From: Dokdonia sp. Hel_I_53
Lineage (GTDB): Bacteria > Bacteroidota > Bacteroidia > Flavobacteriales > Flavobacteriaceae
Reading direction: 5' to 3'
Assembly (NCBI RefSeq): GCF_007827465.1
Contig: NZ_VISL01000001.1
Location: 1,164,501-1,228,500 of the forward strand
Length of the DNA stretch: 64,000 nucleotides
Each line of letters starts with the position of its first letter. Positions within the stretch are counted from its first letter, which is position 1. Shown one piece after another: positions 1-64,000 of the stretch. Made by a program: the position numbers and the translations under genes. The notes under the pieces were generated by a model that did not search any database, was not told the origin of the DNA, and saw nothing but the letters and a program-made list of their open reading frames with translations.

Positions 1-167
1 GAAAAGGAACAGATGCACAAAATAATGTAGTTTGCGCTAATGCGGGAATGGCAATCGCAACGGTAGAAGGCTTGACTCCAAAACAGGGGTTCGAAAAAGC
101 TAAAGAAACCTTACTTTCTGGAAAAGCTGCTACTAAATTGAGGCAATTACAAAAATTGAGTGCTTAA
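1..167 (+). CDS. trpD: Anthranilate phosphoribosyltransferase, C-terminal end (partial)
   Basis: The 5' end is cut by the window; the reading frame starts at base 3. The last 54 residues are visible, including the stretch QNNVVCANAGMAIA and a closing helix GKAATKLRQLQ typical of the C-terminus of TrpD, which transfers phosphoribosyl from PRPP to anthranilate. The stop TAA (165-167) shares one base with the ATG of the next gene, trpC, so the two are translationally coupled. Identification rests on this short tail plus the trpC-F-B-A order that follows. Confidence 0.85.
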   Translation, partial: KGTDAQNNVVCANAGMAIATVEGLTPKQGFEKAKETLLSGKAATKLRQLQKLSA

Positions 168-943
168 TGGATATACTTGAAAGAATTACAATTGATAAAA
201 TAAGAGAGGTAGCTTTGAGAAAAAGTATGATTTCTATTAGTCAACTCGAGGCATCCTCACTATTTGAAAGAGAGACAGTATCTCTTGCCACAGCCATTAA
301 AAACGGTTCTGGAATTATTGCAGAGCACAAAAGAAGATCACCTAGTAAATCGGTAATTAATAATAGTTTGAGCGTACAAGATGTGGCGTTAGGCTATGAA
401 GATGCTGGTGCTAGCGGCATGTCTGTGCTTACAGATGGAAAATACTTTGGTGGATCGCTAGATGATTTGGTTCTAGCCAGAGCGGCGACAAAATTCCCAC
501 TCTTACGTAAGGAGTTTATCGTAAATGAATATCAAATTTTAGAAGCTAAAGCTTATGGAGCAGATGCTATTTTGTTGATTGCTGCTACGCTTTCGCGAAA
601 GCAAATAGAACAGTTTTCAACATTTGCCAAAGAGTTAGGACTTGATGTTTTATGTGAATCTCACAATGAAGAAGAGCTACACAACTCCCTCACCGAGACG
701 GTAGACCTCATTGGAATTAACAATAGAAATTTAAAAACTTTTGAAGTAAGTATTGATACTAGTAAGGAGTTAAGCAAACTTATACCAGAAGACTTTATCA
801 AAGTTTCAGAGAGCGGTATCAACTCGGTAGCGGCAATAAAAGAACTGCAGCCTTACGGTTTTAAAGGATTTTTAATAGGAGAAAATTTTATGAAAACTGA
901 TAATCCTGGAGCTGCTGCTCAGGATTTTATAAAGCAATTATAA
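167..943 (+). CDS. trpC: Indole-3-glycerol phosphate synthase
   Basis: A 258-residue TIM-barrel enzyme that closes CdRP to indole-3-glycerol phosphate, the fourth step from chorismate to tryptophan. Family signatures are visible: the active-site EHKRRSPSK segment near residue 55, LRKEFIVNEYQI, the strand GADAILLIAA, IGINNRNLKTF and a C-terminal phosphate-binding SESGI...GFLIGENFM. It is a stand-alone enzyme, not fused to TrpF as in enterobacteria. The start overlaps the trpD stop by one base and trpF begins two bases after its stop. It carries one copy of the dispersed palindrome at 589-602, read as LSRK. Confidence 0.95.
   Translation: MDILERITIDKIREVALRKSMISISQLEASSLFERETVSLATAIKNGSGIIAEHKRRSPSKSVINNSLSVQDVALGYEDAGASGMSVLTDGKYFGGSLDDLVLARAATKFPLLRKEFIVNEYQILEAKAYGADAILLIAATLSRKQIEQFSTFAKELGLDVLCESHNEEELHNSLTETVDLIGINNRNLKTFEVSIDTSKELSKLIPEDFIKVSESGINSVAAIKELQPYGFKGFLIGENFMKTDNPGAAAQDFIKQL
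589..602. repeat. Dispersed palindrome copy 1 (GCTTTCGCGAAAGC)
   Basis: Perfect 14-bp copy inside trpC, read in frame as T-LSRK-Q. Confidence 0.9.
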
Positions 944-945
944 TT

Positions 946-1584
946 ATGAAACTCAAAGTTTGCGGTATGAAATTTAATACAAAAGAAGTCGCGGTACTGC
1001 AGCCAGACTATCTTGGCTTTATATTTTATGAAAAAAGCAAACGTAATTTTGAGGATGCAGAAATACCAAACCTACCTAAGAGTATTCAAAAAGTAGGTGT
1101 TTTTGTAGATGCTGAGTACGCTTTCGCGAAAGCGAACATATTAGCACATAATTTAGATATCATTCAGCTTCATGGATCAGAATCACCCTTATACATTGAA
1201 GAATTAAAAAATGAGTTAAAACTAGCTGGCAAAGAAAACTTACAGTGGTGGAAGGTTTTTGGAATTGAGGATAGTTTTGATTTTAAGAAATTATTCCCCT
1301 ACCAAAAGCATGTGGATGCATTTCTCTTTGACACTAAAGGAAAGGAGAAAGGCGGCAATGGGTATACCTTTGATTGGAGCGTACTAGAAGATTATAATTT
1401 GCAAACACCCATCGTTTTAAGCGGTGGTATAGGCTTAGACCAAATAGAAGGTCTAAAAAAGATATTGAAAACAGATTTGCCTATTACCGCAATCGACGTG
1501 AATAGCAAATTTGAAACAAAACCTGGTTTAAAAGTTATAGACGATCTAAAAGAATTAAAAAAATTGATGGATGTAAATCTGTAA
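946..1584 (+). CDS. trpF: Phosphoribosylanthranilate isomerase
   Basis: A 212-residue TIM barrel catalysing the Amadori rearrangement of PRA to CdRP. The N-terminal MKLKVCGMKF carries the catalytic Cys of the KxCG motif. PDYLGFIFYEKSKRNF, IIQLHGSES, the FLFDTKGKEKGGNGYTFDW segment and LSGGIGLDQI also match the family, and IDVNSKFE near the C-terminus occupies the usual phosphate-site position. The gene lies two bases after trpC. A perfect dispersed palindrome at 1120-1133 encodes AFAKA in a helix before LDIIQLHG. The spacing between VFV and QLHG looks normal for the family, so the motif appears to replace codons rather than add them (inference). Confidence 0.94.
   Translation: MKLKVCGMKFNTKEVAVLQPDYLGFIFYEKSKRNFEDAEIPNLPKSIQKVGVFVDAEYAFAKANILAHNLDIIQLHGSESPLYIEELKNELKLAGKENLQWWKVFGIEDSFDFKKLFPYQKHVDAFLFDTKGKEKGGNGYTFDWSVLEDYNLQTPIVLSGGIGLDQIEGLKKILKTDLPITAIDVNSKFETKPGLKVIDDLKELKKLMDVNL
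1120..1133. repeat. Dispersed palindrome copy 2
   Basis: Perfect GCTTTCGCGAAAGC inside trpF, read as Y-AFAKA-N. Confidence 0.9.
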
Positions 1585-1594
1585 AAGGCAATAA

Positions 1595-2803
1595 ATGGCT
1601 ATGAATACATTAGAAAAAGAAAAAAATTACCAGGTAGACGAGCAGGGTTATTACGGAGATTTTGGCGGAGCATTCATTCCAGAAATGCTATACCCCAATG
1701 TTGAAGAACTACGGTCTCAATATATCCAGATTATGGAAGAGCCCTCTTTCCAAAAGGAGTTTAAAGAGCTTTTAAAAGATTATGTAGGTCGACCTACTCC
1801 ACTCTATTTTGCTGAACGTTTTAGCAAAAAGTATGGAGCAAAGATCTATTTAAAGAGAGAAGATCTTTGCCATACAGGAGCACATAAGGTAAATAACACA
1901 ATCGGCCAGATTTTAATGGCAAAACGCCTAGGAAAAAATCGCATTATCGCCGAAACTGGCGCTGGACAGCATGGTGTTGCCACTGCTACCGTTTGTGCAT
2001 TAATGGGTCTTGAATGTGTGGTCTATATGGGTGCGATAGATATCAAAAGACAAGCGCCTAATGTTGCCCGTATGAAAATGCTGGGTGCTACCGTAAAATC
2101 TGCAGAGTCTGGAAGTAAAACACTTAAAGATGCAACAAATGAAGCCATAAGAGACTGGATCAATAATCCTGTTGACACGCATTATATCATCGGTTCGGTA
2201 GTGGGACCTCATCCCTATCCAGATATGGTAGCTCGTTTTCAAGCCGTCATCTCTGAAGAGACTAAAAAACAGTTACTAGAGAAAGAAGGCCAAGAAAACC
2301 CAGATTATGTGGTAGCTTGTGTAGGTGGCGGGAGTAATGCAGCAGGCTTGTATTATCACTACTTAAACCAACCAGAGGTGGGCATCATCGCTGTAGAAGC
2401 AGCTGGAAAAGGCGTCGATTCTGGAGAAAGCGCCGCAACTTCTGCATTAGGAAGAGAGGGGATTATTCATGGGAGTAAAACCTTATTGATGCAAACAGAT
2501 GACGGGCAAATTACAGAGCCGTATTCTATTTCCGCCGGCTTGGACTATCCAGGCGTGGGTCCAATGCACGCAAACTTGTATCGCTCGGGTCGCGGGGAGT
2601 TCATTTCTGTGACAGATGAGGATGCCATGAAGGCTGGAATTGAGCTCAGTAAGTTAGAAGGCATTATTCCTGCTATTGAAACAAGTCATGCGCTAGCAAT
2701 TTTTGAAACTCGAAAATTCAAAAAAGATGATGTAATAGTGATCAATTTATCTGGCCGTGGGGACAAAGACCTCAACACCTATATCGAATATTTTAATCTT
2801 TAA
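1595..2803 (+). CDS. trpB: Tryptophan synthase beta chain
   Basis: A 402-residue PLP enzyme that joins indole and serine to give tryptophan. The PLP lysine is K98 in [23 protein letters not shown] holds the catalytic Glu, and [10 protein letters not shown] near residue 243 is the PLP-phosphate loop. The C-terminal half has [15 protein letters not shown] and the closing NLSGRGDKD. Full length for the TrpB1 family, so it should work in the alpha2-beta2 complex with trpA just downstream. ATG 1595 was chosen; the second Met two codons later is also possible. Between its stop and trpA there are only 20 bases, mostly filled by the palindrome. Confidence 0.97.
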
Positions 2804-2808
2804 ATCTC

Positions 2809-2822
2809 GCTTTCGCGAAAGC
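2809..2822. repeat. Dispersed palindrome copy 3, at the trpA ribosome-binding position
   Basis: Perfect copy ending one base before the trpA ATG (2824). It occupies the place where a ribosome-binding site would be, so trpA initiation must be coupled to trpB or use a non-Shine-Dalgarno mode. Confidence 0.9.
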
Positions 2823-2823
2823 T

Positions 2824-3585
2824 ATGAATCGTATACAATTAAAATTAAAAGAAGATAAGAAATTACTGTCTCTCTATTTTACCGCTGGGTATCCAAAAAT
2901 TGAAGACACGAGAACTATATTAAGTCAGCTGCAAGATAGCGGTGTAGATATGGTTGAAATTGGACTTCCTTTTTCAGATCCATTGGCAGATGGACCCACC
3001 ATTCAAGCATCGAGCACTAAAGCGCTGCAAAATGGCATGACTACAGAAAAATTATTTAGTCAATTGGAAGGAGTGAGAGATGAAATCCATATCCCGCTCA
3101 TTGTAATGGGCTATTTTAATCCTATGTTACAATATGGGGTTGAAAAATTCTGTAAGCGCTGCCAAGAAATTGGAATTGATGGAATTATCATGCCCGACCT
3201 CCCACTGGCGGAATATGAAAACAATTACAAAGCCATTTTTGAAAAATATGGTTTACTCAATGTATTTTTAATCACCCCGCAAACAAGTGATGGACGAATT
3301 AAGGCTATTGACAATGCAAGTGATGGCTTTATTTACATGGTAAGTAGCGCAAGTACTACCGGAGGAACCGATGGATTTAGCAATGAAACTGCCACTTATT
3401 TTGAACGCATTGCAAGCATGAACCTAAAAAACGAGCAAGTTGTAGGTTTTGGAATAAGCGATGCACAATCTTTTCAAGATGCAACACAATATCAAAAAGG
3501 AGCTATTATAGGAAGTGCTTTTATTAAACATATAACAGCACATGGAGCAAGTAGTGTGTCAGATTTTGTAAAGCAAATCAGATAA
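2824..3585 (+). CDS. trpA: Tryptophan synthase alpha chain
   Basis: A 253-residue TIM barrel that cleaves indole-3-glycerol phosphate to indole and glyceraldehyde 3-phosphate. The catalytic pair is seen as E45 in VEIGLPFSDP and D56 in LADGP (equivalent to E49 and D60 of the enteric enzyme). The flexible-loop region VSSASTTGG and the phosphate-binding VGFGISD and GAIIGSAFIK are present. Last gene of the trp run. The start directly abuts the dispersed palindrome and has no purine-rich ribosome-binding site, which suggests translational coupling to trpB. Confidence 0.96.
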   Translation: MNRIQLKLKEDKKLLSLYFTAGYPKIEDTRTILSQLQDSGVDMVEIGLPFSDPLADGPTIQASSTKALQNGMTTEKLFSQLEGVRDEIHIPLIVMGYFNPMLQYGVEKFCKRCQEIGIDGIIMPDLPLAEYENNYKAIFEKYGLLNVFLITPQTSDGRIKAIDNASDGFIYMVSSASTTGGTDGFSNETATYFERIASMNLKNEQVVGFGISDAQSFQDATQYQKGAIIGSAFIKHITAHGASSVSDFVKQIR

Positions 3586-3672
3586 TTACTACTTTAACCC
3601 AACACTAACAGTGACTTAACACCAATTAACAAGTGAGCTTTCTATCTTTAATCAAAATAAAAAAAGAAAATT

Positions 3673-3801
3673 ATGGAACGCAAATTTGAAAGTAAGATAG
3701 ATCAGAAAAACCCAACGAATCCAACGGGTAATGTCAATCAAGAAACTAATAAGTTTGACATTGATGAAAAAACGATAAAAGATCAACAGAACAAAAAATA
3801 A
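3673..3801 (+). CDS. Small hydrophilic protein of unknown function (42 residues)
   Basis: ATG 3673 to TAA 3799-3801 encodes a highly charged, Asn/Gln/Lys-rich peptide starting MERKFESKIDQK and ending DQQNKK, with no hydrophobic segment. An A-rich leader precedes the ATG, a weak TATCTTTA box lies at 3643-3650, and a strong terminator follows 12 bases after the stop, so this looks like an independent transcription unit. I do not recognise a family. The low-complexity composition means it could be a chance ORF, but its placement between promoter-like and terminator-like sequences supports expression. Confidence 0.5.
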   Translation: MERKFESKIDQKNPTNPTGNVNQETNKFDIDEKTIKDQQNKK

Positions 3802-3813
3802 GTTCTACCGCAT

Positions 3814-3844
3814 AAAAAAACCGCTCTTGAAGCGGTTTTTTTTA
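3814..3844. terminator. Bidirectional intrinsic terminator
   Basis: Stem AAAACCGCT / AGCGGTTTT (3817-3825 with 3831-3839), loop CTTGA, T-run on the right and A-run on the left. It can end both the small plus-strand gene and the minus-strand ddl-coaD unit, whose last stop is at 3846. Confidence 0.88.
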
Positions 3845-3845
3845 T

Positions 3846-4298
3846 TTAAATTCTTACCGAATTGGGCACTAATTCTGTATAGTCGCCATTATTTCGTATT
3901 ACATCTCGTACAATACTAGACGATATATAACTTTTACCTGAGCTGGTTAGTAAGAATACGGTTTCAATTTTTGATAATTTACGATTGGTATGTGCAATCG
4001 CCTTTTCAAATTCAAAATCGCCTGGGTTGCGTAACCCTCGCAATATAAACTCAGCATCTTGTTCCTTACAAAAATCTACTGTAAGTCCAGAATACGTCAT
4101 TACTTTAATCTTCACTTCATTTTTAAAAGCATCTTCTAAAAACTGAGTACGTTGCTCAAGGGAAAACATATACTTCTTGTCTGCATTTACACCAATAGCC
4201 AGTATAATTTCATCAAAGACTGTTAGACCTCTCTCTATAATATCATAGTGACCTAATGTAAGTGGATCAAAAGATCCTGGAAAAACAGCTCTTCTCAT
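3846..4298 (-). CDS. coaD: Pantetheine-phosphate adenylyltransferase
   Basis: A 150-residue cytidylyltransferase-fold enzyme making dephospho-CoA from 4'-phosphopantetheine and ATP. The N-terminal MRRAVFPGSFDPLTLGH contains the TxGH nucleotide-binding motif. FILRGLRNPGDFEFE and the C-terminal YISSSIVRD (the ISSTxxR-type site) complete the set. Length is typical. It follows ddl on the same strand with a 33-base gap, forming a ddl-coaD unit divergent from the PASTA-rluD pair, an arrangement I recall as common in Flavobacteriia. Confidence 0.96.
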   Translation of the reverse strand: MRRAVFPGSFDPLTLGHYDIIERGLTVFDEIILAIGVNADKKYMFSLEQRTQFLEDAFKNEVKIKVMTYSGLTVDFCKEQDAEFILRGLRNPGDFEFEKAIAHTNRKLSKIETVFLLTSSGKSYISSSIVRDVIRNNGDYTELVPNSVRI

Positions 4299-4331
4299 AA
4301 TTTTTCAATATTGATTACCAGACAAGTTAAT

Positions 4332-5321
4332 TTAAATTTTTTTTATAGAAAATTGAATAGCTTTATCAAAAGCATCTGACAATGCTATGCCTGCAGCTTT
4401 AAATTGTCTAGGGATGATACTTTCCTTTGATAAACCTGGATTGGTATTAACTTCTACAAAATGAGGTTTTCCTTCATGAAAGATAAAGTCTATTCTGGCA
4501 ATCCCTTTAAGATTAAGCAAATCATAAATAGCAGATGTTAATTGCTGTACCTCATCGGTTTGAACTTGACTTATTCTAGCTGGAACAATTTCTTGTGATT
4601 TACCGGAGTACTTAGCATCTAAACTAAAAAAATCTCCATCAGGCACAATTTCACAAACAGGCAATACCTTAATTCCATCTCCAAAATTGTAAACTCCTAC
4701 AGAAACTTCTGTTCCACTTAAAAATGATTCTATCAATACTTCAGAGTCTTCTTTAAATGCCAGATCAATAGCTTGTTCTAAATCTCCTTCTTTATAAACC
4801 TTACTCACCCCAAAGCTCGACCCAGCTCTATTAGGCTTAACAAAACAAGGGTACCCTATTTGCATAGAAAGACTGTTCTTAAACTCCATAGATATGTTGT
4901 CACCTTTATTAACATACACAGATTTTGCCATAGGTACACCGTAGGGCTTTAAAACACTTAGCGTATCTCTCTTATTAAACGTCAATGCACTTTCGTAAAA
5001 GGCACAACTTGTTTGTGGTATTCCAATAAGTTCTAAGTATGCTTGTAACTTTCCATCCTCACCAGGTGTGCCGTGTATGGTATTATAACAAGATGAAAAA
5101 GAAATTTTTTCAGTATTTATGCCAACGCTAAAGTCGCTCTTATCTATATCATATTTATAACCGTCTACCACACAAAACCAACCCTCTTTCAATATATGAA
5201 CTTCATAGACATTGTACTTCTTAGAGTCTAGTGCACTCATTACCGTGTCCCCGCTATTTAATGAGATCTCATACTCACTACCATAGCCGCCCATTAAAAC
5301 TGCTATATTTTTTTTCTGCAC
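4332..5321 (-). CDS. ddl: D-alanine--D-alanine ligase
   Basis: A 329-residue ATP-grasp ligase that makes D-Ala-D-Ala for peptidoglycan. The N-terminal IAVLMGGYGSEYEISLNSG is the substrate-binding loop, HGTPGEDGKLQAYLELIGIP the central signature, YPCFVKPNRAGSSFGVSKV the ATP-grasp strand and FVEVNTNPGLSKESIIP the Mg-binding C-terminal motif with NTNPG. First gene of a minus-strand pair with coaD and divergent from the PASTA gene. HGTPGED is slightly variant from the common HGxxGEDG but keeps the key residues. Confidence 0.95.
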   Translation of the reverse strand: MQKKNIAVLMGGYGSEYEISLNSGDTVMSALDSKKYNVYEVHILKEGWFCVVDGYKYDIDKSDFSVGINTEKISFSSCYNTIHGTPGEDGKLQAYLELIGIPQTSCAFYESALTFNKRDTLSVLKPYGVPMAKSVYVNKGDNISMEFKNSLSMQIGYPCFVKPNRAGSSFGVSKVYKEGDLEQAIDLAFKEDSEVLIESFLSGTEVSVGVYNFGDGIKVLPVCEIVPDGDFFSLDAKYSGKSQEIVPARISQVQTDEVQQLTSAIYDLLNLKGIARIDFIFHEGKPHFVEVNTNPGLSKESIIPRQFKAAGIALSDAFDKAIQFSIKKI

Positions 5322-5395
5322 TGTTGTAAATATTTAAAAAACAGGAAACAATCCTGCTTTACGAACGTTATGGTAAAAATAGCCTATCTATTTTA

Positions 5396-5403
5396 TATAT
5401 TTG
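5396..5403 (+). promoter_or_regulatory. Promoter -7 box upstream of the PASTA gene
   Basis: TATATTTG matches the Bacteroidota TAnnTTTG box exactly. It lies inside the longer ORF that would start at 5370, and so argues that the true start is the ATG at 5424. No convincing TTG was found at the -33 position. Confidence 0.5.
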
Positions 5404-5423
5404 CCCCCTTAACTACACCCTTT

Positions 5424-6005
5424 ATGAGTTTTTTTAAATTCTTAGTAAGTAAAACATTTTTAGTGCAAGTTGTTCTTGCCATCGTGATTTTTGTAAGTCT
5501 CATTTTTTTTACAAAATGGTGGTTGAATAGTACGACTAATCATAATGAGCGTATTGCCGTTCCTAATGTAAAAGGGATGACTTTAGATCTGGTAGAACAA
5601 GAGTTGCAAAATGCAAAACTGCGTTATTATATTATTGACAGTGCTAATTATAATCCTGACTATCCTAGATATTCTGTAATTGATCAAGAACCTAATGCAG
5701 ATAAGTTTGTCAAAGAAAACCGACAGATTTACCTAGTGCTCAATCCTTCAGGTTATCAGAAAATGACAATCCCGTCAGTAATTGGGAAGACTCGTAGACA
5801 AGCAGAACCTCAGCTTAAGGCGATGGGCTTCGAGATAGGGGCTATAACATATGTAGATTGGATTGGAAAAGATGAAGTACGTGATTTACGCCATAAGGGA
5901 CGCAAAGTCAAAGCTGGTGATAGATTAGAGAAAACTTCTGTGATAGATCTTGTGTTAGGTAATGGCAAGGGAGATTATCGTGATGCAATTTCTGGAGATA
6001 ATTAA
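5424..6005 (+). CDS. PASTA-domain membrane protein
   Basis: 193 residues from ATG 5424. The frame is open back to an ATG at 5370, but the -7 promoter box at 5396-5403 lies between, and the 18 extra residues look unlike a conserved start. One N-terminal transmembrane helix (about residues 10-32, VVLAIVIFVSLIFF) is followed by two PASTA repeats outside the membrane, beginning VPNVKGMTLDLVEQEL and IPSVIGKTRRQAEPQL. PASTA modules bind muropeptides or act as extracellular sensors in Ser/Thr kinases and PBPs; here there is no kinase or transpeptidase domain. It is adjacent to ddl (divergent) and three bases before rluD. A cell-wall role is inferred from context only. Confidence 0.85.
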   Translation: MSFFKFLVSKTFLVQVVLAIVIFVSLIFFTKWWLNSTTNHNERIAVPNVKGMTLDLVEQELQNAKLRYYIIDSANYNPDYPRYSVIDQEPNADKFVKENRQIYLVLNPSGYQKMTIPSVIGKTRRQAEPQLKAMGFEIGAITYVDWIGKDEVRDLRHKGRKVKAGDRLEKTSVIDLVLGNGKGDYRDAISGDN

Positions 6006-6008
6006 TCA

Positions 6009-7049
6009 ATGAACGAAGAACAAGTTATAGGACCAGAAGAGCAAGATGACGAGCTCTATGAACATTATAGTTTTACTGCTAGTAAAGGTCAAGAGCCGCT
6101 ACGAGTGGATAAATTTCTAATGAATTTTGTAGAAAACGCTACTCGTAATAAAATTCAAAAGGCAGCAAAAAACGGCAGTATTCAAGTAAACAATGTTGTT
6201 GTCAAACAAAATTACAAAGTAAAAGCGGGTGATGTCGTGCGTGCTATGTTTGAACATCCACCTCATGAGTTCTTATTAACGCCAGAAGATATTCCTCTAG
6301 ATATCATCTATGAAGACGACGAAGTACTTGTAGTCAACAAGCCTGCTGGAATGGTTGTACATCCTGGGCATGGAAATTATTCTGGTACTCTTATAAACGC
6401 TCTGATATATCACTTTGAAAATTTACCTAACAACAGTAGCGATCGTCCAGGGCTTGTGCACCGTATAGATAAAGATACGAGTGGTTTGTTAGTAGTTGCA
6501 AAGACAGAGCATGCGATGACTTTTCTCTCAAAGCAGTTTTTTAATAAAACAACAGAAAGAGAATATGTAGCCATAGTTTGGGGTAATGTTACAGAAGATG
6601 AAGGAACCATCGAAGGAAACATTGGCCGTCATCCCAAAAACAGACTGCAAAACACAGTTTTTAAAGATGATGAGGAAGAACAAGGGAAACCAGCCGTTAC
6701 TCATTACAAAGTACTTCAACGTTTAGGCTATGTCACCTTAGTAAGCTGTAAACTTGAGACTGGTCGTACACATCAAATCCGTGTGCACATGAAATATATA
6801 GGCCATACGCTTTTTAACGATGAGCGTTATGGTGGAAATGCTATTTTAAAAGGAACTTCTTTCTCAAAGTACAAGCAGTTTGTAGAAAATTGTTTTAAGA
6901 TATTACCTCGACAAGCGTTACATGCAAAAACATTAGGCTTTATTCATCCTACAACTAAAGAATTAATGCGCTTTGAGGCACCAATCCCAGAGGATATGAA
7001 TGGATGTATTGAAAAGTGGCAAAACTATTCTCAACATATTAAAGAGTAA
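6009..7049 (+). CDS. rluD: Ribosomal large subunit pseudouridine synthase, RluD family
   Basis: A 346-residue RluA-family pseudouridine synthase. An N-terminal S4 RNA-binding domain (about residues 28-90, LRVDKFLMNFV...GSIQVNN) is followed by the catalytic domain with PAGMVVHPGHG and the catalytic Asp in HRIDKDTSGLLVVAK. ETGRTHQIRVHMKYIGH and RQALHAKTLGF are further family motifs. RluD modifies helix 69 of 23S rRNA; the exact position here is inferred from the S4-containing architecture. Begins three bases after the PASTA gene, so they are cotranscribed. Confidence 0.92.
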   Translation: MNEEQVIGPEEQDDELYEHYSFTASKGQEPLRVDKFLMNFVENATRNKIQKAAKNGSIQVNNVVVKQNYKVKAGDVVRAMFEHPPHEFLLTPEDIPLDIIYEDDEVLVVNKPAGMVVHPGHGNYSGTLINALIYHFENLPNNSSDRPGLVHRIDKDTSGLLVVAKTEHAMTFLSKQFFNKTTEREYVAIVWGNVTEDEGTIEGNIGRHPKNRLQNTVFKDDEEEQGKPAVTHYKVLQRLGYVTLVSCKLETGRTHQIRVHMKYIGHTLFNDERYGGNAILKGTSFSKYKQFVENCFKILPRQALHAKTLGFIHPTTKELMRFEAPIPEDMNGCIEKWQNYSQHIKE

Positions 7050-7070
7050 AATTGAGTTGTGGAGGAGTTC

Positions 7071-7084
7071 GCTTTCGCGAAAGC
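7071..7084. repeat. Dispersed palindrome copy 4
   Basis: Perfect GCTTTCGCGAAAGC, 22 bases after the rluD stop, in the gap before yaaA. Confidence 0.9.
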
Positions 7085-7182
7085 GTAATTCTAAAAATTG
7101 TAAATCACTCCATAACTAAAATCAATTGGACTTTTTTCATTCTGGACTTAGATGTATTAACTTTACTCTAAAATTCTAGTCT

Positions 7183-7947
7183 ATGAAAATCGTTGTTTCG
7201 CCAGCAAAATCACTTAATCTTGAAGACAAACTACCTACAACTCGAGCTACGCAACCTCAATTTTTAGACGAAGCAGAAAAGTTAAATAGTAAACTATCTA
7301 ATGCAACTAAGCAGGAGATACAAGATTTGATGAGTATAAGTGAGAAACTTGCAGATTTAAACTACCAGCGATACCAAGACTTCAACACCCCATTTACTAA
7401 AAAAAACGCAAGACCAGCCATATATACCTTTGATGGAGATGTGTATTCAGGTCTTGATGCCTACACCATACCGACAGAAAAAATAGATTTTCTTCAAAAT
7501 ACACTGCGCATATTAAGTGGCATGTACGGTTTATTAAGACCTCTTGATTTAATGCAAGCTTACCGACTAGAGATGGGAACAAAGCTTGAATATTATAGCT
7601 CAAAAAACTTGTACGAATTTTGGGACGATAAATTAACCAAAGCGCTCAACAAAGAATTAAAACCAGATGAACTTTTTGTGAATCTAGCAAGCCAAGAATA
7701 TTTTAAAGCCCTTCAACCTAAAAAATTAAAAGTACCTGTTATCACTCCTATTTTTAAGGATTATAAAAATGGGAAATTAAAGATCATTGCATTTTATGCT
7801 AAGAAAGCTAGAGGATCAATGGTTCGCTACATCGTCGATAATGAAATTAACACAATTGATGGATTAAAAAACTTTGACTATGATGATTACCGATATAGTC
7901 AAGAAGAATCAAATGAGGATAAAAATGAATATGTGTTTACTAGGTAA
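7183..7947 (+). CDS. yaaA: Peroxide stress protein YaaA (UPF0246)
   Basis: A 254-residue protein of the YaaA/DUF328 family, recognised by [14 protein letters not shown] at the N-terminus, [50 protein letters not shown] and the C-terminal [11 protein letters not shown]. In E. coli YaaA lowers free iron under hydrogen peroxide stress and binds DNA; the role here is by family. Single gene with its own start; its stop lies two bases from the stop of the convergent THX gene. Confidence 0.95.
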
Positions 7948-7949
7948 CA

Positions 7950-8069
7950 CTAAACCTTTTGCATTTTTGCCGCTTGCTTGGCCGCCTTTTTTCCCTTACG
8001 CTTACGCTTTGCTCCAAAGGTGCCGCGGCTAATTTTACCTTTTCTAGATTTTTTGTCTCCTTTACCCAT
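7950..8069 (-). CDS. 30S ribosomal protein THX
   Basis: A 39-residue, extremely basic peptide read on the minus strand from ATG 8067-8069 to TAG 7950-7952. The sequence starts MGKGDKKSRKGKISRGTFG and continues with a Lys/Arg-rich tail. This matches the bTHX (Thx/S31e-like) family, which sits in a cavity at the top of the 30S head in Thermus and is common in Bacteroidota. It is convergent with yaaA (two-base gap). A plus-strand ORF covering the same DNA (7978-8175) is an antisense shadow. Confidence 0.85.
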   Translation of the reverse strand: MGKGDKKSRKGKISRGTFGAKRKRKGKKAAKQAAKMQKV

Positions 8070-8135
8070 TATATATTGTTTTTTAATTTCAATAGTATAT
8101 ATTCAATTTACAAAATTTGAATTACAGTTTCAAAA

Positions 8136-8789
8136 ATGTTTCACCACACGCATCCCTATCCTCCATTTAATCTAGAGAACGCAACAAAAATTATTGTTGG
8201 CACACTACCTCCACCACGATTTACAACCAAAGAGTTTAAACAGGGTGATGTAGATTTCTGTTACGGAAGTATTGATGGGCAATTGTGGCCAATACTCGAC
8301 AAAATTTTTAATTTGAATTTAAAATTTGAAACTACAGAAGAAGCTATAGCGCAACGCAAAAAATTTCTAGTAACTAGAAATTTAGGAATTTGTGATATTG
8401 TAGGATCTGCAAAAAGGGCAAAAATTGATGCTTCAGATATTGGCATGCAAGAAGTTATTTTACGGGATATTTTACATTACTTAGAAAAATTTCCCAACAT
8501 AAATACCTTACTGTTTACCGGTGGTAGCAGTAAAAATGGACCAGAATATTTCTTTAGGAAAGCATGTAAAGCTGCTGGTATAAAATTAGAAGTGGAGGAT
8601 GATACTGTGCCTCGTATTCATTCATTTGAGCTTACAGGCAGAGTAATTAAAACAGTCTCTCTTACCGCTCCATCTGGTGCTGCAAATAGAGCCGTAGGAA
8701 GCTCACCTCTTTATAAAGAGCTAAAAAGGAAAAATCCAGATTTTAATACGATTGATTTTAGGGTGATGCAATACAAGCCATTCTTTTGA
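8136..8789 (+). CDS. Uracil-DNA glycosylase superfamily protein (Mug/HDG-like)
   Basis: 217 residues. The N-terminal region IIVGTLPPPRFTTKE, followed by FCYGSIDGQLWPILDKIF, resembles the (I/V)GxxPG...FWxIL layout of Mug- and HDG-type DNA glycosylases, which remove uracil, mismatched thymine or hypoxanthine. LLFTGGSSKNG...FFRKACKAAG and SLTAPSGAANRAVGSSPLY resemble the second conserved region with the terminal S/T-P-S substrate loop. An obvious catalytic Asn/Asp after GxxP is not clear, so substrate specificity, and even activity, are uncertain. Divergent from THX with a 66-base spacer. Confidence 0.6.
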   Translation: MFHHTHPYPPFNLENATKIIVGTLPPPRFTTKEFKQGDVDFCYGSIDGQLWPILDKIFNLNLKFETTEEAIAQRKKFLVTRNLGICDIVGSAKRAKIDASDIGMQEVILRDILHYLEKFPNINTLLFTGGSSKNGPEYFFRKACKAAGIKLEVEDDTVPRIHSFELTGRVIKTVSLTAPSGAANRAVGSSPLYKELKRKNPDFNTIDFRVMQYKPFF

Positions 8790-8799
8790 TATCATAAAT

Positions 8800-8830
8800 A
8801 GATTCATACTCATGAGTCTACCTGCTATTT
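8800..8830 (+). terminator. Weak hairpin followed by T-run
   Basis: AGATTCAT / ATGAGTCT (8800-8807 with 8812-8819, one G-T pair), loop ACTC, then a T-stretch some ten bases later. Possible weak terminator of the glycosylase-like gene. Confidence 0.35.
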
Positions 8831-8870
8831 TTTAATGCATTTTGTATCTTCACCCTTATAAGCTAGACAT

Positions 8871-10619
8871 ATGAGAACGCTATTTATAGTATTGATTTTT
8901 GCATCGCTTTTAGGTTGTGGTGAAACTAAAGACAATCCAGAAAATATAGACTTCACTACCCCTTTTGAAAAGAGTGGCGGTACGCAAACTCCCACCTACG
9001 AAGAAGTAATTACATTTTATAAAGACCTTGATAACGCTTACCGTTCCATTAAGACCTATGAAGTAGGCATGACAGACGCAGGAAAGCCGCTTACGCTTGT
9101 AACGTTCAACCCTGATCGCTCATTTGATAGTGAATTTTCTGATGATAAAGATGTAACGCGTATTCTCATTAATAATGGCATTCATCCTGGAGAATCAGAC
9201 GGTATTGATGCAACAATGCTTTTAATGAGAGACCTTGCTCAAGGAAAAATTGAAGCTCCTAAAAATACGTGGGTGAGCGCAATTGCCATTTACAATATAG
9301 GTGGAGCACTTAACAGAAATAGTGGAACGCGTACAAATCAAAATGGACCTAAGGAATACGGCTTTAGAGGCAATGCTCGTAACTATGATCTTAATCGAGA
9401 TTTTATTAAAAGGGATACACATAACGCGGCTGCATTTGCAGAAATTTACCATATGATTGATCCAGATATTTTTATTGACAACCACGTAAGCAATGGTGCA
9501 GATTACCAATATACATTGACACACCTATTTACACAACATAATAAACTGGGTGGAAATCTTGGCACGTACGTACACAATGAATTTCAGCCCATGCTCGAAA
9601 ATGCTCTTCATAAAAAGGACTGGGATATCACACCTTATGTAAATGTCTTTAATTCCGTACCGGAAAAAGGTTTTAGTCAATTCATGGATCACCCTAGATA
9701 TTCGACCGGGTACACTACGTTATGGAACACTATTGGCTTAATGGTAGAAACTCACATGCTCAAACCCTATAAACCGAGAGTAGAAGGAACGTATGAGCTC
9801 ATGAAAAGTGTCATCAAAATCACTTCTGATAATAGTGATAAAATCAAAGAGATGCGAGAAAATGCGTTTAACGCTTTCGCGAAAGCGGATACTTACCCAA
9901 TACAGTTTACAATAGATAGTTTAAGAACAACCACACTAGATTTTAAGGGATATGAGGGCAATATGGTTTCTAGTGCTATTACTGGAAAAGATAGACTTCA
10001 ATATGATACCACTAAACCATTTACAAAAAAGGTAACCTACTACGATTACTTTAAGAGAACAAAAGAAGTCTCTATTCCTAAAGCGTATTTTATACCGAGA
10101 GGATATCGAGATATTGCTTTATTACTTAAAGCAAACAATATAGAGTTCAGCCAGCTTAAAAAAGACACGACATTTACAGCCGAAGTTTATCACATAGACT
10201 CGTATGACACACGAAATAATGCATATGAAGGACACTATCTACATTACAATACCGCAGTAAAATCATCTAAACAAGAAGTGACCATGCCTAAGGGTTCTTA
10301 TATGGTACCTACCAATCAAAGAGGAATACGTTACTTATTAGAAACTTTAGAACCAGAAGCAACAGATAGTTTTTTTAATTGGAATTTCTTTGATACCATA
10401 TTACAGCAAAAAGAGGGTTTCTCCCCATATGTATGGGAGGATAAAGCTGAAATATTTTTAAAGCAAAACCCAAAAATTCAAATTGAATTTAATTTAAAAA
10501 AATCATTAGATTCAGATTTTGCAGCTAATTGGTATGCGCAATTAGATTGGATTCATAAAAAATCTCCCGCTTACGAAAAGGCTCACCTACGCTACCCTAT
10601 CGTTAGGATGCTTAATTAA
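8871..10619 (+). CDS. M14-family zinc carboxypeptidase-like lipoprotein
   Basis: 582 residues. The signal peptide ends in the lipobox LLGC with Cys16, so it is a lipoprotein of the cell envelope. The zinc site of M14 peptidases is visible as H105xxE108 in NNGIHPGESDG and H204 in FIDNHVSNGADY. VETHMLKPYKPR resembles the catalytic-Glu region. Substrate is unknown; such secreted M14 proteins degrade exogenous peptides or peptidoglycan. A dispersed palindrome at 9873-9886 is read AFAKA. The 3' end overlaps the convergent NUDIX gene by 33 bases. A second, larger M14 protein lies at 50277. Confidence 0.85.
   Translation: MRTLFIVLIFASLLGCGETKDNPENIDFTTPFEKSGGTQTPTYEEVITFYKDLDNAYRSIKTYEVGMTDAGKPLTLVTFNPDRSFDSEFSDDKDVTRILINNGIHPGESDGIDATMLLMRDLAQGKIEAPKNTWVSAIAIYNIGGALNRNSGTRTNQNGPKEYGFRGNARNYDLNRDFIKRDTHNAAAFAEIYHMIDPDIFIDNHVSNGADYQYTLTHLFTQHNKLGGNLGTYVHNEFQPMLENALHKKDWDITPYVNVFNSVPEKGFSQFMDHPRYSTGYTTLWNTIGLMVETHMLKPYKPRVEGTYELMKSVIKITSDNSDKIKEMRENAFNAFAKADTYPIQFTIDSLRTTTLDFKGYEGNMVSSAITGKDRLQYDTTKPFTKKVTYYDYFKRTKEVSIPKAYFIPRGYRDIALLLKANNIEFSQLKKDTTFTAEVYHIDSYDTRNNAYEGHYLHYNTAVKSSKQEVTMPKGSYMVPTNQRGIRYLLETLEPEATDSFFNWNFFDTILQQKEGFSPYVWEDKAEIFLKQNPKIQIEFNLKKSLDSDFAANWYAQLDWIHKKSPAYEKAHLRYPIVRMLN
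9873..9886. repeat. Dispersed palindrome copy 5
   Basis: Perfect copy inside the M14 lipoprotein gene, read N-AFAKA-D. Confidence 0.9.
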
Positions 10620-11210
10620 GTATTCCTTTGGGAAAATCATTTTTATATTTTCATAAGATTTATCTAGGGCCTTTTGTGATTTTTCAAAATTAAGCCATTT
10701 TGCTTTTTTGATACCTTCCTTCTTTTGAGGTACGAGCGCTGCTGTAGAGCTTGTATGCATTTCAAACCAAAAAGTCTCCTTAAGACAAAACTTACCGTTA
10801 CGTTTAAAAACGTGATAAGTTATTTTTAAGGGTTTTTTAATTGTAAGCCCGGCTACACCTGTCTCCTCCTCTACCTCTCGCAAAGCACAATCTTCTATGT
10901 CTTCCTTCTTTTCTATTTTGCCCTTTGGTAAATCCCAACGTCCGTTACGATGTATGAAAAGTATTTCCTTATTGTCGTTATAAACAAGGCCGCCGCCTGC
11001 AATTACAACTTTTAGTTTTTTTCGTAGTTGCCTAAAAAGTTCTTCTTCATCAGTGTGATACAAATTAATATATAATTGCTCACCCTTATAGAGTTTTTTG
11101 ATCAATTTTTTGATCTTAACTGTTTCAATAGGTATTGATTTATAACGTTTCCCTATAACCTTTTCTGTAGATAGGATAATCGGGATGTCATTCACAAAAA
11201 CTTTATACAT
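10587..11210 (-). CDS. NUDIX hydrolase
   Basis: 207 residues from the ATG at 11208-11210 (MYKVFVNDIPIIL). The frame is open further upstream but that part is antisense to pyrE and unlike the family start. A perfect NUDIX box GX5EX7REVEEETGV begins in LPKGKIEKKE (about residues 120-142), the Mg-binding motif for hydrolysing nucleoside-diphosphate-linked substrates. An N-terminal extension of about 90 residues with basic helices precedes it. Substrate unknown. It starts seven bases from the divergent pyrE ATG, so the two genes must share or overlap promoter sequence, and its 3' end overlaps the M14 gene. Confidence 0.88.
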   Translation of the reverse strand: MYKVFVNDIPIILSTEKVIGKRYKSIPIETVKIKKLIKKLYKGEQLYINLYHTDEEELFRQLRKKLKVVIAGGGLVYNDNKEILFIHRNGRWDLPKGKIEKKEDIEDCALREVEEETGVAGLTIKKPLKITYHVFKRNGKFCLKETFWFEMHTSSTAALVPQKKEGIKKAKWLNFEKSQKALDKSYENIKMIFPKEYLIKHPNDRVA

Positions 11211-11213
11211 TTG
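11206..11213 (+). promoter_or_regulatory. Candidate pyrE -7 promoter box
   Basis: TACATTTG matches TAnnTTTG exactly and ends four bases before the pyrE ATG. If used, transcription would begin at or next to the start codon. It overlaps the first codon of the divergent NUDIX gene. Confidence 0.45.
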
Positions 11214-11217
11214 CACT

Positions 11218-11859
11218 ATGATTTTAGACAAAGAAACGGCAAAAAAAACCGCAGAATTATTATTGCAAATTAACGCAATAAAATTACAACCGCAAGAACC
11301 TTTTACGTGGGCTTCTGGCTGGAAATCTCCAATATATTGTGACAACCGTATTGTTTTGTCATATCCTCCCATACGCAACTACCTCCATCAAGAGATGGCA
11401 AAACAAGTTGAACAACTTTATGGGAAGCCTGATGCGATAGTAGGCGTCGCTACTGGAGCGATAGGAATAGGTATGCTCGTTGCAGATTATCTTAATGTTC
11501 CTTTTGCCTATGTGCGTCCAGAGCCTAAAAAGCATGGGAGGCAAAATCAAATCGAAGGCCATCTTGATCCAAAGAGCAACGTTGTTGTGATAGAAGACCT
11601 TATAAGCACGGGTAAGAGCAGTCTTATGGCCGTTGAGGCACTCAAAAAATCACATATGAATGTGAAGGGAATGCTCGCTATATTTACCTACGGGTTTGAG
11701 ACTGCGATAGAAAATTTTAAAAATGTTAACATCCAACTTCATACTTTAAGTGATTATTCAAACTTGTTATTACAAGCTAGAGACACGAATTTCATCACAG
11801 AAGCTCAACATGACACTCTAGAAAACTGGCGTAAATCTCCATCGACTTGGTCAAATTAA
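11218..11859 (+). CDS. pyrE: Orotate phosphoribosyltransferase
   Basis: 213 residues from ATG 11218 (MILDKETAKKTAELLL). The longer frame from 11185 would run through the promoter-like box and add 11 unconserved residues. OPRTase makes OMP from orotate and PRPP in pyrimidine synthesis. Family features: FTWASGWKSPIYCDNR near the N-terminus, GVATGAIGIGMLVAD, YVRPEPKKHGRQNQIEG (the flexible lysine-rich loop) and the PRPP site VVVIEDLISTGKSS. Divergent from the NUDIX gene by only seven bases. Confidence 0.94.
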   Translation: MILDKETAKKTAELLLQINAIKLQPQEPFTWASGWKSPIYCDNRIVLSYPPIRNYLHQEMAKQVEQLYGKPDAIVGVATGAIGIGMLVADYLNVPFAYVRPEPKKHGRQNQIEGHLDPKSNVVVIEDLISTGKSSLMAVEALKKSHMNVKGMLAIFTYGFETAIENFKNVNIQLHTLSDYSNLLLQARDTNFITEAQHDTLENWRKSPSTWSN

Positions 11860-11919
11860 TTTAAAATATTTCAAAATAATACCTCAATCTTAAATTATAG
11901 ATTGTTTAAACTAACATAT

Positions 11920-12312
11920 ATGAATTTAGAAAGCCCCGTAAAAACAGTAAATAAATCTCAAGAAGAGGTATATAATTTCCTTTTGAATGTTGAGAATTTT
12001 GAGCAACTTATGCCCGAAAACACAAAATTTGAAAAATTAAGTGATACCCGATTTCTTTTTGGACTTAAGGGAATGCCAGAAATTGTATTAGATCTTAAAG
12101 AAGGTATTCCTTATAATAAGGTAATACTAGGAGCAGCGAGTGATAAAATTCCATTCACGCTCACTGCAGACATTCAAGAAGTTGACCCACAGAAGTCTAA
12201 TGTACAACTCAATTTTACCGGAGAGTTTAACGCAATGATGGCGATGATGGTTAAGAAACCCATAACAAAATTCATCGGGACGCTTTCTGATAACTTAGAG
12301 AACATCTCTTAA
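11920..12312 (+). CDS. SRPBCC-family (START-like) protein
   Basis: 130 residues from ATG 11920 (MNLESPVKTVNKSQEEVYNFL); an in-frame ATG at 11902 adds six residues and seems less likely. The pattern of an N-terminal strand, the helix EEVYNFLLNVENFEQLMP, a curved sheet and a long C-terminal helix (PITKFIGTLSDNLENI) is that of small SRPBCC/polyketide-cyclase-like proteins, which bind hydrophobic ligands. Ligand and role are unknown. It follows pyrE by 60 bases on the same strand and may be cotranscribed. Confidence 0.7.
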   Translation: MNLESPVKTVNKSQEEVYNFLLNVENFEQLMPENTKFEKLSDTRFLFGLKGMPEIVLDLKEGIPYNKVILGAASDKIPFTLTADIQEVDPQKSNVQLNFTGEFNAMMAMMVKKPITKFIGTLSDNLENIS

Positions 12313-12403
12313 GCAGAAAATAATATTTTAAAGTCAATCGCAATTCATCGAGATCGGGCAACAAACCTATATCCCATACTTTTACTATAAAAATTAATAC
12401 AAA

Positions 12404-13249
12404 ATGGCAGACATTAAAAAGCTAGAAGCATTTGTTACACAAGTACGCAGAGATATAGTGAGGCAAGTACATAAAGTAAATTCTGGACACCCTGGAGGCT
12501 CTTTAGGCTGTGCAGAGTTCATCAGTATATTGTATCAAGAAGTCATGAATCACGATAGTGATTTCTCAATGGATGGAATAGGCGAAGATTTATTTTTCTT
12601 ATCAAATGGTCATATTTCTCCTGTGTTTTACAGTGTATTAGCAAGGTCTGGCTACTTTCCAGTAGAAGAGCTTAATACATTTAGACTACTTAATTCTCGT
12701 CTTCAGGGTCACCCTACAACACATGAAGGTCTTCCGGGTGTGCGTGTAGCTTCTGGTTCACTAGGTCAAGGCCTGAGTGTATCTATAGGTGCTGCGCAAG
12801 CAAAAAAACTCAATAAAGACTCAAGTACAATCTATACGCTTATGGGTGATGGAGAATTACAAGAAGGTCAAAATTGGGAAGCCATCATGTATGCCGCTGC
12901 AAATAAAGTAGATAACCTCATTGCTACAGTAGATCTCAATGGACAGCAAATAGATGGGAGTACAGAGAAAGTATTGGATTTAGGAAATCTACAAGCAAAA
13001 TTTGAAGCCTTTGGCTGGGCGGTTATTCGTGTTGAAAAAGGTAATGACATTCAATCCATCTTAAACGGAATTAATCAAGCAAAAGAGTTGCTTCATAACG
13101 GTAAACCAGTTTGTATTCTCTTACATACAGTTATGGGACACGGGGTTGATTTTATGATGGGTACTCATGCATGGCACGGTAAAGCACCTAATGATGAGCA
13201 ACTAGAAAGTGCACTCGCACAAAATCCAGAAACACTAGGAGACTACTAA
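12404..13249 (+). CDS. Transketolase, N-terminal (thiamine-diphosphate-binding) subunit
   Basis: 281 residues corresponding to the first half of a full transketolase. HPGGSLGCAEF near residue 29, SNGHISPVFY, GHPTTHEGLPGV, GSLGQGLSVSIGAA and the ThDP/Mg motif GDGELQEGQNWEA...LNGQQIDG are all present. It transfers two-carbon ketol units in the pentose phosphate pathway together with the next gene, which carries the pyrimidine-binding domain. The split form is usual in many Bacteroidota, Firmicutes and archaea, so this is not a frameshift: the stop and the next start are separated by 41 bases containing a palindrome copy. Confidence 0.93.
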   Translation: MADIKKLEAFVTQVRRDIVRQVHKVNSGHPGGSLGCAEFISILYQEVMNHDSDFSMDGIGEDLFFLSNGHISPVFYSVLARSGYFPVEELNTFRLLNSRLQGHPTTHEGLPGVRVASGSLGQGLSVSIGAAQAKKLNKDSSTIYTLMGDGELQEGQNWEAIMYAAANKVDNLIATVDLNGQQIDGSTEKVLDLGNLQAKFEAFGWAVIRVEKGNDIQSILNGINQAKELLHNGKPVCILLHTVMGHGVDFMMGTHAWHGKAPNDEQLESALAQNPETLGDY

Positions 13250-13258
13250 TCTCTTTAC

Positions 13259-13272
13259 GCTTTCGCGAAAGC
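13259..13272. repeat. Dispersed palindrome copy 6, between transketolase subunits
   Basis: Perfect copy in the 41-base gap between the two subunit genes, inside an operon, so a transcription-terminator role is unlikely here. Confidence 0.9.
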
Positions 13273-13290
13273 GAACTAAAACAAACTACT

Positions 13291-14244
13291 ATGAAAGTAT
13301 ACGAAAATACAGGAAGTAAGGATACAAGGTCAGGATTTGGTGCAGGTATGACAGAGTTAGGTAGAACAAATCCTAATGTTGTATCATTATGTGCAGATCT
13401 TATAGGGTCTTTAAAAATACAAACGTTTATTGATGAAAATCCAGAGCGGTTTTTTCAAATAGGCATCGCCGAGGCAAATATGATGGGTATTGCTGCTGGA
13501 TTAACTATTGGTGGAAAGATCCCATTTACAGGAACCTTTGCAAACTTTTCAACAGGTCGTGTGTATGACCAAATAAGACAGTCCATTGCCTATTCTGGGA
13601 AGAATGTAAAAATATGCGCATCTCACTCCGGTGTTACTCTAGGAGAAGATGGTGCCACACACCAAATACTTGAGGACATAGGTTTAATGAAGATGCTTCC
13701 AGGTATGACTGTGATTAATACATGTGATTACAATCAAACCAAAGCTGCAACCTTAGCTATAGCTGAATACGAAGGACCTGTTTATCTGCGCTTTGGTCGC
13801 CCTGTAGTACCTAATTTCACCCCTGCCGATCAAAAGTTTGAGATTGGGAAAGCTGTAAAGTTACAAGATGGAAATGACGTTACTATTGTAGCTACAGGCC
13901 ATCTTGTTTGGGAAGCACTGGAAGCTGCAAAGGAACTGCACGAAAAAGGTATCTCTGCAGAGGTAATTGATATCCACACTATAAAACCTTTGGATACAGA
14001 AGCCATTTTAAAATCTGTAAAGAAAACCAAATGTATAGTTACCGCAGAAGAGCATAATTACCTTGGTGGATTAGGAGAAAGTGTGGCACGTGAACTTTCG
14101 TTAAGATTGCCAACCCCGCAAGAATTTGTCGCTACTGAAGACACTTTTGGAGAAAGTGGGACACCAAAACAGCTTATGGAAAAATATGGGTTAAATGCCG
14201 TTGCTATTGTAAGAGCCTGTCAAAAAGTTGTCGATAGAAAATAA
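13291..14244 (+). CDS. Transketolase, C-terminal (pyrimidine-binding) subunit
   Basis: 317 residues forming the second half of transketolase. The N-terminal part carries the catalytic Glu in FFQIGIAEANMMGIAAGL and FTGTFANFSTGRVYDQIRQSIAY. The middle has SHSGVTLGEDGATHQ, and the C-terminal domain has VYLRFGRPVVP and TAEEHNYLGGLGESVA. It assembles with the preceding subunit. A strong terminator follows 34 bases after the stop, closing the two-gene operon. Confidence 0.93.
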   Translation: MKVYENTGSKDTRSGFGAGMTELGRTNPNVVSLCADLIGSLKIQTFIDENPERFFQIGIAEANMMGIAAGLTIGGKIPFTGTFANFSTGRVYDQIRQSIAYSGKNVKICASHSGVTLGEDGATHQILEDIGLMKMLPGMTVINTCDYNQTKAATLAIAEYEGPVYLRFGRPVVPNFTPADQKFEIGKAVKLQDGNDVTIVATGHLVWEALEAAKELHEKGISAEVIDIHTIKPLDTEAILKSVKKTKCIVTAEEHNYLGGLGESVARELSLRLPTPQEFVATEDTFGESGTPKQLMEKYGLNAVAIVRACQKVVDRK

Positions 14245-14278
14245 TTTAATGTTTTTTTACGTTTTATAGAAACATAGG

Positions 14279-14310
14279 GGCGGTATGAGAATTTACATAC
14301 TGCCTTTTTT
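14279..14310 (+). terminator. Intrinsic terminator after transketolase
   Basis: Stem GGCGGTATG / CATACTGCC (14279-14287 with 14296-14304, one G-T pair), loop AGAATTTA, then six T. Confidence 0.85.
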
Positions 14311-14340
14311 ATTTTAATTCATTCATCAAAAGAGACAATT

Positions 14341-14964
14341 ATGAAAAAAGTATTAATTGCAGTCCTACTCTTATCAAGTATTGCTGCTACGAGTCAAAGC
14401 TCTGGGTTTGGTATCAAAGGGGGACTAAACTACGGGTCTGTTGGAGATCTGGAATTTTCATCTATTATAGGTAGTGAAAGTTATAATAAAGAAAGACAAG
14501 CAGGGTATCATGCAGGAATTTTTTATAAAGCATCATTTTCAGGAATATTTTTACAACCAGAAGTGCTTTACACAAAAATTAATACTGATTATGAAAGTCG
14601 CAATGCGGGATCAGGACAAGATTATAATTTTGAAGTTCAAAAACTAGATATCCCCGTTTTATTAGGTCTAAAAATAGTGGGTCCTCTAAATATCAAGGCG
14701 GGCCCTTCCTTCCAGTACATTCTTGATACTGGCTTTGAAAACACCAACATAGATTTTGAAGATCCTGAAAAGCAATTTACCGTGGGTTATCAGTTAGGTA
14801 TAGGCCTAACGTTAGGGCAAGTAGGTTTAGACCTAAGGTATGAAGGAGCATTTACAGAAAACACCATCATTTCTTCATCAAATATACAAGACAGTGGTTT
14901 TACGGTAGATTCTAGACCTTCTCAATTAATTTTGAGTATATCATTTACGCTAGATAAAAATTAA
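14341..14964 (+). CDS. Outer-membrane beta-barrel protein (PorT/OMP_b-brl-like)
   Basis: 207 residues. A signal peptide of about 19 residues (MKKVLIAVLLLSSIAATSQ) is followed by alternating aromatic/hydrophobic strands, opening with GFGIKGGLNYGSVGD and ending in LILSISFTLDKN, as expected for an eight-stranded porin-like barrel of the OMP_b-brl family common in Bacteroidota. Function unknown. It is flanked by terminators on both sides and so is probably a single-gene unit. Confidence 0.8.
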   Translation: MKKVLIAVLLLSSIAATSQSSGFGIKGGLNYGSVGDLEFSSIIGSESYNKERQAGYHAGIFYKASFSGIFLQPEVLYTKINTDYESRNAGSGQDYNFEVQKLDIPVLLGLKIVGPLNIKAGPSFQYILDTGFENTNIDFEDPEKQFTVGYQLGIGLTLGQVGLDLRYEGAFTENTIISSSNIQDSGFTVDSRPSQLILSISFTLDKN

Positions 14965-14990
14965 TTTTTATTACATTCTGTTTATATAAA

Positions 14991-15022
14991 AAAGATCCTC
15001 TAAATTTTAGAGGATCTTTTTA
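14991..15022. terminator. Bidirectional intrinsic terminator
   Basis: Near-perfect inverted repeat AAAGATCCTCTAAA / TTTAGAGGATCTTT with A- and T-runs on either side, between the convergent barrel and FKBP genes. Confidence 0.9.
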
Positions 15023-15032
15023 TTTGTTCGTA

Positions 15033-15046
15033 CGCTTTCGCGAAAG
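15033..15046. repeat. Dispersed palindrome copy 7
   Basis: Perfect copy between the bidirectional terminator and the end of the convergent FKBP gene. Confidence 0.9.
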
Positions 15047-15056
15047 CGTGACCTAA

Positions 15057-16088
15057 TTATGAATCAGAATCTAGATAGTCTGGAATACCATCTTCATCAC
15101 TATCTGGATAGGACACTACGCCAGTAGCACTATTAAATCTCAACTCTTCGATCGTAGGTCTACCGTCTCCATCATCATCATTATCTAAGTGGTTAGATAG
15201 TCCATCACTGTCTGTATCTAAAAAGGATACAAAATTACCATCTACATCTGTTTCGATTTCTAGAATAGTGAGAACCCTATCATTATCGTCATCAGGATCA
15301 AAAAAAGCAAATGATGAATCATCATCTGGATTATCTGCTTCATCAAAAAGAAAACCGTTATTATTTAAATCTTCATTTATTGACAAAATACCATCGTTAT
15401 CATGATCTGCCTGTACTGTATTAAAGGTATTAAAAGTAAATATTAAAGGACTATAAGGAGGAATATTCGCTTGAACAGCATTAAAATATGCGAGGCCACT
15501 AGGCATAAAAATAGCCCCAGATCCATAACCTTCATAATCGAATGTTCCATCTTGGTTTACAATAGGGCCAGATGCAGCGCCCTTAAAACCTGCTACACCA
15601 TTAGTAAACCCATCAACAACTGATGTCAAATCAAACCAAACTGGATTAGGAGAGCGGTCAAAGATTAAACCATCTAAACGAAATCCTTTATAATTCATAA
15701 AAACAGAATCTGCATACGTCGCAGCAGGCTTATCACTTTCACCTTGTCTTGCTGTTAATATGTAAAGAGTTTGCTCTGCTTCAGCTCGGGTATATACTTT
15801 AGTTGTAAGTTCTGGACGATCTAAAATAGGTTCTTTATCAGCATTATCTCCTGATATCGTATCAATTCTTACTTGATAATCAAATTCTGCCGGTGGATTT
15901 TCAAACTCCTCATAATTATAGAAATGTGTCTCAAGGTACTCCCTTATACGCTCATCATCAACTATTGATTGTTCTCCTCTATCATTTGGAGGAACAACTA
16001 TTGGATCATCTGAATCATCATCGTTAGGGCAAGCTACACAAATAAGCATGACAGCAATGAGTGCTAGGTAATTTCTTAATTTCATCAA
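15057..16088 (-). CDS. FKBP-type peptidyl-prolyl isomerase lipoprotein with calcium-binding tail
   Basis: 343 residues. The lipobox is MLICVAC near residue 20. The middle (about 120-225) reads as an FKBP domain: DSVFMNYKGFRLDGLIFDRS, VWFDLTSVVDGFTNGVAGFKG and GSGAIFMPSGLAYF. The C-terminal third is rich in DxDxDG-type thrombospondin type 3 repeats (DNDGILSINED, DPDDDNDR, DTDSDGLSNHLDNDDDGDG, DSDEDGIPDYLDSDS) expected to bind calcium. It resembles the gliding-associated lipoprotein FKBPs of flavobacteria, but no gldI assignment is made. Start could be either of two adjacent Met codons. Convergent with the barrel gene, divergent from the S4 gene. Confidence 0.82.
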   Translation of the reverse strand: MMKLRNYLALIAVMLICVACPNDDDSDDPIVVPPNDRGEQSIVDDERIREYLETHFYNYEEFENPPAEFDYQVRIDTISGDNADKEPILDRPELTTKVYTRAEAEQTLYILTARQGESDKPAATYADSVFMNYKGFRLDGLIFDRSPNPVWFDLTSVVDGFTNGVAGFKGAASGPIVNQDGTFDYEGYGSGAIFMPSGLAYFNAVQANIPPYSPLIFTFNTFNTVQADHDNDGILSINEDLNNNGFLFDEADNPDDDSSFAFFDPDDDNDRVLTILEIETDVDGNFVSFLDTDSDGLSNHLDNDDDGDGRPTIEELRFNSATGVVSYPDSDEDGIPDYLDSDS

Positions 16089-16125
16089 CGTTATTTTTAA
16101 AGAGGTGCAAGATACAATTTTGGCT

Positions 16126-16133
16126 TATTTTTG
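16126..16133 (+). promoter_or_regulatory. Candidate -7 box for the S4-domain gene
   Basis: TATTTTTG matches TAnnTTTG exactly, 43 bases before ATG 16177; no TTG at the expected upstream distance. Confidence 0.35.
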
Positions 16134-16176
16134 TCTATATCTTGGACAATAATAACGTAACAATAGTTTAATTTAT

Positions 16177-16572
16177 ATGAGAGTTGATAAATATTTATGG
16201 TGTATACGCTATTTTAAAACCCGATCTATAGCAACTGCGGCTTGTAAGAAAGGACAGGTAAAAATGAATGGTGCCACTGTAAAACCATCAAGAGAAGTCT
16301 ATCCTACTGATAAAATTGATGTTAGAAAAAATCAAGTGAACTATATTCTTGAAGTATTGGATATTCCTGAGAGCAGACTAGGTGCCAAACTTGTGGGAAT
16401 GTATGTGGCAGATAAAACTCCTAAAGAAAATCTTGAGAAGCTAGATTTACTAAAATATTCTAAAGATTATTATCGAAAGAAGGGTACTGGAAGGCCTACT
16501 AAAAAAGATAGGCGTAGTATCGATGAAATTTATGAGAATGATGAGTTTTTTACAAACGATCAAGAAGAGTAA
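16177..16572 (+). CDS. S4-domain RNA-binding protein (Hsp15-like)
   Basis: 131 residues. The N-terminal S4 domain (MRVDKYLWCIRYFKTRSIATAACKKGQVKMNG) closely resembles Hsp15/HslR, which binds free 50S subunits carrying nascent chains during heat shock. The C-terminal 50 residues are charged (YYRKKGTGRPTKKDRRS) and likely bind RNA. It is divergent from the FKBP gene, and the next gene begins 22 bases after its stop, so the two may be cotranscribed. Confidence 0.85.
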   Translation: MRVDKYLWCIRYFKTRSIATAACKKGQVKMNGATVKPSREVYPTDKIDVRKNQVNYILEVLDIPESRLGAKLVGMYVADKTPKENLEKLDLLKYSKDYYRKKGTGRPTKKDRRSIDEIYENDEFFTNDQEE

Positions 16573-16594
16573 GTACAGTAAATACGATAAGACT

Positions 16595-17098
16595 ATGAAA
16601 ATTAAATTAGAAAAAATACTTGATCATACTGCGATAGAGCATAAAATAAGACGTATTGCTTTTCAAATCTACGAGAGTAATGCAGATGAGAAAGAAGTTG
16701 TTCTTGCCGGGATTGCAGATAACGGTTATAAATTTGCCGAACGTCTATCTCAAGTCCTTATAGACATTGCCCCATTTAAAACGATACTATGCAAAGTAAC
16801 AATGGATAAACAAAAACCCTTAGGAACCGTTAAAACAAGTTTGTTGCCTAAGGAATATACAAACAAATCAATTGTCCTTATCGATGATGTTTTAAATTCA
16901 GGCACTACACTTGTTTATGGTGTAAAACATTTCCTAGATGTTCCTTTAAAAAGATTTAAAACCGCCGTACTAGTAAACCGTAATCATAAAAAGTATCCAG
17001 TAAAAGCTGACTTTAAAGGTATCTCTTTAAGTACATCCTTAAATGAATCTGTAAAAGTAATTTTTACTAAAGGAAATGATACTGTTGTTTTAGAATAG
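16595..17098 (+). CDS. Phosphoribosyltransferase family protein
   Basis: 167 residues from ATG 16595 (MKIKLEKILDHTAIEHKIRRIA). The frame is open back to 16523, but that part overlaps the S4 gene. A type I PRTase fold is shown by VLAGIADNGYKFAERL and the PRPP site IVLIDDVLNSGTTLVYGV. The pattern is close to PyrR-like and hypoxanthine-type enzymes; the substrate cannot be decided. Its 3' end overlaps the convergent aroK by nine bases. Confidence 0.82.
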   Translation: MKIKLEKILDHTAIEHKIRRIAFQIYESNADEKEVVLAGIADNGYKFAERLSQVLIDIAPFKTILCKVTMDKQKPLGTVKTSLLPKEYTNKSIVLIDDVLNSGTTLVYGVKHFLDVPLKRFKTAVLVNRNHKKYPVKADFKGISLSTSLNESVKVIFTKGNDTVVLE

Positions 17099-17617
17099 GG
17101 TCTTAATTATTTTACTTGCTAATTGCTCAGGAGTCTCGTCTTGTGCTTTAACAACAATATCTGCTTGATTATAATAGTAACTCCTTTCAAAGAGGTGCTT
17201 ACGCACATATTCCTCCAGAGCCTCGTAACTTTCTAAAGAATTTAGGAGTGGTCTAGCTTGCTTATTAATCCATAACCTCTTAGTGAGCTCCTTGTAAGAG
17301 CTGTTTAGATAAACTGTAGTAGTCATAGCTGTCTTTAGATAATCCATATTTTGACTATAGCATGGAGTACCTCCTCCTAAAGCAATAACTTCAGGACCGT
17401 CTTCGCTGGAAGATATAAGCTGTTTTAGATAGTTGTTCTCTGCTTTTCTAAAATAAATTTCTCCTTCATCTTTAAATATTTTAGAGATTGATTTTCCTTC
17501 CATTTTTTCAATGTAAGCATCAAAATCCAAAAACTTGTAAGAAAGTTTAGCTGCTAGAAGTGGTCCAATGGTGGATTTTCCAGATCCCATATAACCCAAT
17601 AAAAATATTTTTTTCAT
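17090..17617 (-). CDS. aroK: Shikimate kinase
   Basis: 175 residues from ATG 17615-17617 (MKKIFLLGYMGSGKST). The longer frame from 17656 crosses a -7 promoter box and lacks the conserved start. The P-loop GYMGSGKST, DFDAYIEKMEGKSISKIF (shikimate-binding Asp), FRKAEN and the glycine-rich ALGGGTPCY show a shikimate kinase phosphorylating the 3-OH of shikimate in chorismate synthesis, feeding the trp pathway seen at the window start. Its 3' end overlaps the phosphoribosyltransferase gene. Confidence 0.93.
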   Translation of the reverse strand: MKKIFLLGYMGSGKSTIGPLLAAKLSYKFLDFDAYIEKMEGKSISKIFKDEGEIYFRKAENNYLKQLISSSEDGPEVIALGGGTPCYSQNMDYLKTAMTTTVYLNSSYKELTKRLWINKQARPLLNSLESYEALEEYVRKHLFERSYYYNQADIVVKAQDETPEQLASKIIKTLF

Positions 17618-17633
17618 AGAAAGTACTGAAACA

Positions 17634-17641
17634 CAAAGGTA
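17634..17641 (-). promoter_or_regulatory. aroK -7 promoter box
   Basis: Minus-strand TACCTTTG (plus CAAAGGTA), 16 bases before the aroK ATG; exact TAnnTTTG. It supports the start at 17617. Confidence 0.5.
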
Positions 17642-17685
17642 TCTGAAACCATTCAAAAAAAAGTATATTTTATTTCAAAAAAGAT

Positions 17686-17717
17686 TTGGTTAAAACAGAT
17701 TAATCATTGTATATTTG
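17686..17717 (+). promoter_or_regulatory. tRNA-Lys promoter (TTG -21 bp- TATATTTG)
   Basis: TTG at 17686-17688 and TATATTTG at 17710-17717, separated by 21 bases: both parts of the Bacteroidota vegetative promoter at normal spacing, 18 bases before the tRNA 5' end. Confidence 0.75.
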
Positions 17718-17735
17718 CACCCGCATTCAAGCAAT

Positions 17736-17808
17736 GACCTGGTAGCTCAGTTGGTAGAGCATCTCCCTTTTAAGGAGAGGGTCCTGGGTTCGAGCCCCAG
17801 CCAGGTCA
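17736..17808 (+). tRNA. tRNA-Lys (anticodon TTT)
   Basis: A 73-nt cloverleaf: acceptor GACCTGG / CCAGGTC, D-arm GCTC...GAGC, anticodon stem TCTCC / GGAGA with loop CTTTTAA (anticodon TTT), T-arm CTGGG-TTCGAGC-CCCAG, discriminator A. CCA is not encoded. It has its own promoter and terminator. Confidence 0.97.
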
Positions 17809-17834
17809 CTTATTTAGGACACTGAAATTTAATT

Positions 17835-17866
17835 AAACCCGTTAACTTATAGTTAACGGGTTTTTT
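17835..17866 (+). terminator. Intrinsic terminator after tRNA-Lys
   Basis: A 13-bp perfect stem AAACCCGTTAACT / AGTTAACGGGTTT (17835-17847 with 17851-17863), loop TAT, T-run. Confidence 0.92.
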
Positions 17867-18295
17867 AAAATACATTTGTTTTAGCAAGGTTTTTACCATA
17901 GACTAAACATACACTAAATCGATGATTTTTGTAACTACTTCTATTAGTCTTAAAATTTTGCTTCACATCAATTCTATATTGAACAAACTGCATTAAAAAA
18001 TATTTTTTGTAGTTTTTTTCTTACAAATAGAAAATATTAGAACCCCTGAAAAGTGCAAAAGCTTTGTCATAAAGCTATATTTTCTATTCCAGCAAAAAAA
18101 AAATAATTTATAATCATCTAAAAATCAACGTATTAAGCGCTCGAATAATAAGACGTTATTTTTGTTTAAAAAAATTTATCAGTAAAGGTCTAGTTTTCTT
18201 GCGTTTAACGCTTTTTTTTATTTAATTGCATATGATAAATACTTAAACTTCCAACTTTGTTTAAGTAACGTCAAAAACCCAAAATCATAAATATT
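17867..18295. other. AT-rich 429-base leader region without a gene
   Basis: No ORF or RNA gene recognised. It contains a TATTTTTG box (18157-18164, exact TAnnTTTG on the plus strand) about 130 bases before the next ATG, and a small AGCTTT / AAAGCT hairpin at 18060-18076. Possibly a long untranslated leader for the gene at 18296. Confidence 0.4.
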
Positions 18296-19423
18296 ATGAA
18301 AATAAAACTACTTACTACAGCAATGTTGATATGCACTGCATTGACTACGTATGCTCAATGTTTAAATGGAGGATGTGATGTTGGAATGTCACGATCTGCG
18401 ATCGAAAACGGAGTTTTTGTAGGACACTACGAAGATGGTGAAAAACTAGGTCTAGGAATTAGTTATTTGTATAATCCAGAAGGCTCATCGATAATTTATG
18501 CTAATTACATAAATGATAAACCTAACGGGGTAGTATATCAACAAGATATTCTAACTTCTGATGAAATTACTGTACATACTTTCAAAAATCATCAAAACGG
18601 TAGTATAATTTACCCAGCATTTCGGTTCACGAAAGAAAATAAAAAAACTAAGATCGAAGTTGCCTTTAAAGAGAATGATTGGAAGAAATATGAAGGAGAT
18701 CAAGTTGAGGGGGAACTACAGATTAAAAATGTACTTTTTGACGGGTCACCTGCATTCTTAGCATTAAACGGCAAAGATCAAGTAATGGCATTATCTGCAA
18801 CGATAAGCCATATAGAATTATTATCATCAGAACCGCAGGAAAAATATTACAATCCTCTTCAACTTAGTTCTAAAGATAATCGCTTAGTAATTAATGTATT
18901 TCCTAAAGCAGGAGCTGATGAAACAGAATTTAAAACGAGTTTAGATTGGGATATGGAAAAACCTCAAGAAGCAGTGTGGTATTATAAAAGATATTTCAAC
19001 AATGAGCTAGTATACAAATTCAATTATGAAGATGTCTTAGAGCTGCCTTCTGCACAAGACATAAAACAACAAAAATTAGAAAAAGCTTTCGAATTTATTG
19101 CGGAGCAAGTAGATGATTATGATTTCGAAAAAGGTTACGAAGGGAAAGCTAAAGATTTTATAGATATTCTCAATGACATTAAAGAACGTGCTGCGAGAAA
19201 AGGACTTACAGCTTCTAGCACATATGATATTACAATGACTAAACTACATCTCATTAATGGAGATAAAGTTAAATCATTACAGTTTGCTCAAAATGCTTGT
19301 GATAAGACACCAAGTAGTTACGACATAATAACAAATCTTATAAAAACTGAATTTACAGAGCATACTGACATTTTACCAATGCTTAAAAAGGAAGAAAGAT
19401 TGGCTGCAGCCAGTGACGAATAA
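18296..19423 (+). CDS. Secreted protein of unknown function with MORN-like start
   Basis: 375 residues. The signal peptide MKIKLLTTAMLICTALTTYAQ is followed by CLNGGCDVGMS and two or three MORN-like segments (GVFVGHYEDGEKLGLGISYLYN, YANYINDKPNGVVYQ). A central region of strands and a C-terminal helical, TPR-like part (about residues 255-370, EKAFEFIAEQVDDYDFEKGYEGKAKDFIDIL) complete it. I do not recognise the family. It has its own terminator and a long AT-rich upstream region, so it is probably a single-gene unit located just downstream of the spr locus, transcribed toward it. Confidence 0.75.
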   Translation: MKIKLLTTAMLICTALTTYAQCLNGGCDVGMSRSAIENGVFVGHYEDGEKLGLGISYLYNPEGSSIIYANYINDKPNGVVYQQDILTSDEITVHTFKNHQNGSIIYPAFRFTKENKKTKIEVAFKENDWKKYEGDQVEGELQIKNVLFDGSPAFLALNGKDQVMALSATISHIELLSSEPQEKYYNPLQLSSKDNRLVINVFPKAGADETEFKTSLDWDMEKPQEAVWYYKRYFNNELVYKFNYEDVLELPSAQDIKQQKLEKAFEFIAEQVDDYDFEKGYEGKAKDFIDILNDIKERAARKGLTASSTYDITMTKLHLINGDKVKSLQFAQNACDKTPSSYDIITNLIKTEFTEHTDILPMLKKEERLAAASDE

Positions 19424-19443
19424 AACCTGAATTTACAGTAATT

Positions 19444-19492
19444 AAAAGTCTTTTAAATTCTCTTTAACAATAGAATTTAAAAGACTTTTTTA
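19444..19492 (+). terminator. Intrinsic terminator
   Basis: An 18-bp inverted repeat AAAAGTCTTTTAAATTCT / AGAATTTAAAAGACTTTT with a ten-base loop and a T-run, 21 bases after the stop at 19423. Confidence 0.88.
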
Positions 19493-19496
19493 TTTC

Positions 19497-19510
19497 GCTT
19501 TCGCGAAAGC
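19497..19510. repeat. Dispersed palindrome copy 8
   Basis: Perfect copy immediately after the terminator of the MORN-like gene. Confidence 0.9.
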
Positions 19511-20012
19511 ATGACTCGTACAGGAACAGAAAAGTAAAATGCTCCTTATTTTTCATAAAAACGAATACTCACAAAGCTATTGCCTTAGTACCTACTTATA
19601 TCAATTTTAATGAAAATTAAAATTTTTTGGAGATAAGTCTCCAACCTCGATTTATAATAAATTTAATTACAAAAATCAAATAGGGTTGATTTCATATGAT
19701 ACTAATAATCTTTTTTTTTAAATACAATGGCCTCACAGTTAAGTCTAAGCTTCCTCTATTTACTTTGTATCCTCTTTAAGGAATTTCTTCTATGCTGAGA
19801 ATACATATAAGCTTGTAAAGCCACAAGCAATTGAGGTTGACATTTATTACGGAAAACGTGAGTGAGATGTTAGAGGTATCTCAAGCTTAATAGAAGCAAT
19901 TATGATTGGGATATAATAAGCTAATGCGCCTGTTGCAATTCCTCTAAAATAAATTAGAGGAAAAACACAGATAAGTATTACATATCTAAATGATTGGATT
20001 TATAGTGTAAGA
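19511..20012. other. About 500 bases without an intact gene; possible gene remnant
   Basis: No ORF of useful length. In one plus-strand frame (about 19773-19920) a protein-like stretch reads TYKLVKPQAIEVDIYYGKRE, a stop, then DVRGISSLIEAIMIGI before another stop, which looks like decayed coding sequence of unknown origin. A hairpin TTCCTCTAA / TTAGAGGAA lies at 19939-19962 without a T-run. Confidence 0.35.
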
Positions 20013-20073
20013 CTAAATAAATAAAATCATTACAATAATCACCTATACTACATGGCAATTATCGTAATGATTT
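20013..20073 (-). terminator. Terminator of the spr operon (minus strand)
   Basis: 16-bp stem with one mismatch (20024-20039 with 20058-20073, AAATCATTACAATAAT versus ATTATCGTAATGATTT), 18-base loop. On the minus strand it is followed by a T-rich TTTATTTATTTAG. It lies 46 bases beyond the sprF stop. Confidence 0.65.
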
Positions 20074-20118
20074 ATTGTAAAAGCACTTAAAGTACGTTAG
20101 CTTGATCCTTACTTCCTA

Positions 20119-21111
20119 CTACCTTCTAGATTTCGGAATCTTATTTGCTGCGGTACAAGGACAATCACTAATACCTTGCAAGAGATCTAATCCTATAGTG
20201 ATAGAATGTGTTCCAGAATTGTAAGACATCATATCGTTAAGAGTAACCTGATATGCGTAAGAGGCATAGAATATAGATTTTTTACCGCCTATCATCGGTC
20301 CAACGCTCAAAGGTTTCCCAATTTGATCATTGAGGAATCTATAGGTGGCTCCAGCCCATAAGTAATCATTATACCTATTAAATTTTCTGTACTTTATATT
20401 TAAATCTGTACTTGAACGGCCGTCACTTGTATACAATTGATAAAAGGCAGAAGGCTCCCACTGCGAATAATTATTTGTTTTTAAAGTATATCCCCCATAC
20501 AGTTGTAAATTAAACAATAGGTTTGGCTCTAGTCCATCAAAACGTTCGATGTCTTTAGGAAGTATATTATTTGCATTAACACTTAAAAATGCTTCTCCTA
20601 TTCTGTATAGTACTCCTACATCAAAGTTCAAATTTGTTTCTGATCTATTATCTGTAATAAAAGGGTCTATTGTAGGTTGCTCAAACGTGGGTGAAAAGTT
20701 ATCAATGTCTAAACTAAAACTGTTTACGTTTCCTGACAAACCAAAAGAGATATACTGTTTTGTATTATAATCAAGCGTAAGATGGTGTGCAAATGAAACT
20801 TTAGCTCCCTGTTGTATGGTATTACCATTTCTATCATTATATAATGATAGCCCCAATCCAGATTGTGTTGCAAACCTAAGGTCTGCGTAGAAAGCTTGAT
20901 TATCTGGAGCATTAGGAATACCTACCCATTGTGTCAGCGCATTGAGGCGAATCCTAAAGTTATCACCTATACCTGCATAGGTAGGTGCCACTACAAAATC
21001 GCTATCTGCCAAATATTGGCTAAATACAGGTAAATTTAATTCCTGTGAAGTTCCTTGTATCGCTGTAACAAACAGCGATACATAAAGAACATATTTTACT
21101 AAAACTTTCAT
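20119..21111 (-). CDS. sprF: PorP/SprF family outer-membrane protein
   Basis: 330 residues. The signal peptide MKVLVKYVLYVSLFVTAIQGTSQ is followed by the family opening LPVFSQYLADSDFVVAPTYAGIGDNFRIRLNALTQWVGI. Beta-strands and a C-terminal SITIGLDLLQ show the PorP/SprF barrel that, in Flavobacterium johnsoniae, is needed for delivery of SprB to the surface through T9SS. It lies 25 bases after the giant sprB on the same strand, the last gene of the operon. Several antisense ORFs here are shadows. Confidence 0.9.
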   Translation of the reverse strand: MKVLVKYVLYVSLFVTAIQGTSQELNLPVFSQYLADSDFVVAPTYAGIGDNFRIRLNALTQWVGIPNAPDNQAFYADLRFATQSGLGLSLYNDRNGNTIQQGAKVSFAHHLTLDYNTKQYISFGLSGNVNSFSLDIDNFSPTFEQPTIDPFITDNRSETNLNFDVGVLYRIGEAFLSVNANNILPKDIERFDGLEPNLLFNLQLYGGYTLKTNNYSQWEPSAFYQLYTSDGRSSTDLNIKYRKFNRYNDYLWAGATYRFLNDQIGKPLSVGPMIGGKKSIFYASYAYQVTLNDMMSYNSGTHSITIGLDLLQGISDCPCTAANKIPKSRR

Positions 21112-21136
21112 AGGTTAAGATTTTAGGAGCATTGTA

Positions 21137-24100
21137 TTATCTATATAATGTAAAGTGACCCACAAACTCACGATCATTACCTTCTGGTCCAAGTGTAATA
21201 ATGTACCAATAATCTCCTGTAGGTAACTCTTTAGAATTGTATTTTCCATTCCAACTTTGTCCAACATTCATTTTAACAATTACACGACCATATCTATCAA
21301 ATATTTGGGTCTTTAAGTTAGGGTAGTTATCTGCACACCCTGGAGCCCAAGTATCTAAGACACCATCATCATTAGGGGTAAAGTAATTAGGTACACATAC
21401 ATCAATAAATTCTATATAAATATCTGCTGTTGCGGTACAACCCTCAGCATCAGTAACAATTACAGTATAAGTACCTGATTCTGAAATAACATAGGTATTT
21501 GTGGTACCTGTAGAAATCCCATTAAAAGTATACTGATTATTACCAAAACCACCAGTAGCTACTGCCACAATTTCATTTAAATTACCTTCTTCTAGTGTTA
21601 ATGATAAAGGCTGTATGTCCTCTATAATAAAGGGTATTGTGTCTTCAGAACATACTCCATCGTAAATAACTGTAATATAGTGCGTTCCAGGAGAAACATT
21701 TATAAATACATTATCAGATTGCTCATTACCACTATCATCAAGACTATACGTTAACAGAGATGGATCTGGTATAAAACCATCAACAGTTACAGTAACGGTA
21801 TTTCCTGGTGTATTAGTATCACAATTAGGATCTACATCTAAAGTAGGAATAATATTAACTGTTTCTGGGAAGGTGATATTCCATGGAGATTCACATCCTT
21901 GCGCATCTCGTACATATACTATATGATCTCCTCCAGAGAGGTTATCAAATACAAATGTTGTTTGGGTAGGACCTCCCACAGTGTAAGTTCCATTAGGATC
22001 ATCTAATACAACCTCATAAGGTAAAGACCCGCCTGATATTTCAACACTAAAAGAACCATCTGCATCTCCAAAACAAGTTTCTGGTATGATAGAATTAGGT
22101 ACTATTCCTAGTGCTACAATTTCTGGATCTTCTAATCTAAAATCAAATGTGTCGAAACACCCTAATTGATCTTGAAAGATTACGGTATAATCTCCAGGTT
22201 GTAAATCCTCAAAAACATTAGTTGTAAAAAATTGATCAAGGTTAGGTGATATCGCATATATAATATCTCCTGTTCCTCCAGAGGCGTTTATAGTTAACAC
22301 ACCATCATTTGCTCCATTACATGTTATTGGAGTGAGATCATAATCGGCAGTCACTGCTTCTAGAGGCTCTGTAATGATTAACGTACTAGAAGTATCTTGA
22401 CAATCACCACTTTGAACATATACTTGATATGTCCCAGCAGTTAACCCTGTGAATACACCAGGAGAGCTTTGAGTTGCTGGCACAGTAACCCCAAATTCGT
22501 CTTGTAACGTATACACGTAATTTCCTAAACCTCCAATAGCAGTTGCTGTTATAGATCCCGAAGAATCTCCTACACAATTAATGGTAGGATTATCAGAAGT
22601 AAGGTTTACTTCTAAATCAACAAGTGGTTCAATCGTGATCTCATTAGACGCACGGCTAACACATCCATTCTCATCCCTGATAAAATATTGATACGTTCCA
22701 GGTACCACAGAGAATGTTACATCAGTAACAAAAGTTCCTAACGGTGTAGTAAAGTCATCTGCATCATCATACGTATACAGACCAGTACCACCTGTCGCAC
22801 TTAACGTAAGTGTAGCATCTGTAAGACACGTTTGTGTTGAATTTACGACTAGACTTGCATCAATCTGATCTGGCTCTGTGATTGTAATATTAGCAGACGT
22901 CAACTCACAACTGTATGTGTCTTGAATAGTAACAGAATACACCCCTGCTCCAAGGTTTGAAAATACGTTTGATGACTGAGGACCAAATGTACTTGCATTA
23001 GGAGAAATTCTATTAAGTGTATAGTTGTAATCAGCTCCTTGACCTCCTTGAACATTTGTTACAGTAATAGAAACTGTTTGATCACCAAAACACGCTACTT
23101 CAGTAGCACTTGGCGTGAAGGTGGCAGTAATTGCATCTGGCACTTCTAATAATACAGTGTCTGTTTCTAAACAATCATTTGCATCTCGTACAGTTACTGT
23201 GTATAAACCTGCACTTAGATCACTGAATGTTGCATTAGGTGAAAAGGCAACCGTCACTGGACCTGTTAATTGATATTCATATGGTGGTGTACCACCACTA
23301 CCCGCAGCCGTGATAATTCCTTGATCATTTGTACAAGTTACATTATAGGTTTCTGTAGCGATAACCGCAACTGGGGTAATAGGAGACTCAATGGCCACAC
23401 TATTTGATACAGTTGCACAGAAAGGAGTGTCAGTTGCAGAAACATTAACAGTATAATTCCCTCCATTCAATCCTGTTATAATCTGAGGGTTTGAATTAGT
23501 ATTTCCTGTTCCTGAAATACCCACTGGAGCACCAGAGCTATCTAATACATCATAAGTATAATCACCTGTATAATTGAGTACCGTAAGTGCTATTTCTCCA
23601 CTTGCATTTCCAAAACAATCTACATCTTCTAATGTACTTAATTGTGCTTCAATCACATCAAAAGGAGCTATTTCAAAATCTGTTAAGAAGTAACAACCCG
23701 TTGTCAAATCATTTATTTGGAAGTAATACGTTCCTGGGTCTGTTAAAGCAAATATATTTGAAGGTTGTGGTATTCCATTTGGTAACAATTGGTACTCAAA
23801 GTTTCCAGAGCCTCCAGTAACATTGATACTCACTTCACCAGTATTATTACAATCAATAGGTGATGTAATTACAAATGCTGCAGCCGTGATAGTTTCTAGC
23901 GGATCAATCGTTACTGTATTTGTAGCATCACAGTTGTTATCATCTCTAACGTATACTGTAATTGTCTGTATAGCACCAGTATCTGCTACCTCAAATGTAT
24001 TTGAAGTAAAATAACTAGTTCCATCAATACTATATAAATAAGGAGGCGTTCCATCTGCACCCGTAATAGTAATCGTTGAGGTATTTACAGAATTATCTGC

Positions 24101-27100
24101 CGCACAGTTAAATGATGTCGCTGTCGCGGAAGCTGTTAAAGCATCTGGCTCCTCAATTATTACATCTTCTGTGAGTGTACATCCTCTACCAGACGTGACT
24201 TGCACCGTATAAGTATTTGCAGAAAGTCCAGTAAAAATATTTGAACTCTGTGCAGGACGAGTAAATCCTGCTGGCGCAATAATCGCGTAGGTATACAGCG
24301 GATTGTCATTTCCAGCACCTAAAGTAACTGTAATAGTTCCATCACTGCCCGCATTACAACTAACATCCTCATGTGATGTCGTAAATGTCACTGGGGTAGG
24401 TGCTTCTAAAGTAACTTGAGTTGTAAACGTACAACTTGTTATTCTATCTATGGCTGTTACATCATATACACCGGCAGGTAATCCCACAAATATTGGATTT
24501 GTACTTGGGGAAACGCCCAATGGATCTGGATTGATTGTATATTCATAATCACCAGAACCTCCTGCGGCTGTCACTTCTATCTCTCCATCATCATCACTAC
24601 AGCTAGGTAGATTACTAATAGCTGCAATAGCCTCTAGAGCAGGTAGTATTGTCACAGATTCTGTAACTGTACATTCATTTCCATCTCTAATAGTTACTGT
24701 ATACATTCCTGGAGCATTCACTGTAAAAGTGGTTCCCGTCTGGTATCCATTACCTATACTATATTCAAGAGGTGCAATACCACTTCCTGGCGTAACTACT
24801 AACTCATATTCACCAGAAGCATCTGGACATTGACTGGTTGCGGCAAATGTAAATCCTGAAGGTAGTGGATCTGTATCTATCGTCACGGTAATCATGTCTT
24901 GACAGTTGTTATTATCCTGTACATACACATCCCAACTCGTTGAAGTAGGTGGATCTAACGCCGCTGTATTAGAAGATGTAAAGGTTCCTGGACCAGCACC
25001 GCTTACCACAAATGAGTATACGTAAGGAGGTGTACCTCCTGTCGCACTCACCGTTACCTGTGCATCATCATTACAGTTTGCATTAATATTAGTGTCCTCA
25101 ATTAATGTTAACGGTGCTACTTGAGCAACAGTCACAGAAGCTGTTGCAACACAACCTGTAACTTCATCTGTAATATCTATAGTTTGTGTACCTGGGATTG
25201 AGATGTTACTAACTAATACTGTCGCATTCGTTTGTCCAGTTACCGTTGCCCCACCATTTATAGAATAACTATACGTTCCTGTAAAGTTAGAGACCGTAAA
25301 TGAAACTTCACCATTGTTTCCTGGATTACAAGTAATGTCACTCACCAATTGTCCTAGCACCTCAATATTCTCAATCGCTGGTACTGTAAACTGCTCTTGA
25401 TAAGTACATCCATTAGCATCTATAACTTCAAAAGTATAAGAACCTACAGAAAGTCCTGTATAAATACCTGTAGTATCACCTGTAGTATTTGGATCTCCTG
25501 CTGGAATAATAATATCATACGTTAATGGACCTATTCCATCAGTGGCAGTAATTGTCACATCGCTGCTAGGTGTATCACAGGTCGCTACCGTAGCGCTAAA
25601 ATCCAGGTCTGTAGGTGGATCTAGTGGCTGTACGTCTATAGAACCAGTAAACTCACAATTATTTAAATCTCTTACAATATAATTAATCGTCTGTACCGTT
25701 CCATTATCATTTACAACATACGTGTTATCAGTTGAGAAACCATTTCCTTCAAAGCTGTAGTAGTAACCCGTCGCTATTCCCGTAGGTGTTCCTCCGGATG
25801 CTGTAACGGTGATGGTTGTCTCCACATCACAAGTCGTATTAGCAGACAAGGATGCAGTAGCTGTTACCGGAGTTGGTTCATCAATTGTCACAGACTGTAT
25901 AGCTGACCTGCAAGAAGAACCATCAATAACGACAATATCATACGTTCCTTGTGATAAGCCTGTAAAAATGTTAGAATCTGCAGGTGTGTTTAACACACCC
26001 TCTATTTCATAGGTAAATGGTCCTACCCCACCCGTAACGTTTACAGTAATACTACCGTCTGATCCTGCATTACAGCTTACATCTGTAGGCACAGGTGTAA
26101 ATGTGACAGGAACAATAGGGGAGACTTCTATACTATTGATTGCCTGGCATCCAGCTCCATCTGTAACTCTAAAGAAATACTCTATAGGAGTAGCTGCACT
26201 GTAAACATTTGATCCCATTGCTGTATACGTAATACCGCCATCTGTAGATACCTCATAGGTATAACTAGCATCTCCTCCCCCAGCAGTAAGTGTAATCTCT
26301 GCATCTGGACTTGCTGTACAATCAAGTTCCTTTGTGATAGTAGGTATTAACGTTAGTTGATCGTTTACCACATACGTGGTAGTTGCTGTACAACCGTTAT
26401 CATCTCTTATAAAAAAGTCATAAGATCCTGGAGCAGTAATCGTAAAGTTTGGGCTGTTTTGATATGGTCCACCCGCACTATATGTGGCATTACCATTAAA
26501 AGTAGTTCCACTCACTGTTACCGTAAAAGGTGTTCCCACGTAACACTGTGTTGCAACAGGATCAATAGTAGGTGCTGCATCTGTTGCGACGGTAACTGGT
26601 AATGTGAATGGACAACCATTTGCGTCCCTTACATATATATCCCAAGTTGTTCCTAATGAAGCATCTAGATTTAATACATTGTTGGTGGTATAAGCAGAAG
26701 TAGGTACCGCTGATGGTGAAAGTGCATACGCATATTCATAAGGACCCGTTCCTCCCGTTGCATTCACTGTTACTTGCGCTCCTGTATTACAATTTGCATT
26801 AATATTGTCTACCACCGTTGCAGTAAGCGCTTGGATTGGTTCTGTGATTTGAAAAACCTGCGTTGTAGAGCATAAAGTTCCATCAGTCTCTTCTACGAAT
26901 AAGGTATAATTGCCGGCTCCTAAGCCTGTTATGACATCACTTGCAGGAGCTCCAGTTAGACCAGTAAAGGTTCCATTAGCTGGTGGAGCGATCGGTTGGT
27001 TAGTTAATTGATCACGTACTTCATAATAAAGCATGGTTACTGAAGCGTCATAATCTGAAACGGTAAAACTAACCTCTCCTGTGCTATCTCCATTACAGGA

Positions 27101-30100
27101 AACATCTGTTGTCGATAAAGCAGAGATATCAATAGGAGATAAAGGTGGTGTAGTTACTTCAATTATTGAGAAGCAACTACCTGCATCCTCCACTTGAAAG
27201 AAGTAGGTTGTATTGTGATCGAGTCCTGTAAAAGTATGAGATGTGTTTGCTGTCGGTCCAAAAGCCGTAGCCGGTTGACCAAATATAGAGTAGATAAATG
27301 GTTGAGCACCAGTTAGAACTTCTATGGTAACTGTTGCACCTGTTGCACAAGAGCCGGTAGTGGTGTTACTGGTCAAACTAATATTTGGTGGTGTTTCAAT
27401 ACGTTGAGCCGCACTTCTAAAATCACAACCATTTGCATCAACAATTGTTACAAAATAATCACCAAAACTAAGTCCAGAGAACGTATGTGTTGTCAAAGCT
27501 GTACTTCCACTCGTATCAATTTGCGTATTTGTATTATCAAATAAAGTGTAGATAAATGGTGCTACTCCACCTGAGTTTATTGTAACATCCAAACTACCAG
27601 GTACATTTGAATTACATTGGATAGCGTTTCTTACTATGGTCACATCGATCGGTGCTGGATCATTCAAAGTAATAGACCCAGTATCCTCACACTGTTTACT
27701 ATCTCTTACAACATAATTATAAGTTCCTGCACTCAAACCACCAAACACATTTGAGGAAACAAAGGTAGTTCCGCCATCAATACTATAGGTAAACGGAGCC
27801 TCTCCTGAGGTAGCCGTCAAGGTGATAGACCCGTTGGTATCTCCATTACAAGTAGGGTCTATATGAGTCTCGGTTGCTGTAACTGGAACTAATGGATCAA
27901 TAGTATGAACAACAGAAGTAACAGAACAACCATTGCTATCTGTTATTCTAAATTGATAGTCTCCAGGATTAGGAGTACTATAAATGAATGGTGAGGTCAA
28001 GGCTCCTTGTGGATTAAATCCACCTCCATTAAATTCTACCTCATAGGTATATGGTCCAGAACCTCCATTAAAAGTAAGTGTAATTTGAGCTTCAGATGGT
28101 AAAGGTGGTGCACAATCAAACTCTTCAGTGATTTCACTGTTTAATACTAGCTGAGGACTCACAGTAACTGAATTACTTGTAGCAGTACATCCATTAGCAT
28201 CTCTTACAGTAACGGTGTAGGTTCCTGGTGTTACCGTAAATGTAGCACTTGTTTGGAAATTCGTTCCATCTATACTATATGCATATGGTGAAACTCCTGA
28301 ACTTGCTGTTGCGGTAATGGTATAGCTATTACCAATCGTACCACATTGGTCGTCTACCGCAAGAGTAACTGTAGGTGTAGGATCTGTAACGATATTGATA
28401 TCTTGAGATACCGTACAATCATTTGCATCTTTTACCCATACTGTGATATTAGATCCTAAAACACTTGTATCTACCGTAGTCGTATTACTAAAAGCAGATG
28501 GCGCTGGTGCTGGATCTCCCTGAATGACATAGGCATACGTATAGCCTGGTGTTCCACCGCTAGGTCCTGTAAAAGTAATAGTTGAAATAGATTCATTACA
28601 ATTTACACTCGATGCCGTAGCTGTAAATGTAATCTGTGTCGCTGCGTCTATTGTTACGCTCGCAGAGTCGGTACATCCTGTAGCGGTATCAACGACATCA
28701 ATAGTATATGTCCCTGCGGTAAGACCTGTTACGGTTACTACATTATCTACTTGAGTATCTGTAGTTACAGTAGGACTAATTGTATAGGTATAATTGCCAG
28801 TACTGCTCACATCTGTAATGGTAAATACCGCTTCGCCATCACCTGCATTAAAACATTGTTCGTCCGCTTTCGCGAAAGCTACCTGAATAGGTCGAACAGG
28901 TGAAATACTATGTGATGCTGTAGCCGAACAACCATTTGCATCTGTCACCTCAAATGTATAATTACCAGGAGTTAGTCCTGTGAAAACACCTGAGTTCACA
29001 CCCGTAGTATTTGTCGTAGCAGCACCTGGTGCAGTAATTACAAATGTAAACGGAGAAATCCCTCCCGTAGGTGTTACCGTCACATCTGTGGTCGTATCAT
29101 TACAAGTAATGGCATTTGAATCTGCAAAAGCCACTCCTGTTATAGGATCATATGGTGGAATATCTATAGAATCAGTATCGATACACCCATTAGTATCCCT
29201 TACAGCATACGTAATATTTTGTATTACACCAGTATTATTTACCGTATACGTGTTTGAACTCGAATAAGAACTTCCTTCGAAACTGTACTCATAACTCCCT
29301 GTACCACCAGTGGCAGTTACCGTTATTACAGTTGTAGCACTACAGCTAGTATTAGCTGGAATAGAAGCAGACGCTACAAGTTCATCTGGGTTATTTAAAG
29401 TTACACTTATAGTACCTATACACTCGTTTCCATCACGCACATAGAAAGTGTAAGTTCCAGCAACTAAACCTGTAAATAATGGGTCTGATGTATAGGTAAC
29501 ATTATCATCACTATACATATACGCACCAGAACCCCCTGAGCCCGTAAGAAGCACTTGCCCATTGCTATCATTAAAACATAATGGATCTGTTGGGGTTGCA
29601 ACTACTGTAGGATTAGTGATAGGTGCAACAGTGGTTACTCCAGATTCCGCGATACAACCTTGATCGTCTGTCACTTGAAATTGGTATGTACCGTCTGTTG
29701 TTACCGTGTAGGTAAAAGGAGATCCTGTTGTTCCTAACGAAGTGTATGCTGCACCATTTATAGAAACAGCATAGGTGTATGGAGGATAGCCTCCAGTTAT
29801 AGTTCCCGTGATTTGACCATCAGGAGACGATGTACAATCTAGTTCTTTATCTAATATCGTAGTTAATGACAATTGTGGAGCAATACTCTGACTTGCCAAA
29901 GTAAGTGTACATCCATAAGCGTCTCTTACAGTAATAGTATAACTTCCAGGTATAAGATTTGGAAAACTGTTACTCGCCTGAAATGGACCTCCATTTATAC
30001 TAAATTCAAACGGCGCTACTCCAGCAGTTACATCTACCACTAAAGTGGCTCCACTAGTTGTATCATAACAAAGGTTAGATGTGCCACTTAATGTAGCTTC

Positions 30101-33100
30101 TACATCTTCAGGAGTAGTTAAATCAAAAGTAGTGGTCACCTCACAACCATTAACATCAGCCACTAGAGCCGTGTATGTTCCTGGAAGTGATAAACCTGTA
30201 AAAGTCGTGCTAGATTGCGGACCTAAAACTGAATTATCAGGTTGGGTAATCGTATAGGTATAACCTCCCCAACCACCTGTAGCAGTAAGCTCAACACTCC
30301 CATCATCCTCACAAGTAATAACAGTTTCTGCAGCAGACAGCGTTAATGCGGCACCAGGCTCTTGTACCGTTGCTGTATCCGTTCCTTCACAATTGGTTAC
30401 GGTATCTATTATGACAATAGCGTACGAACCAGCTCCCAAACCAGAGAGTGTAAAAGGTGAGGTTCCAGCGATTGCTGCTCCACCATTCACGGTATATTCA
30501 AAATTAGAAGTTCCTGATACCGTTACAAGAATGGATCCATCTGAATCACCGAAACACGTTACGTCATTTTGTGTTTGGGCGCTCACTGCTATACTAGGTA
30601 ATCCATCAACCGCATACTGCTCACTGTATAAACATCCATTTGCATCCCTTACCTCAAAAGTATAGGTGTCTGGAGACAGATTAGCAAATACGTTAGAATT
30701 TTGATATGCTGTCACTGCCGCGGCTGGAGCAATAATTCTGTACTCTAATGGAGCAATTCCCCCGGTCGTACTTGTGATAGTAATATCTGTTAAGTTAGAA
30801 GGACATGTAAGTGCTGTGTTTGAAAATTCAAGATCTGTTGGAGGATCTAGTGCATCTATTACAATTACTGGTAGAGCTAGTGAACATCCACGTGAATCTT
30901 GAATAACAACAACATAAGATCCGTTTGTTAAATTTGTAAATACTGTACCTGTTTGAAAAGTAACTCCGTCAATACTATATTCATACCCTGGGGTTCCTCC
31001 ACTAACATTACTTACCGTAATTTGAGCAGTAGTATCACAAGTGTAATCTACTGTAAGATCTGCCTGACCCACAAGAGGTTCTGGTATAGTAATCGTTACT
31101 GTCTCTGGTAATGTTGTACATGAGGAAGGCCCAAAGGTATATTGTATAAGCGTTTCATAATCACCAGCGGGAAGGTTAGTAAAGACATTATTACTAGAGA
31201 ACGTAACTCCATTATCTATACTATATTCCAAACTACTACCGTAGGTAGTAGTAACATTAAAGGTGATAGTTCCTGAATCACCAGAATCTGCACATTGAAT
31301 ATCAGTTGCTGTAACAGTATACTCTGGAGGTAAAATTTCTTCTACTTCAATAGAATAGGTAGCCTCACAACTATTGGCATCTACAACTCTAATATTATAG
31401 GTACCTGCACTTGTAATATTATAAACTGAACTACCCTGAAAAACTGTTGTACTATTAATGTAAAAAACATAAGGAGGAGTACCACCTACAGCGTTCATGT
31501 TTATCTCACCTTGAGTTTCCTCAAAGATTGGATTACCAAATTCATCAAATAATAAATTACCATCACCATCAGTTGCTTGAATCAAACAATCGATAAATGG
31601 CGCTGCAAGATCTGCAGTTAGGGATAATAAATCTGGTTCCACAATGGTAACCGTATTTGATTCAACACAGCCATCTTCAGTCTGGACATTTGCTGTATAC
31701 TCACCCGCATTAAGGTTTTCAAAATTATAAGAGCTTTCTACAATTGGACCAACAGTTGTAACTAAGGCACCTGTATCATCAAACAATGTAAAAGTATATT
31801 GAGGCTCACCATCATTTGCAGAAACTTGTATGCTTCCTAACTGTCCATTACACAATGGATTAGTTGCTGTAGCCGCAAATGTGAAATCTCTTAAACGAAC
31901 ACGCACATTTTCAACAGTAAAGACACAGGCCGTATCTGGAACATTTTGCTGTCTTACATATACTGTGTACGTACCAGCAGTAGCTACATTGAATATATTA
32001 CTAGTTTGATAATTTGTTCCATCAAGACTAAATTCATAATCACTAGGCACATTATTTACAGTAATTGTACCAATGCTATCACACAATATATCTGTGGCAA
32101 CTGCAGTTGGGTTCAATACATTTTGATATACATTAAAAAAGAACTGATTAAAACAACCTCCATCGTAATTAACAGTAAGTCTAAACTGTCCAGCGGTATT
32201 TACTGTATAATCGGTACCAGTTGCTACTTGATTCCAAGAACAAGCACCATCTTCATTTGCACAATCATTATTACCCACCGCTGCACAACTAGACTCGTCT
32301 AACTGTTCCCAGATTATAGAATTTGAATCTGTAATAGCTGCACTAAGATCTCTACTATCATTTAAACCACATAGGAAAATATTAGGCAATAACCTTCCAT
32401 CATCTGGACAGGTAACTACTTCATCAGCTTGTGGAAGTATAGGATTTGTTTGGTTTTCACCATAGATGATCACATCAAAAATTTGAATAATAGATCGACA
32501 AGGAGCTGGTGCGGAATTATATACATAATAAGTCCCACTTTCAGTAACCGTTAAAGTTTGAGAAGTTCCTAGAACTGGTGATCCTGAGGGGTCGCTAGAC
32601 CAAGAGTATGAATCATACCCATCGGCAGCTACAATATCAATACTGTCACCACAAAGAATTGCGTTTTCACGAAATTCGCACTCATCAATATCTGCTAAAA
32701 AGTTAGTAGCTTGAGGCACTAATAAACAGCCTGTGTTTGAGCTAACACTAGGATCATCTGTAATTATAAAATCTGGATTAACAGTTCCTACGTAACTAGC
32801 AAAGGCTTGGTTTTGAACCAGGTTAGAACAAGCACTTGACAAATCATTACAGTTTTCGACAACATTAGCATTGATTCTAAATTCTACTACAGGATCTCCT
32901 TCCTCAATGAGATAATCTTCTACAGATAAAACAATCTCACGTGTAGCAGGATCGTAACTTACAACTGTAACTCCTGGTGGCAAATCAAGTCCTGAAGGAA
33001 AGTCAAAAACAGTATTAATAGGTAATACGTCCCTTATTATAAGGTTTTGTCCGTCATCATTCCCTATATTTTGAAAACTAATCACGTAGTTAAGTTCTTG

Positions 33101-34225
33101 ACCAAGACCAACCACTTGATCACTTATATCTTGCCCTAATTCATCCTCTACCGTTTTTGTAAATACAATATCTGGTTCTATAATCTCTACGGCAAATGAG
33201 AAAAAATATTGAAAGTAGGTATCTTGAACAGTACCTAAAGTAACTACAGCAGAGGTGTCTCCATTGTTAATAACTGAATTTCCAGGATTAGGTACCGCAA
33301 TAATTCCAGTATCGAATCCTAAAGTGTTTGAGCTATTCGGGTTTCTATTATTAACTGGTAATGCATTCAGTTGTGTAACTGAACTATTAAAAAAGTTGTT
33401 AGCTGGGCGATCGGCCGTCGATAAACTAGAACCATTAAGGGCCAAGAAATCTCCTGGTATTGGACTATCACCTTCTAAAGTGGCAAATGCTAAATTAGCT
33501 CTTACAGGTCCCGTAGGAATTGTCCTGAATCCATCAACATCCACATCTACTGTTCCTCCAGTGGCTACACTAACTACTTCAAACCCATTGAAACTAGTAA
33601 TAGATTTGCTAGGCAGTGTAGGATCTTCATACACTACATAAAGAGACCACCCAGCAGATTGACCAGTCCCTCCATTTGAGCCTTGTCTTGAAGAAACGTT
33701 TGCTACTGTATAGGTACCTGTGTTAGTAGCTAAACCTTGAACTATACTCGTTACGTCTGCGTAACAAGCATACGGCAAACTGTTAGCAATTTCTGATCCT
33801 ATTGGCGTTCTATCATAAATAATATTTCCAGCAACATCAACATATCCACCAGAAGGCCCTCTGAATTTTACATTTGTAAAATCTTGATTACTGTCCCGCT
33901 CTACTGCCCCCCAATATAAGGCTGCATATCTAATTTCATAACAGTTAGGATTTGGGACTACTAAATCTGCACTAGTGGAGCTAAATGTTGTAGCATCTCC
34001 ATCAATATCAATATAACGCATATCAATATTAGAATTATATTGATTATCATTATTATATGCATTATTATTCCTTCCTAGTATATTGTTTCCAATTAGAAGA
34101 ATATCTCCCTTTAGGTCATCATCAAACACAGGAGTAAATTCTACGCTGTCTTGAGCCAATGACTGCAATCCTGTAAATATGAATACTAAAAATAAGGGTA
34201 TTTTATAAAAAGTAGCTTTCTTCAT
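21137..34225 (-). CDS. sprB: Giant gliding-motility adhesin SprB
   Basis: 4362 residues (13 kb). Signal peptide 1-24 (ending SLAQ). An N-terminal adhesin region (to about 340) is followed by a DUF11-like domain at about 350-480 (VFTKTVEDELGQ...LNYVISFQNIGNDDGQ). From about residue 700 to 4270 run some forty degenerate 75-90-residue SprB-type repeats of the form C-x-GS-GGxxPYxYSxDG-FxxLxxGxYTxxVxDxxGC. The last ~88 residues are a type B T9SS sorting domain (CVPNYFTPNDDGVLDTW, IFDRYGRVIVKM, GDYWYIITL, GHFTLYR). By family it is carried along the cell surface during gliding. It holds one dispersed palindrome (28866) read AFAKA. No frameshift seen over 13 kb. Confidence 0.93.
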   Translation of the reverse strand: MKKATFYKIPLFLVFIFTGLQSLAQDSVEFTPVFDDDLKGDILLIGNNILGRNNNAYNNDNQYNSNIDMRYIDIDGDATTFSSTSADLVVPNPNCYEIRYAALYWGAVERDSNQDFTNVKFRGPSGGYVDVAGNIIYDRTPIGSEIANSLPYACYADVTSIVQGLATNTGTYTVANVSSRQGSNGGTGQSAGWSLYVVYEDPTLPSKSITSFNGFEVVSVATGGTVDVDVDGFRTIPTGPVRANLAFATLEGDSPIPGDFLALNGSSLSTADRPANNFFNSSVTQLNALPVNNRNPNSSNTLGFDTGIIAVPNPGNSVINNGDTSAVVTLGTVQDTYFQYFFSFAVEIIEPDIVFTKTVEDELGQDISDQVVGLGQELNYVISFQNIGNDDGQNLIIRDVLPINTVFDFPSGLDLPPGVTVVSYDPATREIVLSVEDYLIEEGDPVVEFRINANVVENCNDLSSACSNLVQNQAFASYVGTVNPDFIITDDPSVSSNTGCLLVPQATNFLADIDECEFRENAILCGDSIDIVAADGYDSYSWSSDPSGSPVLGTSQTLTVTESGTYYVYNSAPAPCRSIIQIFDVIIYGENQTNPILPQADEVVTCPDDGRLLPNIFLCGLNDSRDLSAAITDSNSIIWEQLDESSCAAVGNNDCANEDGACSWNQVATGTDYTVNTAGQFRLTVNYDGGCFNQFFFNVYQNVLNPTAVATDILCDSIGTITVNNVPSDYEFSLDGTNYQTSNIFNVATAGTYTVYVRQQNVPDTACVFTVENVRVRLRDFTFAATATNPLCNGQLGSIQVSANDGEPQYTFTLFDDTGALVTTVGPIVESSYNFENLNAGEYTANVQTEDGCVESNTVTIVEPDLLSLTADLAAPFIDCLIQATDGDGNLLFDEFGNPIFEETQGEINMNAVGGTPPYVFYINSTTVFQGSSVYNITSAGTYNIRVVDANSCEATYSIEVEEILPPEYTVTATDIQCADSGDSGTITFNVTTTYGSSLEYSIDNGVTFSSNNVFTNLPAGDYETLIQYTFGPSSCTTLPETVTITIPEPLVGQADLTVDYTCDTTAQITVSNVSGGTPGYEYSIDGVTFQTGTVFTNLTNGSYVVVIQDSRGCSLALPVIVIDALDPPTDLEFSNTALTCPSNLTDITITSTTGGIAPLEYRIIAPAAAVTAYQNSNVFANLSPDTYTFEVRDANGCLYSEQYAVDGLPSIAVSAQTQNDVTCFGDSDGSILVTVSGTSNFEYTVNGGAAIAGTSPFTLSGLGAGSYAIVIIDTVTNCEGTDTATVQEPGAALTLSAAETVITCEDDGSVELTATGGWGGYTYTITQPDNSVLGPQSSTTFTGLSLPGTYTALVADVNGCEVTTTFDLTTPEDVEATLSGTSNLCYDTTSGATLVVDVTAGVAPFEFSINGGPFQASNSFPNLIPGSYTITVRDAYGCTLTLASQSIAPQLSLTTILDKELDCTSSPDGQITGTITGGYPPYTYAVSINGAAYTSLGTTGSPFTYTVTTDGTYQFQVTDDQGCIAESGVTTVAPITNPTVVATPTDPLCFNDSNGQVLLTGSGGSGAYMYSDDNVTYTSDPLFTGLVAGTYTFYVRDGNECIGTISVTLNNPDELVASASIPANTSCSATTVITVTATGGTGSYEYSFEGSSYSSSNTYTVNNTGVIQNITYAVRDTNGCIDTDSIDIPPYDPITGVAFADSNAITCNDTTTDVTVTPTGGISPFTFVITAPGAATTNTTGVNSGVFTGLTPGNYTFEVTDANGCSATASHSISPVRPIQVAFAKADEQCFNAGDGEAVFTITDVSSTGNYTYTISPTVTTDTQVDNVVTVTGLTAGTYTIDVVDTATGCTDSASVTIDAATQITFTATASSVNCNESISTITFTGPSGGTPGYTYAYVIQGDPAPAPSAFSNTTTVDTSVLGSNITVWVKDANDCTVSQDINIVTDPTPTVTLAVDDQCGTIGNSYTITATASSGVSPYAYSIDGTNFQTSATFTVTPGTYTVTVRDANGCTATSNSVTVSPQLVLNSEITEEFDCAPPLPSEAQITLTFNGGSGPYTYEVEFNGGGFNPQGALTSPFIYSTPNPGDYQFRITDSNGCSVTSVVHTIDPLVPVTATETHIDPTCNGDTNGSITLTATSGEAPFTYSIDGGTTFVSSNVFGGLSAGTYNYVVRDSKQCEDTGSITLNDPAPIDVTIVRNAIQCNSNVPGSLDVTINSGGVAPFIYTLFDNTNTQIDTSGSTALTTHTFSGLSFGDYFVTIVDANGCDFRSAAQRIETPPNISLTSNTTTGSCATGATVTIEVLTGAQPFIYSIFGQPATAFGPTANTSHTFTGLDHNTTYFFQVEDAGSCFSIIEVTTPPLSPIDISALSTTDVSCNGDSTGEVSFTVSDYDASVTMLYYEVRDQLTNQPIAPPANGTFTGLTGAPASDVITGLGAGNYTLFVEETDGTLCSTTQVFQITEPIQALTATVVDNINANCNTGAQVTVNATGGTGPYEYAYALSPSAVPTSAYTTNNVLNLDASLGTTWDIYVRDANGCPFTLPVTVATDAAPTIDPVATQCYVGTPFTVTVSGTTFNGNATYSAGGPYQNSPNFTITAPGSYDFFIRDDNGCTATTTYVVNDQLTLIPTITKELDCTASPDAEITLTAGGGDASYTYEVSTDGGITYTAMGSNVYSAATPIEYFFRVTDGAGCQAINSIEVSPIVPVTFTPVPTDVSCNAGSDGSITVNVTGGVGPFTYEIEGVLNTPADSNIFTGLSQGTYDIVVIDGSSCRSAIQSVTIDEPTPVTATASLSANTTCDVETTITVTASGGTPTGIATGYYYSFEGNGFSTDNTYVVNDNGTVQTINYIVRDLNNCEFTGSIDVQPLDPPTDLDFSATVATCDTPSSDVTITATDGIGPLTYDIIIPAGDPNTTGDTTGIYTGLSVGSYTFEVIDANGCTYQEQFTVPAIENIEVLGQLVSDITCNPGNNGEVSFTVSNFTGTYSYSINGGATVTGQTNATVLVSNISIPGTQTIDITDEVTGCVATASVTVAQVAPLTLIEDTNINANCNDDAQVTVSATGGTPPYVYSFVVSGAGPGTFTSSNTAALDPPTSTSWDVYVQDNNNCQDMITVTIDTDPLPSGFTFAATSQCPDASGEYELVVTPGSGIAPLEYSIGNGYQTGTTFTVNAPGMYTVTIRDGNECTVTESVTILPALEAIAAISNLPSCSDDDGEIEVTAAGGSGDYEYTINPDPLGVSPSTNPIFVGLPAGVYDVTAIDRITSCTFTTQVTLEAPTPVTFTTSHEDVSCNAGSDGTITVTLGAGNDNPLYTYAIIAPAGFTRPAQSSNIFTGLSANTYTVQVTSGRGCTLTEDVIIEEPDALTASATATSFNCAADNSVNTSTITITGADGTPPYLYSIDGTSYFTSNTFEVADTGAIQTITVYVRDDNNCDATNTVTIDPLETITAAAFVITSPIDCNNTGEVSINVTGGSGNFEYQLLPNGIPQPSNIFALTDPGTYYFQINDLTTGCYFLTDFEIAPFDVIEAQLSTLEDVDCFGNASGEIALTVLNYTGDYTYDVLDSSGAPVGISGTGNTNSNPQIITGLNGGNYTVNVSATDTPFCATVSNSVAIESPITPVAVIATETYNVTCTNDQGIITAAGSGGTPPYEYQLTGPVTVAFSPNATFSDLSAGLYTVTVRDANDCLETDTVLLEVPDAITATFTPSATEVACFGDQTVSITVTNVQGGQGADYNYTLNRISPNASTFGPQSSNVFSNLGAGVYSVTIQDTYSCELTSANITITEPDQIDASLVVNSTQTCLTDATLTLSATGGTGLYTYDDADDFTTPLGTFVTDVTFSVVPGTYQYFIRDENGCVSRASNEITIEPLVDLEVNLTSDNPTINCVGDSSGSITATAIGGLGNYVYTLQDEFGVTVPATQSSPGVFTGLTAGTYQVYVQSGDCQDTSSTLIITEPLEAVTADYDLTPITCNGANDGVLTINASGGTGDIIYAISPNLDQFFTTNVFEDLQPGDYTVIFQDQLGCFDTFDFRLEDPEIVALGIVPNSIIPETCFGDADGSFSVEISGGSLPYEVVLDDPNGTYTVGGPTQTTFVFDNLSGGDHIVYVRDAQGCESPWNITFPETVNIIPTLDVDPNCDTNTPGNTVTVTVDGFIPDPSLLTYSLDDSGNEQSDNVFINVSPGTHYITVIYDGVCSEDTIPFIIEDIQPLSLTLEEGNLNEIVAVATGGFGNNQYTFNGISTGTTNTYVISESGTYTVIVTDAEGCTATADIYIEFIDVCVPNYFTPNDDGVLDTWAPGCADNYPNLKTQIFDRYGRVIVKMNVGQSWNGKYNSKELPTGDYWYIITLGPEGNDREFVGHFTLYR
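28866..28879. repeat. Dispersed palindrome copy 9
   Basis: Perfect copy inside sprB, read on the minus strand as V-AFAKA-D. Confidence 0.9.
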
Positions 34226-34284
34226 AATAATAATGATTTGGGGTAAATCTTACAATGATTAACTATTCTAAAATTTGTAAAACT

Positions 34285-37200
34285 TTAATTATCAATTTGA
34301 ATAATAGAAACCTTTTCTGCAAAAGGAGCCTCATTCTTTATACTTAATTTATCGTTTGCACCTGCTATTGAATCTACTTTATCAATATAGATGTAGTACT
34401 TACTTGTGTCAATATTATAGAAGTAATTCACTTGACTGTAGCCAGATGCAATTACTTTTTTAACAAACTCATCTCTGTCCTTAGCATTGCCATGTGTTGC
34501 TAATACTATATAGTATCCGCTATCAATATTTTCCACGTTACTAAAACGACGTGTAATACCGCTTTCTTGATCTCCGAAATCAAAATCTTCACTAGTGTAA
34601 GGCGTATTAACAACAGGTGTATTTGCCTTGAGCACTCTGAGAGAGGCTTGATCTTGCTGGAATCTATCCTCCTCATTATTAAAGGCAGCTCTCTTAATTC
34701 TTCTTGATCGCTCAAATTGAGTTGCTTCCTTAATTCGTTCTAATGAAGCCACTAGATCTGCTTTTGCTGCCTGAGTTAATTCTCGATCTAATTTAAGATC
34801 TGTGATTGCCTTTCTATAATACGCATTTGTTGCATCATCACCAGAAAATTCCTTTGTTCTCTCTCTTAATAAGCGCTCTAGTTCAGAAATTTTACTACTC
34901 TGCGAACTAATTGCTTGATCTAATTCTGTTTGTAATGCTGCAATTTCAGCATTTTCTTGAGAAACACTTTTAAATGGTTTTGGGGCCACAAAAATACCTT
35001 TCTCACTTAAATCATTTGCTTCCTTAAGGTCTCTTAGATCTTCATCCTTAGAGTCTACCACTTCGGCTAAACGGTTTAATAGATTATCCTGAGACTCTTG
35101 TGCTGTTTCTGTTTGTTCTGTTAAGTTCTTTATATTTTGACCTAAATTATCTGTAGGATTTATCTCGGCTTCTTTTGCTTCCTCAGCTAGTCTTGCTTCT
35201 TCAGCTAACCTTGCTTCTTCAGCTAACCTTGCTTCTTCAGCTAACCTTGTTTCTTCTGCTAGTCTTGATTCTTCAGCTAGTCTTGCTTCTTCAGCTAACC
35301 TCGTCTCCTCTGCTAGTCTCGCTTCTTCAGCTAACCTTGCTTCTTCAGCTAACCTTCTTTCTTCAGCCAACCTTGATTCTTCAGCTAGTCTTGCTTCTTC
35401 AGCTAACCTCGTCTCCTCTGCTAGTCTCGCTTCTTCAGCTAACCTTGCTTCTTCAGCTAACCTTGTTTCTTCTGCTAGTCTTGATTCTTCGGCTAGTCTC
35501 GCTTCTTCAGCTAACCTTGCTTCTTCTGCTAGTCTTGATTCTTCGGCCAATCTTGCTTCCTCAGCTAGTCGTGCTTCTTCAGCCAATCTAGCCTCCTCTG
35601 CTAGTCTTGCCTCTTCTGCTAGTCTTGATTCTTCGGCCAATCTTGTTTCTTCGGCCAATCTTGCTTCCTCAGCTAGTCTTGCCTCTTCGGCTAGTCTTGC
35701 TTCTTCAGCTAATCTAGCTTCTTCTGCTAGTCTTGCTTCTTCAGCCAATCTTGCTTCCTCTGATAATTGAGCTTGCTCCGCTAGTCGTGCCTCTTCAGCC
35801 AATCTTGCCTCTTCAGCTAATCTAGCTTCTTCTGCTAGTCTTGCTTCCTCTGATAATTGAGCTTGCTCCGCTAGTCGTGCCTCTTCAGCCAATCTTGCCT
35901 CTTCAGCTAATCTAGCTTCTTCTGCTAGTCTTGCTTCTTCAGCCAATCTTGCTTCCTCTGATAATTGAGCTTGCTCCGCTAGTCGTGCCTCTTCAGCCAA
36001 TCTTGCCTCTTCAGCTAGTCTTGCTTCTTCAGCCAATCTTGCTTCCTCTGATAATTGAGCTTGCTCCGCTAGTCGTGCCTCTTCAGCCAATCTTGCTTCC
36101 TCTGCTAGTCTTGCTTCTTCAGCCAATCTTGCTTCCTCTGATAATTGAGCTTGCTCCGCTAGTCGTGCTTCTTCAGCCAATCTTGCCTCTTCAGCTAGTC
36201 GTGCTTCTTCAGCTAGTCTTTCCTCCTGAGCAATACGTGCTTGTGCATCAAAATCAACAGCTTCTTCAGTTTGAGCAGGCACTCTTGGCTTGCTTGGGGT
36301 ATTTCGCGCTAAGCGTTTCTTTTTACTAAAAGATCTCCTTCTATTTTTCTCAAAATTTAACAGTCCAGTAATACGCTTCTTTCTAAAATCAAAAGAATTC
36401 TGAGTAGGAAGCATGAAAGCAAGTGTAAATTCATGTGTAGAACCTAACCCGACAAAACCTCCCAATGATTTTTCATAATTGTATTCTAATGCAATTTGGG
36501 ATGTGACATTGAGACCGACACCAGCAGACGCACCAAAAACTGTGTTATAACCACCTTGAACCCAAAAACCTTTTGGAACAGTCAACATCACAGTACCAGA
36601 AAAAATGGATGTATCCTCCTGTATTTCTGCTCTACCTAATGCAGAAAACTTACTATTATCTAAAAAACCATAAGTATCTAAAAAACCAGTATACATTACA
36701 TGTCCCTGAATTCCTCGCCGGGTTTGCTCCTTGAGTAATTCTGAATTACTTACATCATAAGTAACAAGATTATTTATAGTAACCCCAACATCCATGAATC
36801 CTCCTCCGTAGTTAACACCTGGACTTATAGTGGTTATAAAACTAGAAGGTATATTATTTATTGATGGATCATCACTTGTAGAGACTACATTACCCGAATT
36901 CACACTACTGCTATATGCAGCTAAATTAAGACCAAAAGTCAAATTACTCTCTGAAGCAAGTTGTGCGTTATAAGCAACATTTGCAATTCCTCCAAATGTT
37001 GTAAAAACACCAAAATTTCTTTGAAATAGGCCTAAACCTGCACCAATCTTTTCTGTGAATCTACCCGAAAAACTTGCCAAATACGTTTGAGGAGCATCGC
37101 CTGCCTGTACTAATTCTCTTTTATTGTTAATAGAGATGTACTTATTCTCCTCTCTTGCAAAACTTAAAGTTGGACTAATAATGTATTTACCAAACATTAA

Positions 37201-37308
37201 TGAATTACGAGCTGGTAAATCTAGAGCAATCGCACTAGACTCTTCTTGACCCTGCATTGTTGCAGCGTAAAGAAAAACTAAAAGTATATGGAGGAGGTTA
37301 TTTTTCAA
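34285..37308 (-). CDS. sprD: SprD-like protein: PorP/SprF-like barrel, LAEEAR repeat arm and SPOR-like end
   Basis: 1007 residues. Signal peptide 1-20. A barrel-like domain (about 25-310; LPARNSLMFGKYIISPTLSFAREE, IALEYNYEKSLGGFVG, THEFTLAFML) resembles PorP/SprF proteins. A basic linker (RKKRITGLLNFEKNRRRSFSKKK) leads to about 59 tandem six-residue units (LAEEAR and variants) at residues 356-712, predicted to form one long charged alpha helix. Coiled coil follows (720-880), then a C-terminal SPOR-like domain (about 930-1000, GYYIVLATHGNAKDRDEFVKK). The sprD name rests on position between the sprC-like gene and sprB. Its start is one base after the sprC-like stop. Confidence 0.8.
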   Translation of the reverse strand: MKNNLLHILLVFLYAATMQGQEESSAIALDLPARNSLMFGKYIISPTLSFAREENKYISINNKRELVQAGDAPQTYLASFSGRFTEKIGAGLGLFQRNFGVFTTFGGIANVAYNAQLASESNLTFGLNLAAYSSSVNSGNVVSTSDDPSINNIPSSFITTISPGVNYGGGFMDVGVTINNLVTYDVSNSELLKEQTRRGIQGHVMYTGFLDTYGFLDNSKFSALGRAEIQEDTSIFSGTVMLTVPKGFWVQGGYNTVFGASAGVGLNVTSQIALEYNYEKSLGGFVGLGSTHEFTLAFMLPTQNSFDFRKKRITGLLNFEKNRRRSFSKKKRLARNTPSKPRVPAQTEEAVDFDAQARIAQEERLAEEARLAEEARLAEEARLAEQAQLSEEARLAEEARLAEEARLAEEARLAEQAQLSEEARLAEEARLAEEARLAEEARLAEQAQLSEEARLAEEARLAEEARLAEEARLAEEARLAEQAQLSEEARLAEEARLAEEARLAEEARLAEQAQLSEEARLAEEARLAEEARLAEEARLAEEARLAEEARLAEETRLAEESRLAEEARLAEEARLAEEARLAEEARLAEESRLAEEARLAEEARLAEESRLAEETRLAEEARLAEEARLAEETRLAEEARLAEESRLAEERRLAEEARLAEEARLAEETRLAEEARLAEESRLAEETRLAEEARLAEEARLAEEARLAEEAKEAEINPTDNLGQNIKNLTEQTETAQESQDNLLNRLAEVVDSKDEDLRDLKEANDLSEKGIFVAPKPFKSVSQENAEIAALQTELDQAISSQSSKISELERLLRERTKEFSGDDATNAYYRKAITDLKLDRELTQAAKADLVASLERIKEATQFERSRRIKRAAFNNEEDRFQQDQASLRVLKANTPVVNTPYTSEDFDFGDQESGITRRFSNVENIDSGYYIVLATHGNAKDRDEFVKKVIASGYSQVNYFYNIDTSKYYIYIDKVDSIAGANDKLSIKNEAPFAEKVSIIQIDN
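35168..36237 (-). repeat. 18-bp tandem repeat array coding for LAEEAR hexapeptides
   Basis: About 59 units of 18 bp (protein LAEEAR, with LAEESR, LAEETR, LAEQAQ and LSEEAR variants). A higher-order unit containing LAEQAQ-LSEEAR recurs at 35761, 35851, 35959, 36049 and 36139, i.e. spaced 90, 108, 90 and 90 bp. Fully in frame, so length change by slippage or recombination would keep the protein intact. Confidence 0.92.
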
Positions 37309-37309
37309 T

Positions 37310-38770
37310 TTAATTGATAATTGTAATGGATCCCTTAATAGATTCTTTTTCTTGTGGAGTAATTACGTAATAAAAAACTTGATTCCCAGAACCTATTTGC
37401 TCCATATCCTCAGGCCAATTATTTAAATATTCTTTTGTCTCAAGTACTTTCTTTCCAGAACTACTCACTATAAGCACTTCGGCATTTGATCCACTTAAAT
37501 ATTCTGCTGGAATCATCCAAGTGTCATTTATTCCATCGCCATTGGGAGAAATTACATTAGGAATATTGTCTGCATCTACAACAACACGTAGTTCAAAAAA
37601 TAGCTCTACTATTAAATCACAATCGCCTGTAGCGGTAACGACGACCTTATAGTTACCCACTTGGTTAGCGCTGTAAGTCATTGTTGTAGCACTCGGGATG
37701 ATTTCATCATTAAAAAACCATTCATATTGAGGATTATCGAGTTCTGTAATCACAGAAACTTGTAAAGATTCACCAGCTTGAATAAAATTAATATCATTAA
37801 CATCAAGCATAGTACTTCCACTCAAACTTTCTATATCAATACTTCCTACAGCCACACAGCCATTAGAAGTAACAATCACAGCATAACTCCCAGAGTCATT
37901 AGTTTGCAACGTATTATCATTTGCTCCCTGTATGAGTTGATCATTTCTGAACCACTCATAACTATCACCATTGACCGTAGTAAGCGTTGTACCTTCCCCA
38001 TTAGAACAAAAAAGAGTTCCCAAACTAGAACTTATATTAGCGGTCGCAGGTTCTCCATTAGTAGCAAATGTCACCGTAACTCTATTAGAAAATGAATCTG
38101 AACTACAGGGTCCATAATCAGTTTCTGCAAAATAGGTTCCTTCTTCATCTACCAAATACGTATCACCTGTTGCTACCCATTGTGAGTTTGTATCATCAAT
38201 GACGCGAAACCAATTAAATTCTAAACTATTATATGTTAATGGGGATATGGCCCCATCAAGCCCCGGATCATCTATAGTTAACAAATAACCAGATGATGGA
38301 CAAAAAGTGGCCGTATCTTCTAAGTTATTAATAGTAAAAGGTGTGTCGTGCAACTTAAAGTACGCTGAGAAAGGATCGGATGGAACACTAGATGCGACTG
38401 GAGATGTACTTTTCACCCTTAGCCTATATCCGTCACCTCTAGCATCTTCTGGTATTGAAATGGAAACGGTTGCTGGAGAATCAACAATAGCACCAGGGTT
38501 TGACCTAAAAGCTTCAAAAGCAGGGTCGTCAAAATTTCCATTACCATCTGATAATTCAACTATGAATTGATTTGAAGCATCTAAACCACTTGAAGGGTTA
38601 AAAGAAAAACTTACATCATAGGAGTTAAAAGATGACGTTGCGCAAGCACCTTGAAAAATATTTATACTAGGTTGTCCAATAGCGATTTGAGCACTAACAG
38701 AAAAAACTGGTGTGACAATAATGCACACCAGTAAAAGCCCTTGAAGTATACACCGGGTAGATTTTAACAT
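37310..38770 (-). CDS. sprC: SprC-like gliding-motility protein with T9SS-type C-terminal domain
   Basis: 486 residues. The signal peptide ends near SVSAQ (28). Two or three Ig-like/PKD-like modules carry Trp-containing cores (YEWFRNDQLIQGANDNTLQTNDSGSYAVIV; YEWFFNDEIIPSATTMTY). The C-terminal ~90 residues (IPNVISPNGDGINDTWMIP, YYVITPQEKESIKGSITIIN) match the gliding-motility-associated type B sorting domain. Called sprC from its place at the head of the sprC-D-B-F order and its domain plan. Its stop is one base before the sprD-like start. Confidence 0.75.
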   Translation of the reverse strand: MLKSTRCILQGLLLVCIIVTPVFSVSAQIAIGQPSINIFQGACATSSFNSYDVSFSFNPSSGLDASNQFIVELSDGNGNFDDPAFEAFRSNPGAIVDSPATVSISIPEDARGDGYRLRVKSTSPVASSVPSDPFSAYFKLHDTPFTINNLEDTATFCPSSGYLLTIDDPGLDGAISPLTYNSLEFNWFRVIDDTNSQWVATGDTYLVDEEGTYFAETDYGPCSSDSFSNRVTVTFATNGEPATANISSSLGTLFCSNGEGTTLTTVNGDSYEWFRNDQLIQGANDNTLQTNDSGSYAVIVTSNGCVAVGSIDIESLSGSTMLDVNDINFIQAGESLQVSVITELDNPQYEWFFNDEIIPSATTMTYSANQVGNYKVVVTATGDCDLIVELFFELRVVVDADNIPNVISPNGDGINDTWMIPAEYLSGSNAEVLIVSSSGKKVLETKEYLNNWPEDMEQIGSGNQVFYYVITPQEKESIKGSITIIN

Positions 38771-38839
38771 TATGTAGGTTTTTGGGTGGTGGTATGCTAT
38801 CTCGTAAATATTAGTTAAAAATAACTCTATATTTTTATA

Positions 38840-40147
38840 TTAATTTGAGCTGTTAGAGGCAATAATTTTATTGATACGTAAGCGAAAATCAGGATCTCTT
38901 AAATTTTTAGAATCTATAAACGTTTTAGAATCTTCCCCTTTAGAATATACATTTTGGAAACCTGGATTACCGTACCAATTTTCTAAGTCTTCATTATTTT
39001 GTGAATTCTCAATAAAGATATTTCCTTCACAGCTATTGAAATACATTTTTGTAAATTTAATACGCTGTAAGTTTTTATCATTTAATGAAATATCACTACT
39101 AAAAATCACTGCAGGATTAAAACCAGATATCACACTCTTATCCATTGTAAGTGAAGTATTTGAATCTACATATACAGATTCATGAACCAAACCAACCTCA
39201 ATAGCACTTTTTAAGTTATCACTCATATTAAGAAGCGTAAGGTTAGAAGCAACAACTGATGTCTGATCTTTAGCAAAATCTGCCTCAGAGTCATTACTTT
39301 GAGATGTAGCATGTAAACTTGCAGCTCCTATAGATGCTGAATCGTACGGTGAGCGTACCGCCAAAGAATTGGTGATATTAATTTGAGAACCGAAGTCAAA
39401 TTTAAAATCTGACCTACTAGCCTTGAAAGAAACAAGATGAGTTAAATCTAAATCACCACCTGCAACATAAAGAGAATTACCTTTACTATAACTCATCATT
39501 ATGTTAGATATTTTAGTTTTATTACCTACAGCATACAAACTAAGAGCATCAAAAAAACCAAAGTCTTTAGTTCGCTTTCCAGCATACTCTATTCTAACAT
39601 AGTCCATAACACCAGAATTACTTTCAGCATTAGACCCTCCGTAAACTAGATTATCTGGAGCATACGATTTTAGTCCTTTTCGTAAAATATTTCTCTCACT
39701 AATCTTATTTACAGCAGCATCTCCAAGTAAAAATATACCTCCCCAATCACCAGGTCTAGGAACATCTCTATTAGAGGTAAAGACAATAGGATCTGTTTCT
39801 GCTCCAATAGCTTCTATAGAAGATCCAGCCGTCACTACAAGTGATGCTTTTGTCTTATGATCAGCAAGAATAATTGTTCCTGGCTCGATAATTAACTTAG
39901 TACTATCTGTTACAAAAACATCCCCTAGCAATAGGTAGATCTCACGCTTTTGTAAAGTATACTCTCCACCTTTAATTTCACCCGTTAAAATTTGAGTTGG
40001 CTCAAGGTTTACATCTACTTTTGGTTTGAATTCTGTCCAATAACTTAACCAGTTATCTTCTCCTATAATTCCCTTTTCTTGTTGTGCAAAAATATTTCCT
40101 GAACAAACAATAAGTGCGATCAAAAACGTGTATATGTTATTTTTCAT
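38840..40147 (-). CDS. Secreted parallel-beta-helix-like protein
   Basis: 435 residues from ATG 40145-40147 (MKNNIYTFLIALIVCSGNIFAQ); a longer start at 40177 precedes the signal peptide and is unlikely. After the signal peptide comes a right-handed beta-helix pattern: VFVTDSTKLIIEPGTIILADHKTKASLVVTAGSSIEAIGAE, DPIVFTSNRDVPRPGDWGGIFLLGDA, VRIEYAGKRT. This type of surface protein is common in Bacteroidota. It lies 69 bases upstream of the sprC-like gene on the same strand, so it probably belongs to the gliding locus; function unknown. Confidence 0.75.
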   Translation of the reverse strand: MKNNIYTFLIALIVCSGNIFAQQEKGIIGEDNWLSYWTEFKPKVDVNLEPTQILTGEIKGGEYTLQKREIYLLLGDVFVTDSTKLIIEPGTIILADHKTKASLVVTAGSSIEAIGAETDPIVFTSNRDVPRPGDWGGIFLLGDAAVNKISERNILRKGLKSYAPDNLVYGGSNAESNSGVMDYVRIEYAGKRTKDFGFFDALSLYAVGNKTKISNIMMSYSKGNSLYVAGGDLDLTHLVSFKASRSDFKFDFGSQINITNSLAVRSPYDSASIGAASLHATSQSNDSEADFAKDQTSVVASNLTLLNMSDNLKSAIEVGLVHESVYVDSNTSLTMDKSVISGFNPAVIFSSDISLNDKNLQRIKFTKMYFNSCEGNIFIENSQNNEDLENWYGNPGFQNVYSKGEDSKTFIDSKNLRDPDFRLRINKIIASNSSN

Positions 40148-40196
40148 TACAATAGATATTTTTAAATAATTAACCAACGATTTGAGTATTAACGAT

Positions 40197-40212
40197 TTTC
40201 GAAGCTTCGAAA
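40197..40212. promoter_or_regulatory. 16-bp perfect palindrome, candidate operator
   Basis: TTTCGAAGCTTCGAAA, perfectly symmetric, centred about 57 bases upstream of the ATG of the beta-helix gene. Possible binding site of a dimeric regulator. Confidence 0.35.
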
Positions 40213-40304
40213 CTACGTTATATCCACCAAATCACAAAGCATCGCAGACAAAAAGTTTAAAAAAAACATAAAATAATCATAATTTTTAAACACCTGCAAT
40301 ATAT

Positions 40305-40322
40305 ACACCTAATAATAGGTGT
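40305..40322 (-). other. Hairpin just after the 40331 gene
   Basis: ACACCTA / TAGGTGT with loop ATAA, nine bases beyond the stop of the minus-strand gene at 40331; no T-run, so at most an attenuator or RNA-stability element. Confidence 0.35.
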
Positions 40323-40330
40323 TAGTAATT

Positions 40331-40783
40331 TTAATTAAAATCATTATAAGTATGTAGTGATTTTAATGTTTGCTCATAAAACAAAATTGCAGCGATTAAG
40401 CTAGACTTATCTGAATATGGCAATACTTGCTTTTGAAAAGCCGAAGTATTTTCAAAGTAAGATGCTGCTGCTTCAATATTATCTGTCAAAGCTTTTCTAT
40501 GCTCTTTCGTATCAGGAATACCTAAATCACTCATTGTTACCCCTGGCTTGGTAGTAAATGCGATGTTTGGTAAAATCTTAATAATCACATCCACACGTTG
40601 TATGTATAAATCTAAAAGAGGCCCTTTTTTCAATGCAAGTAATTCTTCACGATCATGATATCTATTGATCTTGACTTTTTTGCTGATAATTTCTTGTTCA
40701 GCATCTTGAGCAACACTCAATTGAGACATTCCAAAGAATAAAAATGCAAATAACGCAGAGCGTAAAAATAATTTAATAGTCAT
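40331..40783 (-). CDS. Small secreted protein of unknown function at the head of the spr locus
   Basis: 150 residues. The signal peptide MTIKLFLRSALFAFLFFGMSQLSVAQ is followed by a helical domain: REELLALKKGPLLDLYIQRVDVIIKILPNIAFTTKPGVTMSDLGIPD and SDKSSLIAAILFYEQTLKSLH. I believe this is a conserved flavobacterial family without assigned function. It is on the same strand as, and 183 bases upstream of, the beta-helix gene. A role in surface assembly is guessed only from location. Confidence 0.75.
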   Translation of the reverse strand: MTIKLFLRSALFAFLFFGMSQLSVAQDAEQEIISKKVKINRYHDREELLALKKGPLLDLYIQRVDVIIKILPNIAFTTKPGVTMSDLGIPDTKEHRKALTDNIEAAASYFENTSAFQKQVLPYSDKSSLIAAILFYEQTLKSLHTYNDFN

Positions 40784-41299
40784 AGTAATAAGTTTTAAGT
40801 TAGGTTTATAATCTTATTTTGGGATAATATTACGAATAAACTCGATAAAAAGCAAAAAAATATCGATGATAAGCGTTTAATTTATAAACAAACACAACGT
40901 TGTATTAAAAATTACTTATCAAATTTGCAGATATTTCATCAATAAAATTTTCAAATTTAACTTTATATTTAAAGCATAAAATTAGATTTAATCGGACAAA
41001 ATCATTTGATTACAAGACACTTAGACATTAAAGAAAATCTAATTCAAATCTATTCTAGTTGTTATATCTCTTCAACAATCCTTACGATTTACAAAGATAC
41101 TTAAATCATAATTTTTTTATAAAAAAAATACATCTTTTAGAAGTTTTTTTTAGCTAACTACTATTTAGTCTCTATGTTGAAATTTTAACTCTGCTCTTTT
41201 TTTTCTTATAACCTGTCTGAAATATATACGTATATATTTTAAAAATAGTTTCATCAAATTCTAAATAGGTAGATTTTATATAATTCAATGTCAAAAGTT
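40784..41299. other. AT-rich region between the spr locus and tRNA-Leu
   Basis: No gene seen in about 515 bases. On the minus strand a promoter-like pair is present: TTG (plus CAA 41073-41075), 20 bases, then TAGATTTG (plus CAAATCTA 41045-41052), about 260 bases upstream of the first spr-locus gene. Other near-matches occur and the region is very AT-rich, so this is a weak assignment. Confidence 0.35.
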
Positions 41300-41328
41300 T
41301 TGCATTTCACAAGAACAACATATATTTG
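41300..41328 (+). promoter_or_regulatory. tRNA-Leu promoter (TTG -18 bp- TATATTTG)
   Basis: TTG 41300-41302 and TATATTTG 41321-41328, spacing 18, ending 27 bases before the tRNA. Same architecture as the tRNA-Lys promoter. Confidence 0.7.
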
Positions 41329-41355
41329 CAATCGCATTACAAAATATGCAATTCT

Positions 41356-41438
41356 ACCCGGGTGCTGAAATTGGTAGACAGGCACGGTTGAGGGCCGTGT
41401 GCACTAGTTGCGTGTGGGTTCAAGTCCCATCCCGGGTA
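41356..41438 (+). tRNA. tRNA-Leu (anticodon GAG)
   Basis: 83 nt with acceptor ACCCGGG / CCCGGGT, anticodon stem CACGG / CCGTG around loop TTGAGGG (anticodon GAG), the long class II variable arm of a leucine tRNA, T-arm GTGGG-TTCAAGT-CCCAT and discriminator A. CCA is not encoded. Confidence 0.95.
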
Positions 41439-41444
41439 CTACAC

Positions 41445-41476
41445 AAGGAATTAACTTTTATCGGTTAATTCCTTTT
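41445..41476 (+). terminator. Intrinsic terminator after tRNA-Leu
   Basis: Stem AAGGAATTAAC / GTTAATTCCTT (41445-41455 with 41464-41474), eight-base loop, T-run. Confidence 0.88.
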
Positions 41477-41545
41477 CTAGTTTTAAGTGCTGGTCTTAAT
41501 AGTTTTAAATCCTTTCCCTTATTATCTATTTTTCATTATTTATAC

Positions 41546-41559
41546 GCTTTCGCGAAAGC
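41546..41559. repeat. Dispersed palindrome copy 10
   Basis: Perfect copy between the tRNA-Leu terminator and the promoter of the MerR-type regulator. Confidence 0.9.
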
Positions 41560-41599
41560 GAACTCAATATTTCTATTTTTTGTTTATTTTTTAACTACA

Positions 41600-41635
41600 T
41601 TTTGTTAAACAAAAAACAAGATTTGAGTACATTTA
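41600..41635 (+). promoter_or_regulatory. Promoter and candidate operator of the crt operon
   Basis: TTG (41602-41604), 23 bases, then TACATTTA (41628-41635, one base off TAnnTTTG), 16 bases before ATG 41652. A perfect inverted repeat TTTTGTT-A-AACAAAA (41600-41614) covers the upstream promoter element, a position suited to repression by the encoded MerR-type regulator. Confidence 0.5.
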
Positions 41636-41651
41636 CGACAAATAAAGGGGT

Positions 41652-42581
41652 ATGAAAAATGTAGTGAAAACCAAATTTAGCATTAAAGATCTCGAAAGTT
41701 TGAGTGGGATTAAAGCGCATACCATACGTATATGGGAAAAACGTTATAGCTTATTAGAGCCTCAACGTACAGCTACTAATATTAGAACATACTCTTTAAA
41801 TGATTTACAAAAGCTGCTCAATGTAGTATTTCTTACAGAGAACGGTTATAAAATCTCTAAGATTGCAAATAAAACTACTTCTGAAATCTCAGCACTTGTT
41901 TCTGTCATCGTCTCAGAACTCAGTGCAGCCAGTGAAAATCACGCGATCAATTCATTCAAAATAGCGATGATGAATTTTGATCAAAATCTATTTCACAAGA
42001 CTTATAATAGTTTAGTAGAAACAAAAGATTTTGAAACTATTTTTTATGAATCCTTTCTGCCTTTACTCCACGAGATTGGTCTTCTCTGGCAAACAGATAC
42101 AATTAATCCTTCTCACGAGCACTTTATATTTAATCTAATTAAACAAAAGATACTTATAAATATAGAAAAGAAACAACATAGTACCCCTTGTACTCAAGAG
42201 CAAACATTTGCGCTATTTCTTCCAGAAAATGAGATACATGAACTAGGCTTATTATTTCTTAACTATGAATTGATATCAAATGGTTACAAAGTCATTTATT
42301 TAGGTCAAAGCATCATGTTATCTAACCTTAAATATCTTTACTTAAATCATCCTCGCCTATCATTTGCCGCGTATTTTACTGTAGCCCCAGAAATTGACAA
42401 AATAGAGGACTATTTTAATGAATTTAACAATCTCTTTGGTACTCAAAAATTAGACCTATATATATTGGGTGCTCTTACCTCTAAAATTGATGAATCTTCA
42501 ATTCCTGATAATGTTTACTTAATGATGAGCATCCGGGAATTTGTAAATGTGATTCAAAAGAAACTTCCTATATATGCCTAA
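41652..42581 (+). CDS. CarH/LitR-like MerR regulator with B12-binding domain
   Basis: 309 residues. The N-terminal MerR winged helix (about 7-75) has the signature IKAHTIRIWEKRYSLLEPQRT and TYSLNDLQKLL. A helical linker and a cobalamin-binding fold follow. The photoreceptor CarH motif Wx9EH is present exactly (W146, E156, H157). The lower-axial-ligand motif DxHxxG appears as E194-I-H196-E-L-G199, keeping the His. By family, adenosylcobalamin-bound tetramers repress carotenoid genes in the dark and release DNA in light. It overlaps crtI by eight bases, so regulator and targets are one operon. Light control is inferred, not shown. Confidence 0.88.
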   Translation: MKNVVKTKFSIKDLESLSGIKAHTIRIWEKRYSLLEPQRTATNIRTYSLNDLQKLLNVVFLTENGYKISKIANKTTSEISALVSVIVSELSAASENHAINSFKIAMMNFDQNLFHKTYNSLVETKDFETIFYESFLPLLHEIGLLWQTDTINPSHEHFIFNLIKQKILINIEKKQHSTPCTQEQTFALFLPENEIHELGLLFLNYELISNGYKVIYLGQSIMLSNLKYLYLNHPRLSFAAYFTVAPEIDKIEDYFNEFNNLFGTQKLDLYILGALTSKIDESSIPDNVYLMMSIREFVNVIQKKLPIYA

Positions 42582-44031
42582 AAAAATTGCCGTTATAGGC
42601 TCTGGATTCTCTTCCCTATCTGCCGCTTGCTATTTAGCGCATGCTGGTCACGAAGTTCATGTGTTTGAAAAAAATGCCACTCTTGGTGGACGCGCAAGAC
42701 AGCTACAAAAAGATGGCTTTACTTTCGATATGGGTCCCAGCTGGTACTGGATGCCAGATATCTTTGAAAAATTCTTTAATAATTTTGGGAAAAATGTATC
42801 TGACTATTACCAACTAGAAAAATTAGATCCAGCGTATAAAGTATGGTTTGCAGATGATATTGTAACTATAGGTGATACGCTAGATAAAATTGCAGTTGAA
42901 TTTGAGCGAATTGAACCAGGAAGTTCTGCTGCACTTGAAAAGTTCATTAAAAAAGCGGGGGTAAATTACGATATAGCCATCAATGACATTGTCAATAAGC
43001 CTGGAATATCTCCACTAGAGTTAGTTACTCCTCAAACTGCTTTACGGGTAAATCAGTTTTTCAGAACTATAAGTGATGATGTACGTAAAGCATTTAAAAA
43101 TAAAAAACTGGTTTCTATATTAGAATTTCCAGTATTATTTCTAGGTGCAAAACCAAATAAAACACCTGCATTTTACAGATTTATGAATTATGCAGATTTT
43201 GGTTTGGGTACTTGGCACCCAAAAGGGGGAATGCACTCGGTTATCAAAGGTATGATTACTCTAGCCGAAGAACTCGGCGTTCATCTTCATACAAATGCTG
43301 ATGTTGAACAGATAATTGTAGATAAAGGTATAGCTAAAGGACTACTAATAAGCGGCAAAACTATTCCTGCAGATATTGTTGTAAGTGGTGCAGATTATCA
43401 CCATAGTGAAACGCTACTATCCAAGGAGTACCGTCAGTACTCAGAAAAATATTGGGATTCACGCGTTTTTGCCCCTTCCTCCCTACTCTTTTATGTAGGT
43501 TTTGATAAAAAATTTAAAAATCTTGCCCATCATAATTTATTTTTTGACACTGATTTTGATGAACATGCTCGAACCATTTATGATGATCTTGCTTGGCCAG
43601 AAGAACCATTATTTTATGCCAATTTTCCTTCGGTAAATGATTCTTCAATGGCCCCAGATGGGAAGGAAAATGGATTTTTCTTAATTCCTATCGCACCTGG
43701 AGTAGAAGACAATCAACAACTTAGGGATAAATACTTTGATATTATCATGAAACGCATCACAAAATTATCAGGTGAAGATTTTAAAAGCCATATCCTTTTT
43801 AAAGAGTCATTTTGCGTAAAAGATTTTATATCAGAATATAATTCTTACAAAGGAAATGCCTACGGAATGGCAAACACTTTAAAGCAAACTGCATTTCTTA
43901 GACCAAATTTAAAGAGTAAGAAAGTAAAAAATTTGTATTTTACTGGTCAATTAACTGTCCCTGGACCAGGAGTACCACCAGCGCTTATCTCTGGAAAGCT
44001 TACGGCACAACTGATAAACAAAATTTTTTAA
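42574..44031 (+). CDS. crtI: Phytoene desaturase
   Basis: 485 residues. The N-terminal FAD-binding motif KIAVIGSGFSSLSAACYLAHAGHEVHVFEKNATLGGRA is followed by FTFDMGPSWYWMPD and GLGTWHPKGGMHSVIKGM. The C-terminal TGQLTVPGPGVPPALISGK is the bacterial-type CrtI signature. It introduces double bonds into phytoene to give lycopene. ATG 42574 lies within the 3' end of the regulator gene (eight-base overlap), so translation is coupled. crtB follows four bases after its stop. Confidence 0.95.
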   Translation: MPKKIAVIGSGFSSLSAACYLAHAGHEVHVFEKNATLGGRARQLQKDGFTFDMGPSWYWMPDIFEKFFNNFGKNVSDYYQLEKLDPAYKVWFADDIVTIGDTLDKIAVEFERIEPGSSAALEKFIKKAGVNYDIAINDIVNKPGISPLELVTPQTALRVNQFFRTISDDVRKAFKNKKLVSILEFPVLFLGAKPNKTPAFYRFMNYADFGLGTWHPKGGMHSVIKGMITLAEELGVHLHTNADVEQIIVDKGIAKGLLISGKTIPADIVVSGADYHHSETLLSKEYRQYSEKYWDSRVFAPSSLLFYVGFDKKFKNLAHHNLFFDTDFDEHARTIYDDLAWPEEPLFYANFPSVNDSSMAPDGKENGFFLIPIAPGVEDNQQLRDKYFDIIMKRITKLSGEDFKSHILFKESFCVKDFISEYNSYKGNAYGMANTLKQTAFLRPNLKSKKVKNLYFTGQLTVPGPGVPPALISGKLTAQLINKIF

Positions 44032-44035
44032 GTTA

Positions 44036-44875
44036 ATGAAATCATTATTTGACACCGTTTCCAGAAGTTGTGCTAAAGTTGTGACAAAGTCCTATAGTAC
44101 CTCTTTTGCCAGTGCTACAAAAATGCTAGCACCGTCTATACGACAGGACATTTACAATATCTACGGTTTTGTACGTTTTGCAGATGAAATTGTAGATTCT
44201 TTTCATGACTACGATAAAGCCCTACTTTTTGATAGGTTTGAAAATGACTTAGAAAATGCACTTCACGATAAAATTAGTCTCAATCCTATATTGAATGCAT
44301 TTCAAGAAACGGTACATAAGTATGATATATCACAGGAGCATATTGACTCCTTTATGAAAAGTATGCGATTAGACTTAACTAAGTCTGATTATCTTACAGA
44401 TGAGGAATATCGAGAGTATATTTACGGTAGTGCAGATGTAGTAGGTCTTATGTGTCTAACCGTTTTTGTTCAAGGCGATAAAAATCATTTTGAAGACCTA
44501 AAGGAAAGTGCCATGAGTTTAGGTTCTGCATTTCAAAAAGTAAATTTTTTACGTGATTTAAAAGCTGATTTTGAGGGTCTGAGCCGAACCTATTTTCCAA
44601 ATACTAATTTAGTTGATCTTGACGAAGCCTCTAAACAACAGATAATACAAGATATAGAGGAAGATTTTGAAAAGGGACTCGCGGGTATTAATAAATTGCC
44701 AATAGAAGCAAAGTTCGGAGTTTATACAGCTTTTCGCTATTATAAAAAACTCTTAACCAAACTTAAGAAAGTCCCATCTGCAGAAATTAAAAACACACGC
44801 ATACGTGTACCAGATTATGTAAAAGCTACACTACTCGCTCGTAGTTATGTAAAATATAGATTAAACCTTATTTAA
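44036..44875 (+). CDS. crtB: Phytoene synthase
   Basis: 279 residues of the trans-isoprenyl-diphosphate head-to-head synthase family, condensing two geranylgeranyl diphosphates to phytoene. SYSTSFASATKML near residue 20 and the first Asp-rich motif RFADEIVDSFHD are present; the second region reads GSAFQKVNFLRDLKADFEGLSRTYFP with the second DxxxD. Located between crtI and crtZ in one operon. Confidence 0.94.
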   Translation: MKSLFDTVSRSCAKVVTKSYSTSFASATKMLAPSIRQDIYNIYGFVRFADEIVDSFHDYDKALLFDRFENDLENALHDKISLNPILNAFQETVHKYDISQEHIDSFMKSMRLDLTKSDYLTDEEYREYIYGSADVVGLMCLTVFVQGDKNHFEDLKESAMSLGSAFQKVNFLRDLKADFEGLSRTYFPNTNLVDLDEASKQQIIQDIEEDFEKGLAGINKLPIEAKFGVYTAFRYYKKLLTKLKKVPSAEIKNTRIRVPDYVKATLLARSYVKYRLNLI

Positions 44876-44893
44876 ATATAGAATATCGCAACA

Positions 44894-45361
44894 ATGGACA
44901 TATTTCTTTGGATCCTCATTTTTGTACTCACCTTTGTAATAATGGAATTTCTAGCTTGGGCGACCCATAAATACGTTATGCACGGTTTTTTGTGGTCTTT
45001 ACATCAAGATCATCACCACAAGAAACATGATTCTTGGTGGGAAAAAAATGACTTATTTTTCATCTTTTATGCGCTTATCTCTATCGGCTGTTTTTTACTT
45101 TGGCGTTATGAAGATGTCTGGATAGGTTTACCTATTGGTTTGGGAATATTTGCTTATGGCTTAGCTTATTTTGGAGTACACGATATTTTTATCCACCAGC
45201 GATTCAAAATGTTTCGTAAAGCAAATGGCTGGTACGGCAAAGCTTTACGTCGTGCACATAAAATGCACCATAAACATTTAGGTAAAGATCATGGAGAATC
45301 TTTCGGTATGCTCTTTCCGCCTGTTAAATATTTTAAACAAGCAAGACAGACCCGCAAATAG
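44894..45361 (+). CDS. crtZ: Beta-carotene hydroxylase (fatty-acid-hydroxylase superfamily)
   Basis: 155 residues with several transmembrane helices and the di-iron histidine clusters HKYVMHG, HQDHHHKKHD, HDIFIHQRF and HKMHHKH. This is the CrtZ type that adds 3-OH groups to beta-carotene to make zeaxanthin. Fourth gene of the regulator-crtI-crtB-crtZ run. No lycopene cyclase (crtY) is in this window, so the cyclase must be encoded elsewhere if zeaxanthin is made. Confidence 0.93.
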   Translation: MDIFLWILIFVLTFVIMEFLAWATHKYVMHGFLWSLHQDHHHKKHDSWWEKNDLFFIFYALISIGCFLLWRYEDVWIGLPIGLGIFAYGLAYFGVHDIFIHQRFKMFRKANGWYGKALRRAHKMHHKHLGKDHGESFGMLFPPVKYFKQARQTRK

Positions 45362-45416
45362 GAGCATATTTGCATTTACTATCATACACTCCGAATTTAA
45401 ATCTGTTATTTGTTAC

Positions 45417-45430
45417 GCTTTCGCGAAAGC
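45417..45430. repeat. Dispersed palindrome copy 11
   Basis: Perfect copy between crtZ and the epimerase gene. Confidence 0.9.
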
Positions 45431-45458
45431 GTATACCTCACTATCCACTCCTATTTCT

Positions 45459-45466
45459 TAGGTTTG
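45459..45466 (+). promoter_or_regulatory. Candidate -7 box of the epimerase gene
   Basis: TAGGTTTG matches TAnnTTTG exactly and ends four bases before ATG 45471, the same close spacing as at pyrE, implying a leaderless or nearly leaderless mRNA if used. Confidence 0.4.
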
Positions 45467-45470
45467 CATT

Positions 45471-46463
45471 ATGCAATACACATCACTCGTCACAGGAGGG
45501 GCTGGCTTTATAGGTAGTCACGTCGCATCGTATTTACTACAACATGAGCACAAAGTGGTCGTCCTTGATGATCTCTCTGGTGGATTTGAAGAAAATATTC
45601 CAGAAGAATGCCTTTTTATAAAGGGCTCGGTTACAGATTATCAACTAGTAAATGAGCTTTTTAATACCCATGTTTTTGATTATGTCTATCATCTGGCAGC
45701 GTATGCCGCCGAGGGTTTGAGTCATTTTATACGACGTTTCAATTACGAGAATAATGTTATAGGTAGTATAAATTTGATCAATGCATCAGTCAATCACGCT
45801 GTGAAAAAATTTATTTTCACTAGCTCAATCGCTGTATACGGTTCACAAGAATTGCCACTTCGAGAATCGCAAAATCCGCAGCCAGAAGATCCTTACGGTA
45901 TTGCAAAATATGCTGTGGAAATGGATCTTAAAAACGCACACGAAATGTTTGGGTTAGATTATATCATTTTTAGACCTCATAATGTGTACGGGCCAGGACA
46001 GAATATAGGGGACAAATATCGCAATGTTGTTGGCATATTCATGAATCAGATTCTTAAAAAAGAAGCACTTACCATTTTTGGCGATGGAAAGCAAACTCGT
46101 GCGTTTACCTATATAGATGACGTGGCTCCATATATTGCTGCGAGTTACGCTTTCGCGAAAGCGGATAATCAAATTTTCAACATAGGTTCAGATATTCATC
46201 ATACTGTGCAGCAACTCGCTGAAGAAGTTAACAAAGCAATGAGTAGCTCGACTCAAATTACGCATTTAAAAGAGCGTAATGAGGTGCAGCATGCCTATGC
46301 AGATCACTGTAAATTTGAGGACATATTTGAGCCTGCTGTAAAAACTACTCTTGAAGACGGTTTAAAAGTAACAGCGAGATGGGTAATTGATAAAGGATCA
46401 AGAGAAAGCCAGCCATTTCAACATATAGAAATTAAAAAAAACCTTCCCCCATCTTGGCAATAG
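45471..46463 (+). CDS. NAD-dependent epimerase/dehydratase (UDP-glucose 4-epimerase-like)
   Basis: 330 residues of the extended SDR family. The Rossmann motif TGGAGFIGSHVASYLL lies at the N-terminus, followed by VVLDDLSGG, catalytic TSSIAVYGS and YGIAKYAVE (Tyr and Lys), and FRPHNVYGPGQN. It acts on a nucleotide sugar for glycan synthesis; the exact sugar is not decidable. A palindrome copy at 46149 is read AFAKA. The glycosyltransferase 84 bases downstream suggests a shared surface-polysaccharide or protein-glycosylation role. Confidence 0.88.
   Translation: MQYTSLVTGGAGFIGSHVASYLLQHEHKVVVLDDLSGGFEENIPEECLFIKGSVTDYQLVNELFNTHVFDYVYHLAAYAAEGLSHFIRRFNYENNVIGSINLINASVNHAVKKFIFTSSIAVYGSQELPLRESQNPQPEDPYGIAKYAVEMDLKNAHEMFGLDYIIFRPHNVYGPGQNIGDKYRNVVGIFMNQILKKEALTIFGDGKQTRAFTYIDDVAPYIAASYAFAKADNQIFNIGSDIHHTVQQLAEEVNKAMSSSTQITHLKERNEVQHAYADHCKFEDIFEPAVKTTLEDGLKVTARWVIDKGSRESQPFQHIEIKKNLPPSWQ
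46149..46162. repeat. Dispersed palindrome copy 12
   Basis: Perfect copy inside the epimerase gene, read Y-AFAKA-D. Confidence 0.9.
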
Positions 46464-46546
46464 CCAAGTACAGAAATAGCATGTATTAACAGTTATCTTA
46501 AATCAGTTTTAATTACCCTTATAGTCTATCTATCCACAACATAAAA

Positions 46547-47578
46547 ATGTCAAGTTCAACAAATATAAATACCACTCCATTAGTATCAATCATCATGGCG
46601 GTAAAGGATACGGCACCTTACCTACACGATTGTATCAATTCTATTATCAATCAGACGTATCAAAATTGGGAACTTATTGCCGTAAATGATCACTCTACAG
46701 ACGAAACTCCTCAAATACTAGCGTCTTTTGCTCAGCAGGATTCACGTATACGAGTATTTCACAGTAATGAGCATAAACTAATCCCTACCCTACAACATGG
46801 TTACCGAGAAGTAAAAGGAACGTTGCTTAATCGCATGGATAGTGATGATAAAATGCCAGAATACAAAATACAAGTGCTGGTTGATGAATGGTTGAAATAC
46901 GGAAAAGGGCATGTGATAGCGGGTGGAACTGAGCATTTTGTAGATGAAGGTGAAGTAGGCGACGGTTTTTTAAGGTATGAGAAATGGCTGAATCAAGTCG
47001 CAAGAACAAGCACACATTACCAGCAAATTTATAAAGAGTGTGTAATCCCTTCGCATTGCTGGATGATACACAAAGACGATTTTGATGCCGTTGGTGCATT
47101 TGATCCAATTGTTTATCCAGAAGATTATGATTTGTGCTTTAGAATGTATCGTAATAATCTTAAGGTTATAGGCATCGATGTTATTTTACACCACTGGCGT
47201 GATCGCTCAAATCGTATTTCACGCACTTGGGAAGAGTATAAAGATAATCGCTATTTTGAATTAAAAATGCGCTTTTTCTATGAGTTAGACCGTGATACTT
47301 CAAGACCTTTAGTTTTGTGGGGAGCTGGCAGAAACGGCAAAGACATGGCAAAAATTATTCAATCCTATGAAAAGGAATTCCATTGGGTCTCCAATAATCA
47401 AAAGCAAATAGGTAAAGATATTTACGATATACGTATGCAATCCTTTGAGGATATACCTAGGATTAAAAATCCGCAACTCATGATTGTAGTTTCTTCTCCC
47501 GATGGTAAAAAAGAAATACAAGAGAAATTAAACGAATGGGGGAAAAATCCCGTAAATGATTATTGGTTTTTTGCTTAA
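46547..47578 (+). CDS. Family 2 glycosyltransferase with C-terminal nucleotide-binding-like domain
   Basis: 343 residues. The GT-A domain (about 10-230) opens with PLVSIIMAVKDTAPYLHDCINSIINQTYQNWELIAVNDHS and has the metal-binding DSDD (RMDSDDKMPEY) and a later FDPIVYPEDYDLCFRMYR. The last ~95 residues start RPLVLWGAGRNGKDMAKII, a glycine-rich Rossmann-like unit like the N-terminal domain of sugar acetyltransferases (PglD type), ending in MIVVSSPDGKKEIQEKLNEWG. The fusion suggests a redox or nucleotide-binding partner function. Sugar donor unknown; likely works with the epimerase upstream. Confidence 0.85.
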   Translation: MSSSTNINTTPLVSIIMAVKDTAPYLHDCINSIINQTYQNWELIAVNDHSTDETPQILASFAQQDSRIRVFHSNEHKLIPTLQHGYREVKGTLLNRMDSDDKMPEYKIQVLVDEWLKYGKGHVIAGGTEHFVDEGEVGDGFLRYEKWLNQVARTSTHYQQIYKECVIPSHCWMIHKDDFDAVGAFDPIVYPEDYDLCFRMYRNNLKVIGIDVILHHWRDRSNRISRTWEEYKDNRYFELKMRFFYELDRDTSRPLVLWGAGRNGKDMAKIIQSYEKEFHWVSNNQKQIGKDIYDIRMQSFEDIPRIKNPQLMIVVSSPDGKKEIQEKLNEWGKNPVNDYWFFA

Positions 47579-47595
47579 AAGGACACCTATCTTTG
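47564..47595 (+). promoter_or_regulatory. trmL promoter (TTG -21 bp- TATCTTTG)
   Basis: TTG 47564-47566 and TATCTTTG 47588-47595, spacing 21, 22 bases before the trmL ATG. The upstream element lies in the 3' end of the glycosyltransferase gene. Confidence 0.6.
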
Positions 47596-47617
47596 CTCAA
47601 CATATAATTTTCATTTT

Positions 47618-48067
47618 ATGCTTAATATCGTACTCATCAATCCTGAAATTCCTAATAACACGGGTAATATAGGCCGTCTTGCTCTAGGATCTGGTTGTAG
47701 GTTACACCTAGTTAAACCTTTTGGGTTTAAAATAGACGACACTCGCCTAAAACGAGCTGGGCTCGATTACTGGCAGCACATGGACGTATCTTATTATGAT
47801 GATGTACAAGACTTTTTCAATACTAACAGCGAAGCAAAAATGGTTTTTTTATCCAGTCATGGCGATAAAACACATTATGAGATTCCGTATGAAGAAAATA
47901 TGTTTTTAGTCTTTGGTCAGGAATCTAAAGGGTTGCCTAAAAGCATAACAGATGCTCATTCTGAGCATCTGTATAAAATTCCACTTTATAGTGAGCACAT
48001 ACGCAGTTTAAACCTTGCAAATGCTGTGGGTATAGTGGTGTATGAAGGTAATAGACAACTGAGATAG
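47618..48067 (+). CDS. trmL: tRNA (cytidine/uridine-34-2'-O)-methyltransferase
   Basis: 149 residues, a minimal SPOUT methyltransferase with a C-terminal trefoil knot. Markers are NIVLINPEIPNNTGNIGRLALGSGCRLHLVKPFGF, DDTRLKRAGLDYW, LVFGQESKGLP (SAM site) and RSLNLANAVGIVVYEG. TrmL methylates the wobble ribose of tRNA-Leu isoacceptors in E. coli. It has its own promoter; a palindrome copy sits between its end and the convergent gene. Confidence 0.94.
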   Translation: MLNIVLINPEIPNNTGNIGRLALGSGCRLHLVKPFGFKIDDTRLKRAGLDYWQHMDVSYYDDVQDFFNTNSEAKMVFLSSHGDKTHYEIPYEENMFLVFGQESKGLPKSITDAHSEHLYKIPLYSEHIRSLNLANAVGIVVYEGNRQLR

Positions 48068-48079
48068 GTATCTTAGTAC

Positions 48080-48093
48080 GCTTTCGCGAAAGC
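48080..48093. repeat. Dispersed palindrome copy 13
   Basis: Perfect copy between the convergent trmL and the gene at 48103. Confidence 0.9.
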
Positions 48094-48102
48094 GTAACAG
48101 TT

Positions 48103-48417
48103 TTACTTCACAAAATTATTGACATTTAGTTTGTCAATCATCTCTTGCGAAATTTGACCATCGTAAACACCGTAAGCATCTACAAGTAATCCTTTTGTCC
48201 CATCCTTACTCTCTACAACATAGAGAATGGAATTATCTCCAGGATTAGTCATTCCTTCAAAACGGAAATAGTTTGTTACATTTATCTCTCCTGCATTCCA
48301 CTGCTTTTTAAGGTTTTTTGACTCAATTCCATCGTCGACTAAATTAAAGTCTTCCGTATAACCTTCTTTCTGCAAATCTTCTATTGCTAGTGATAATGTA
48401 TCGTATCCTTTTTTCAT
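48103..48417 (-). CDS. Conserved small protein, often mislabelled phosphoribosylpyrophosphate synthetase
   Basis: 104 residues. Sequence features are YDTLSLAIEDLQKEGYTEDFNLVDDGIE, YFRFEGMTNPGDNSILYVVESKDGTKGLLVDAYGVYDG and a short C-terminal helix. From memory this is a Bacteroidota family commonly annotated as phosphoribosylpyrophosphate synthetase, but it is far too short and has no PRPP-synthase motif, so function is unknown. Monocistronic, convergent with trmL. Confidence 0.72.
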   Translation of the reverse strand: MKKGYDTLSLAIEDLQKEGYTEDFNLVDDGIESKNLKKQWNAGEINVTNYFRFEGMTNPGDNSILYVVESKDGTKGLLVDAYGVYDGQISQEMIDKLNVNNFVK

Positions 48418-48557
48418 TGGTTTATGTTTTTCTTAAAGATATAAAGAGTTAAAAGCTACACCAAAATTTTAGAATAAGTTTAGTATTGTTGGACACGTAC
48501 GTTTGGTCAGAGTTATCAACTTAGAATAGACCTGAGTTTATACAGACTGGAAGCCTA

Positions 48558-50153
48558 TTACAAAGTTATTACTGTAAATTCCCCACTAAGCGGATCGAGA
48601 GCTTCCATAAGTTCTGGAATTAGATCTTCTCCAAACTCCAAATAGAACTGAGCAAAATTTGTATTACGTTCTTGTAAGCTCTGCATAGGAAATATATCAT
48701 TTTGAAGGTCTACCAATCGCTGTACGTGATCACTAAGCTTACGCTTTTGTGCGCGTAATAGTCGGCTTTCTAAATTATCTAATCCTTTTAATTGTTTTAC
48801 TTCTTGAGCTTTTACCGCTCCTATAAAACTTTTATCAGTTTCCTCTGCAATGAGCTGCATAGCTCTAAATTGTTCTTTCAAAAAACTGCGTTGTGTTGAA
48901 AAGTCAATTTCAATATTAGAAATCGAGCGTATTTTTCTATTTATTAGCTCATTCTGTTTGAGAAATAAATTTGGCAAAGAGACGCCAAGATTTTCAGCTT
49001 TAGTGCGTTGTTTCTCTGTTCTAATTAATGCAGAGTTACGCAAGAGCAAAACCGGAAAAGGAACTTGCACTTCATCAAAATAGCTTTTAAGCTGAAACCA
49101 ATAAGCAAGTTCTCCTCCACCTCCAATGTAACAGAGATTGGGTAAAATAACTTCTTGAAATATTGGTCTCAATAATGCATTGGGAGAGAAACGTTCTGGG
49201 TAATTTTCGAGTTCCTTTAAAATTTCGCTTTCGCTAAACTGTAAATCGGTGTCATTCACCACATACATACCGTCTAACTTTATAATTCGCTCTCTTAATC
49301 CTTTCTTGATATAGAATAGATTAATCTCCCTTGGATGAACTTGCTCAGGATATCCAAAGGAAGTAAGTTCTTTAGTTTGCGTTGTAATTTTATCATGAGA
49401 AACATTCTCGACTAGTTCACGTTTTACATAAGGTATAAATAGTCTTTTGAGATGACAATCATTCCCATCAATGATTACTAAACCTTGATTTCCAAACAAT
49501 TCATTTCCCAAATATCTCGTAGCATCTGCAAGATTATCATGTTTGAGATATGCATTCTCAAAAAGTGACACTAAGGACTCTGCACTGTGTGAAGTACCCA
49601 GTTGTTCTTTAAATAGTTCTAAAACTTCCTCAAGACCTTCTGTTGAAAGTTCTCCTACTGGACCTCCGTCCTCACGACTCCATTGCACTTTACGACCTTC
49701 AAAGTTGAAGTAATTAATCTCGTCAAAATCATGATCTTCAGTGGCCATCCAATACACAGGTATATAGTGCCTGGCGGTATCCTGCTCTGACAGCTCTTTA
49801 CACAAATTGATTACTGAAATAATCTTGTATAAAAAATACAAGGGACCAGTAAACAAGTTCAATTGATGACCAGTAGTTATGGTAAAGCTATTAGACTCAG
49901 AAAGACGCTCCAAATTAAGTGCTGTAGCATCTGAGATATTGATGTCATAATATTGCTTTTTTAAAGAAGAAACCAAAACATCACGAGACTCTTGTGAATA
50001 ATGCCTTTCTTTATCTGCTGCTTGACTCTGTAAACTTGCAACCGAAGGAAATCTATGATAAAAGGGGTTCAACTCTTTTTTTTGATCTAAGTAGTCGCAA
50101 ATTAGTGGTGAAAAGTACCCTGTATCTCGATAAGAAAGACTGTCAGTTGGCAT
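48558..50153 (-). CDS. bshC: Bacillithiol biosynthesis cysteine-adding enzyme
   Basis: 531 residues. The protein opens MPTDSLSYRDTGYFSPLICDYL and contains TTGHQLNLFTGPLYFLYKIISVINLC, YIPVYWMATEDHDFDEINYF and FPVLLLRNSALI, which are BshC signatures (HxxNxxTGP and ATEDHDFxE). BshC joins Cys to GlcN-malate to finish bacillithiol, the thiol used instead of glutathione. A coiled-coil region follows near 420-480. Divergent from the M14 peptidase gene. The earlier steps (bshA, bshB) are not in the window. Confidence 0.93.
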   Translation of the reverse strand: MPTDSLSYRDTGYFSPLICDYLDQKKELNPFYHRFPSVASLQSQAADKERHYSQESRDVLVSSLKKQYYDINISDATALNLERLSESNSFTITTGHQLNLFTGPLYFLYKIISVINLCKELSEQDTARHYIPVYWMATEDHDFDEINYFNFEGRKVQWSREDGGPVGELSTEGLEEVLELFKEQLGTSHSAESLVSLFENAYLKHDNLADATRYLGNELFGNQGLVIIDGNDCHLKRLFIPYVKRELVENVSHDKITTQTKELTSFGYPEQVHPREINLFYIKKGLRERIIKLDGMYVVNDTDLQFSESEILKELENYPERFSPNALLRPIFQEVILPNLCYIGGGGELAYWFQLKSYFDEVQVPFPVLLLRNSALIRTEKQRTKAENLGVSLPNLFLKQNELINRKIRSISNIEIDFSTQRSFLKEQFRAMQLIAEETDKSFIGAVKAQEVKQLKGLDNLESRLLRAQKRKLSDHVQRLVDLQNDIFPMQSLQERNTNFAQFYLEFGEDLIPELMEALDPLSGEFTVITL

Positions 50154-50276
50154 AAAAAATTATTTAACGTAAAGATATAAGGTGCCCAAAAGGAGCTTTC
50201 CCAAAAATACGTTAAAACGGCAATCACAACGCGCTACTTTTATGTAGTTTTAGACTTTATCAAAAAAACACCTTTA

Positions 50277-52775
50277 ATGAAACGCCTTCTCATAAATACT
50301 GTTTTCTTACTATTCACATCAATATTAGCTGCTCAAGTTCAGTCTCCTTCAGAATTTTTGGGGTATGAAATAGGTACAGAATTTTCTCGTCACGCAGATG
50401 TGGTACGGTATTTCCATCATGTTTCAGAAAATAGTGACCTAGTTACCTATCAACAATATGGTAAGACTAATGAACGTAGACCCCTCACATATGCAGTCGT
50501 TACCAGTGAGACTAACCATAGTAATTTAGAGGCTATACGTAAAACTAATCTTGTACAAACAGGAATTTTAAAAGATAACGCTTTCGCGAAAGTGGACCCC
50601 GAAACAGCCATTGTTTGGCTTTCGTATAATGTACACGGGAATGAAGCCTCATCTACTGAAGCTGCCATGGCAACACTTTATGAATTAGTAACTTCAAAAA
50701 AAGAGTATTTAAACAATACCGTTGTCATTATAGACCCATGTGTCAATCCAGATGGAAGAGACCGTTATGCAAATTGGTACAACCAAGTGAAATCAACACC
50801 ATACGATCCATTGCAAATTGCAGCCGAACATGATGAGCCTTGGCCGGGAGGTCGACCTAATCACTATCTTTTTGACCTCAACCGCGACTGGATGTGGGCA
50901 ACGCAAGTAGAAACACAACAGCGTCTTAAGATTTATAACAAATGGATGCCGCATATTCACGTAGATTTTCACGAACAGGGAATCAATGAGCCTTATTACT
51001 TTGCACCCGCTGCAGAGCCATTTCATGAAGTGATAACAGACTTTCAACGTGATTTCCAAACTACTATTGGGAAAAACCATGCAAAATATTTTGACGAAGA
51101 AGGATGGCTATTTTTCACCAAAGAGCGATTTGACTTATTATACCCTAGCTACGGTGACACCTATCCCATATTTATGGGAGCGATTGGGATGACTTATGAG
51201 CAAGCGGGTCATGGCCGTGCAGGATTAGGCATTAATACCGATGAAGGATATGAACTTACTCTTATAGATAGAGTAGCACATCACAAGACAACTGGTTTAT
51301 CTACTGTAGAGGTAGCTTCTCAAAACGCACAAACTCTAAATACCGAGTTTAAAAATTATTTTAAAAATGATAATCTAAAATATAAAAGTTATGTGCTTTC
51401 AGGTGATAGTTCGCGCTTAAAATCTCTAGCAGAGCTACTTGACAAACATGAAATTATCTATGGATTTGCGACTGATGGAACAGCTACAGGCTTTAATTAT
51501 TCCCAAAACAAAAAAGGAAATCTCAAGTATGATAGTGCTATGGTTGTAAGCACAAATCAACCTAAGGGAAAAATGGTCAAAGTGCTTTTTGAACCTAATG
51601 CAAAATTAAGTACACCGCTCACATATGACATTACAGCATGGAGCTTACCACATGCATACGGTCTTGAGGCCATTGCTAGTGAAACTTTAGTAAATACCAC
51701 TGCCGTTAGCCCCTTTGTAGATAATATAGCTACAACTGGTCGCGCAGGTTATATCGCACAGTGGAAAAGCATGCAAGATGCTCGCTTTCTGGCAGATTTA
51801 ATTAAACAAGGAATTAGAGTACGCTTTACGGAAAAGCCTTTTATAAATAGAAGAAAAAGTTATGACCGCGGCTCACTTATATTAACCAGAAGAGACAATA
51901 AATTAAATGATGATTTTGATGCGACGGTCAAAAAAATTGCAGCTAAACACAATGTACAATTAGACGGAACTTCCTCAAGTTTTTCTGATGCTGGACCAGA
52001 TTTTGGCTCTCCAGAAGTAAAACTTATCAATCCACCTAAAATAGCATTATTAAGAGGTGATAACACCTCATCATTAAGTTATGGCGCTACGTGGTATTTC
52101 TTTGAACAAACACTTGAATACCCGGTCACTTCGGTGTATACATCTAGCCTATCTCGTACATCCTTAAATCAGTTTGATATTATTGTAATGCCTAGCGGTT
52201 GGTATAATAGTATCTTGACGGAAGACGGGCTTAAAAAAATCAAAGATTTTGTTCAGAACGGAGGTAAAATAATAGCCATTTCAAATGCTGTTAGTAGTTT
52301 TGCTGGAAAATCTGGTTTTAGCTTAAAGCGAAAATCTTCAGGAAGCACTACAGATGAAGATGAAACACAAACAGATGATAAGCTTATACCTTACGGTGAT
52401 CGAGAAAATGCTAGTACAAAGAATTTTATAACCGGAGCTATTTTCAAAGCTAAGGTAGACCCTACGCATCCACTAGCTTTTGGATATCCAGAAAATTATT
52501 TTACGCTAAAATTAGGGAGTACCTCGTATGATTATCTGGACAAAGGTTTTAATGTTGCATGGATTCCAGATGAAATCACTAACGTTTCTGGTTTTGCTGG
52601 AGAAAGTGCTAAAGAAAAACTACGTAAATCAATGATTTTTGGTGAAGAAAGAATCGGTAGCGGTAGTATTATCTATATGGTAGATGACCCACTATTCAGA
52701 GGGTTTTGGGAAAATGGTAAATTATTTTTTGCAAATGCTTTATTCTTTACGAATAATAACAAATTCAGGCTTTAA
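50277..52775 (+). CDS. Secreted M14-family zinc carboxypeptidase
   Basis: 832 residues. A signal peptide (MKRLLINTVFLLFTSILAAQ) precedes the peptidase domain with zinc ligands H120xxE123 in LSYNVHGNEASSTEAA and H232 in HVDFHEQG, substrate-binding NPDGRDRYANWYN and LNRDWMWATQ. A second half (about 420-830) contains a glutamine-amidotransferase-like fold segment (IIVMPSGWYN...GGKIIAISNAV). The palindrome at 50580 has one mismatch and is read AFAKV. No T9SS sorting domain is obvious at the C-terminus (FFANALFFTNNNKFRL). Substrate unknown. Confidence 0.88.
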   Translation: MKRLLINTVFLLFTSILAAQVQSPSEFLGYEIGTEFSRHADVVRYFHHVSENSDLVTYQQYGKTNERRPLTYAVVTSETNHSNLEAIRKTNLVQTGILKDNAFAKVDPETAIVWLSYNVHGNEASSTEAAMATLYELVTSKKEYLNNTVVIIDPCVNPDGRDRYANWYNQVKSTPYDPLQIAAEHDEPWPGGRPNHYLFDLNRDWMWATQVETQQRLKIYNKWMPHIHVDFHEQGINEPYYFAPAAEPFHEVITDFQRDFQTTIGKNHAKYFDEEGWLFFTKERFDLLYPSYGDTYPIFMGAIGMTYEQAGHGRAGLGINTDEGYELTLIDRVAHHKTTGLSTVEVASQNAQTLNTEFKNYFKNDNLKYKSYVLSGDSSRLKSLAELLDKHEIIYGFATDGTATGFNYSQNKKGNLKYDSAMVVSTNQPKGKMVKVLFEPNAKLSTPLTYDITAWSLPHAYGLEAIASETLVNTTAVSPFVDNIATTGRAGYIAQWKSMQDARFLADLIKQGIRVRFTEKPFINRRKSYDRGSLILTRRDNKLNDDFDATVKKIAAKHNVQLDGTSSSFSDAGPDFGSPEVKLINPPKIALLRGDNTSSLSYGATWYFFEQTLEYPVTSVYTSSLSRTSLNQFDIIVMPSGWYNSILTEDGLKKIKDFVQNGGKIIAISNAVSSFAGKSGFSLKRKSSGSTTDEDETQTDDKLIPYGDRENASTKNFITGAIFKAKVDPTHPLAFGYPENYFTLKLGSTSYDYLDKGFNVAWIPDEITNVSGFAGESAKEKLRKSMIFGEERIGSGSIIYMVDDPLFRGFWENGKLFFANALFFTNNNKFRL
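50580..50593. repeat. Dispersed palindrome copy 14 (one mismatch)
   Basis: GCTTTCGCGAAAGT: last base changed. Inside the M14 gene, read N-AFAKV-D. Confidence 0.85.
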
Positions 52776-52792
52776 AAATCTATACGCTTATC

Positions 52793-54043
52793 TTAATGTA
52801 AAGTTGAGTCTACTAAAGAAAAACTAACCATTTCAACTTTAGAAGAGTCATTTTGTAACATTGTAAAAGCAATATAAACTTGGTTGTCTACGACCGCTAG
52901 CTGTGGAAATCCACTCTGGCGTTCTGCAGAGATATTTGAGACCGTGATAGGATTGCTAAATATTCTGTTAGTATTCACTTTAGTTATTTTCAATGCTGTT
53001 TTATCATCTTGAGGTTCTAGCCAGCTCACTAGTGCATTCCCGTCTTTTAAAAACTGAGCACCTACTCTGCCTATTGCATTACCGCTGTCTAAACGAATTG
53101 GGTTTTGGAAACTCTCTCCAGCATCAGTAGAAAAAGCTACCATTACTCTAGGAGTTTCACCTTGTGCCGTAAACCATGAGACCACAACGTTCATACCCTG
53201 AGTATCCATTGCAGGTCCATTGACAGGGCATCCGTTTAATTTCCAATCATCATGGGCAATAGGAGTTGGCTTTGTCCACACTCCATCCACATATCTTACA
53301 ATCGAGATGTCACGTATTTCTTCCTCTGTACTTGTACGATCACGATAAACCACAATAGGACCATTTTCTGTAATTGCAGTTGCAGTACTACAACAATCGC
53401 ATACTCTGGCATCTAATTCTGTTTCTTTTGTGATTACCCCTTCTGCAGTGACAAAAGCATTTCGCAAGGTCATTTGATTTTTATAACGATCTTTATTTTT
53501 TGTATTTCTTCCATCTAGCCAGCTTACAGAAAAACCATCATTGTATGGTTTACTGGAAACAAAACCATGCTCTGCTGCAATGCCATCGGTATTCAAAAGT
53601 ATATTTGAATTTCTAGAACGCTTTCGCGAAAGCGTATCAAAAACACTCAACTTGATATCGTAATCGTAAGTTCCTTCAGCAGATTTTTCTAAAATATTAG
53701 CAAGTACTTTGTCTCCATTCACAGAAAGTGACGGAAAATCTGCCCAGTTTATAAACCAGTTTGTACCGGAAGTAACGGTTTTTGGTATACTCCACGTATC
53801 ATTTTCAAACCATGCATATTTTAAAATAGAAAGGCTGTCCTCCTCCTCAACCCAAGACATATGCAATTTATCTTTTGTGCTATAAAGTCTAGGTAGGTGA
53901 GAAACTCCTTGTTGAGGAAGTGCGATAGATCTTAAAAAAAACTTAGATTCCTTTTGATGCGTCAAAGACGCATTTGTTTTTGATGATTGGTTACAAGAAA
54001 AAAGCAGCCCTGTTATAACTAATGAGATGATCTGTATACGCAC
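52793..54043 (-). CDS. BNR/sialidase-like lipoprotein with a CDCC motif
   Basis: 416 residues. Lipobox LLFSC with Cys17. A beta-propeller-like pattern carries BNR/Asp-box-like turns (SADKLHMSW-type strands, FSTDAGESFQNPIRL). A conserved-looking ARVCDCCSTATAI (C215, C217, C218) and NGCPVNGPAMD (C272) may form a metal site or disulfide cluster. I think it belongs to an exo-sialidase-like family, but glycosidase activity is unproven. It carries a palindrome copy at 53620 read LSRK. Convergent with the M14 gene. Confidence 0.72.
   Translation of the reverse strand: MRIQIISLVITGLLFSCNQSSKTNASLTHQKESKFFLRSIALPQQGVSHLPRLYSTKDKLHMSWVEEEDSLSILKYAWFENDTWSIPKTVTSGTNWFINWADFPSLSVNGDKVLANILEKSAEGTYDYDIKLSVFDTLSRKRSRNSNILLNTDGIAAEHGFVSSKPYNDGFSVSWLDGRNTKNKDRYKNQMTLRNAFVTAEGVITKETELDARVCDCCSTATAITENGPIVVYRDRTSTEEEIRDISIVRYVDGVWTKPTPIAHDDWKLNGCPVNGPAMDTQGMNVVVSWFTAQGETPRVMVAFSTDAGESFQNPIRLDSGNAIGRVGAQFLKDGNALVSWLEPQDDKTALKITKVNTNRIFSNPITVSNISAERQSGFPQLAVVDNQVYIAFTMLQNDSSKVEMVSFSLVDSTLH
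53620..53633. repeat. Dispersed palindrome copy 15
   Basis: Perfect copy inside the BNR-like lipoprotein gene, read on the minus strand T-LSRK-R. Confidence 0.9.
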
Positions 54044-54094
54044 AATCTATAAATTTGATATATTGAATTCAAATTTAAGAAAAGAAATACCTAA

Positions 54095-55456
54095 TTATTT
54101 ACTTTGAGAATGAGCAGCCCTTTTTGCATGTAACGGCTGTGGTTTTTCTAACGTTGTCACAGGTGTTGCATAAAGGTCAAAATCTTCTGCCTCTGTAATA
54201 ATTACTTTTGTGTAATCGCCTATTTTTAAATAGTGAGTTGTGGCGTCAACCAGCACTTCATTATCTACGTCTGGGCTATCAAACTCTGTACGACCAATAA
54301 AGAAATTACCCTCTTTACGATCTACCACTATTTTAAATTCTTGACCTATTTTTTGCTGATTGAGCTCCCATGAAATTTGTGATTGTATTTCCATGATTTG
54401 ATTTGCACGATCCATTTTCACCTCATCAGGAACATCATCTTCTAAGTTATACGCATGCGTATTTTCTTCATGAGAATAGGTAAAACAACCAAGACGCTCA
54501 AAGCGCTGATCTTTAACCCATTGTTTTAGGATTTGAAAATCCTCTTCAGTCTCTCCTGGATACCCAACAATAAGCGTAGTTCTTATGGTCATTCCTGGTA
54601 CGCTTTCGCGAAAGCGTTCTAGCAATGCATTCGTTTTTGCCATAGTAGTACCACGGCGCATAGATTTTAATATCGAATCTGAAATATGTTGTAGTGGGAT
54701 ATCAATGTAGTTACAAACCTTTGGCTCACGGCGCATTACATCAAGCACATCGATAGGGAATCCAGTTGGGAATGCATAGTGCAGTCTAATCCACTCAATA
54801 CCTTCTACCTTAACCAAGTTTTCTAATAACTCTGCAAGGTTTCTCTTTTTGTATAAATCGAGCCCATAGTAGGTGAGATCTTGTGCTATAAGAATTAATT
54901 CTGAAACACCGTTTGCTGCTAGTTTTTGAGCTTCTGTTACTAAATGCTCAATCGGTTTTGACTTATGCTTACCTCTCATAAGCGGAATTGCACAAAATGA
55001 ACACGGACGGTCACAGCCTTCGGCAATTTTTAAATAGGCATAGTTTTTTGGTGTTGTGGTAAGACGCTCTCCAATAAGTTCATGCTTATAATCTGCTCCT
55101 AGTGCTTTTAAAAGTCCAGGCAACTCTGTAGTCCCAAAATACTGATCTACATCTGGAATTTCTTTTTGAAGATCTGGCTTATAGCGTTCAGAGAGACATC
55201 CTGTAACAAAAACCTTATCAACTTCACCTTCTTCTTTTTGTTTGACATACTCCAGAATAGTATTTACAGATTCTTCCTTTGCATTATCAATAAACCCACA
55301 CGTATTAATTACCACAATGTTTCCTTCTTCTTCATGAGCAACATCCATCTCATTTGCTTTGAGTTGGCCCATTAAGACTTCACTATCATAAACGTTTTTT
55401 GAGCAACCTAAAGTAACAACGTTTATCTTATTCTTTTTCAGTGATTTCGTACGCAT
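54095..55456 (-). CDS. rimO: Ribosomal protein S12 methylthiotransferase
   Basis: 453 residues from ATG 55454-55456 (MRTKSLKKNKINVVTLGCSKN). An in-frame ATG at 55480 overlaps an exact promoter box and is unlikely. RimO is a radical-SAM enzyme with two 4Fe-4S clusters that methylthiolates Asp89 of S12. The N-terminal cluster cysteines lie in LGCSKNVYDSE, NTCGFIDNAKEES and VTGCLSERY; the radical-SAM CxxxCxxC is CDRPCSFC. A TRAM-like C-terminal domain follows. It contains one palindrome copy (54602) read RFRES. Confidence 0.95.
   Translation of the reverse strand: MRTKSLKKNKINVVTLGCSKNVYDSEVLMGQLKANEMDVAHEEEGNIVVINTCGFIDNAKEESVNTILEYVKQKEEGEVDKVFVTGCLSERYKPDLQKEIPDVDQYFGTTELPGLLKALGADYKHELIGERLTTTPKNYAYLKIAEGCDRPCSFCAIPLMRGKHKSKPIEHLVTEAQKLAANGVSELILIAQDLTYYGLDLYKKRNLAELLENLVKVEGIEWIRLHYAFPTGFPIDVLDVMRREPKVCNYIDIPLQHISDSILKSMRRGTTMAKTNALLERFRESVPGMTIRTTLIVGYPGETEEDFQILKQWVKDQRFERLGCFTYSHEENTHAYNLEDDVPDEVKMDRANQIMEIQSQISWELNQQKIGQEFKIVVDRKEGNFFIGRTEFDSPDVDNEVLVDATTHYLKIGDYTKVIITEAEDFDLYATPVTTLEKPQPLHAKRAAHSQSK
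54602..54615. repeat. Dispersed palindrome copy 16
   Basis: Perfect copy inside rimO, read on the minus strand E-RFRES-V, the third possible reading frame. Confidence 0.9.
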
Positions 55457-55477
55457 TTCCTTTGTATTTTGGGAGTG

Positions 55478-55485
55478 CAAAGATA
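55478..55485 (-). promoter_or_regulatory. rimO -7 promoter box
   Basis: Minus-strand TATCTTTG (plus CAAAGATA), exact TAnnTTTG, 21 bases before the rimO ATG at 55456. No clear TTG upstream. Confidence 0.5.
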
Positions 55486-55621
55486 GTTTAAAAGAATGAG
55501 CTGGAAAGAATGATTATCTTAGGATATTATTTTACAAATTTTTATATAAGTTCTCGCTACTAAGTTCTATTCAAACTTTTTACAGAAGGATTAGTCCAAT
55601 TTTCATCATTAACAGATACAT

Positions 55622-56698
55622 ATGCGCTTTCTAATCATACCAATACTTCTCTTCTTTTCATGTACAACCACAGATAATCTAGATGATGTTGCCAGCGATG
55701 AAGATTCTGCATCTCTATATTTTCCACCTATAGACGATACTTCGTGGGAGACCGCTAGTCTTGATACATTAGAATGGAATGAAACAGCGCTAGAAGAGCT
55801 CAACTCTTTTCTTATCGCGTCCAATACTAAAGCATTTATTATCCTCAAAAATGGTAAAATAGTAGTTGAAAATTATTATCAAAATACAGATTCCAATACT
55901 AATCATAGGTGGAATAGCGCAGCAAAAACGCTTACTGCTGCGACTGTTGGTATTGCTCAAGAACAAGGCTTCTTACATATAGAAAACCCTAGCAGTGATT
56001 ATTTAGGGGAAGGATGGACCTCAATGACTACAGAACAAGAAGCAGCTATAACTCTAAAAAACCAACTCACGATGACTACTGGTGGGGAGTATATGGTAGA
56101 TAACTTAAATTGTACAGATCCCGAATGTCTCTCATATAATTCTGAAGCAGGCGCTAGTTGGTATTACCACAACGCATTTTATATCCTTATTCAGGATGTA
56201 ATTTCTAACGCCACAGCGCAATCCTTCGATACCTATTTCAATACACAATTACAAGCAAAAATTGGCATGAATGGCTTTTGGTTTGACTTTGGTTATCTCA
56301 AGTTATTTTCAAGTAATGCTCGAGACATGGCTCGGTTTGGATTGTTAAATCTCAGTAATGGGATTTGGAATAGCGAACAGATTATTCCAGCTTCATTTTT
56401 TACAGAAATGACCACAATATCACAATCACTCAATAAGGCATATGGTTATTTGTGGTGGCTCAACGGTCAAAGCGATTATAAACTTCCAGGAAGCAATATT
56501 ACCTTCTCTGGAAAATTAATTCCGACGGCTCCAGATGATTTAATTGCCGGATTAGGCAAAGACGATCAAAAACTTTATGTTGTTCCTAGCGAAAAGCTAG
56601 TCGTAATAAGACTAGGCGACGCAACAGATTCTTCCACACAAGGACCATCTGGATACGATACAGAACTGTGGGCTAAAATTATGGCGGTAATTGATTAA
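55622..56698 (+). CDS. Serine hydrolase lipoprotein, beta-lactamase/transpeptidase-like
   Basis: 358 residues with lipobox LLFFSC (Cys14). The penicillin-recognising fold is shown by the active-site S99-A-A-K102 (RWNSAAKTLTAATVG), Y182-H-N184 as the second catalytic motif and AGLGKDDQ near the place of the KTG/HxG motif. By family it could be a DD-carboxypeptidase, esterase or beta-lactamase-like enzyme (class C type); activity cannot be settled. Divergent from rimO. A palindrome copy follows it. Confidence 0.82.
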   Translation: MRFLIIPILLFFSCTTTDNLDDVASDEDSASLYFPPIDDTSWETASLDTLEWNETALEELNSFLIASNTKAFIILKNGKIVVENYYQNTDSNTNHRWNSAAKTLTAATVGIAQEQGFLHIENPSSDYLGEGWTSMTTEQEAAITLKNQLTMTTGGEYMVDNLNCTDPECLSYNSEAGASWYYHNAFYILIQDVISNATAQSFDTYFNTQLQAKIGMNGFWFDFGYLKLFSSNARDMARFGLLNLSNGIWNSEQIIPASFFTEMTTISQSLNKAYGYLWWLNGQSDYKLPGSNITFSGKLIPTAPDDLIAGLGKDDQKLYVVPSEKLVVIRLGDATDSSTQGPSGYDTELWAKIMAVID

Positions 56699-56704
56699 GG
56701 TCTC

Positions 56705-56718
56705 GCTTTCGCGAAAGC
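56705..56718. repeat. Dispersed palindrome copy 17
   Basis: Perfect copy in the 25-base gap between the convergent serine hydrolase and the small membrane protein genes. Confidence 0.9.
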
Positions 56719-56723
56719 GAACA

Positions 56724-57059
56724 TTATCCAAACGGATTAATCCACATTAAAAATCCGTAGATATACATTTTAAAAAATTCAAAGAAAAATACACTTAAAA
56801 TTGGCTTATACCAGCGTTTGATAATATCAGTGCTTCTTAAATACATCCAAATAATGATTACTATATAAATATAGAATAGGATAAAAATAAAATGAGGAAA
56901 GGCAGTATAAGATCCCAGTGTTTCTGGAAATAGTGGATTTTTTTCTACGCTATTATATGATTTATAGACACTCCAAAAATTGAGAACTATAAACCCCAAA
57001 CATAATACTGCAAGTATTCTTAAGACAAATTCGGGAAACCAATTAAAACTAGATTTCAT
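56724..57059 (-). CDS. Small membrane protein of unknown function
   Basis: 111 residues with about three hydrophobic helices: FVLRILAVLCLGFIVLNFW, FPHFIFILFYIYIVIIIWMYL and ILSVFFFEFFKMYIYGFLMW. No family recognised. It follows ftsY on the minus strand with a 45-base gap and may be cotranscribed with it. Confidence 0.65.
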   Translation of the reverse strand: MKSSFNWFPEFVLRILAVLCLGFIVLNFWSVYKSYNSVEKNPLFPETLGSYTAFPHFIFILFYIYIVIIIWMYLRSTDIIKRWYKPILSVFFFEFFKMYIYGFLMWINPFG

Positions 57060-57104
57060 TCAAGTCTATATCAAAACTGCTCTACTAAAATTAAATTTTA
57101 AAGA

Positions 57105-58058
57105 TTATTTAAAAAATGAATCTACAAACTCTACTTTATTAAACACTTGTAAATCTTCGATACCCTCTCCTACACCAATGTATTTCACAGGGATTTGAAA
57201 CTGATCAGAAATTCCAATAACAACTCCACCTTTTGCTGTACCATCCAGCTTTGTAACTGCTAGCGAGGTTACTTCTGTTGCAGCGGTAAATTGTTTTGCT
57301 TGCTCAAAGGCATTTTGACCCGTAGATCCATCAAGTACTAAAAGCACATCGTGTGGAGCATCACCTATAACCTTTTGCATCACACGCTTTACCTTAGTAA
57401 GCTCGTTCATTAAGTTTACTTTATTATGTAAACGACCTGCTGTATCTATAATAATGACATCTGCATTTTGATTAACGCCACTTTCTACAGCGTCAAAAGC
57501 TACAGAAGCAGGATCACTGCCCATTTGCTGCTTGACAATAGGAACATCAACACGGTCTGCCCATACTTGTAGTTGATCAATAGCCGCTGCCCTAAAGGTA
57601 TCTGCCGCTCCAAGAACCACTTTTAAACCTTGTTTTTTAAATTGATAGGCAAGTTTACCTATAGTTGTAGTTTTCCCTACCCCATTAACTCCTACCACCA
57701 TAATGACATGTGGTTTATTACCAGAAGGAATCTCAAAATCTGTCGCATTACCCTCGTTAGTCTCACTTAAGAGACCCGCTATTTCCTCACGTAAAATTTG
57801 ATTGAGTTCATCTGTCCCTACATATTTATCACGCAGTACACGTTCTTCAATACGAGTAATCACCTTAAGAGTCGTTTTTACTCCCACATCACTAGTTACT
57901 AAAACCTCTTCAAGGTTATCAAGTACGTCGTCATCAACTTTAGACTTTCCGGCAACTGCCTTACTCATCTTATCAAAAAAGCTTGTTTTAGTTTTCTCAA
58001 GACCTTTGTCTAGAGTTTCCTTTTTTTCTGGTGAAAATATGTTTTTAAAAAAGCTCAT
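57105..58058 (-). CDS. ftsY: Signal recognition particle receptor FtsY
   Basis: 317 residues: a short N-terminal region, an N-domain helical bundle and the SRP-type GTPase G domain with GVNGVGKTTTIGKLA (G1), DTFRAAAIDQL, DTAGRLHNKVNLMNEL (G3), TKLDGTAKGG (G4/G5) and a closing IGVGEGIEDLQVF. It docks SRP-ribosome complexes at the membrane. It lacks the long acidic A-domain of the E. coli protein, as usual in Bacteroidota. The upstream ribosomal neighbours often seen (L28, L33, a DUF4295 protein) were not found here. Confidence 0.95.
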   Translation of the reverse strand: MSFFKNIFSPEKKETLDKGLEKTKTSFFDKMSKAVAGKSKVDDDVLDNLEEVLVTSDVGVKTTLKVITRIEERVLRDKYVGTDELNQILREEIAGLLSETNEGNATDFEIPSGNKPHVIMVVGVNGVGKTTTIGKLAYQFKKQGLKVVLGAADTFRAAAIDQLQVWADRVDVPIVKQQMGSDPASVAFDAVESGVNQNADVIIIDTAGRLHNKVNLMNELTKVKRVMQKVIGDAPHDVLLVLDGSTGQNAFEQAKQFTAATEVTSLAVTKLDGTAKGGVVIGISDQFQIPVKYIGVGEGIEDLQVFNKVEFVDSFFK

Positions 58059-58430
58059 TATTGATGGTTTGTATGTTACTAAGAACAGTTAAAGAGAATT
58101 CTCCTCCACTGCTTGATTCTATCGATTTTGATTTGACAAAAATAGTGCCTTTTAATGAGAATGTCGTTATGGCAGTTTGTACGCTTTCGCGAAAGCGTAA
58201 TCTTCACTATAAAATCCTCTATTTCCTAAGGAAATTATCTTCTAAAATCTTATTTTTACGAGAAGGCACGATTGTAAAATCTGAAGAATTATTGATACGT
58301 AGACCTTAAAATTTAACCGAAAGAAATTAAAAGTTTTCTGGCCTTTTGAAAGGTGTTTCAAAATATTAATAATTTTTTTTGCAGATACTTAGTTTTAGAA
58401 TTAAACTACAACTTATACTAAAAAAGATAT
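58059..58430. other. Region between divergent ftsY and mpl
   Basis: 372 bases with no convincing gene. It holds a palindrome copy (58183) and a minus-strand TATTTTTG box (plus CAAAAATA, 58137-58144) about 78 bases before ftsY, a candidate ftsY -7 element. An 82-codon plus-strand ORF (58061-58309) is judged spurious because its sequence includes the palindrome and has no recognisable features. Confidence 0.5.
58183..58196. repeat. Dispersed palindrome copy 18
   Basis: Perfect copy with symmetric flanks ACGC...GCGT, in the divergent ftsY-mpl spacer. Confidence 0.9.
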
Positions 58431-59783
58431 ATGAATATTCATTTCATAGCCATTGGAGGAGCCGCAATGCACAATTTAGCATTGGCTTTACATCACAAAG
58501 GAGAAACAGTAACAGGTAGTGATGACACTATTTTTGACCCTTCAAAAACACGTCTAGAAACCTATGGTTTATTACCAGAAACTTTTGGATGGTATCCTGA
58601 AAAAATTACTAAAGATTTAGATGCTGTAATCCTTGGGATGCACGCAAAAGAGCACAACCCAGAACTTTTAAGAGCGCAAGAATTGGGATTAAACATTTAC
58701 TCTTATCCAGAATTTTTATACGAGAGTGCAAAAGATAAAACACGAGTAGTGATAGGAGGATCTCATGGAAAGACTACCATCACCTCAATGATATTGCATG
58801 TAATGCACTATTGGGATAAAGAGGTAGATTATATGGTAGGAGCACAACTTGAAGGCTTTGACACCATGGTAAGAATGACAGCTGATGCAGATTTTATGAT
58901 TCTAGAAGGAGATGAATATTTAAGTAGTGCTATAGATCGCAGACCAAAATTTCACTTATACAAACCTAACATCGCTCTTCTAAGCGGCATTGCATGGGAC
59001 CACATAAATGTATTTCCAACATTTGAAAACTATCTAGAGCAGTTTCAGATATTTGTAAACTCTATGACCAATGGTGGCGCCATGGTGTATAACTCTGAAG
59101 ACGAAGACGTAGTGCAAGTTGTAGAAAATGCTACTGCACACATAAAAAAATACCCGTATGTTACTCCTGAGTACACAGTACAAAATGGAGAAACATTACT
59201 ACAAACACCTGACGGACCAATGCCTATTGAGATCTTTGGCAAACATAATCTAAATAATCTAGCCGGTGCGAAGTGGATCTGTCAACATATGGGAGTTGTA
59301 GAAGAAGATTTTTATGAAGCAATTTCAACATTTAAGGGCGCTAGTAAACGACTAGAGAAAATTGCAGAAAATGATAAAACTGTTATATATAAAGATTTTG
59401 CACACAGTCCATCAAAAGTAGAAGCTACCACTATCGCAGTAAAAGAGCAATTTCCAGAACGTAAACTAGTTGCTTGTCTAGAGCTTCATACATATAGTAG
59501 TCTCAATCCAGAGTTTTTAAATGAATATAAAGGAGCTCTGGATGCTGCAGAAGTTGCAGTTGTATTTTACTCTCCACACGCTGTTGAATTAAAAGGTCTT
59601 GAGGCTATTGATAAAAAACAAATAGAAGAAGCTTTTAGAAGGCAGGATTTAATTATTTATACAAATCCACTTGATTTTAGAACATTTTTGTTTGGTCAAG
59701 AACTTAGTGATAAGTCCATCTTATTAATGAGTAGTGGGAATTATGGAGGGTTAGATTTTGAGGATTTAAAGGGGCTGATGTAA
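58431..59783 (+). CDS. mpl: UDP-N-acetylmuramate:L-Ala-gamma-D-Glu-meso-Dap ligase-type Mur ligase (Mpl-like)
   Basis: 450 residues of the Mur-ligase family. MNIHFIAIGGAAMHNLALALHHKGETVTGSDD is the Mpl/MurC-type N-terminal UDP-binding domain, IGGSHGKTTITSMILHVM the ATP loop, and FGKHNLNNLAGAKWICQHMG and YKDFAHSPSKVEATTIAV the middle and C-terminal domains. Mpl recycles murein tripeptide by linking it to UDP-MurNAc. It resembles Mpl rather than MurC in GSDDTIFDPSKTRLE (Mpl pattern GSDxxxYPPMSTxLE), but specificity for tripeptide versus alanine is inferred. Confidence 0.8.
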   Translation: MNIHFIAIGGAAMHNLALALHHKGETVTGSDDTIFDPSKTRLETYGLLPETFGWYPEKITKDLDAVILGMHAKEHNPELLRAQELGLNIYSYPEFLYESAKDKTRVVIGGSHGKTTITSMILHVMHYWDKEVDYMVGAQLEGFDTMVRMTADADFMILEGDEYLSSAIDRRPKFHLYKPNIALLSGIAWDHINVFPTFENYLEQFQIFVNSMTNGGAMVYNSEDEDVVQVVENATAHIKKYPYVTPEYTVQNGETLLQTPDGPMPIEIFGKHNLNNLAGAKWICQHMGVVEEDFYEAISTFKGASKRLEKIAENDKTVIYKDFAHSPSKVEATTIAVKEQFPERKLVACLELHTYSSLNPEFLNEYKGALDAAEVAVVFYSPHAVELKGLEAIDKKQIEEAFRRQDLIIYTNPLDFRTFLFGQELSDKSILLMSSGNYGGLDFEDLKGLM

Positions 59784-59836
59784 CAATATCTAACAATCTA
59801 CACTAACCATAGTAACTAATCAATAAAACAACTTAA

Positions 59837-60973
59837 ATGAAATTTATTATTACATCAATAGCGCTATTTTTTATCGCTGTAGCTTCTCACAGTCAAGAGA
59901 TAAAAAAAATATCAAGAGACTGGACTTCTTTTTCTCAATCTATAAATATTTCTACTGATTCACCTAGAAAGTTTATTCTCAAAGGTAGTATTAGAGTAAT
60001 TCCAAAAGATAGCATGTCTGGAGCTGGATTATGGGCAAGAGTTGACAGAAGTGATGAAGAAAGAGGTTTTTTTGACAATATGAGTGACCGATTAGTTCAA
60101 AGTTCTGAATGGAAAGAATACACGATCGAAGGATCATTTAACAAGAATGCAAAAAAATTGGTTTTTGGAGGGCTTGTACATAACGATGGAGAATTTTTTT
60201 ATGATAATATATCGTTGCAAATTGAAGATGAAGAAGGAGAAATGAAGTTAGTAACCTTAGGGAATCCAAGTTTTGAGAGCCCTTTAAAAAACGGAATTAT
60301 TAAAGATTGGTCACCAGGAATCTCAAAGAACAAAACAGTATTAGTCAATGAGTATAAAATGAGTTCTAGTAAAAATGCAGTTGATGGATCCTTTTCATTA
60401 CTAATTAAAGGAGAAGGTACAGAACCTGGATATTCTCCAACCCGTATAGGCGAAATAGAGGGATACACACCTCAAGTTGGGGCACTTATCACTATGCTTG
60501 ATGATTTAAAGAGCAGAGTAAAAGATAGAGTAAAAAATCTATCTCAATATGAGGTAGATCACTTACACGATGAAGAAGCAAATCGGATAGGAGCTTTAAT
60601 AATGCACCTAGCAAGTGCAGAGGTGATTTACCAAAACCTTACTTTTGAAGGAAGAGAGTTTAATGAAGAAGAGAAAGAGAAATGGGAACCAGCGTTGGAC
60701 TTAGGAAAAAAAGGTCGTGATACCTTCAAAGGAAAGCCTATCTCCTATTACCTTAAAGAATATGACAAAGTAAGAGCTCGAACTAAAGAGCTTTTTAAAA
60801 CGGTTGACGACGAGTGGCTTATGCAGGAAATTCCTGCAGGAGGAATTACAAACTTTTTCTCTTGGTTTCATGTAATGGAACATCAATCCAGTCACTTAGG
60901 ACAGATCTTATTTTTAGCAAAACGGATACCACCAGAAGCTGAAATTCTAGCTCCAGAAGAAATTAAAAATTAA
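59837..60973 (+). CDS. Secreted DinB-superfamily protein with N-terminal carbohydrate-binding-like domain
   Basis: 378 residues. Signal peptide MKFIITSIALFFIAVASHSQ. Residues 25-200 form beta-strands (RKFILKGSIRVIPKDSMSGAGLWARVDRSD, VFGGLVHNDGEFFYDNISLQIED, GSFSLLIKGEG) like a galactose-binding jelly-roll. The C-terminal part (about 215-365) is a DinB-like four-helix bundle with potential metal His residues in IMHLASAEVIYQNLTF and WFHVMEHQSSHLGQILFLAKRI. DinB proteins are usually cytoplasmic thiol-linked or metal-dependent transferases, so the secreted fusion is unusual. Own terminator follows. Confidence 0.75.
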   Translation: MKFIITSIALFFIAVASHSQEIKKISRDWTSFSQSINISTDSPRKFILKGSIRVIPKDSMSGAGLWARVDRSDEERGFFDNMSDRLVQSSEWKEYTIEGSFNKNAKKLVFGGLVHNDGEFFYDNISLQIEDEEGEMKLVTLGNPSFESPLKNGIIKDWSPGISKNKTVLVNEYKMSSSKNAVDGSFSLLIKGEGTEPGYSPTRIGEIEGYTPQVGALITMLDDLKSRVKDRVKNLSQYEVDHLHDEEANRIGALIMHLASAEVIYQNLTFEGREFNEEEKEKWEPALDLGKKGRDTFKGKPISYYLKEYDKVRARTKELFKTVDDEWLMQEIPAGGITNFFSWFHVMEHQSSHLGQILFLAKRIPPEAEILAPEEIKN

Positions 60974-61014
60974 ATATACCTGTGAAAATTCTAATCAGTA
61001 TTACCCTCTTTTGA

Positions 61015-61028
61015 TCTTTCGCGAAAGC
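61015..61028. repeat. Dispersed palindrome copy 19 (one mismatch)
   Basis: TCTTTCGCGAAAGC: first base of the left arm changed; between the DinB-like gene and gyrB. Confidence 0.85.
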
Positions 61029-61069
61029 GTAATTATATTTTAAAAAAAGAACCATTCCTAGATAAAGGT

Positions 61070-61090
61070 TTTTCCACAAAATGTTGATAA
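61070..61090. promoter_or_regulatory. Two DnaA-box-like sites in inverted orientation
   Basis: TTTTCCACA (61070-61078; one base off TTATCCACA) and, on the other strand, TTATCAACA (61082-61090; one base off), three bases apart, about 96 bases before gyrB. Confidence 0.3.
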
Positions 61091-61094
61091 CTTC

Positions 61095-61146
61095 AAGGCT
61101 TTGCAGCTGTATTCACAGAGCTACTGCAAAGCCTTTCTTTATATTT
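61095..61146 (+). terminator. Terminator of the DinB-like gene, with nested hairpin
   Basis: AAGGCTTTGCAG / CTGCAAAGCCTT (61095-61106 with 61124-61135), an inner CTGT-ATTC-ACAG hairpin, followed by TTCTTTATATTTG. The gyrB -7 box overlaps the T-rich tail. Confidence 0.65.
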
Positions 61147-61147
61147 G
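61140..61147 (+). promoter_or_regulatory. gyrB -7 promoter box
   Basis: TATATTTG, exact TAnnTTTG, 38 bases before the gyrB ATG; no clear TTG upstream. Confidence 0.5.
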
Positions 61148-61164
61148 TTTGTTACACGATTTAA

Positions 61165-63129
<1,965 letters not shown>

Positions 63130-63322
63130 CATTCGCAAATAGCTGTATTTTGGTTTAAATCTTACAAAATGATAAATAAAATCATCTTGTTATAAAGAAA
63201 TTTAAATACTGTTTTATAGAAATTAAAATTTATAATTTACTATAAATCATTTACTTATGATTATTTTCAGTTTTGCACTTTATAAAATTTAAAATCTATC
63301 AATTTCATTTTCAATGATTTAT
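63130..63322. other. AT-rich spacer after gyrB
   Basis: No gene recognised, and no clear terminator for gyrB. Confidence 0.5.
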
Positions 63323-63354
63323 TTGGATTTTATTTGTAAGAAAGTGTATCTTTC
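63323..63354 (+). promoter_or_regulatory. Candidate promoter of small RNA
   Basis: TTG at 63323-63325, 21 bases, then TATCTTTC (63347-63354, one base off TAnnTTTG). Confidence 0.45.
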
Positions 63355-63360
63355 GCCTGT

Positions 63361-63486
63361 GAGAATTAAGTAATTGTTTTTAAACATATACTTTCACTTC
63401 TAATCTCGATAATTAAATGTAGGGGTTTAATTTGAAGGGATTAGAACAATAAGATGCCCTGCCATTAACTAATGGTAGGGTTTTCT
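63361..63486 (+). ncRNA. Candidate structured small RNA (about 125 nt)
   Basis: Starting a few bases after the promoter-like pair, the segment folds on inspection into a two-part stem: TTCTAATC (63398-63405) with GATTAGAA (63439-63446), internal loop TCGAT / TGAAGG, then AATTAAA (63411-63417) with TTTAATT (63426-63432) around loop TGTAGGGG. It ends with a terminator-like hairpin CCCTGCCATTA / TAATGGTAGGG (63457-63467 with 63470-63480) and T-run. No ORF fits. Identity unknown; 6S RNA, a flavobacterial conserved RNA motif or an orphan sRNA are options. Confidence 0.5.
63457..63486 (+). terminator. Terminator hairpin of the candidate small RNA
   Basis: CCCTGCCATTA / TAATGGTAGGG with one G-T pair, very short loop, then TTTTCT. 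Confidence 0.65.
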
Positions 63487-63847
63487 AGTTTTAAACGCAA
63501 AAAAGCTTCCTAAGATAGATTCTCACAATTAATTAGATCTGATTTGAGATGAATCCAAAAATTTTCTTTCTCAAAACTACCTCTCAACTATTTCAAATAG
63601 ATCTTATTTACAAATTCTAACCTGGTTATATGATCACGTCAATGTTTTTGAAAATTAGAATTTTCTTTTAAACATCTCTTTAACATGCAATGACCTTCAT
63701 TATTTATTATTGAATTAATATGTCTATTTCACAAATGAATGGACTAGAGATTCTTTAAAATATAGACATCAAAAACATTGAGATATTGTATTTTCGCAAG
63801 AGCTTAAAGGCTAAACACTAGAACTATAAATTTTAAAATAATAAATC
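63487..63847. other. AT-rich upstream region of mdh
   Basis: 361 bases without a gene. Near the end TATTTTCG (63789-63796; one base off TAnnTTTG) is a candidate mdh -7 box, 51 bases before the ATG. Confidence 0.35.
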
Positions 63848-64000
63848 ATGAAAGTTACTGTAGTAGGTGCTGGAGCTGTAGGAGCCAGTTGTGCAGAATA
63901 TATTGCAATTAAAAATTTTGCAAGTGAAGTTGTATTAGTTGATATTAAAGAGGGATTTGCTGAAGGAAAAGCAATGGATCTTATGCAAACAGCATCTCTT
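63848..64000 (+). CDS. mdh: Malate dehydrogenase, N-terminal part (cut by window end)
   Basis: The first 51 residues are visible. MKVTVVGAGAVGASCAEYI is the NAD-binding GxGxxG fingerprint, EVVLVDIKEGFAEGKAMDLMQTASL the next strand with the NAD-binding Asp and the conserved GKAxDLxQ of LDH-like malate dehydrogenases. It oxidises malate to oxaloacetate in the TCA cycle. The 3' end lies outside the window. Confidence 0.9.
   Translation, partial: MKVTVVGAGAVGASCAEYIAIKNFASEVVLVDIKEGFAEGKAMDLMQTASL

Follow-up and report, generated by a model that had tools for sequence, protein, structure and literature searches.

Occurrence of the palindrome

The window, a 64-kb stretch of the chromosome of Dokdonia sp. 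Hel_I_53, carries among its genes trpC and trpF, an epimerase-like gene, a peptidase M14-like gene, a MiaB/MTTase-type gene and gyrB. Dispersed within and between these are 17 perfect copies of the 14-bp word GCTTTCGCGAAAGC, which is a perfect palindrome, and two copies with one mismatch. The sites are given below together with their state in aligned relatives, namely other Dokdonia and the genera labelled g11 and g191.

589..602, perfect; within trpC (167-943); kept by all 6 aligned Dokdonia and by g191
1120..1133, perfect; within trpF (946-1584), frame AFAKA; kept by 4 of the 6 aligned Dokdonia
2809..2822, perfect; 5 nt past a stop codon, between tandem genes; absent from g191; two of four aligned Dokdonia intact, two with the full word adjoining an insertion (scored as lost by our script)
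7071..7084, perfect; tandem intergenic, 21 nt past a stop; shared with genome G301 and g11 genome G242, not with g191 genome G190
9873..9886, perfect; within ORF 8871-10619; 6 of 6 aligned Dokdonia
13259..13272, perfect; tandem intergenic, 9 nt past a stop; 5 of 6 aligned Dokdonia, 0 of 3 in g11/g191
15034..15047, perfect; convergent intergenic; 6 of 6 aligned Dokdonia
19497..19510, perfect; convergent intergenic; no relative aligned
28866..28879, perfect; within the 4362-aa ORF 21137-34225; no relative aligned
41546..41559, perfect; within a short 67-codon ORF, doubtful as a gene; 0 of 1 aligned Dokdonia intact
45417..45430, perfect; tandem intergenic; no relative aligned
46149..46162, perfect; within the epimerase-like gene (45471-46463); no relative aligned
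48080..48093, perfect; convergent intergenic; no relative aligned
50580..50593, one mismatch, GCTTTCGCGAAAGT; within the peptidase M14-like gene (50277-52775); perfect word in 0 of 4 aligned Dokdonia
53620..53633, perfect; within ORF 52793-54043; 1 of 4 aligned Dokdonia
54602..54615, perfect; within the MiaB/MTTase-type gene (54095-55480, minus strand), codons CGC TTT CGC GAA AGC; 7 of 7 aligned Dokdonia, also in g191, absent from g11 and a Nonlabens MAG
56705..56718, perfect; convergent intergenic in the ORF set of our script; 1 of 2 aligned Dokdonia
58183..58196, perfect; within a short 83-codon ORF, doubtful as a gene; no relative aligned
61015..61028, one mismatch, TCTTTCGCGAAAGC; between ORF 59837-60973 and gyrB (61186-63129); perfect in 0 of 1 aligned Dokdonia

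An earlier note on this DNA had listed these 19 sites, and all are real, including the two single-mismatch forms; one start, given there as 15033, is off by one, and the remark that no other TCGCGA was noticed in the window overlooked 62379, the only one of 20 that falls outside the listed copies. With up to three mismatches allowed the window contains 22 matches, whereas 100 dinucleotide shuffles gave 1.75 on average and never more than 8.

Copies are not restricted to the window. The 2.93-Mb Dokdonia genome (G000) has 700 exact copies, or about 240 per Mb, and none of the reversed control word. In a sample of 464 kb (the window together with twenty 20-kb stretches of G000, with 2,500 bases read as N) there are 114 perfect copies, compared with 0.001-0.009 predicted by Markov models of orders 1 to 4, which bears out the earlier assertion that the word is far above chance; even order 5, the 6-mers of which derive from the copies themselves, expects only 1.25. 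Near-matches are graded: for zero, one, two and three mismatches the sample yields 114, 18, 20 and 17 matches against 0, 0.25, 0.75 and 6.75 expected, and in 14 of the 20 two-mismatch forms it is the two outermost bases at one end that are missing.

Spacing, flanks and genic context

Copies avoid one another at distances below 1 kb, pair density in the two bins under this limit being 0.08 and 0.16 of random. In g11 there are two adjacent pairs closer than 1 kb where 29 are expected; g191, with 0 pairs against 1.9 expected (P 0.11), offers too few sites (19). The density is even round the chromosome, with 2-7 copies in each of the 20 sampled stretches (mean 4.85, variance 1.9) and no stretch rich or empty; the genome-wide occurrence that had been suggested is confirmed. 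We also considered whether close pairs hint at autoregulation, and rejected this, as the pairs at 411628/411851 in G000 and 349483/349680 in G299 share no blastn match and their adjoining genes differ. A third close pair lies at 4219/4343 in L013, inspected by reading alone.

The word is embedded in a longer symmetric context. Each half-site has a flank of about 19 bp that is C-poor and G/T-rich, giving a footprint of about 52 bp; read on either strand, the approximately 19 nt 5' of the word are G/T-rich and C-poor and the 3' side is A-rich. Flank preferences differ between genera. A 3-nt rhythm in the flanks, noticed before being tested, exceeded 3000 of 3000 permutations in both Dokdonia and g11 when the maximum over phases was taken, and 2986 of 3000 (Dokdonia) and 3000 of 3000 (g11) under a stricter non-coding filter. 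In Dokdonia the contrast is stronger at period 3 than at 2, 4 or 5, whereas in g11 the period 4 contrast is as large (0.167 versus 0.163 for period 3 in the strict set), and the g11 pattern may come from a handful of strong positions, -10 among them, instead of a rhythm.

About half of all copies lie inside ORFs, namely 54 of 114 (G000), 130 of 245 (Dokdonia) and 108 of 187 (g11), these counts being approximate since ORFs come from a simple longest-ORF script. The placement in both coding and non-coding DNA described in the earlier note is thus upheld. Intergenic copies sit close behind stop codons: 41 of 68 tandem copies within 21 nt, and 23 of 29 convergent copies within 20 nt.

Conservation and taxonomic distribution

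Orthologous positions keep the word in 39 of 49 aligned Dokdonia cases, relatives being alignable at 11 of the 17 perfect window sites, against 1-3% of control 14-mers, which were sampled at 7-base steps along the same alignments as overlapping words unmatched for coding class; the word itself possibly aided the intergenic alignments. Between genera there is little sharing, with the word intact in one of three (g11) and one of four (g191) aligned cases. In MiaB, Dokdonia and g191 share the codons listed above (RFRES), and other flavobacteria have different residues around FR, mostly with AGA/AGG; the protein sequence differs where the word forms. The DNA word is conserved at its places between species, even inside genes.

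All 18 Dokdonia genomes examined carry the word, in 369-905 copies each. Beyond this genus, high counts among 299 Flavobacteriaceae genomes occur in only two other genera, and a Nonlabens MAG is high as well, so that the high-count group comprises Dokdonia, g191 and g11/Nonlabens. Relatives with intermediate counts comprise one MAG with 89 copies and five Leeuwenhoekiella with 5-26 (counts for named genomes rest on 35 of 80 loci). The grouping of high-count genomes is weakly supported (42/94), and a single origin of the word in the clade is likely. Across 66 of the 80 named loci, each of at least 15 kb, a scan for comparable dispersed 12-mers (at least three G/C, at least four copies) found none besides GCTTTCGCGAAAGC, which it recovered in five Dokdonia loci and in MAG SAT51. 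The other dispersed words encountered elsewhere were two weak AT-rich palindromes. Among the matches listed, viral records of 12-40 kb bear 2-7 copies of the word, which corresponds to between one third of the host density and its full value; these records were selected for carrying it, however, and several look like pieces of one virus with shared spacings, which precludes giving a rate for phages. A literature search on the letters of the word, on TTTCGCGAAA, and on Dokdonia or Flavobacteriaceae in combination with palindromes or competence found no description, most subscription journals lying outside its coverage; GCTTTCGCGAAAGC appears to be a genome-wide DNA signal not previously described.

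Comparison with known genome signals

The likeness in kind to HIP1 or to uptake motifs suggested in the earlier note stands. USS of Pasteurellaceae and DUS of Neisseriaceae show clade dialects, as the flanks of GCTTTCGCGAAAGC do. They are likewise strict short words interspersed in hundreds to thousands of copies through coding and non-coding DNA, with fairly even spacing, a flank preference and a ladder of near-matches; GCTTTCGCGAAAGC shows the same strong excess in both kinds of DNA, graded near-matches and spacing more even than random. They differ in being non-palindromic, in belonging to other phyla and in their proven role in uptake, GCTTTCGCGAAAGC being a 14-bp palindrome and a putative signal in Bacteroidota.

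Noc, SlmA, MatP and parS sites are also palindromic, of 12-16 bp, and are bound by dimeric chromosome proteins, but they number few to tens and are biased towards ori or ter, in contrast to 700 evenly spread copies without such bias as judged by density in 20 stretches round the chromosome. REP/BIME elements share with GCTTTCGCGAAAGC the palindromic form and the frequent location behind stop codons, but GCTTTCGCGAAAGC has half of its copies in ORFs. HIP1 and other cyanobacterial HIPs are highly iterated palindromes in coding and non-coding DNA, as is GCTTTCGCGAAAGC, but HIP1 is 8 bp long, reaches 300-2700 copies per Mb in most genomes and is tied to CGATCG methylases, according to PMC4390886, whereas GCTTTCGCGAAAGC has 14 bp plus flanks and a lower density.

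Candidate explanations

Our preferred reading, to which we give a probability of about 0.4, is that the 14-mer is the core of a symmetric double-stranded site of about 52 bp for a dimeric or otherwise symmetric protein, serving as an interspersed, uptake-like signal of self-DNA. A putative reader protein of the word would then exist, and by analogy with Pasteurellaceae and Neisseriaceae the most likely role is that of a self-DNA mark. DNA bearing the word would be favoured in uptake or acceptance, and decayed copies would be restored by homologous recombination. This would keep copies at the same places, make a second copy within 1 kb redundant, leave a ladder of near-matches, and push copies into permissive coding frames and into DNA directly behind stop codons. 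We count in its favour the copy numbers and their limitation to a clade, the conservation of positions, the MiaB codons, the neighbour exclusion, the mismatch ladder, the half share in ORFs and the flank preference. A near-match ladder of this kind has been read as molecular drive, and shares in coding DNA of 65% and 35% are given for the uptake signals of H. influenzae and N. gonorrhoeae (PMC1939737); USS flanks are AT-rich (PMC7811141); and R. columbina, also a member of Flavobacteriaceae, is transformed preferentially by its own DNA through a signal described as unknown (PMC7965970). Against this reading we count that established uptake signals are non-palindromic (again PMC1939737), that the literature search found no published report of competence in Dokdonia, that no receptor or binder of the word was identified, that repulsion between copies is strong and that genera share few places. 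The viral records are not predicted by a self-mark either, unless it spreads to resident phages.

The main rival is a chromosome-organising site, at which a clade-specific dimeric nucleoid or loop-anchor protein would occlude or bridge about 1 kb from one site per approximately 4 kb. The palindrome with its long symmetric footprint, the even density and the exclusion below 1 kb all agree with it, but if any site every few kb served, copies should move freely, yet places in Dokdonia are largely kept; moreover, no binder was found and the distribution, with no rich or empty stretch, is unlike that of MatP, SlmA or Noc. We regard it as somewhat unlikely. A palindromic Chi-like signal for recombination or repair, at which an end-resecting nuclease would halt and RecA be loaded on the G/T-rich strand running 5' to 3' into the word, appears improbable. 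Fourteen strict positions are long for Chi, known sites having 5-8 nt, and mutual exclusion would have no obvious reason, even though the flank composition, the 3-nt rhythm in Dokdonia and the presence in viral records suit it. E. coli Chi (GCTGGTGG) also resembles the word in its G/T-rich context and is about as dense, with roughly one site every 4-5 kb (PMC1939737 counts 1008 in 4.64 Mb), but is polar and of 8 nt.

Maintenance of a HIP1-like word by an orphan methyltransferase with strand-directed mismatch repair is more improbable still, despite the iterated palindrome in coding and non-coding DNA and the statement, in PMC4390886, that CGATCG methylases are almost coextensive with HIP1. In the 464-kb sample, 142 of 172 TCGCGA lie inside TTCGCGAA and the other 30 approximate the Markov order 1-3 expectation (28-38), so TCGCGA is not in excess outside the word; four of seven high-count genomes, G000 among them, yielded no member of PF00145, the m5C methylase family, in a search that covered the m5C type; and an inner-CpG C>T change is present in only one of the 18 one-mismatch copies. 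An m5C methylase is therefore rejected as the explanation, and the short methylation target envisaged in the earlier note is not supported as driver. An RNA-level element, either a terminator or an mRNA-end hairpin, is very unlikely. Intergenic copies do lie right behind stop codons, but the copies inside ORFs argue against it, as does a 3' flank that is A-rich and not U-rich; of 24 flank pairs one is more complementary than expected (z 2.5) and two are less so (z -2.3, -2.4), no more covariation than chance and none resembling a stem, and the previous judgement that a simple terminator does not suffice was sound. Least credible is a mobile repeat scattered through the genome, whether REP/RAYT or MITE, or else a site of the ParB/Noc type. 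The word is palindromic with many copies, and Y1 transposases occur in both g11 genomes (2 of 2), but there is no conserved unit beyond the G/T-rich flanks, REP/RAYT elements would be extragenic, and the Y1 transposase family PF01797 was not found in four of four Dokdonia or in g191. Each of seven high-count genomes has one ParB and no extra paralogue to read the word, and a separate pair of parS-like matches 1.9 kb apart, which we take to be parS from its pattern, is present in five of five high-count genomes tested (four other flavobacteria have 1, 1, 0 and 0 matches); we thus reject a ParB/Noc site.

Implications

The genome-wide excess, the conservation of positions, the exclusion below 1 kb, the extended symmetric flank preference and the flank differences between genera are observed features of these genomes. 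A more specific version of the self-DNA reading, unlikely when taken as a whole, would make GCTTTCGCGAAAGC the first signal for self-recognition or uptake that is a palindrome, and the first such signal in Bacteroidota: a core with two G/T-rich arms, read by a putative protein that would contact it in 3-nt steps if the Dokdonia rhythm is real, kept by biased recombination and differentiated into the dialects TAC-core-GTA in Dokdonia and TYYC-core-GRRA in g11.

Few groups are known to have interspersed genome signals, and whether these originate by drive or function is still debated. The clade offers named cultured strains, a very strict word, intermediate relatives, site conservation at base level within a genus and flank dialects, and the question of spread by transfer as opposed to a function in the cell becomes testable there. 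The reader protein, if real, would constitute a new sequence-specific DNA-binding system in Bacteroidota, acting in the choice of self-DNA or in chromosome folding.

Genome-wide abundance and spacing

The 14-bp palindrome GCTTTCGCGAAAGC, built around a TCGCGA core, occurs as 700 exact copies in the single-contig genome of Dokdonia sp. Hel_I_53 (2.93 Mb), while its reversed letters, our control word, occur not once; the copies are thus genome-wide rather than restricted to the window. That the word is far above chance, as the earlier note had proposed, is confirmed in a 464-kb sample, where 114 perfect copies stand against Markov expectations of <0.01 (orders 1-4) and 1.25 (order 5). Copies with 0, 1, 2 and 3 mismatches number 114, 18, 20 and 17 (expected 0, 0.25, 0.75 and 6.75). 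The window covers 1164501-1228500 of this contig. All 19 positions reported for it (17 perfect, two with one mismatch) are real, one being off by a single nucleotide (true start 15034); the statement that the window holds no other TCGCGA does not stand, since one more lies at 62379.

Copies are evenly spread along the chromosome, each of 20 stretches holding 2-7. For the first 100, the coefficient of variation is 0.71 versus 0.99 at random (0/10,000 as low), with two gaps below 1 kb where 20 were expected. Pairs below 1 kb are likewise scarce across the Hel_I_53 stretches (5 versus 21.9 expected), in the genome G299 (4 versus 22.8; coefficient 0.74, 5/10,000 as low), on one D. sinensis contig (2 versus 9.5; 0.73, 155/10,000) and in stretches of g11, the genus grouped with Nonlabens (2 versus 29); the genus g191 gives 0 versus 1.9, which is not significant. 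Relative to random, pair density is 0.08 at 0-0.5 kb, 0.16 at 0.5-1 kb and 0.7-0.9 at 1-3 kb, ranging beyond that from 0.75 to 1.36 without clear trend. The spacing rule is mutual exclusion, with no fixed period.

Between window copies 19497 and 45417 there are just two others (28866 and 41546), which makes this a sparse stretch and perhaps a more recent island. A 4362-aa ORF is found at 21137-34225, adjoining PorP/SprF-like and CHU_C (type IX secretion) genes. The genes grouped with it are:

20119-21111, gene grouped with the 4362-aa ORF
34285-37308, gene grouped with the 4362-aa ORF
37310-38770, gene grouped with the 4362-aa ORF

Distribution among relatives

Within the genus, all 18 genomes carry 369-905 copies. 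Across the family, 61 of 299 genomes have at least one copy and only five exceed 19: two Dokdonia (700 and 857), two from g11 (578 and 664) and one from g191 (408). Among 395 genomes of the phylum, the inner TTTCGCGAAA is high only in Hel_I_53 (832; control word 13), all others having at most 29. Window copy 54602 lies in a gene for a MiaB/MTTase-type protein whose nearest named relatives are Dokdonia, with identity up to 92%. Among the 80 loci listed for such relatives, the word was found in all eight from Dokdonia and in four more (Nonlabens MAG, SAT51 and two Leeuwenhoekiella). Genomes were counted for 35 of these loci.

Copies of the word in 35 named genomes
Six Dokdonia: 570-905
Nonlabens MAG: 288
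MAG SAT51 (G706, locus L185): 89
Five Leeuwenhoekiella: 5-26 each
Four others: 1-6
Eighteen others: none

SAT51 and the five Leeuwenhoekiella, with their intermediate counts, are candidates for transitional stages at which the word is being gained or lost. A MiaB tree with 44 rows places every genome with at least 288 copies in one group, comprising Nonlabens/g11, and g191 joined with Dokdonia; the group as a whole is weakly supported (42/94), so that a single origin is likely, but not proven.

In low-count flavobacteria, copies are often clustered. The cluster in L029 lies in a metal-efflux island, with copies in genes for an RND efflux pump, an outer-membrane efflux protein (OEP) and a heavy-metal ATPase, and a multicopper oxidase gene in between. 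A 933-bp spacing between copies recurs in four genomes otherwise nearly without the word (L029, L030, L032 and L033), so these clusters are probably transferred islands; their copies are a possible tracer of transfer out of the high-count clade. Fourteen viral records among the matches listed hold 2-7 copies in 12-40 kb; they were picked for carrying the word, and their contents overlap in part. Among the proteins encoded by four of these records are a major head protein, portal proteins, an integrase and a primase. The related phages P12024S and P12024L, of a Nonlabens/Persicivirga strain, have no copies in 71 kb.

Conservation and placement of sites

For 11 of the 17 perfect copies in the window, one or more relatives could be aligned. 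Other Dokdonia gave 49 aligned cases: the word is intact in 39 and complete beside an insertion in two more, while control 14-mers from the same alignments are identical in 1.2-3.1%. Beyond Dokdonia, 1/3 (g11) and 1/4 (g191) aligned cases keep the word intact (controls 0.5-1.9%). In MiaB, CGC TTT CGC GAA AGC (RFRES) is present in 13/13 Dokdonia and g191 rows, some sharing one genome. The word is half-formed in SAT51 and absent at this site in g11 and the Nonlabens MAG; in other flavobacteria different residues flank the FR pair and the arginine codon is mostly AGA or AGG. Sites also turn over, some relatives having copies where the window has none. At L255 (G306), the ortholog of window 13259, a longer sequence replaces the word, with a different inverted-repeat-like stretch, TGTCCTGAGCGATCCGAAGGATG.

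The 114 sampled copies comprise 54 in ORFs, 57 intergenic and three at stretch ends, against a coding share of ~90%. Intergenic copies per kb are 2.2 in convergent, 1.4 in tandem and 0.7 in divergent regions. Among 109 intergenic Dokdonia copies, 41/68 tandem ones lie ≤21 nt, and 23/29 convergent ones ≤20 nt, past a stop codon. In-gene copies are read as AFAKA (28), LSRK (15) or RFRES (11); in one protein AFAKA coincides with an apparent signal-peptide end.

Flanking sequence

C directly precedes the core in 80% (n=149) of Dokdonia and 97% (n=134) of g11 non-coding half-flanks. Preferences extend to about -19, the strand entering the core being G/T-rich and C-poor, mirrored opposite, and the asymmetry also appears on either side of coding copies. 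Dokdonia prefers TAC. In g11 the preference is for TYYC, and T stands at -4 in 92%, at -10 in 82% and at -13 in 66%. Within the tested span of -5 to -19, non-coding flanks of both genera show an excess of T at -7, -10, -13 and -16, which 0/3000 permutations reached in either genus (14/3000 for Dokdonia and 0/3000 for g11 in a stricter non-coding set). These positions match the phase of the AFAKA frame, though the flanks are non-coding. In Dokdonia period 3 exceeds periods 2, 4 and 5; in the strict g11 set the period 4 contrast is as large as that of period 3, so the g11 pattern may reflect single strong positions rather than a rhythm. No stem-like co-variation was found between left and right flanks. 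Taken together, this footprint would fit double-stranded DNA recognition by a symmetric protein complex.

Possible roles

Site conservation, mutual exclusion, clade restriction and long symmetric flanks together suggest a dedicated reader protein, although none was found for the word. ParB, RAYT, an m5C methylase and a terminator were each tested as explanations and are not supported. Our preferred reading is an uptake or self-recognition signal, since biased recombination would keep copies in place without each being important, would leave a second copy within 1 kb unkept and would yield a ladder of near-matches. A role in organising the chromosome comes close behind in likelihood. The Hel_I_53 chromosome has a parS-like pair at 2004776 and 2006676, 1.9 kb apart, with similar pairs in G299, G301, G190 and G242 (one mismatch; perfect in G242), likely the centromere region of these genomes.

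No published description of the word was found in the literature searched. The systems closest in kind are uptake sequences (USS/DUS, a likening based on PMC7811141 and PMC1939737), from which it differs in being a palindrome, and the highly iterated palindromes of cyanobacteria, whose m5C methylase feature it lacks. As it departs from each in one tested feature, the word belongs with genome-wide interspersed DNA signals, as a new variant.
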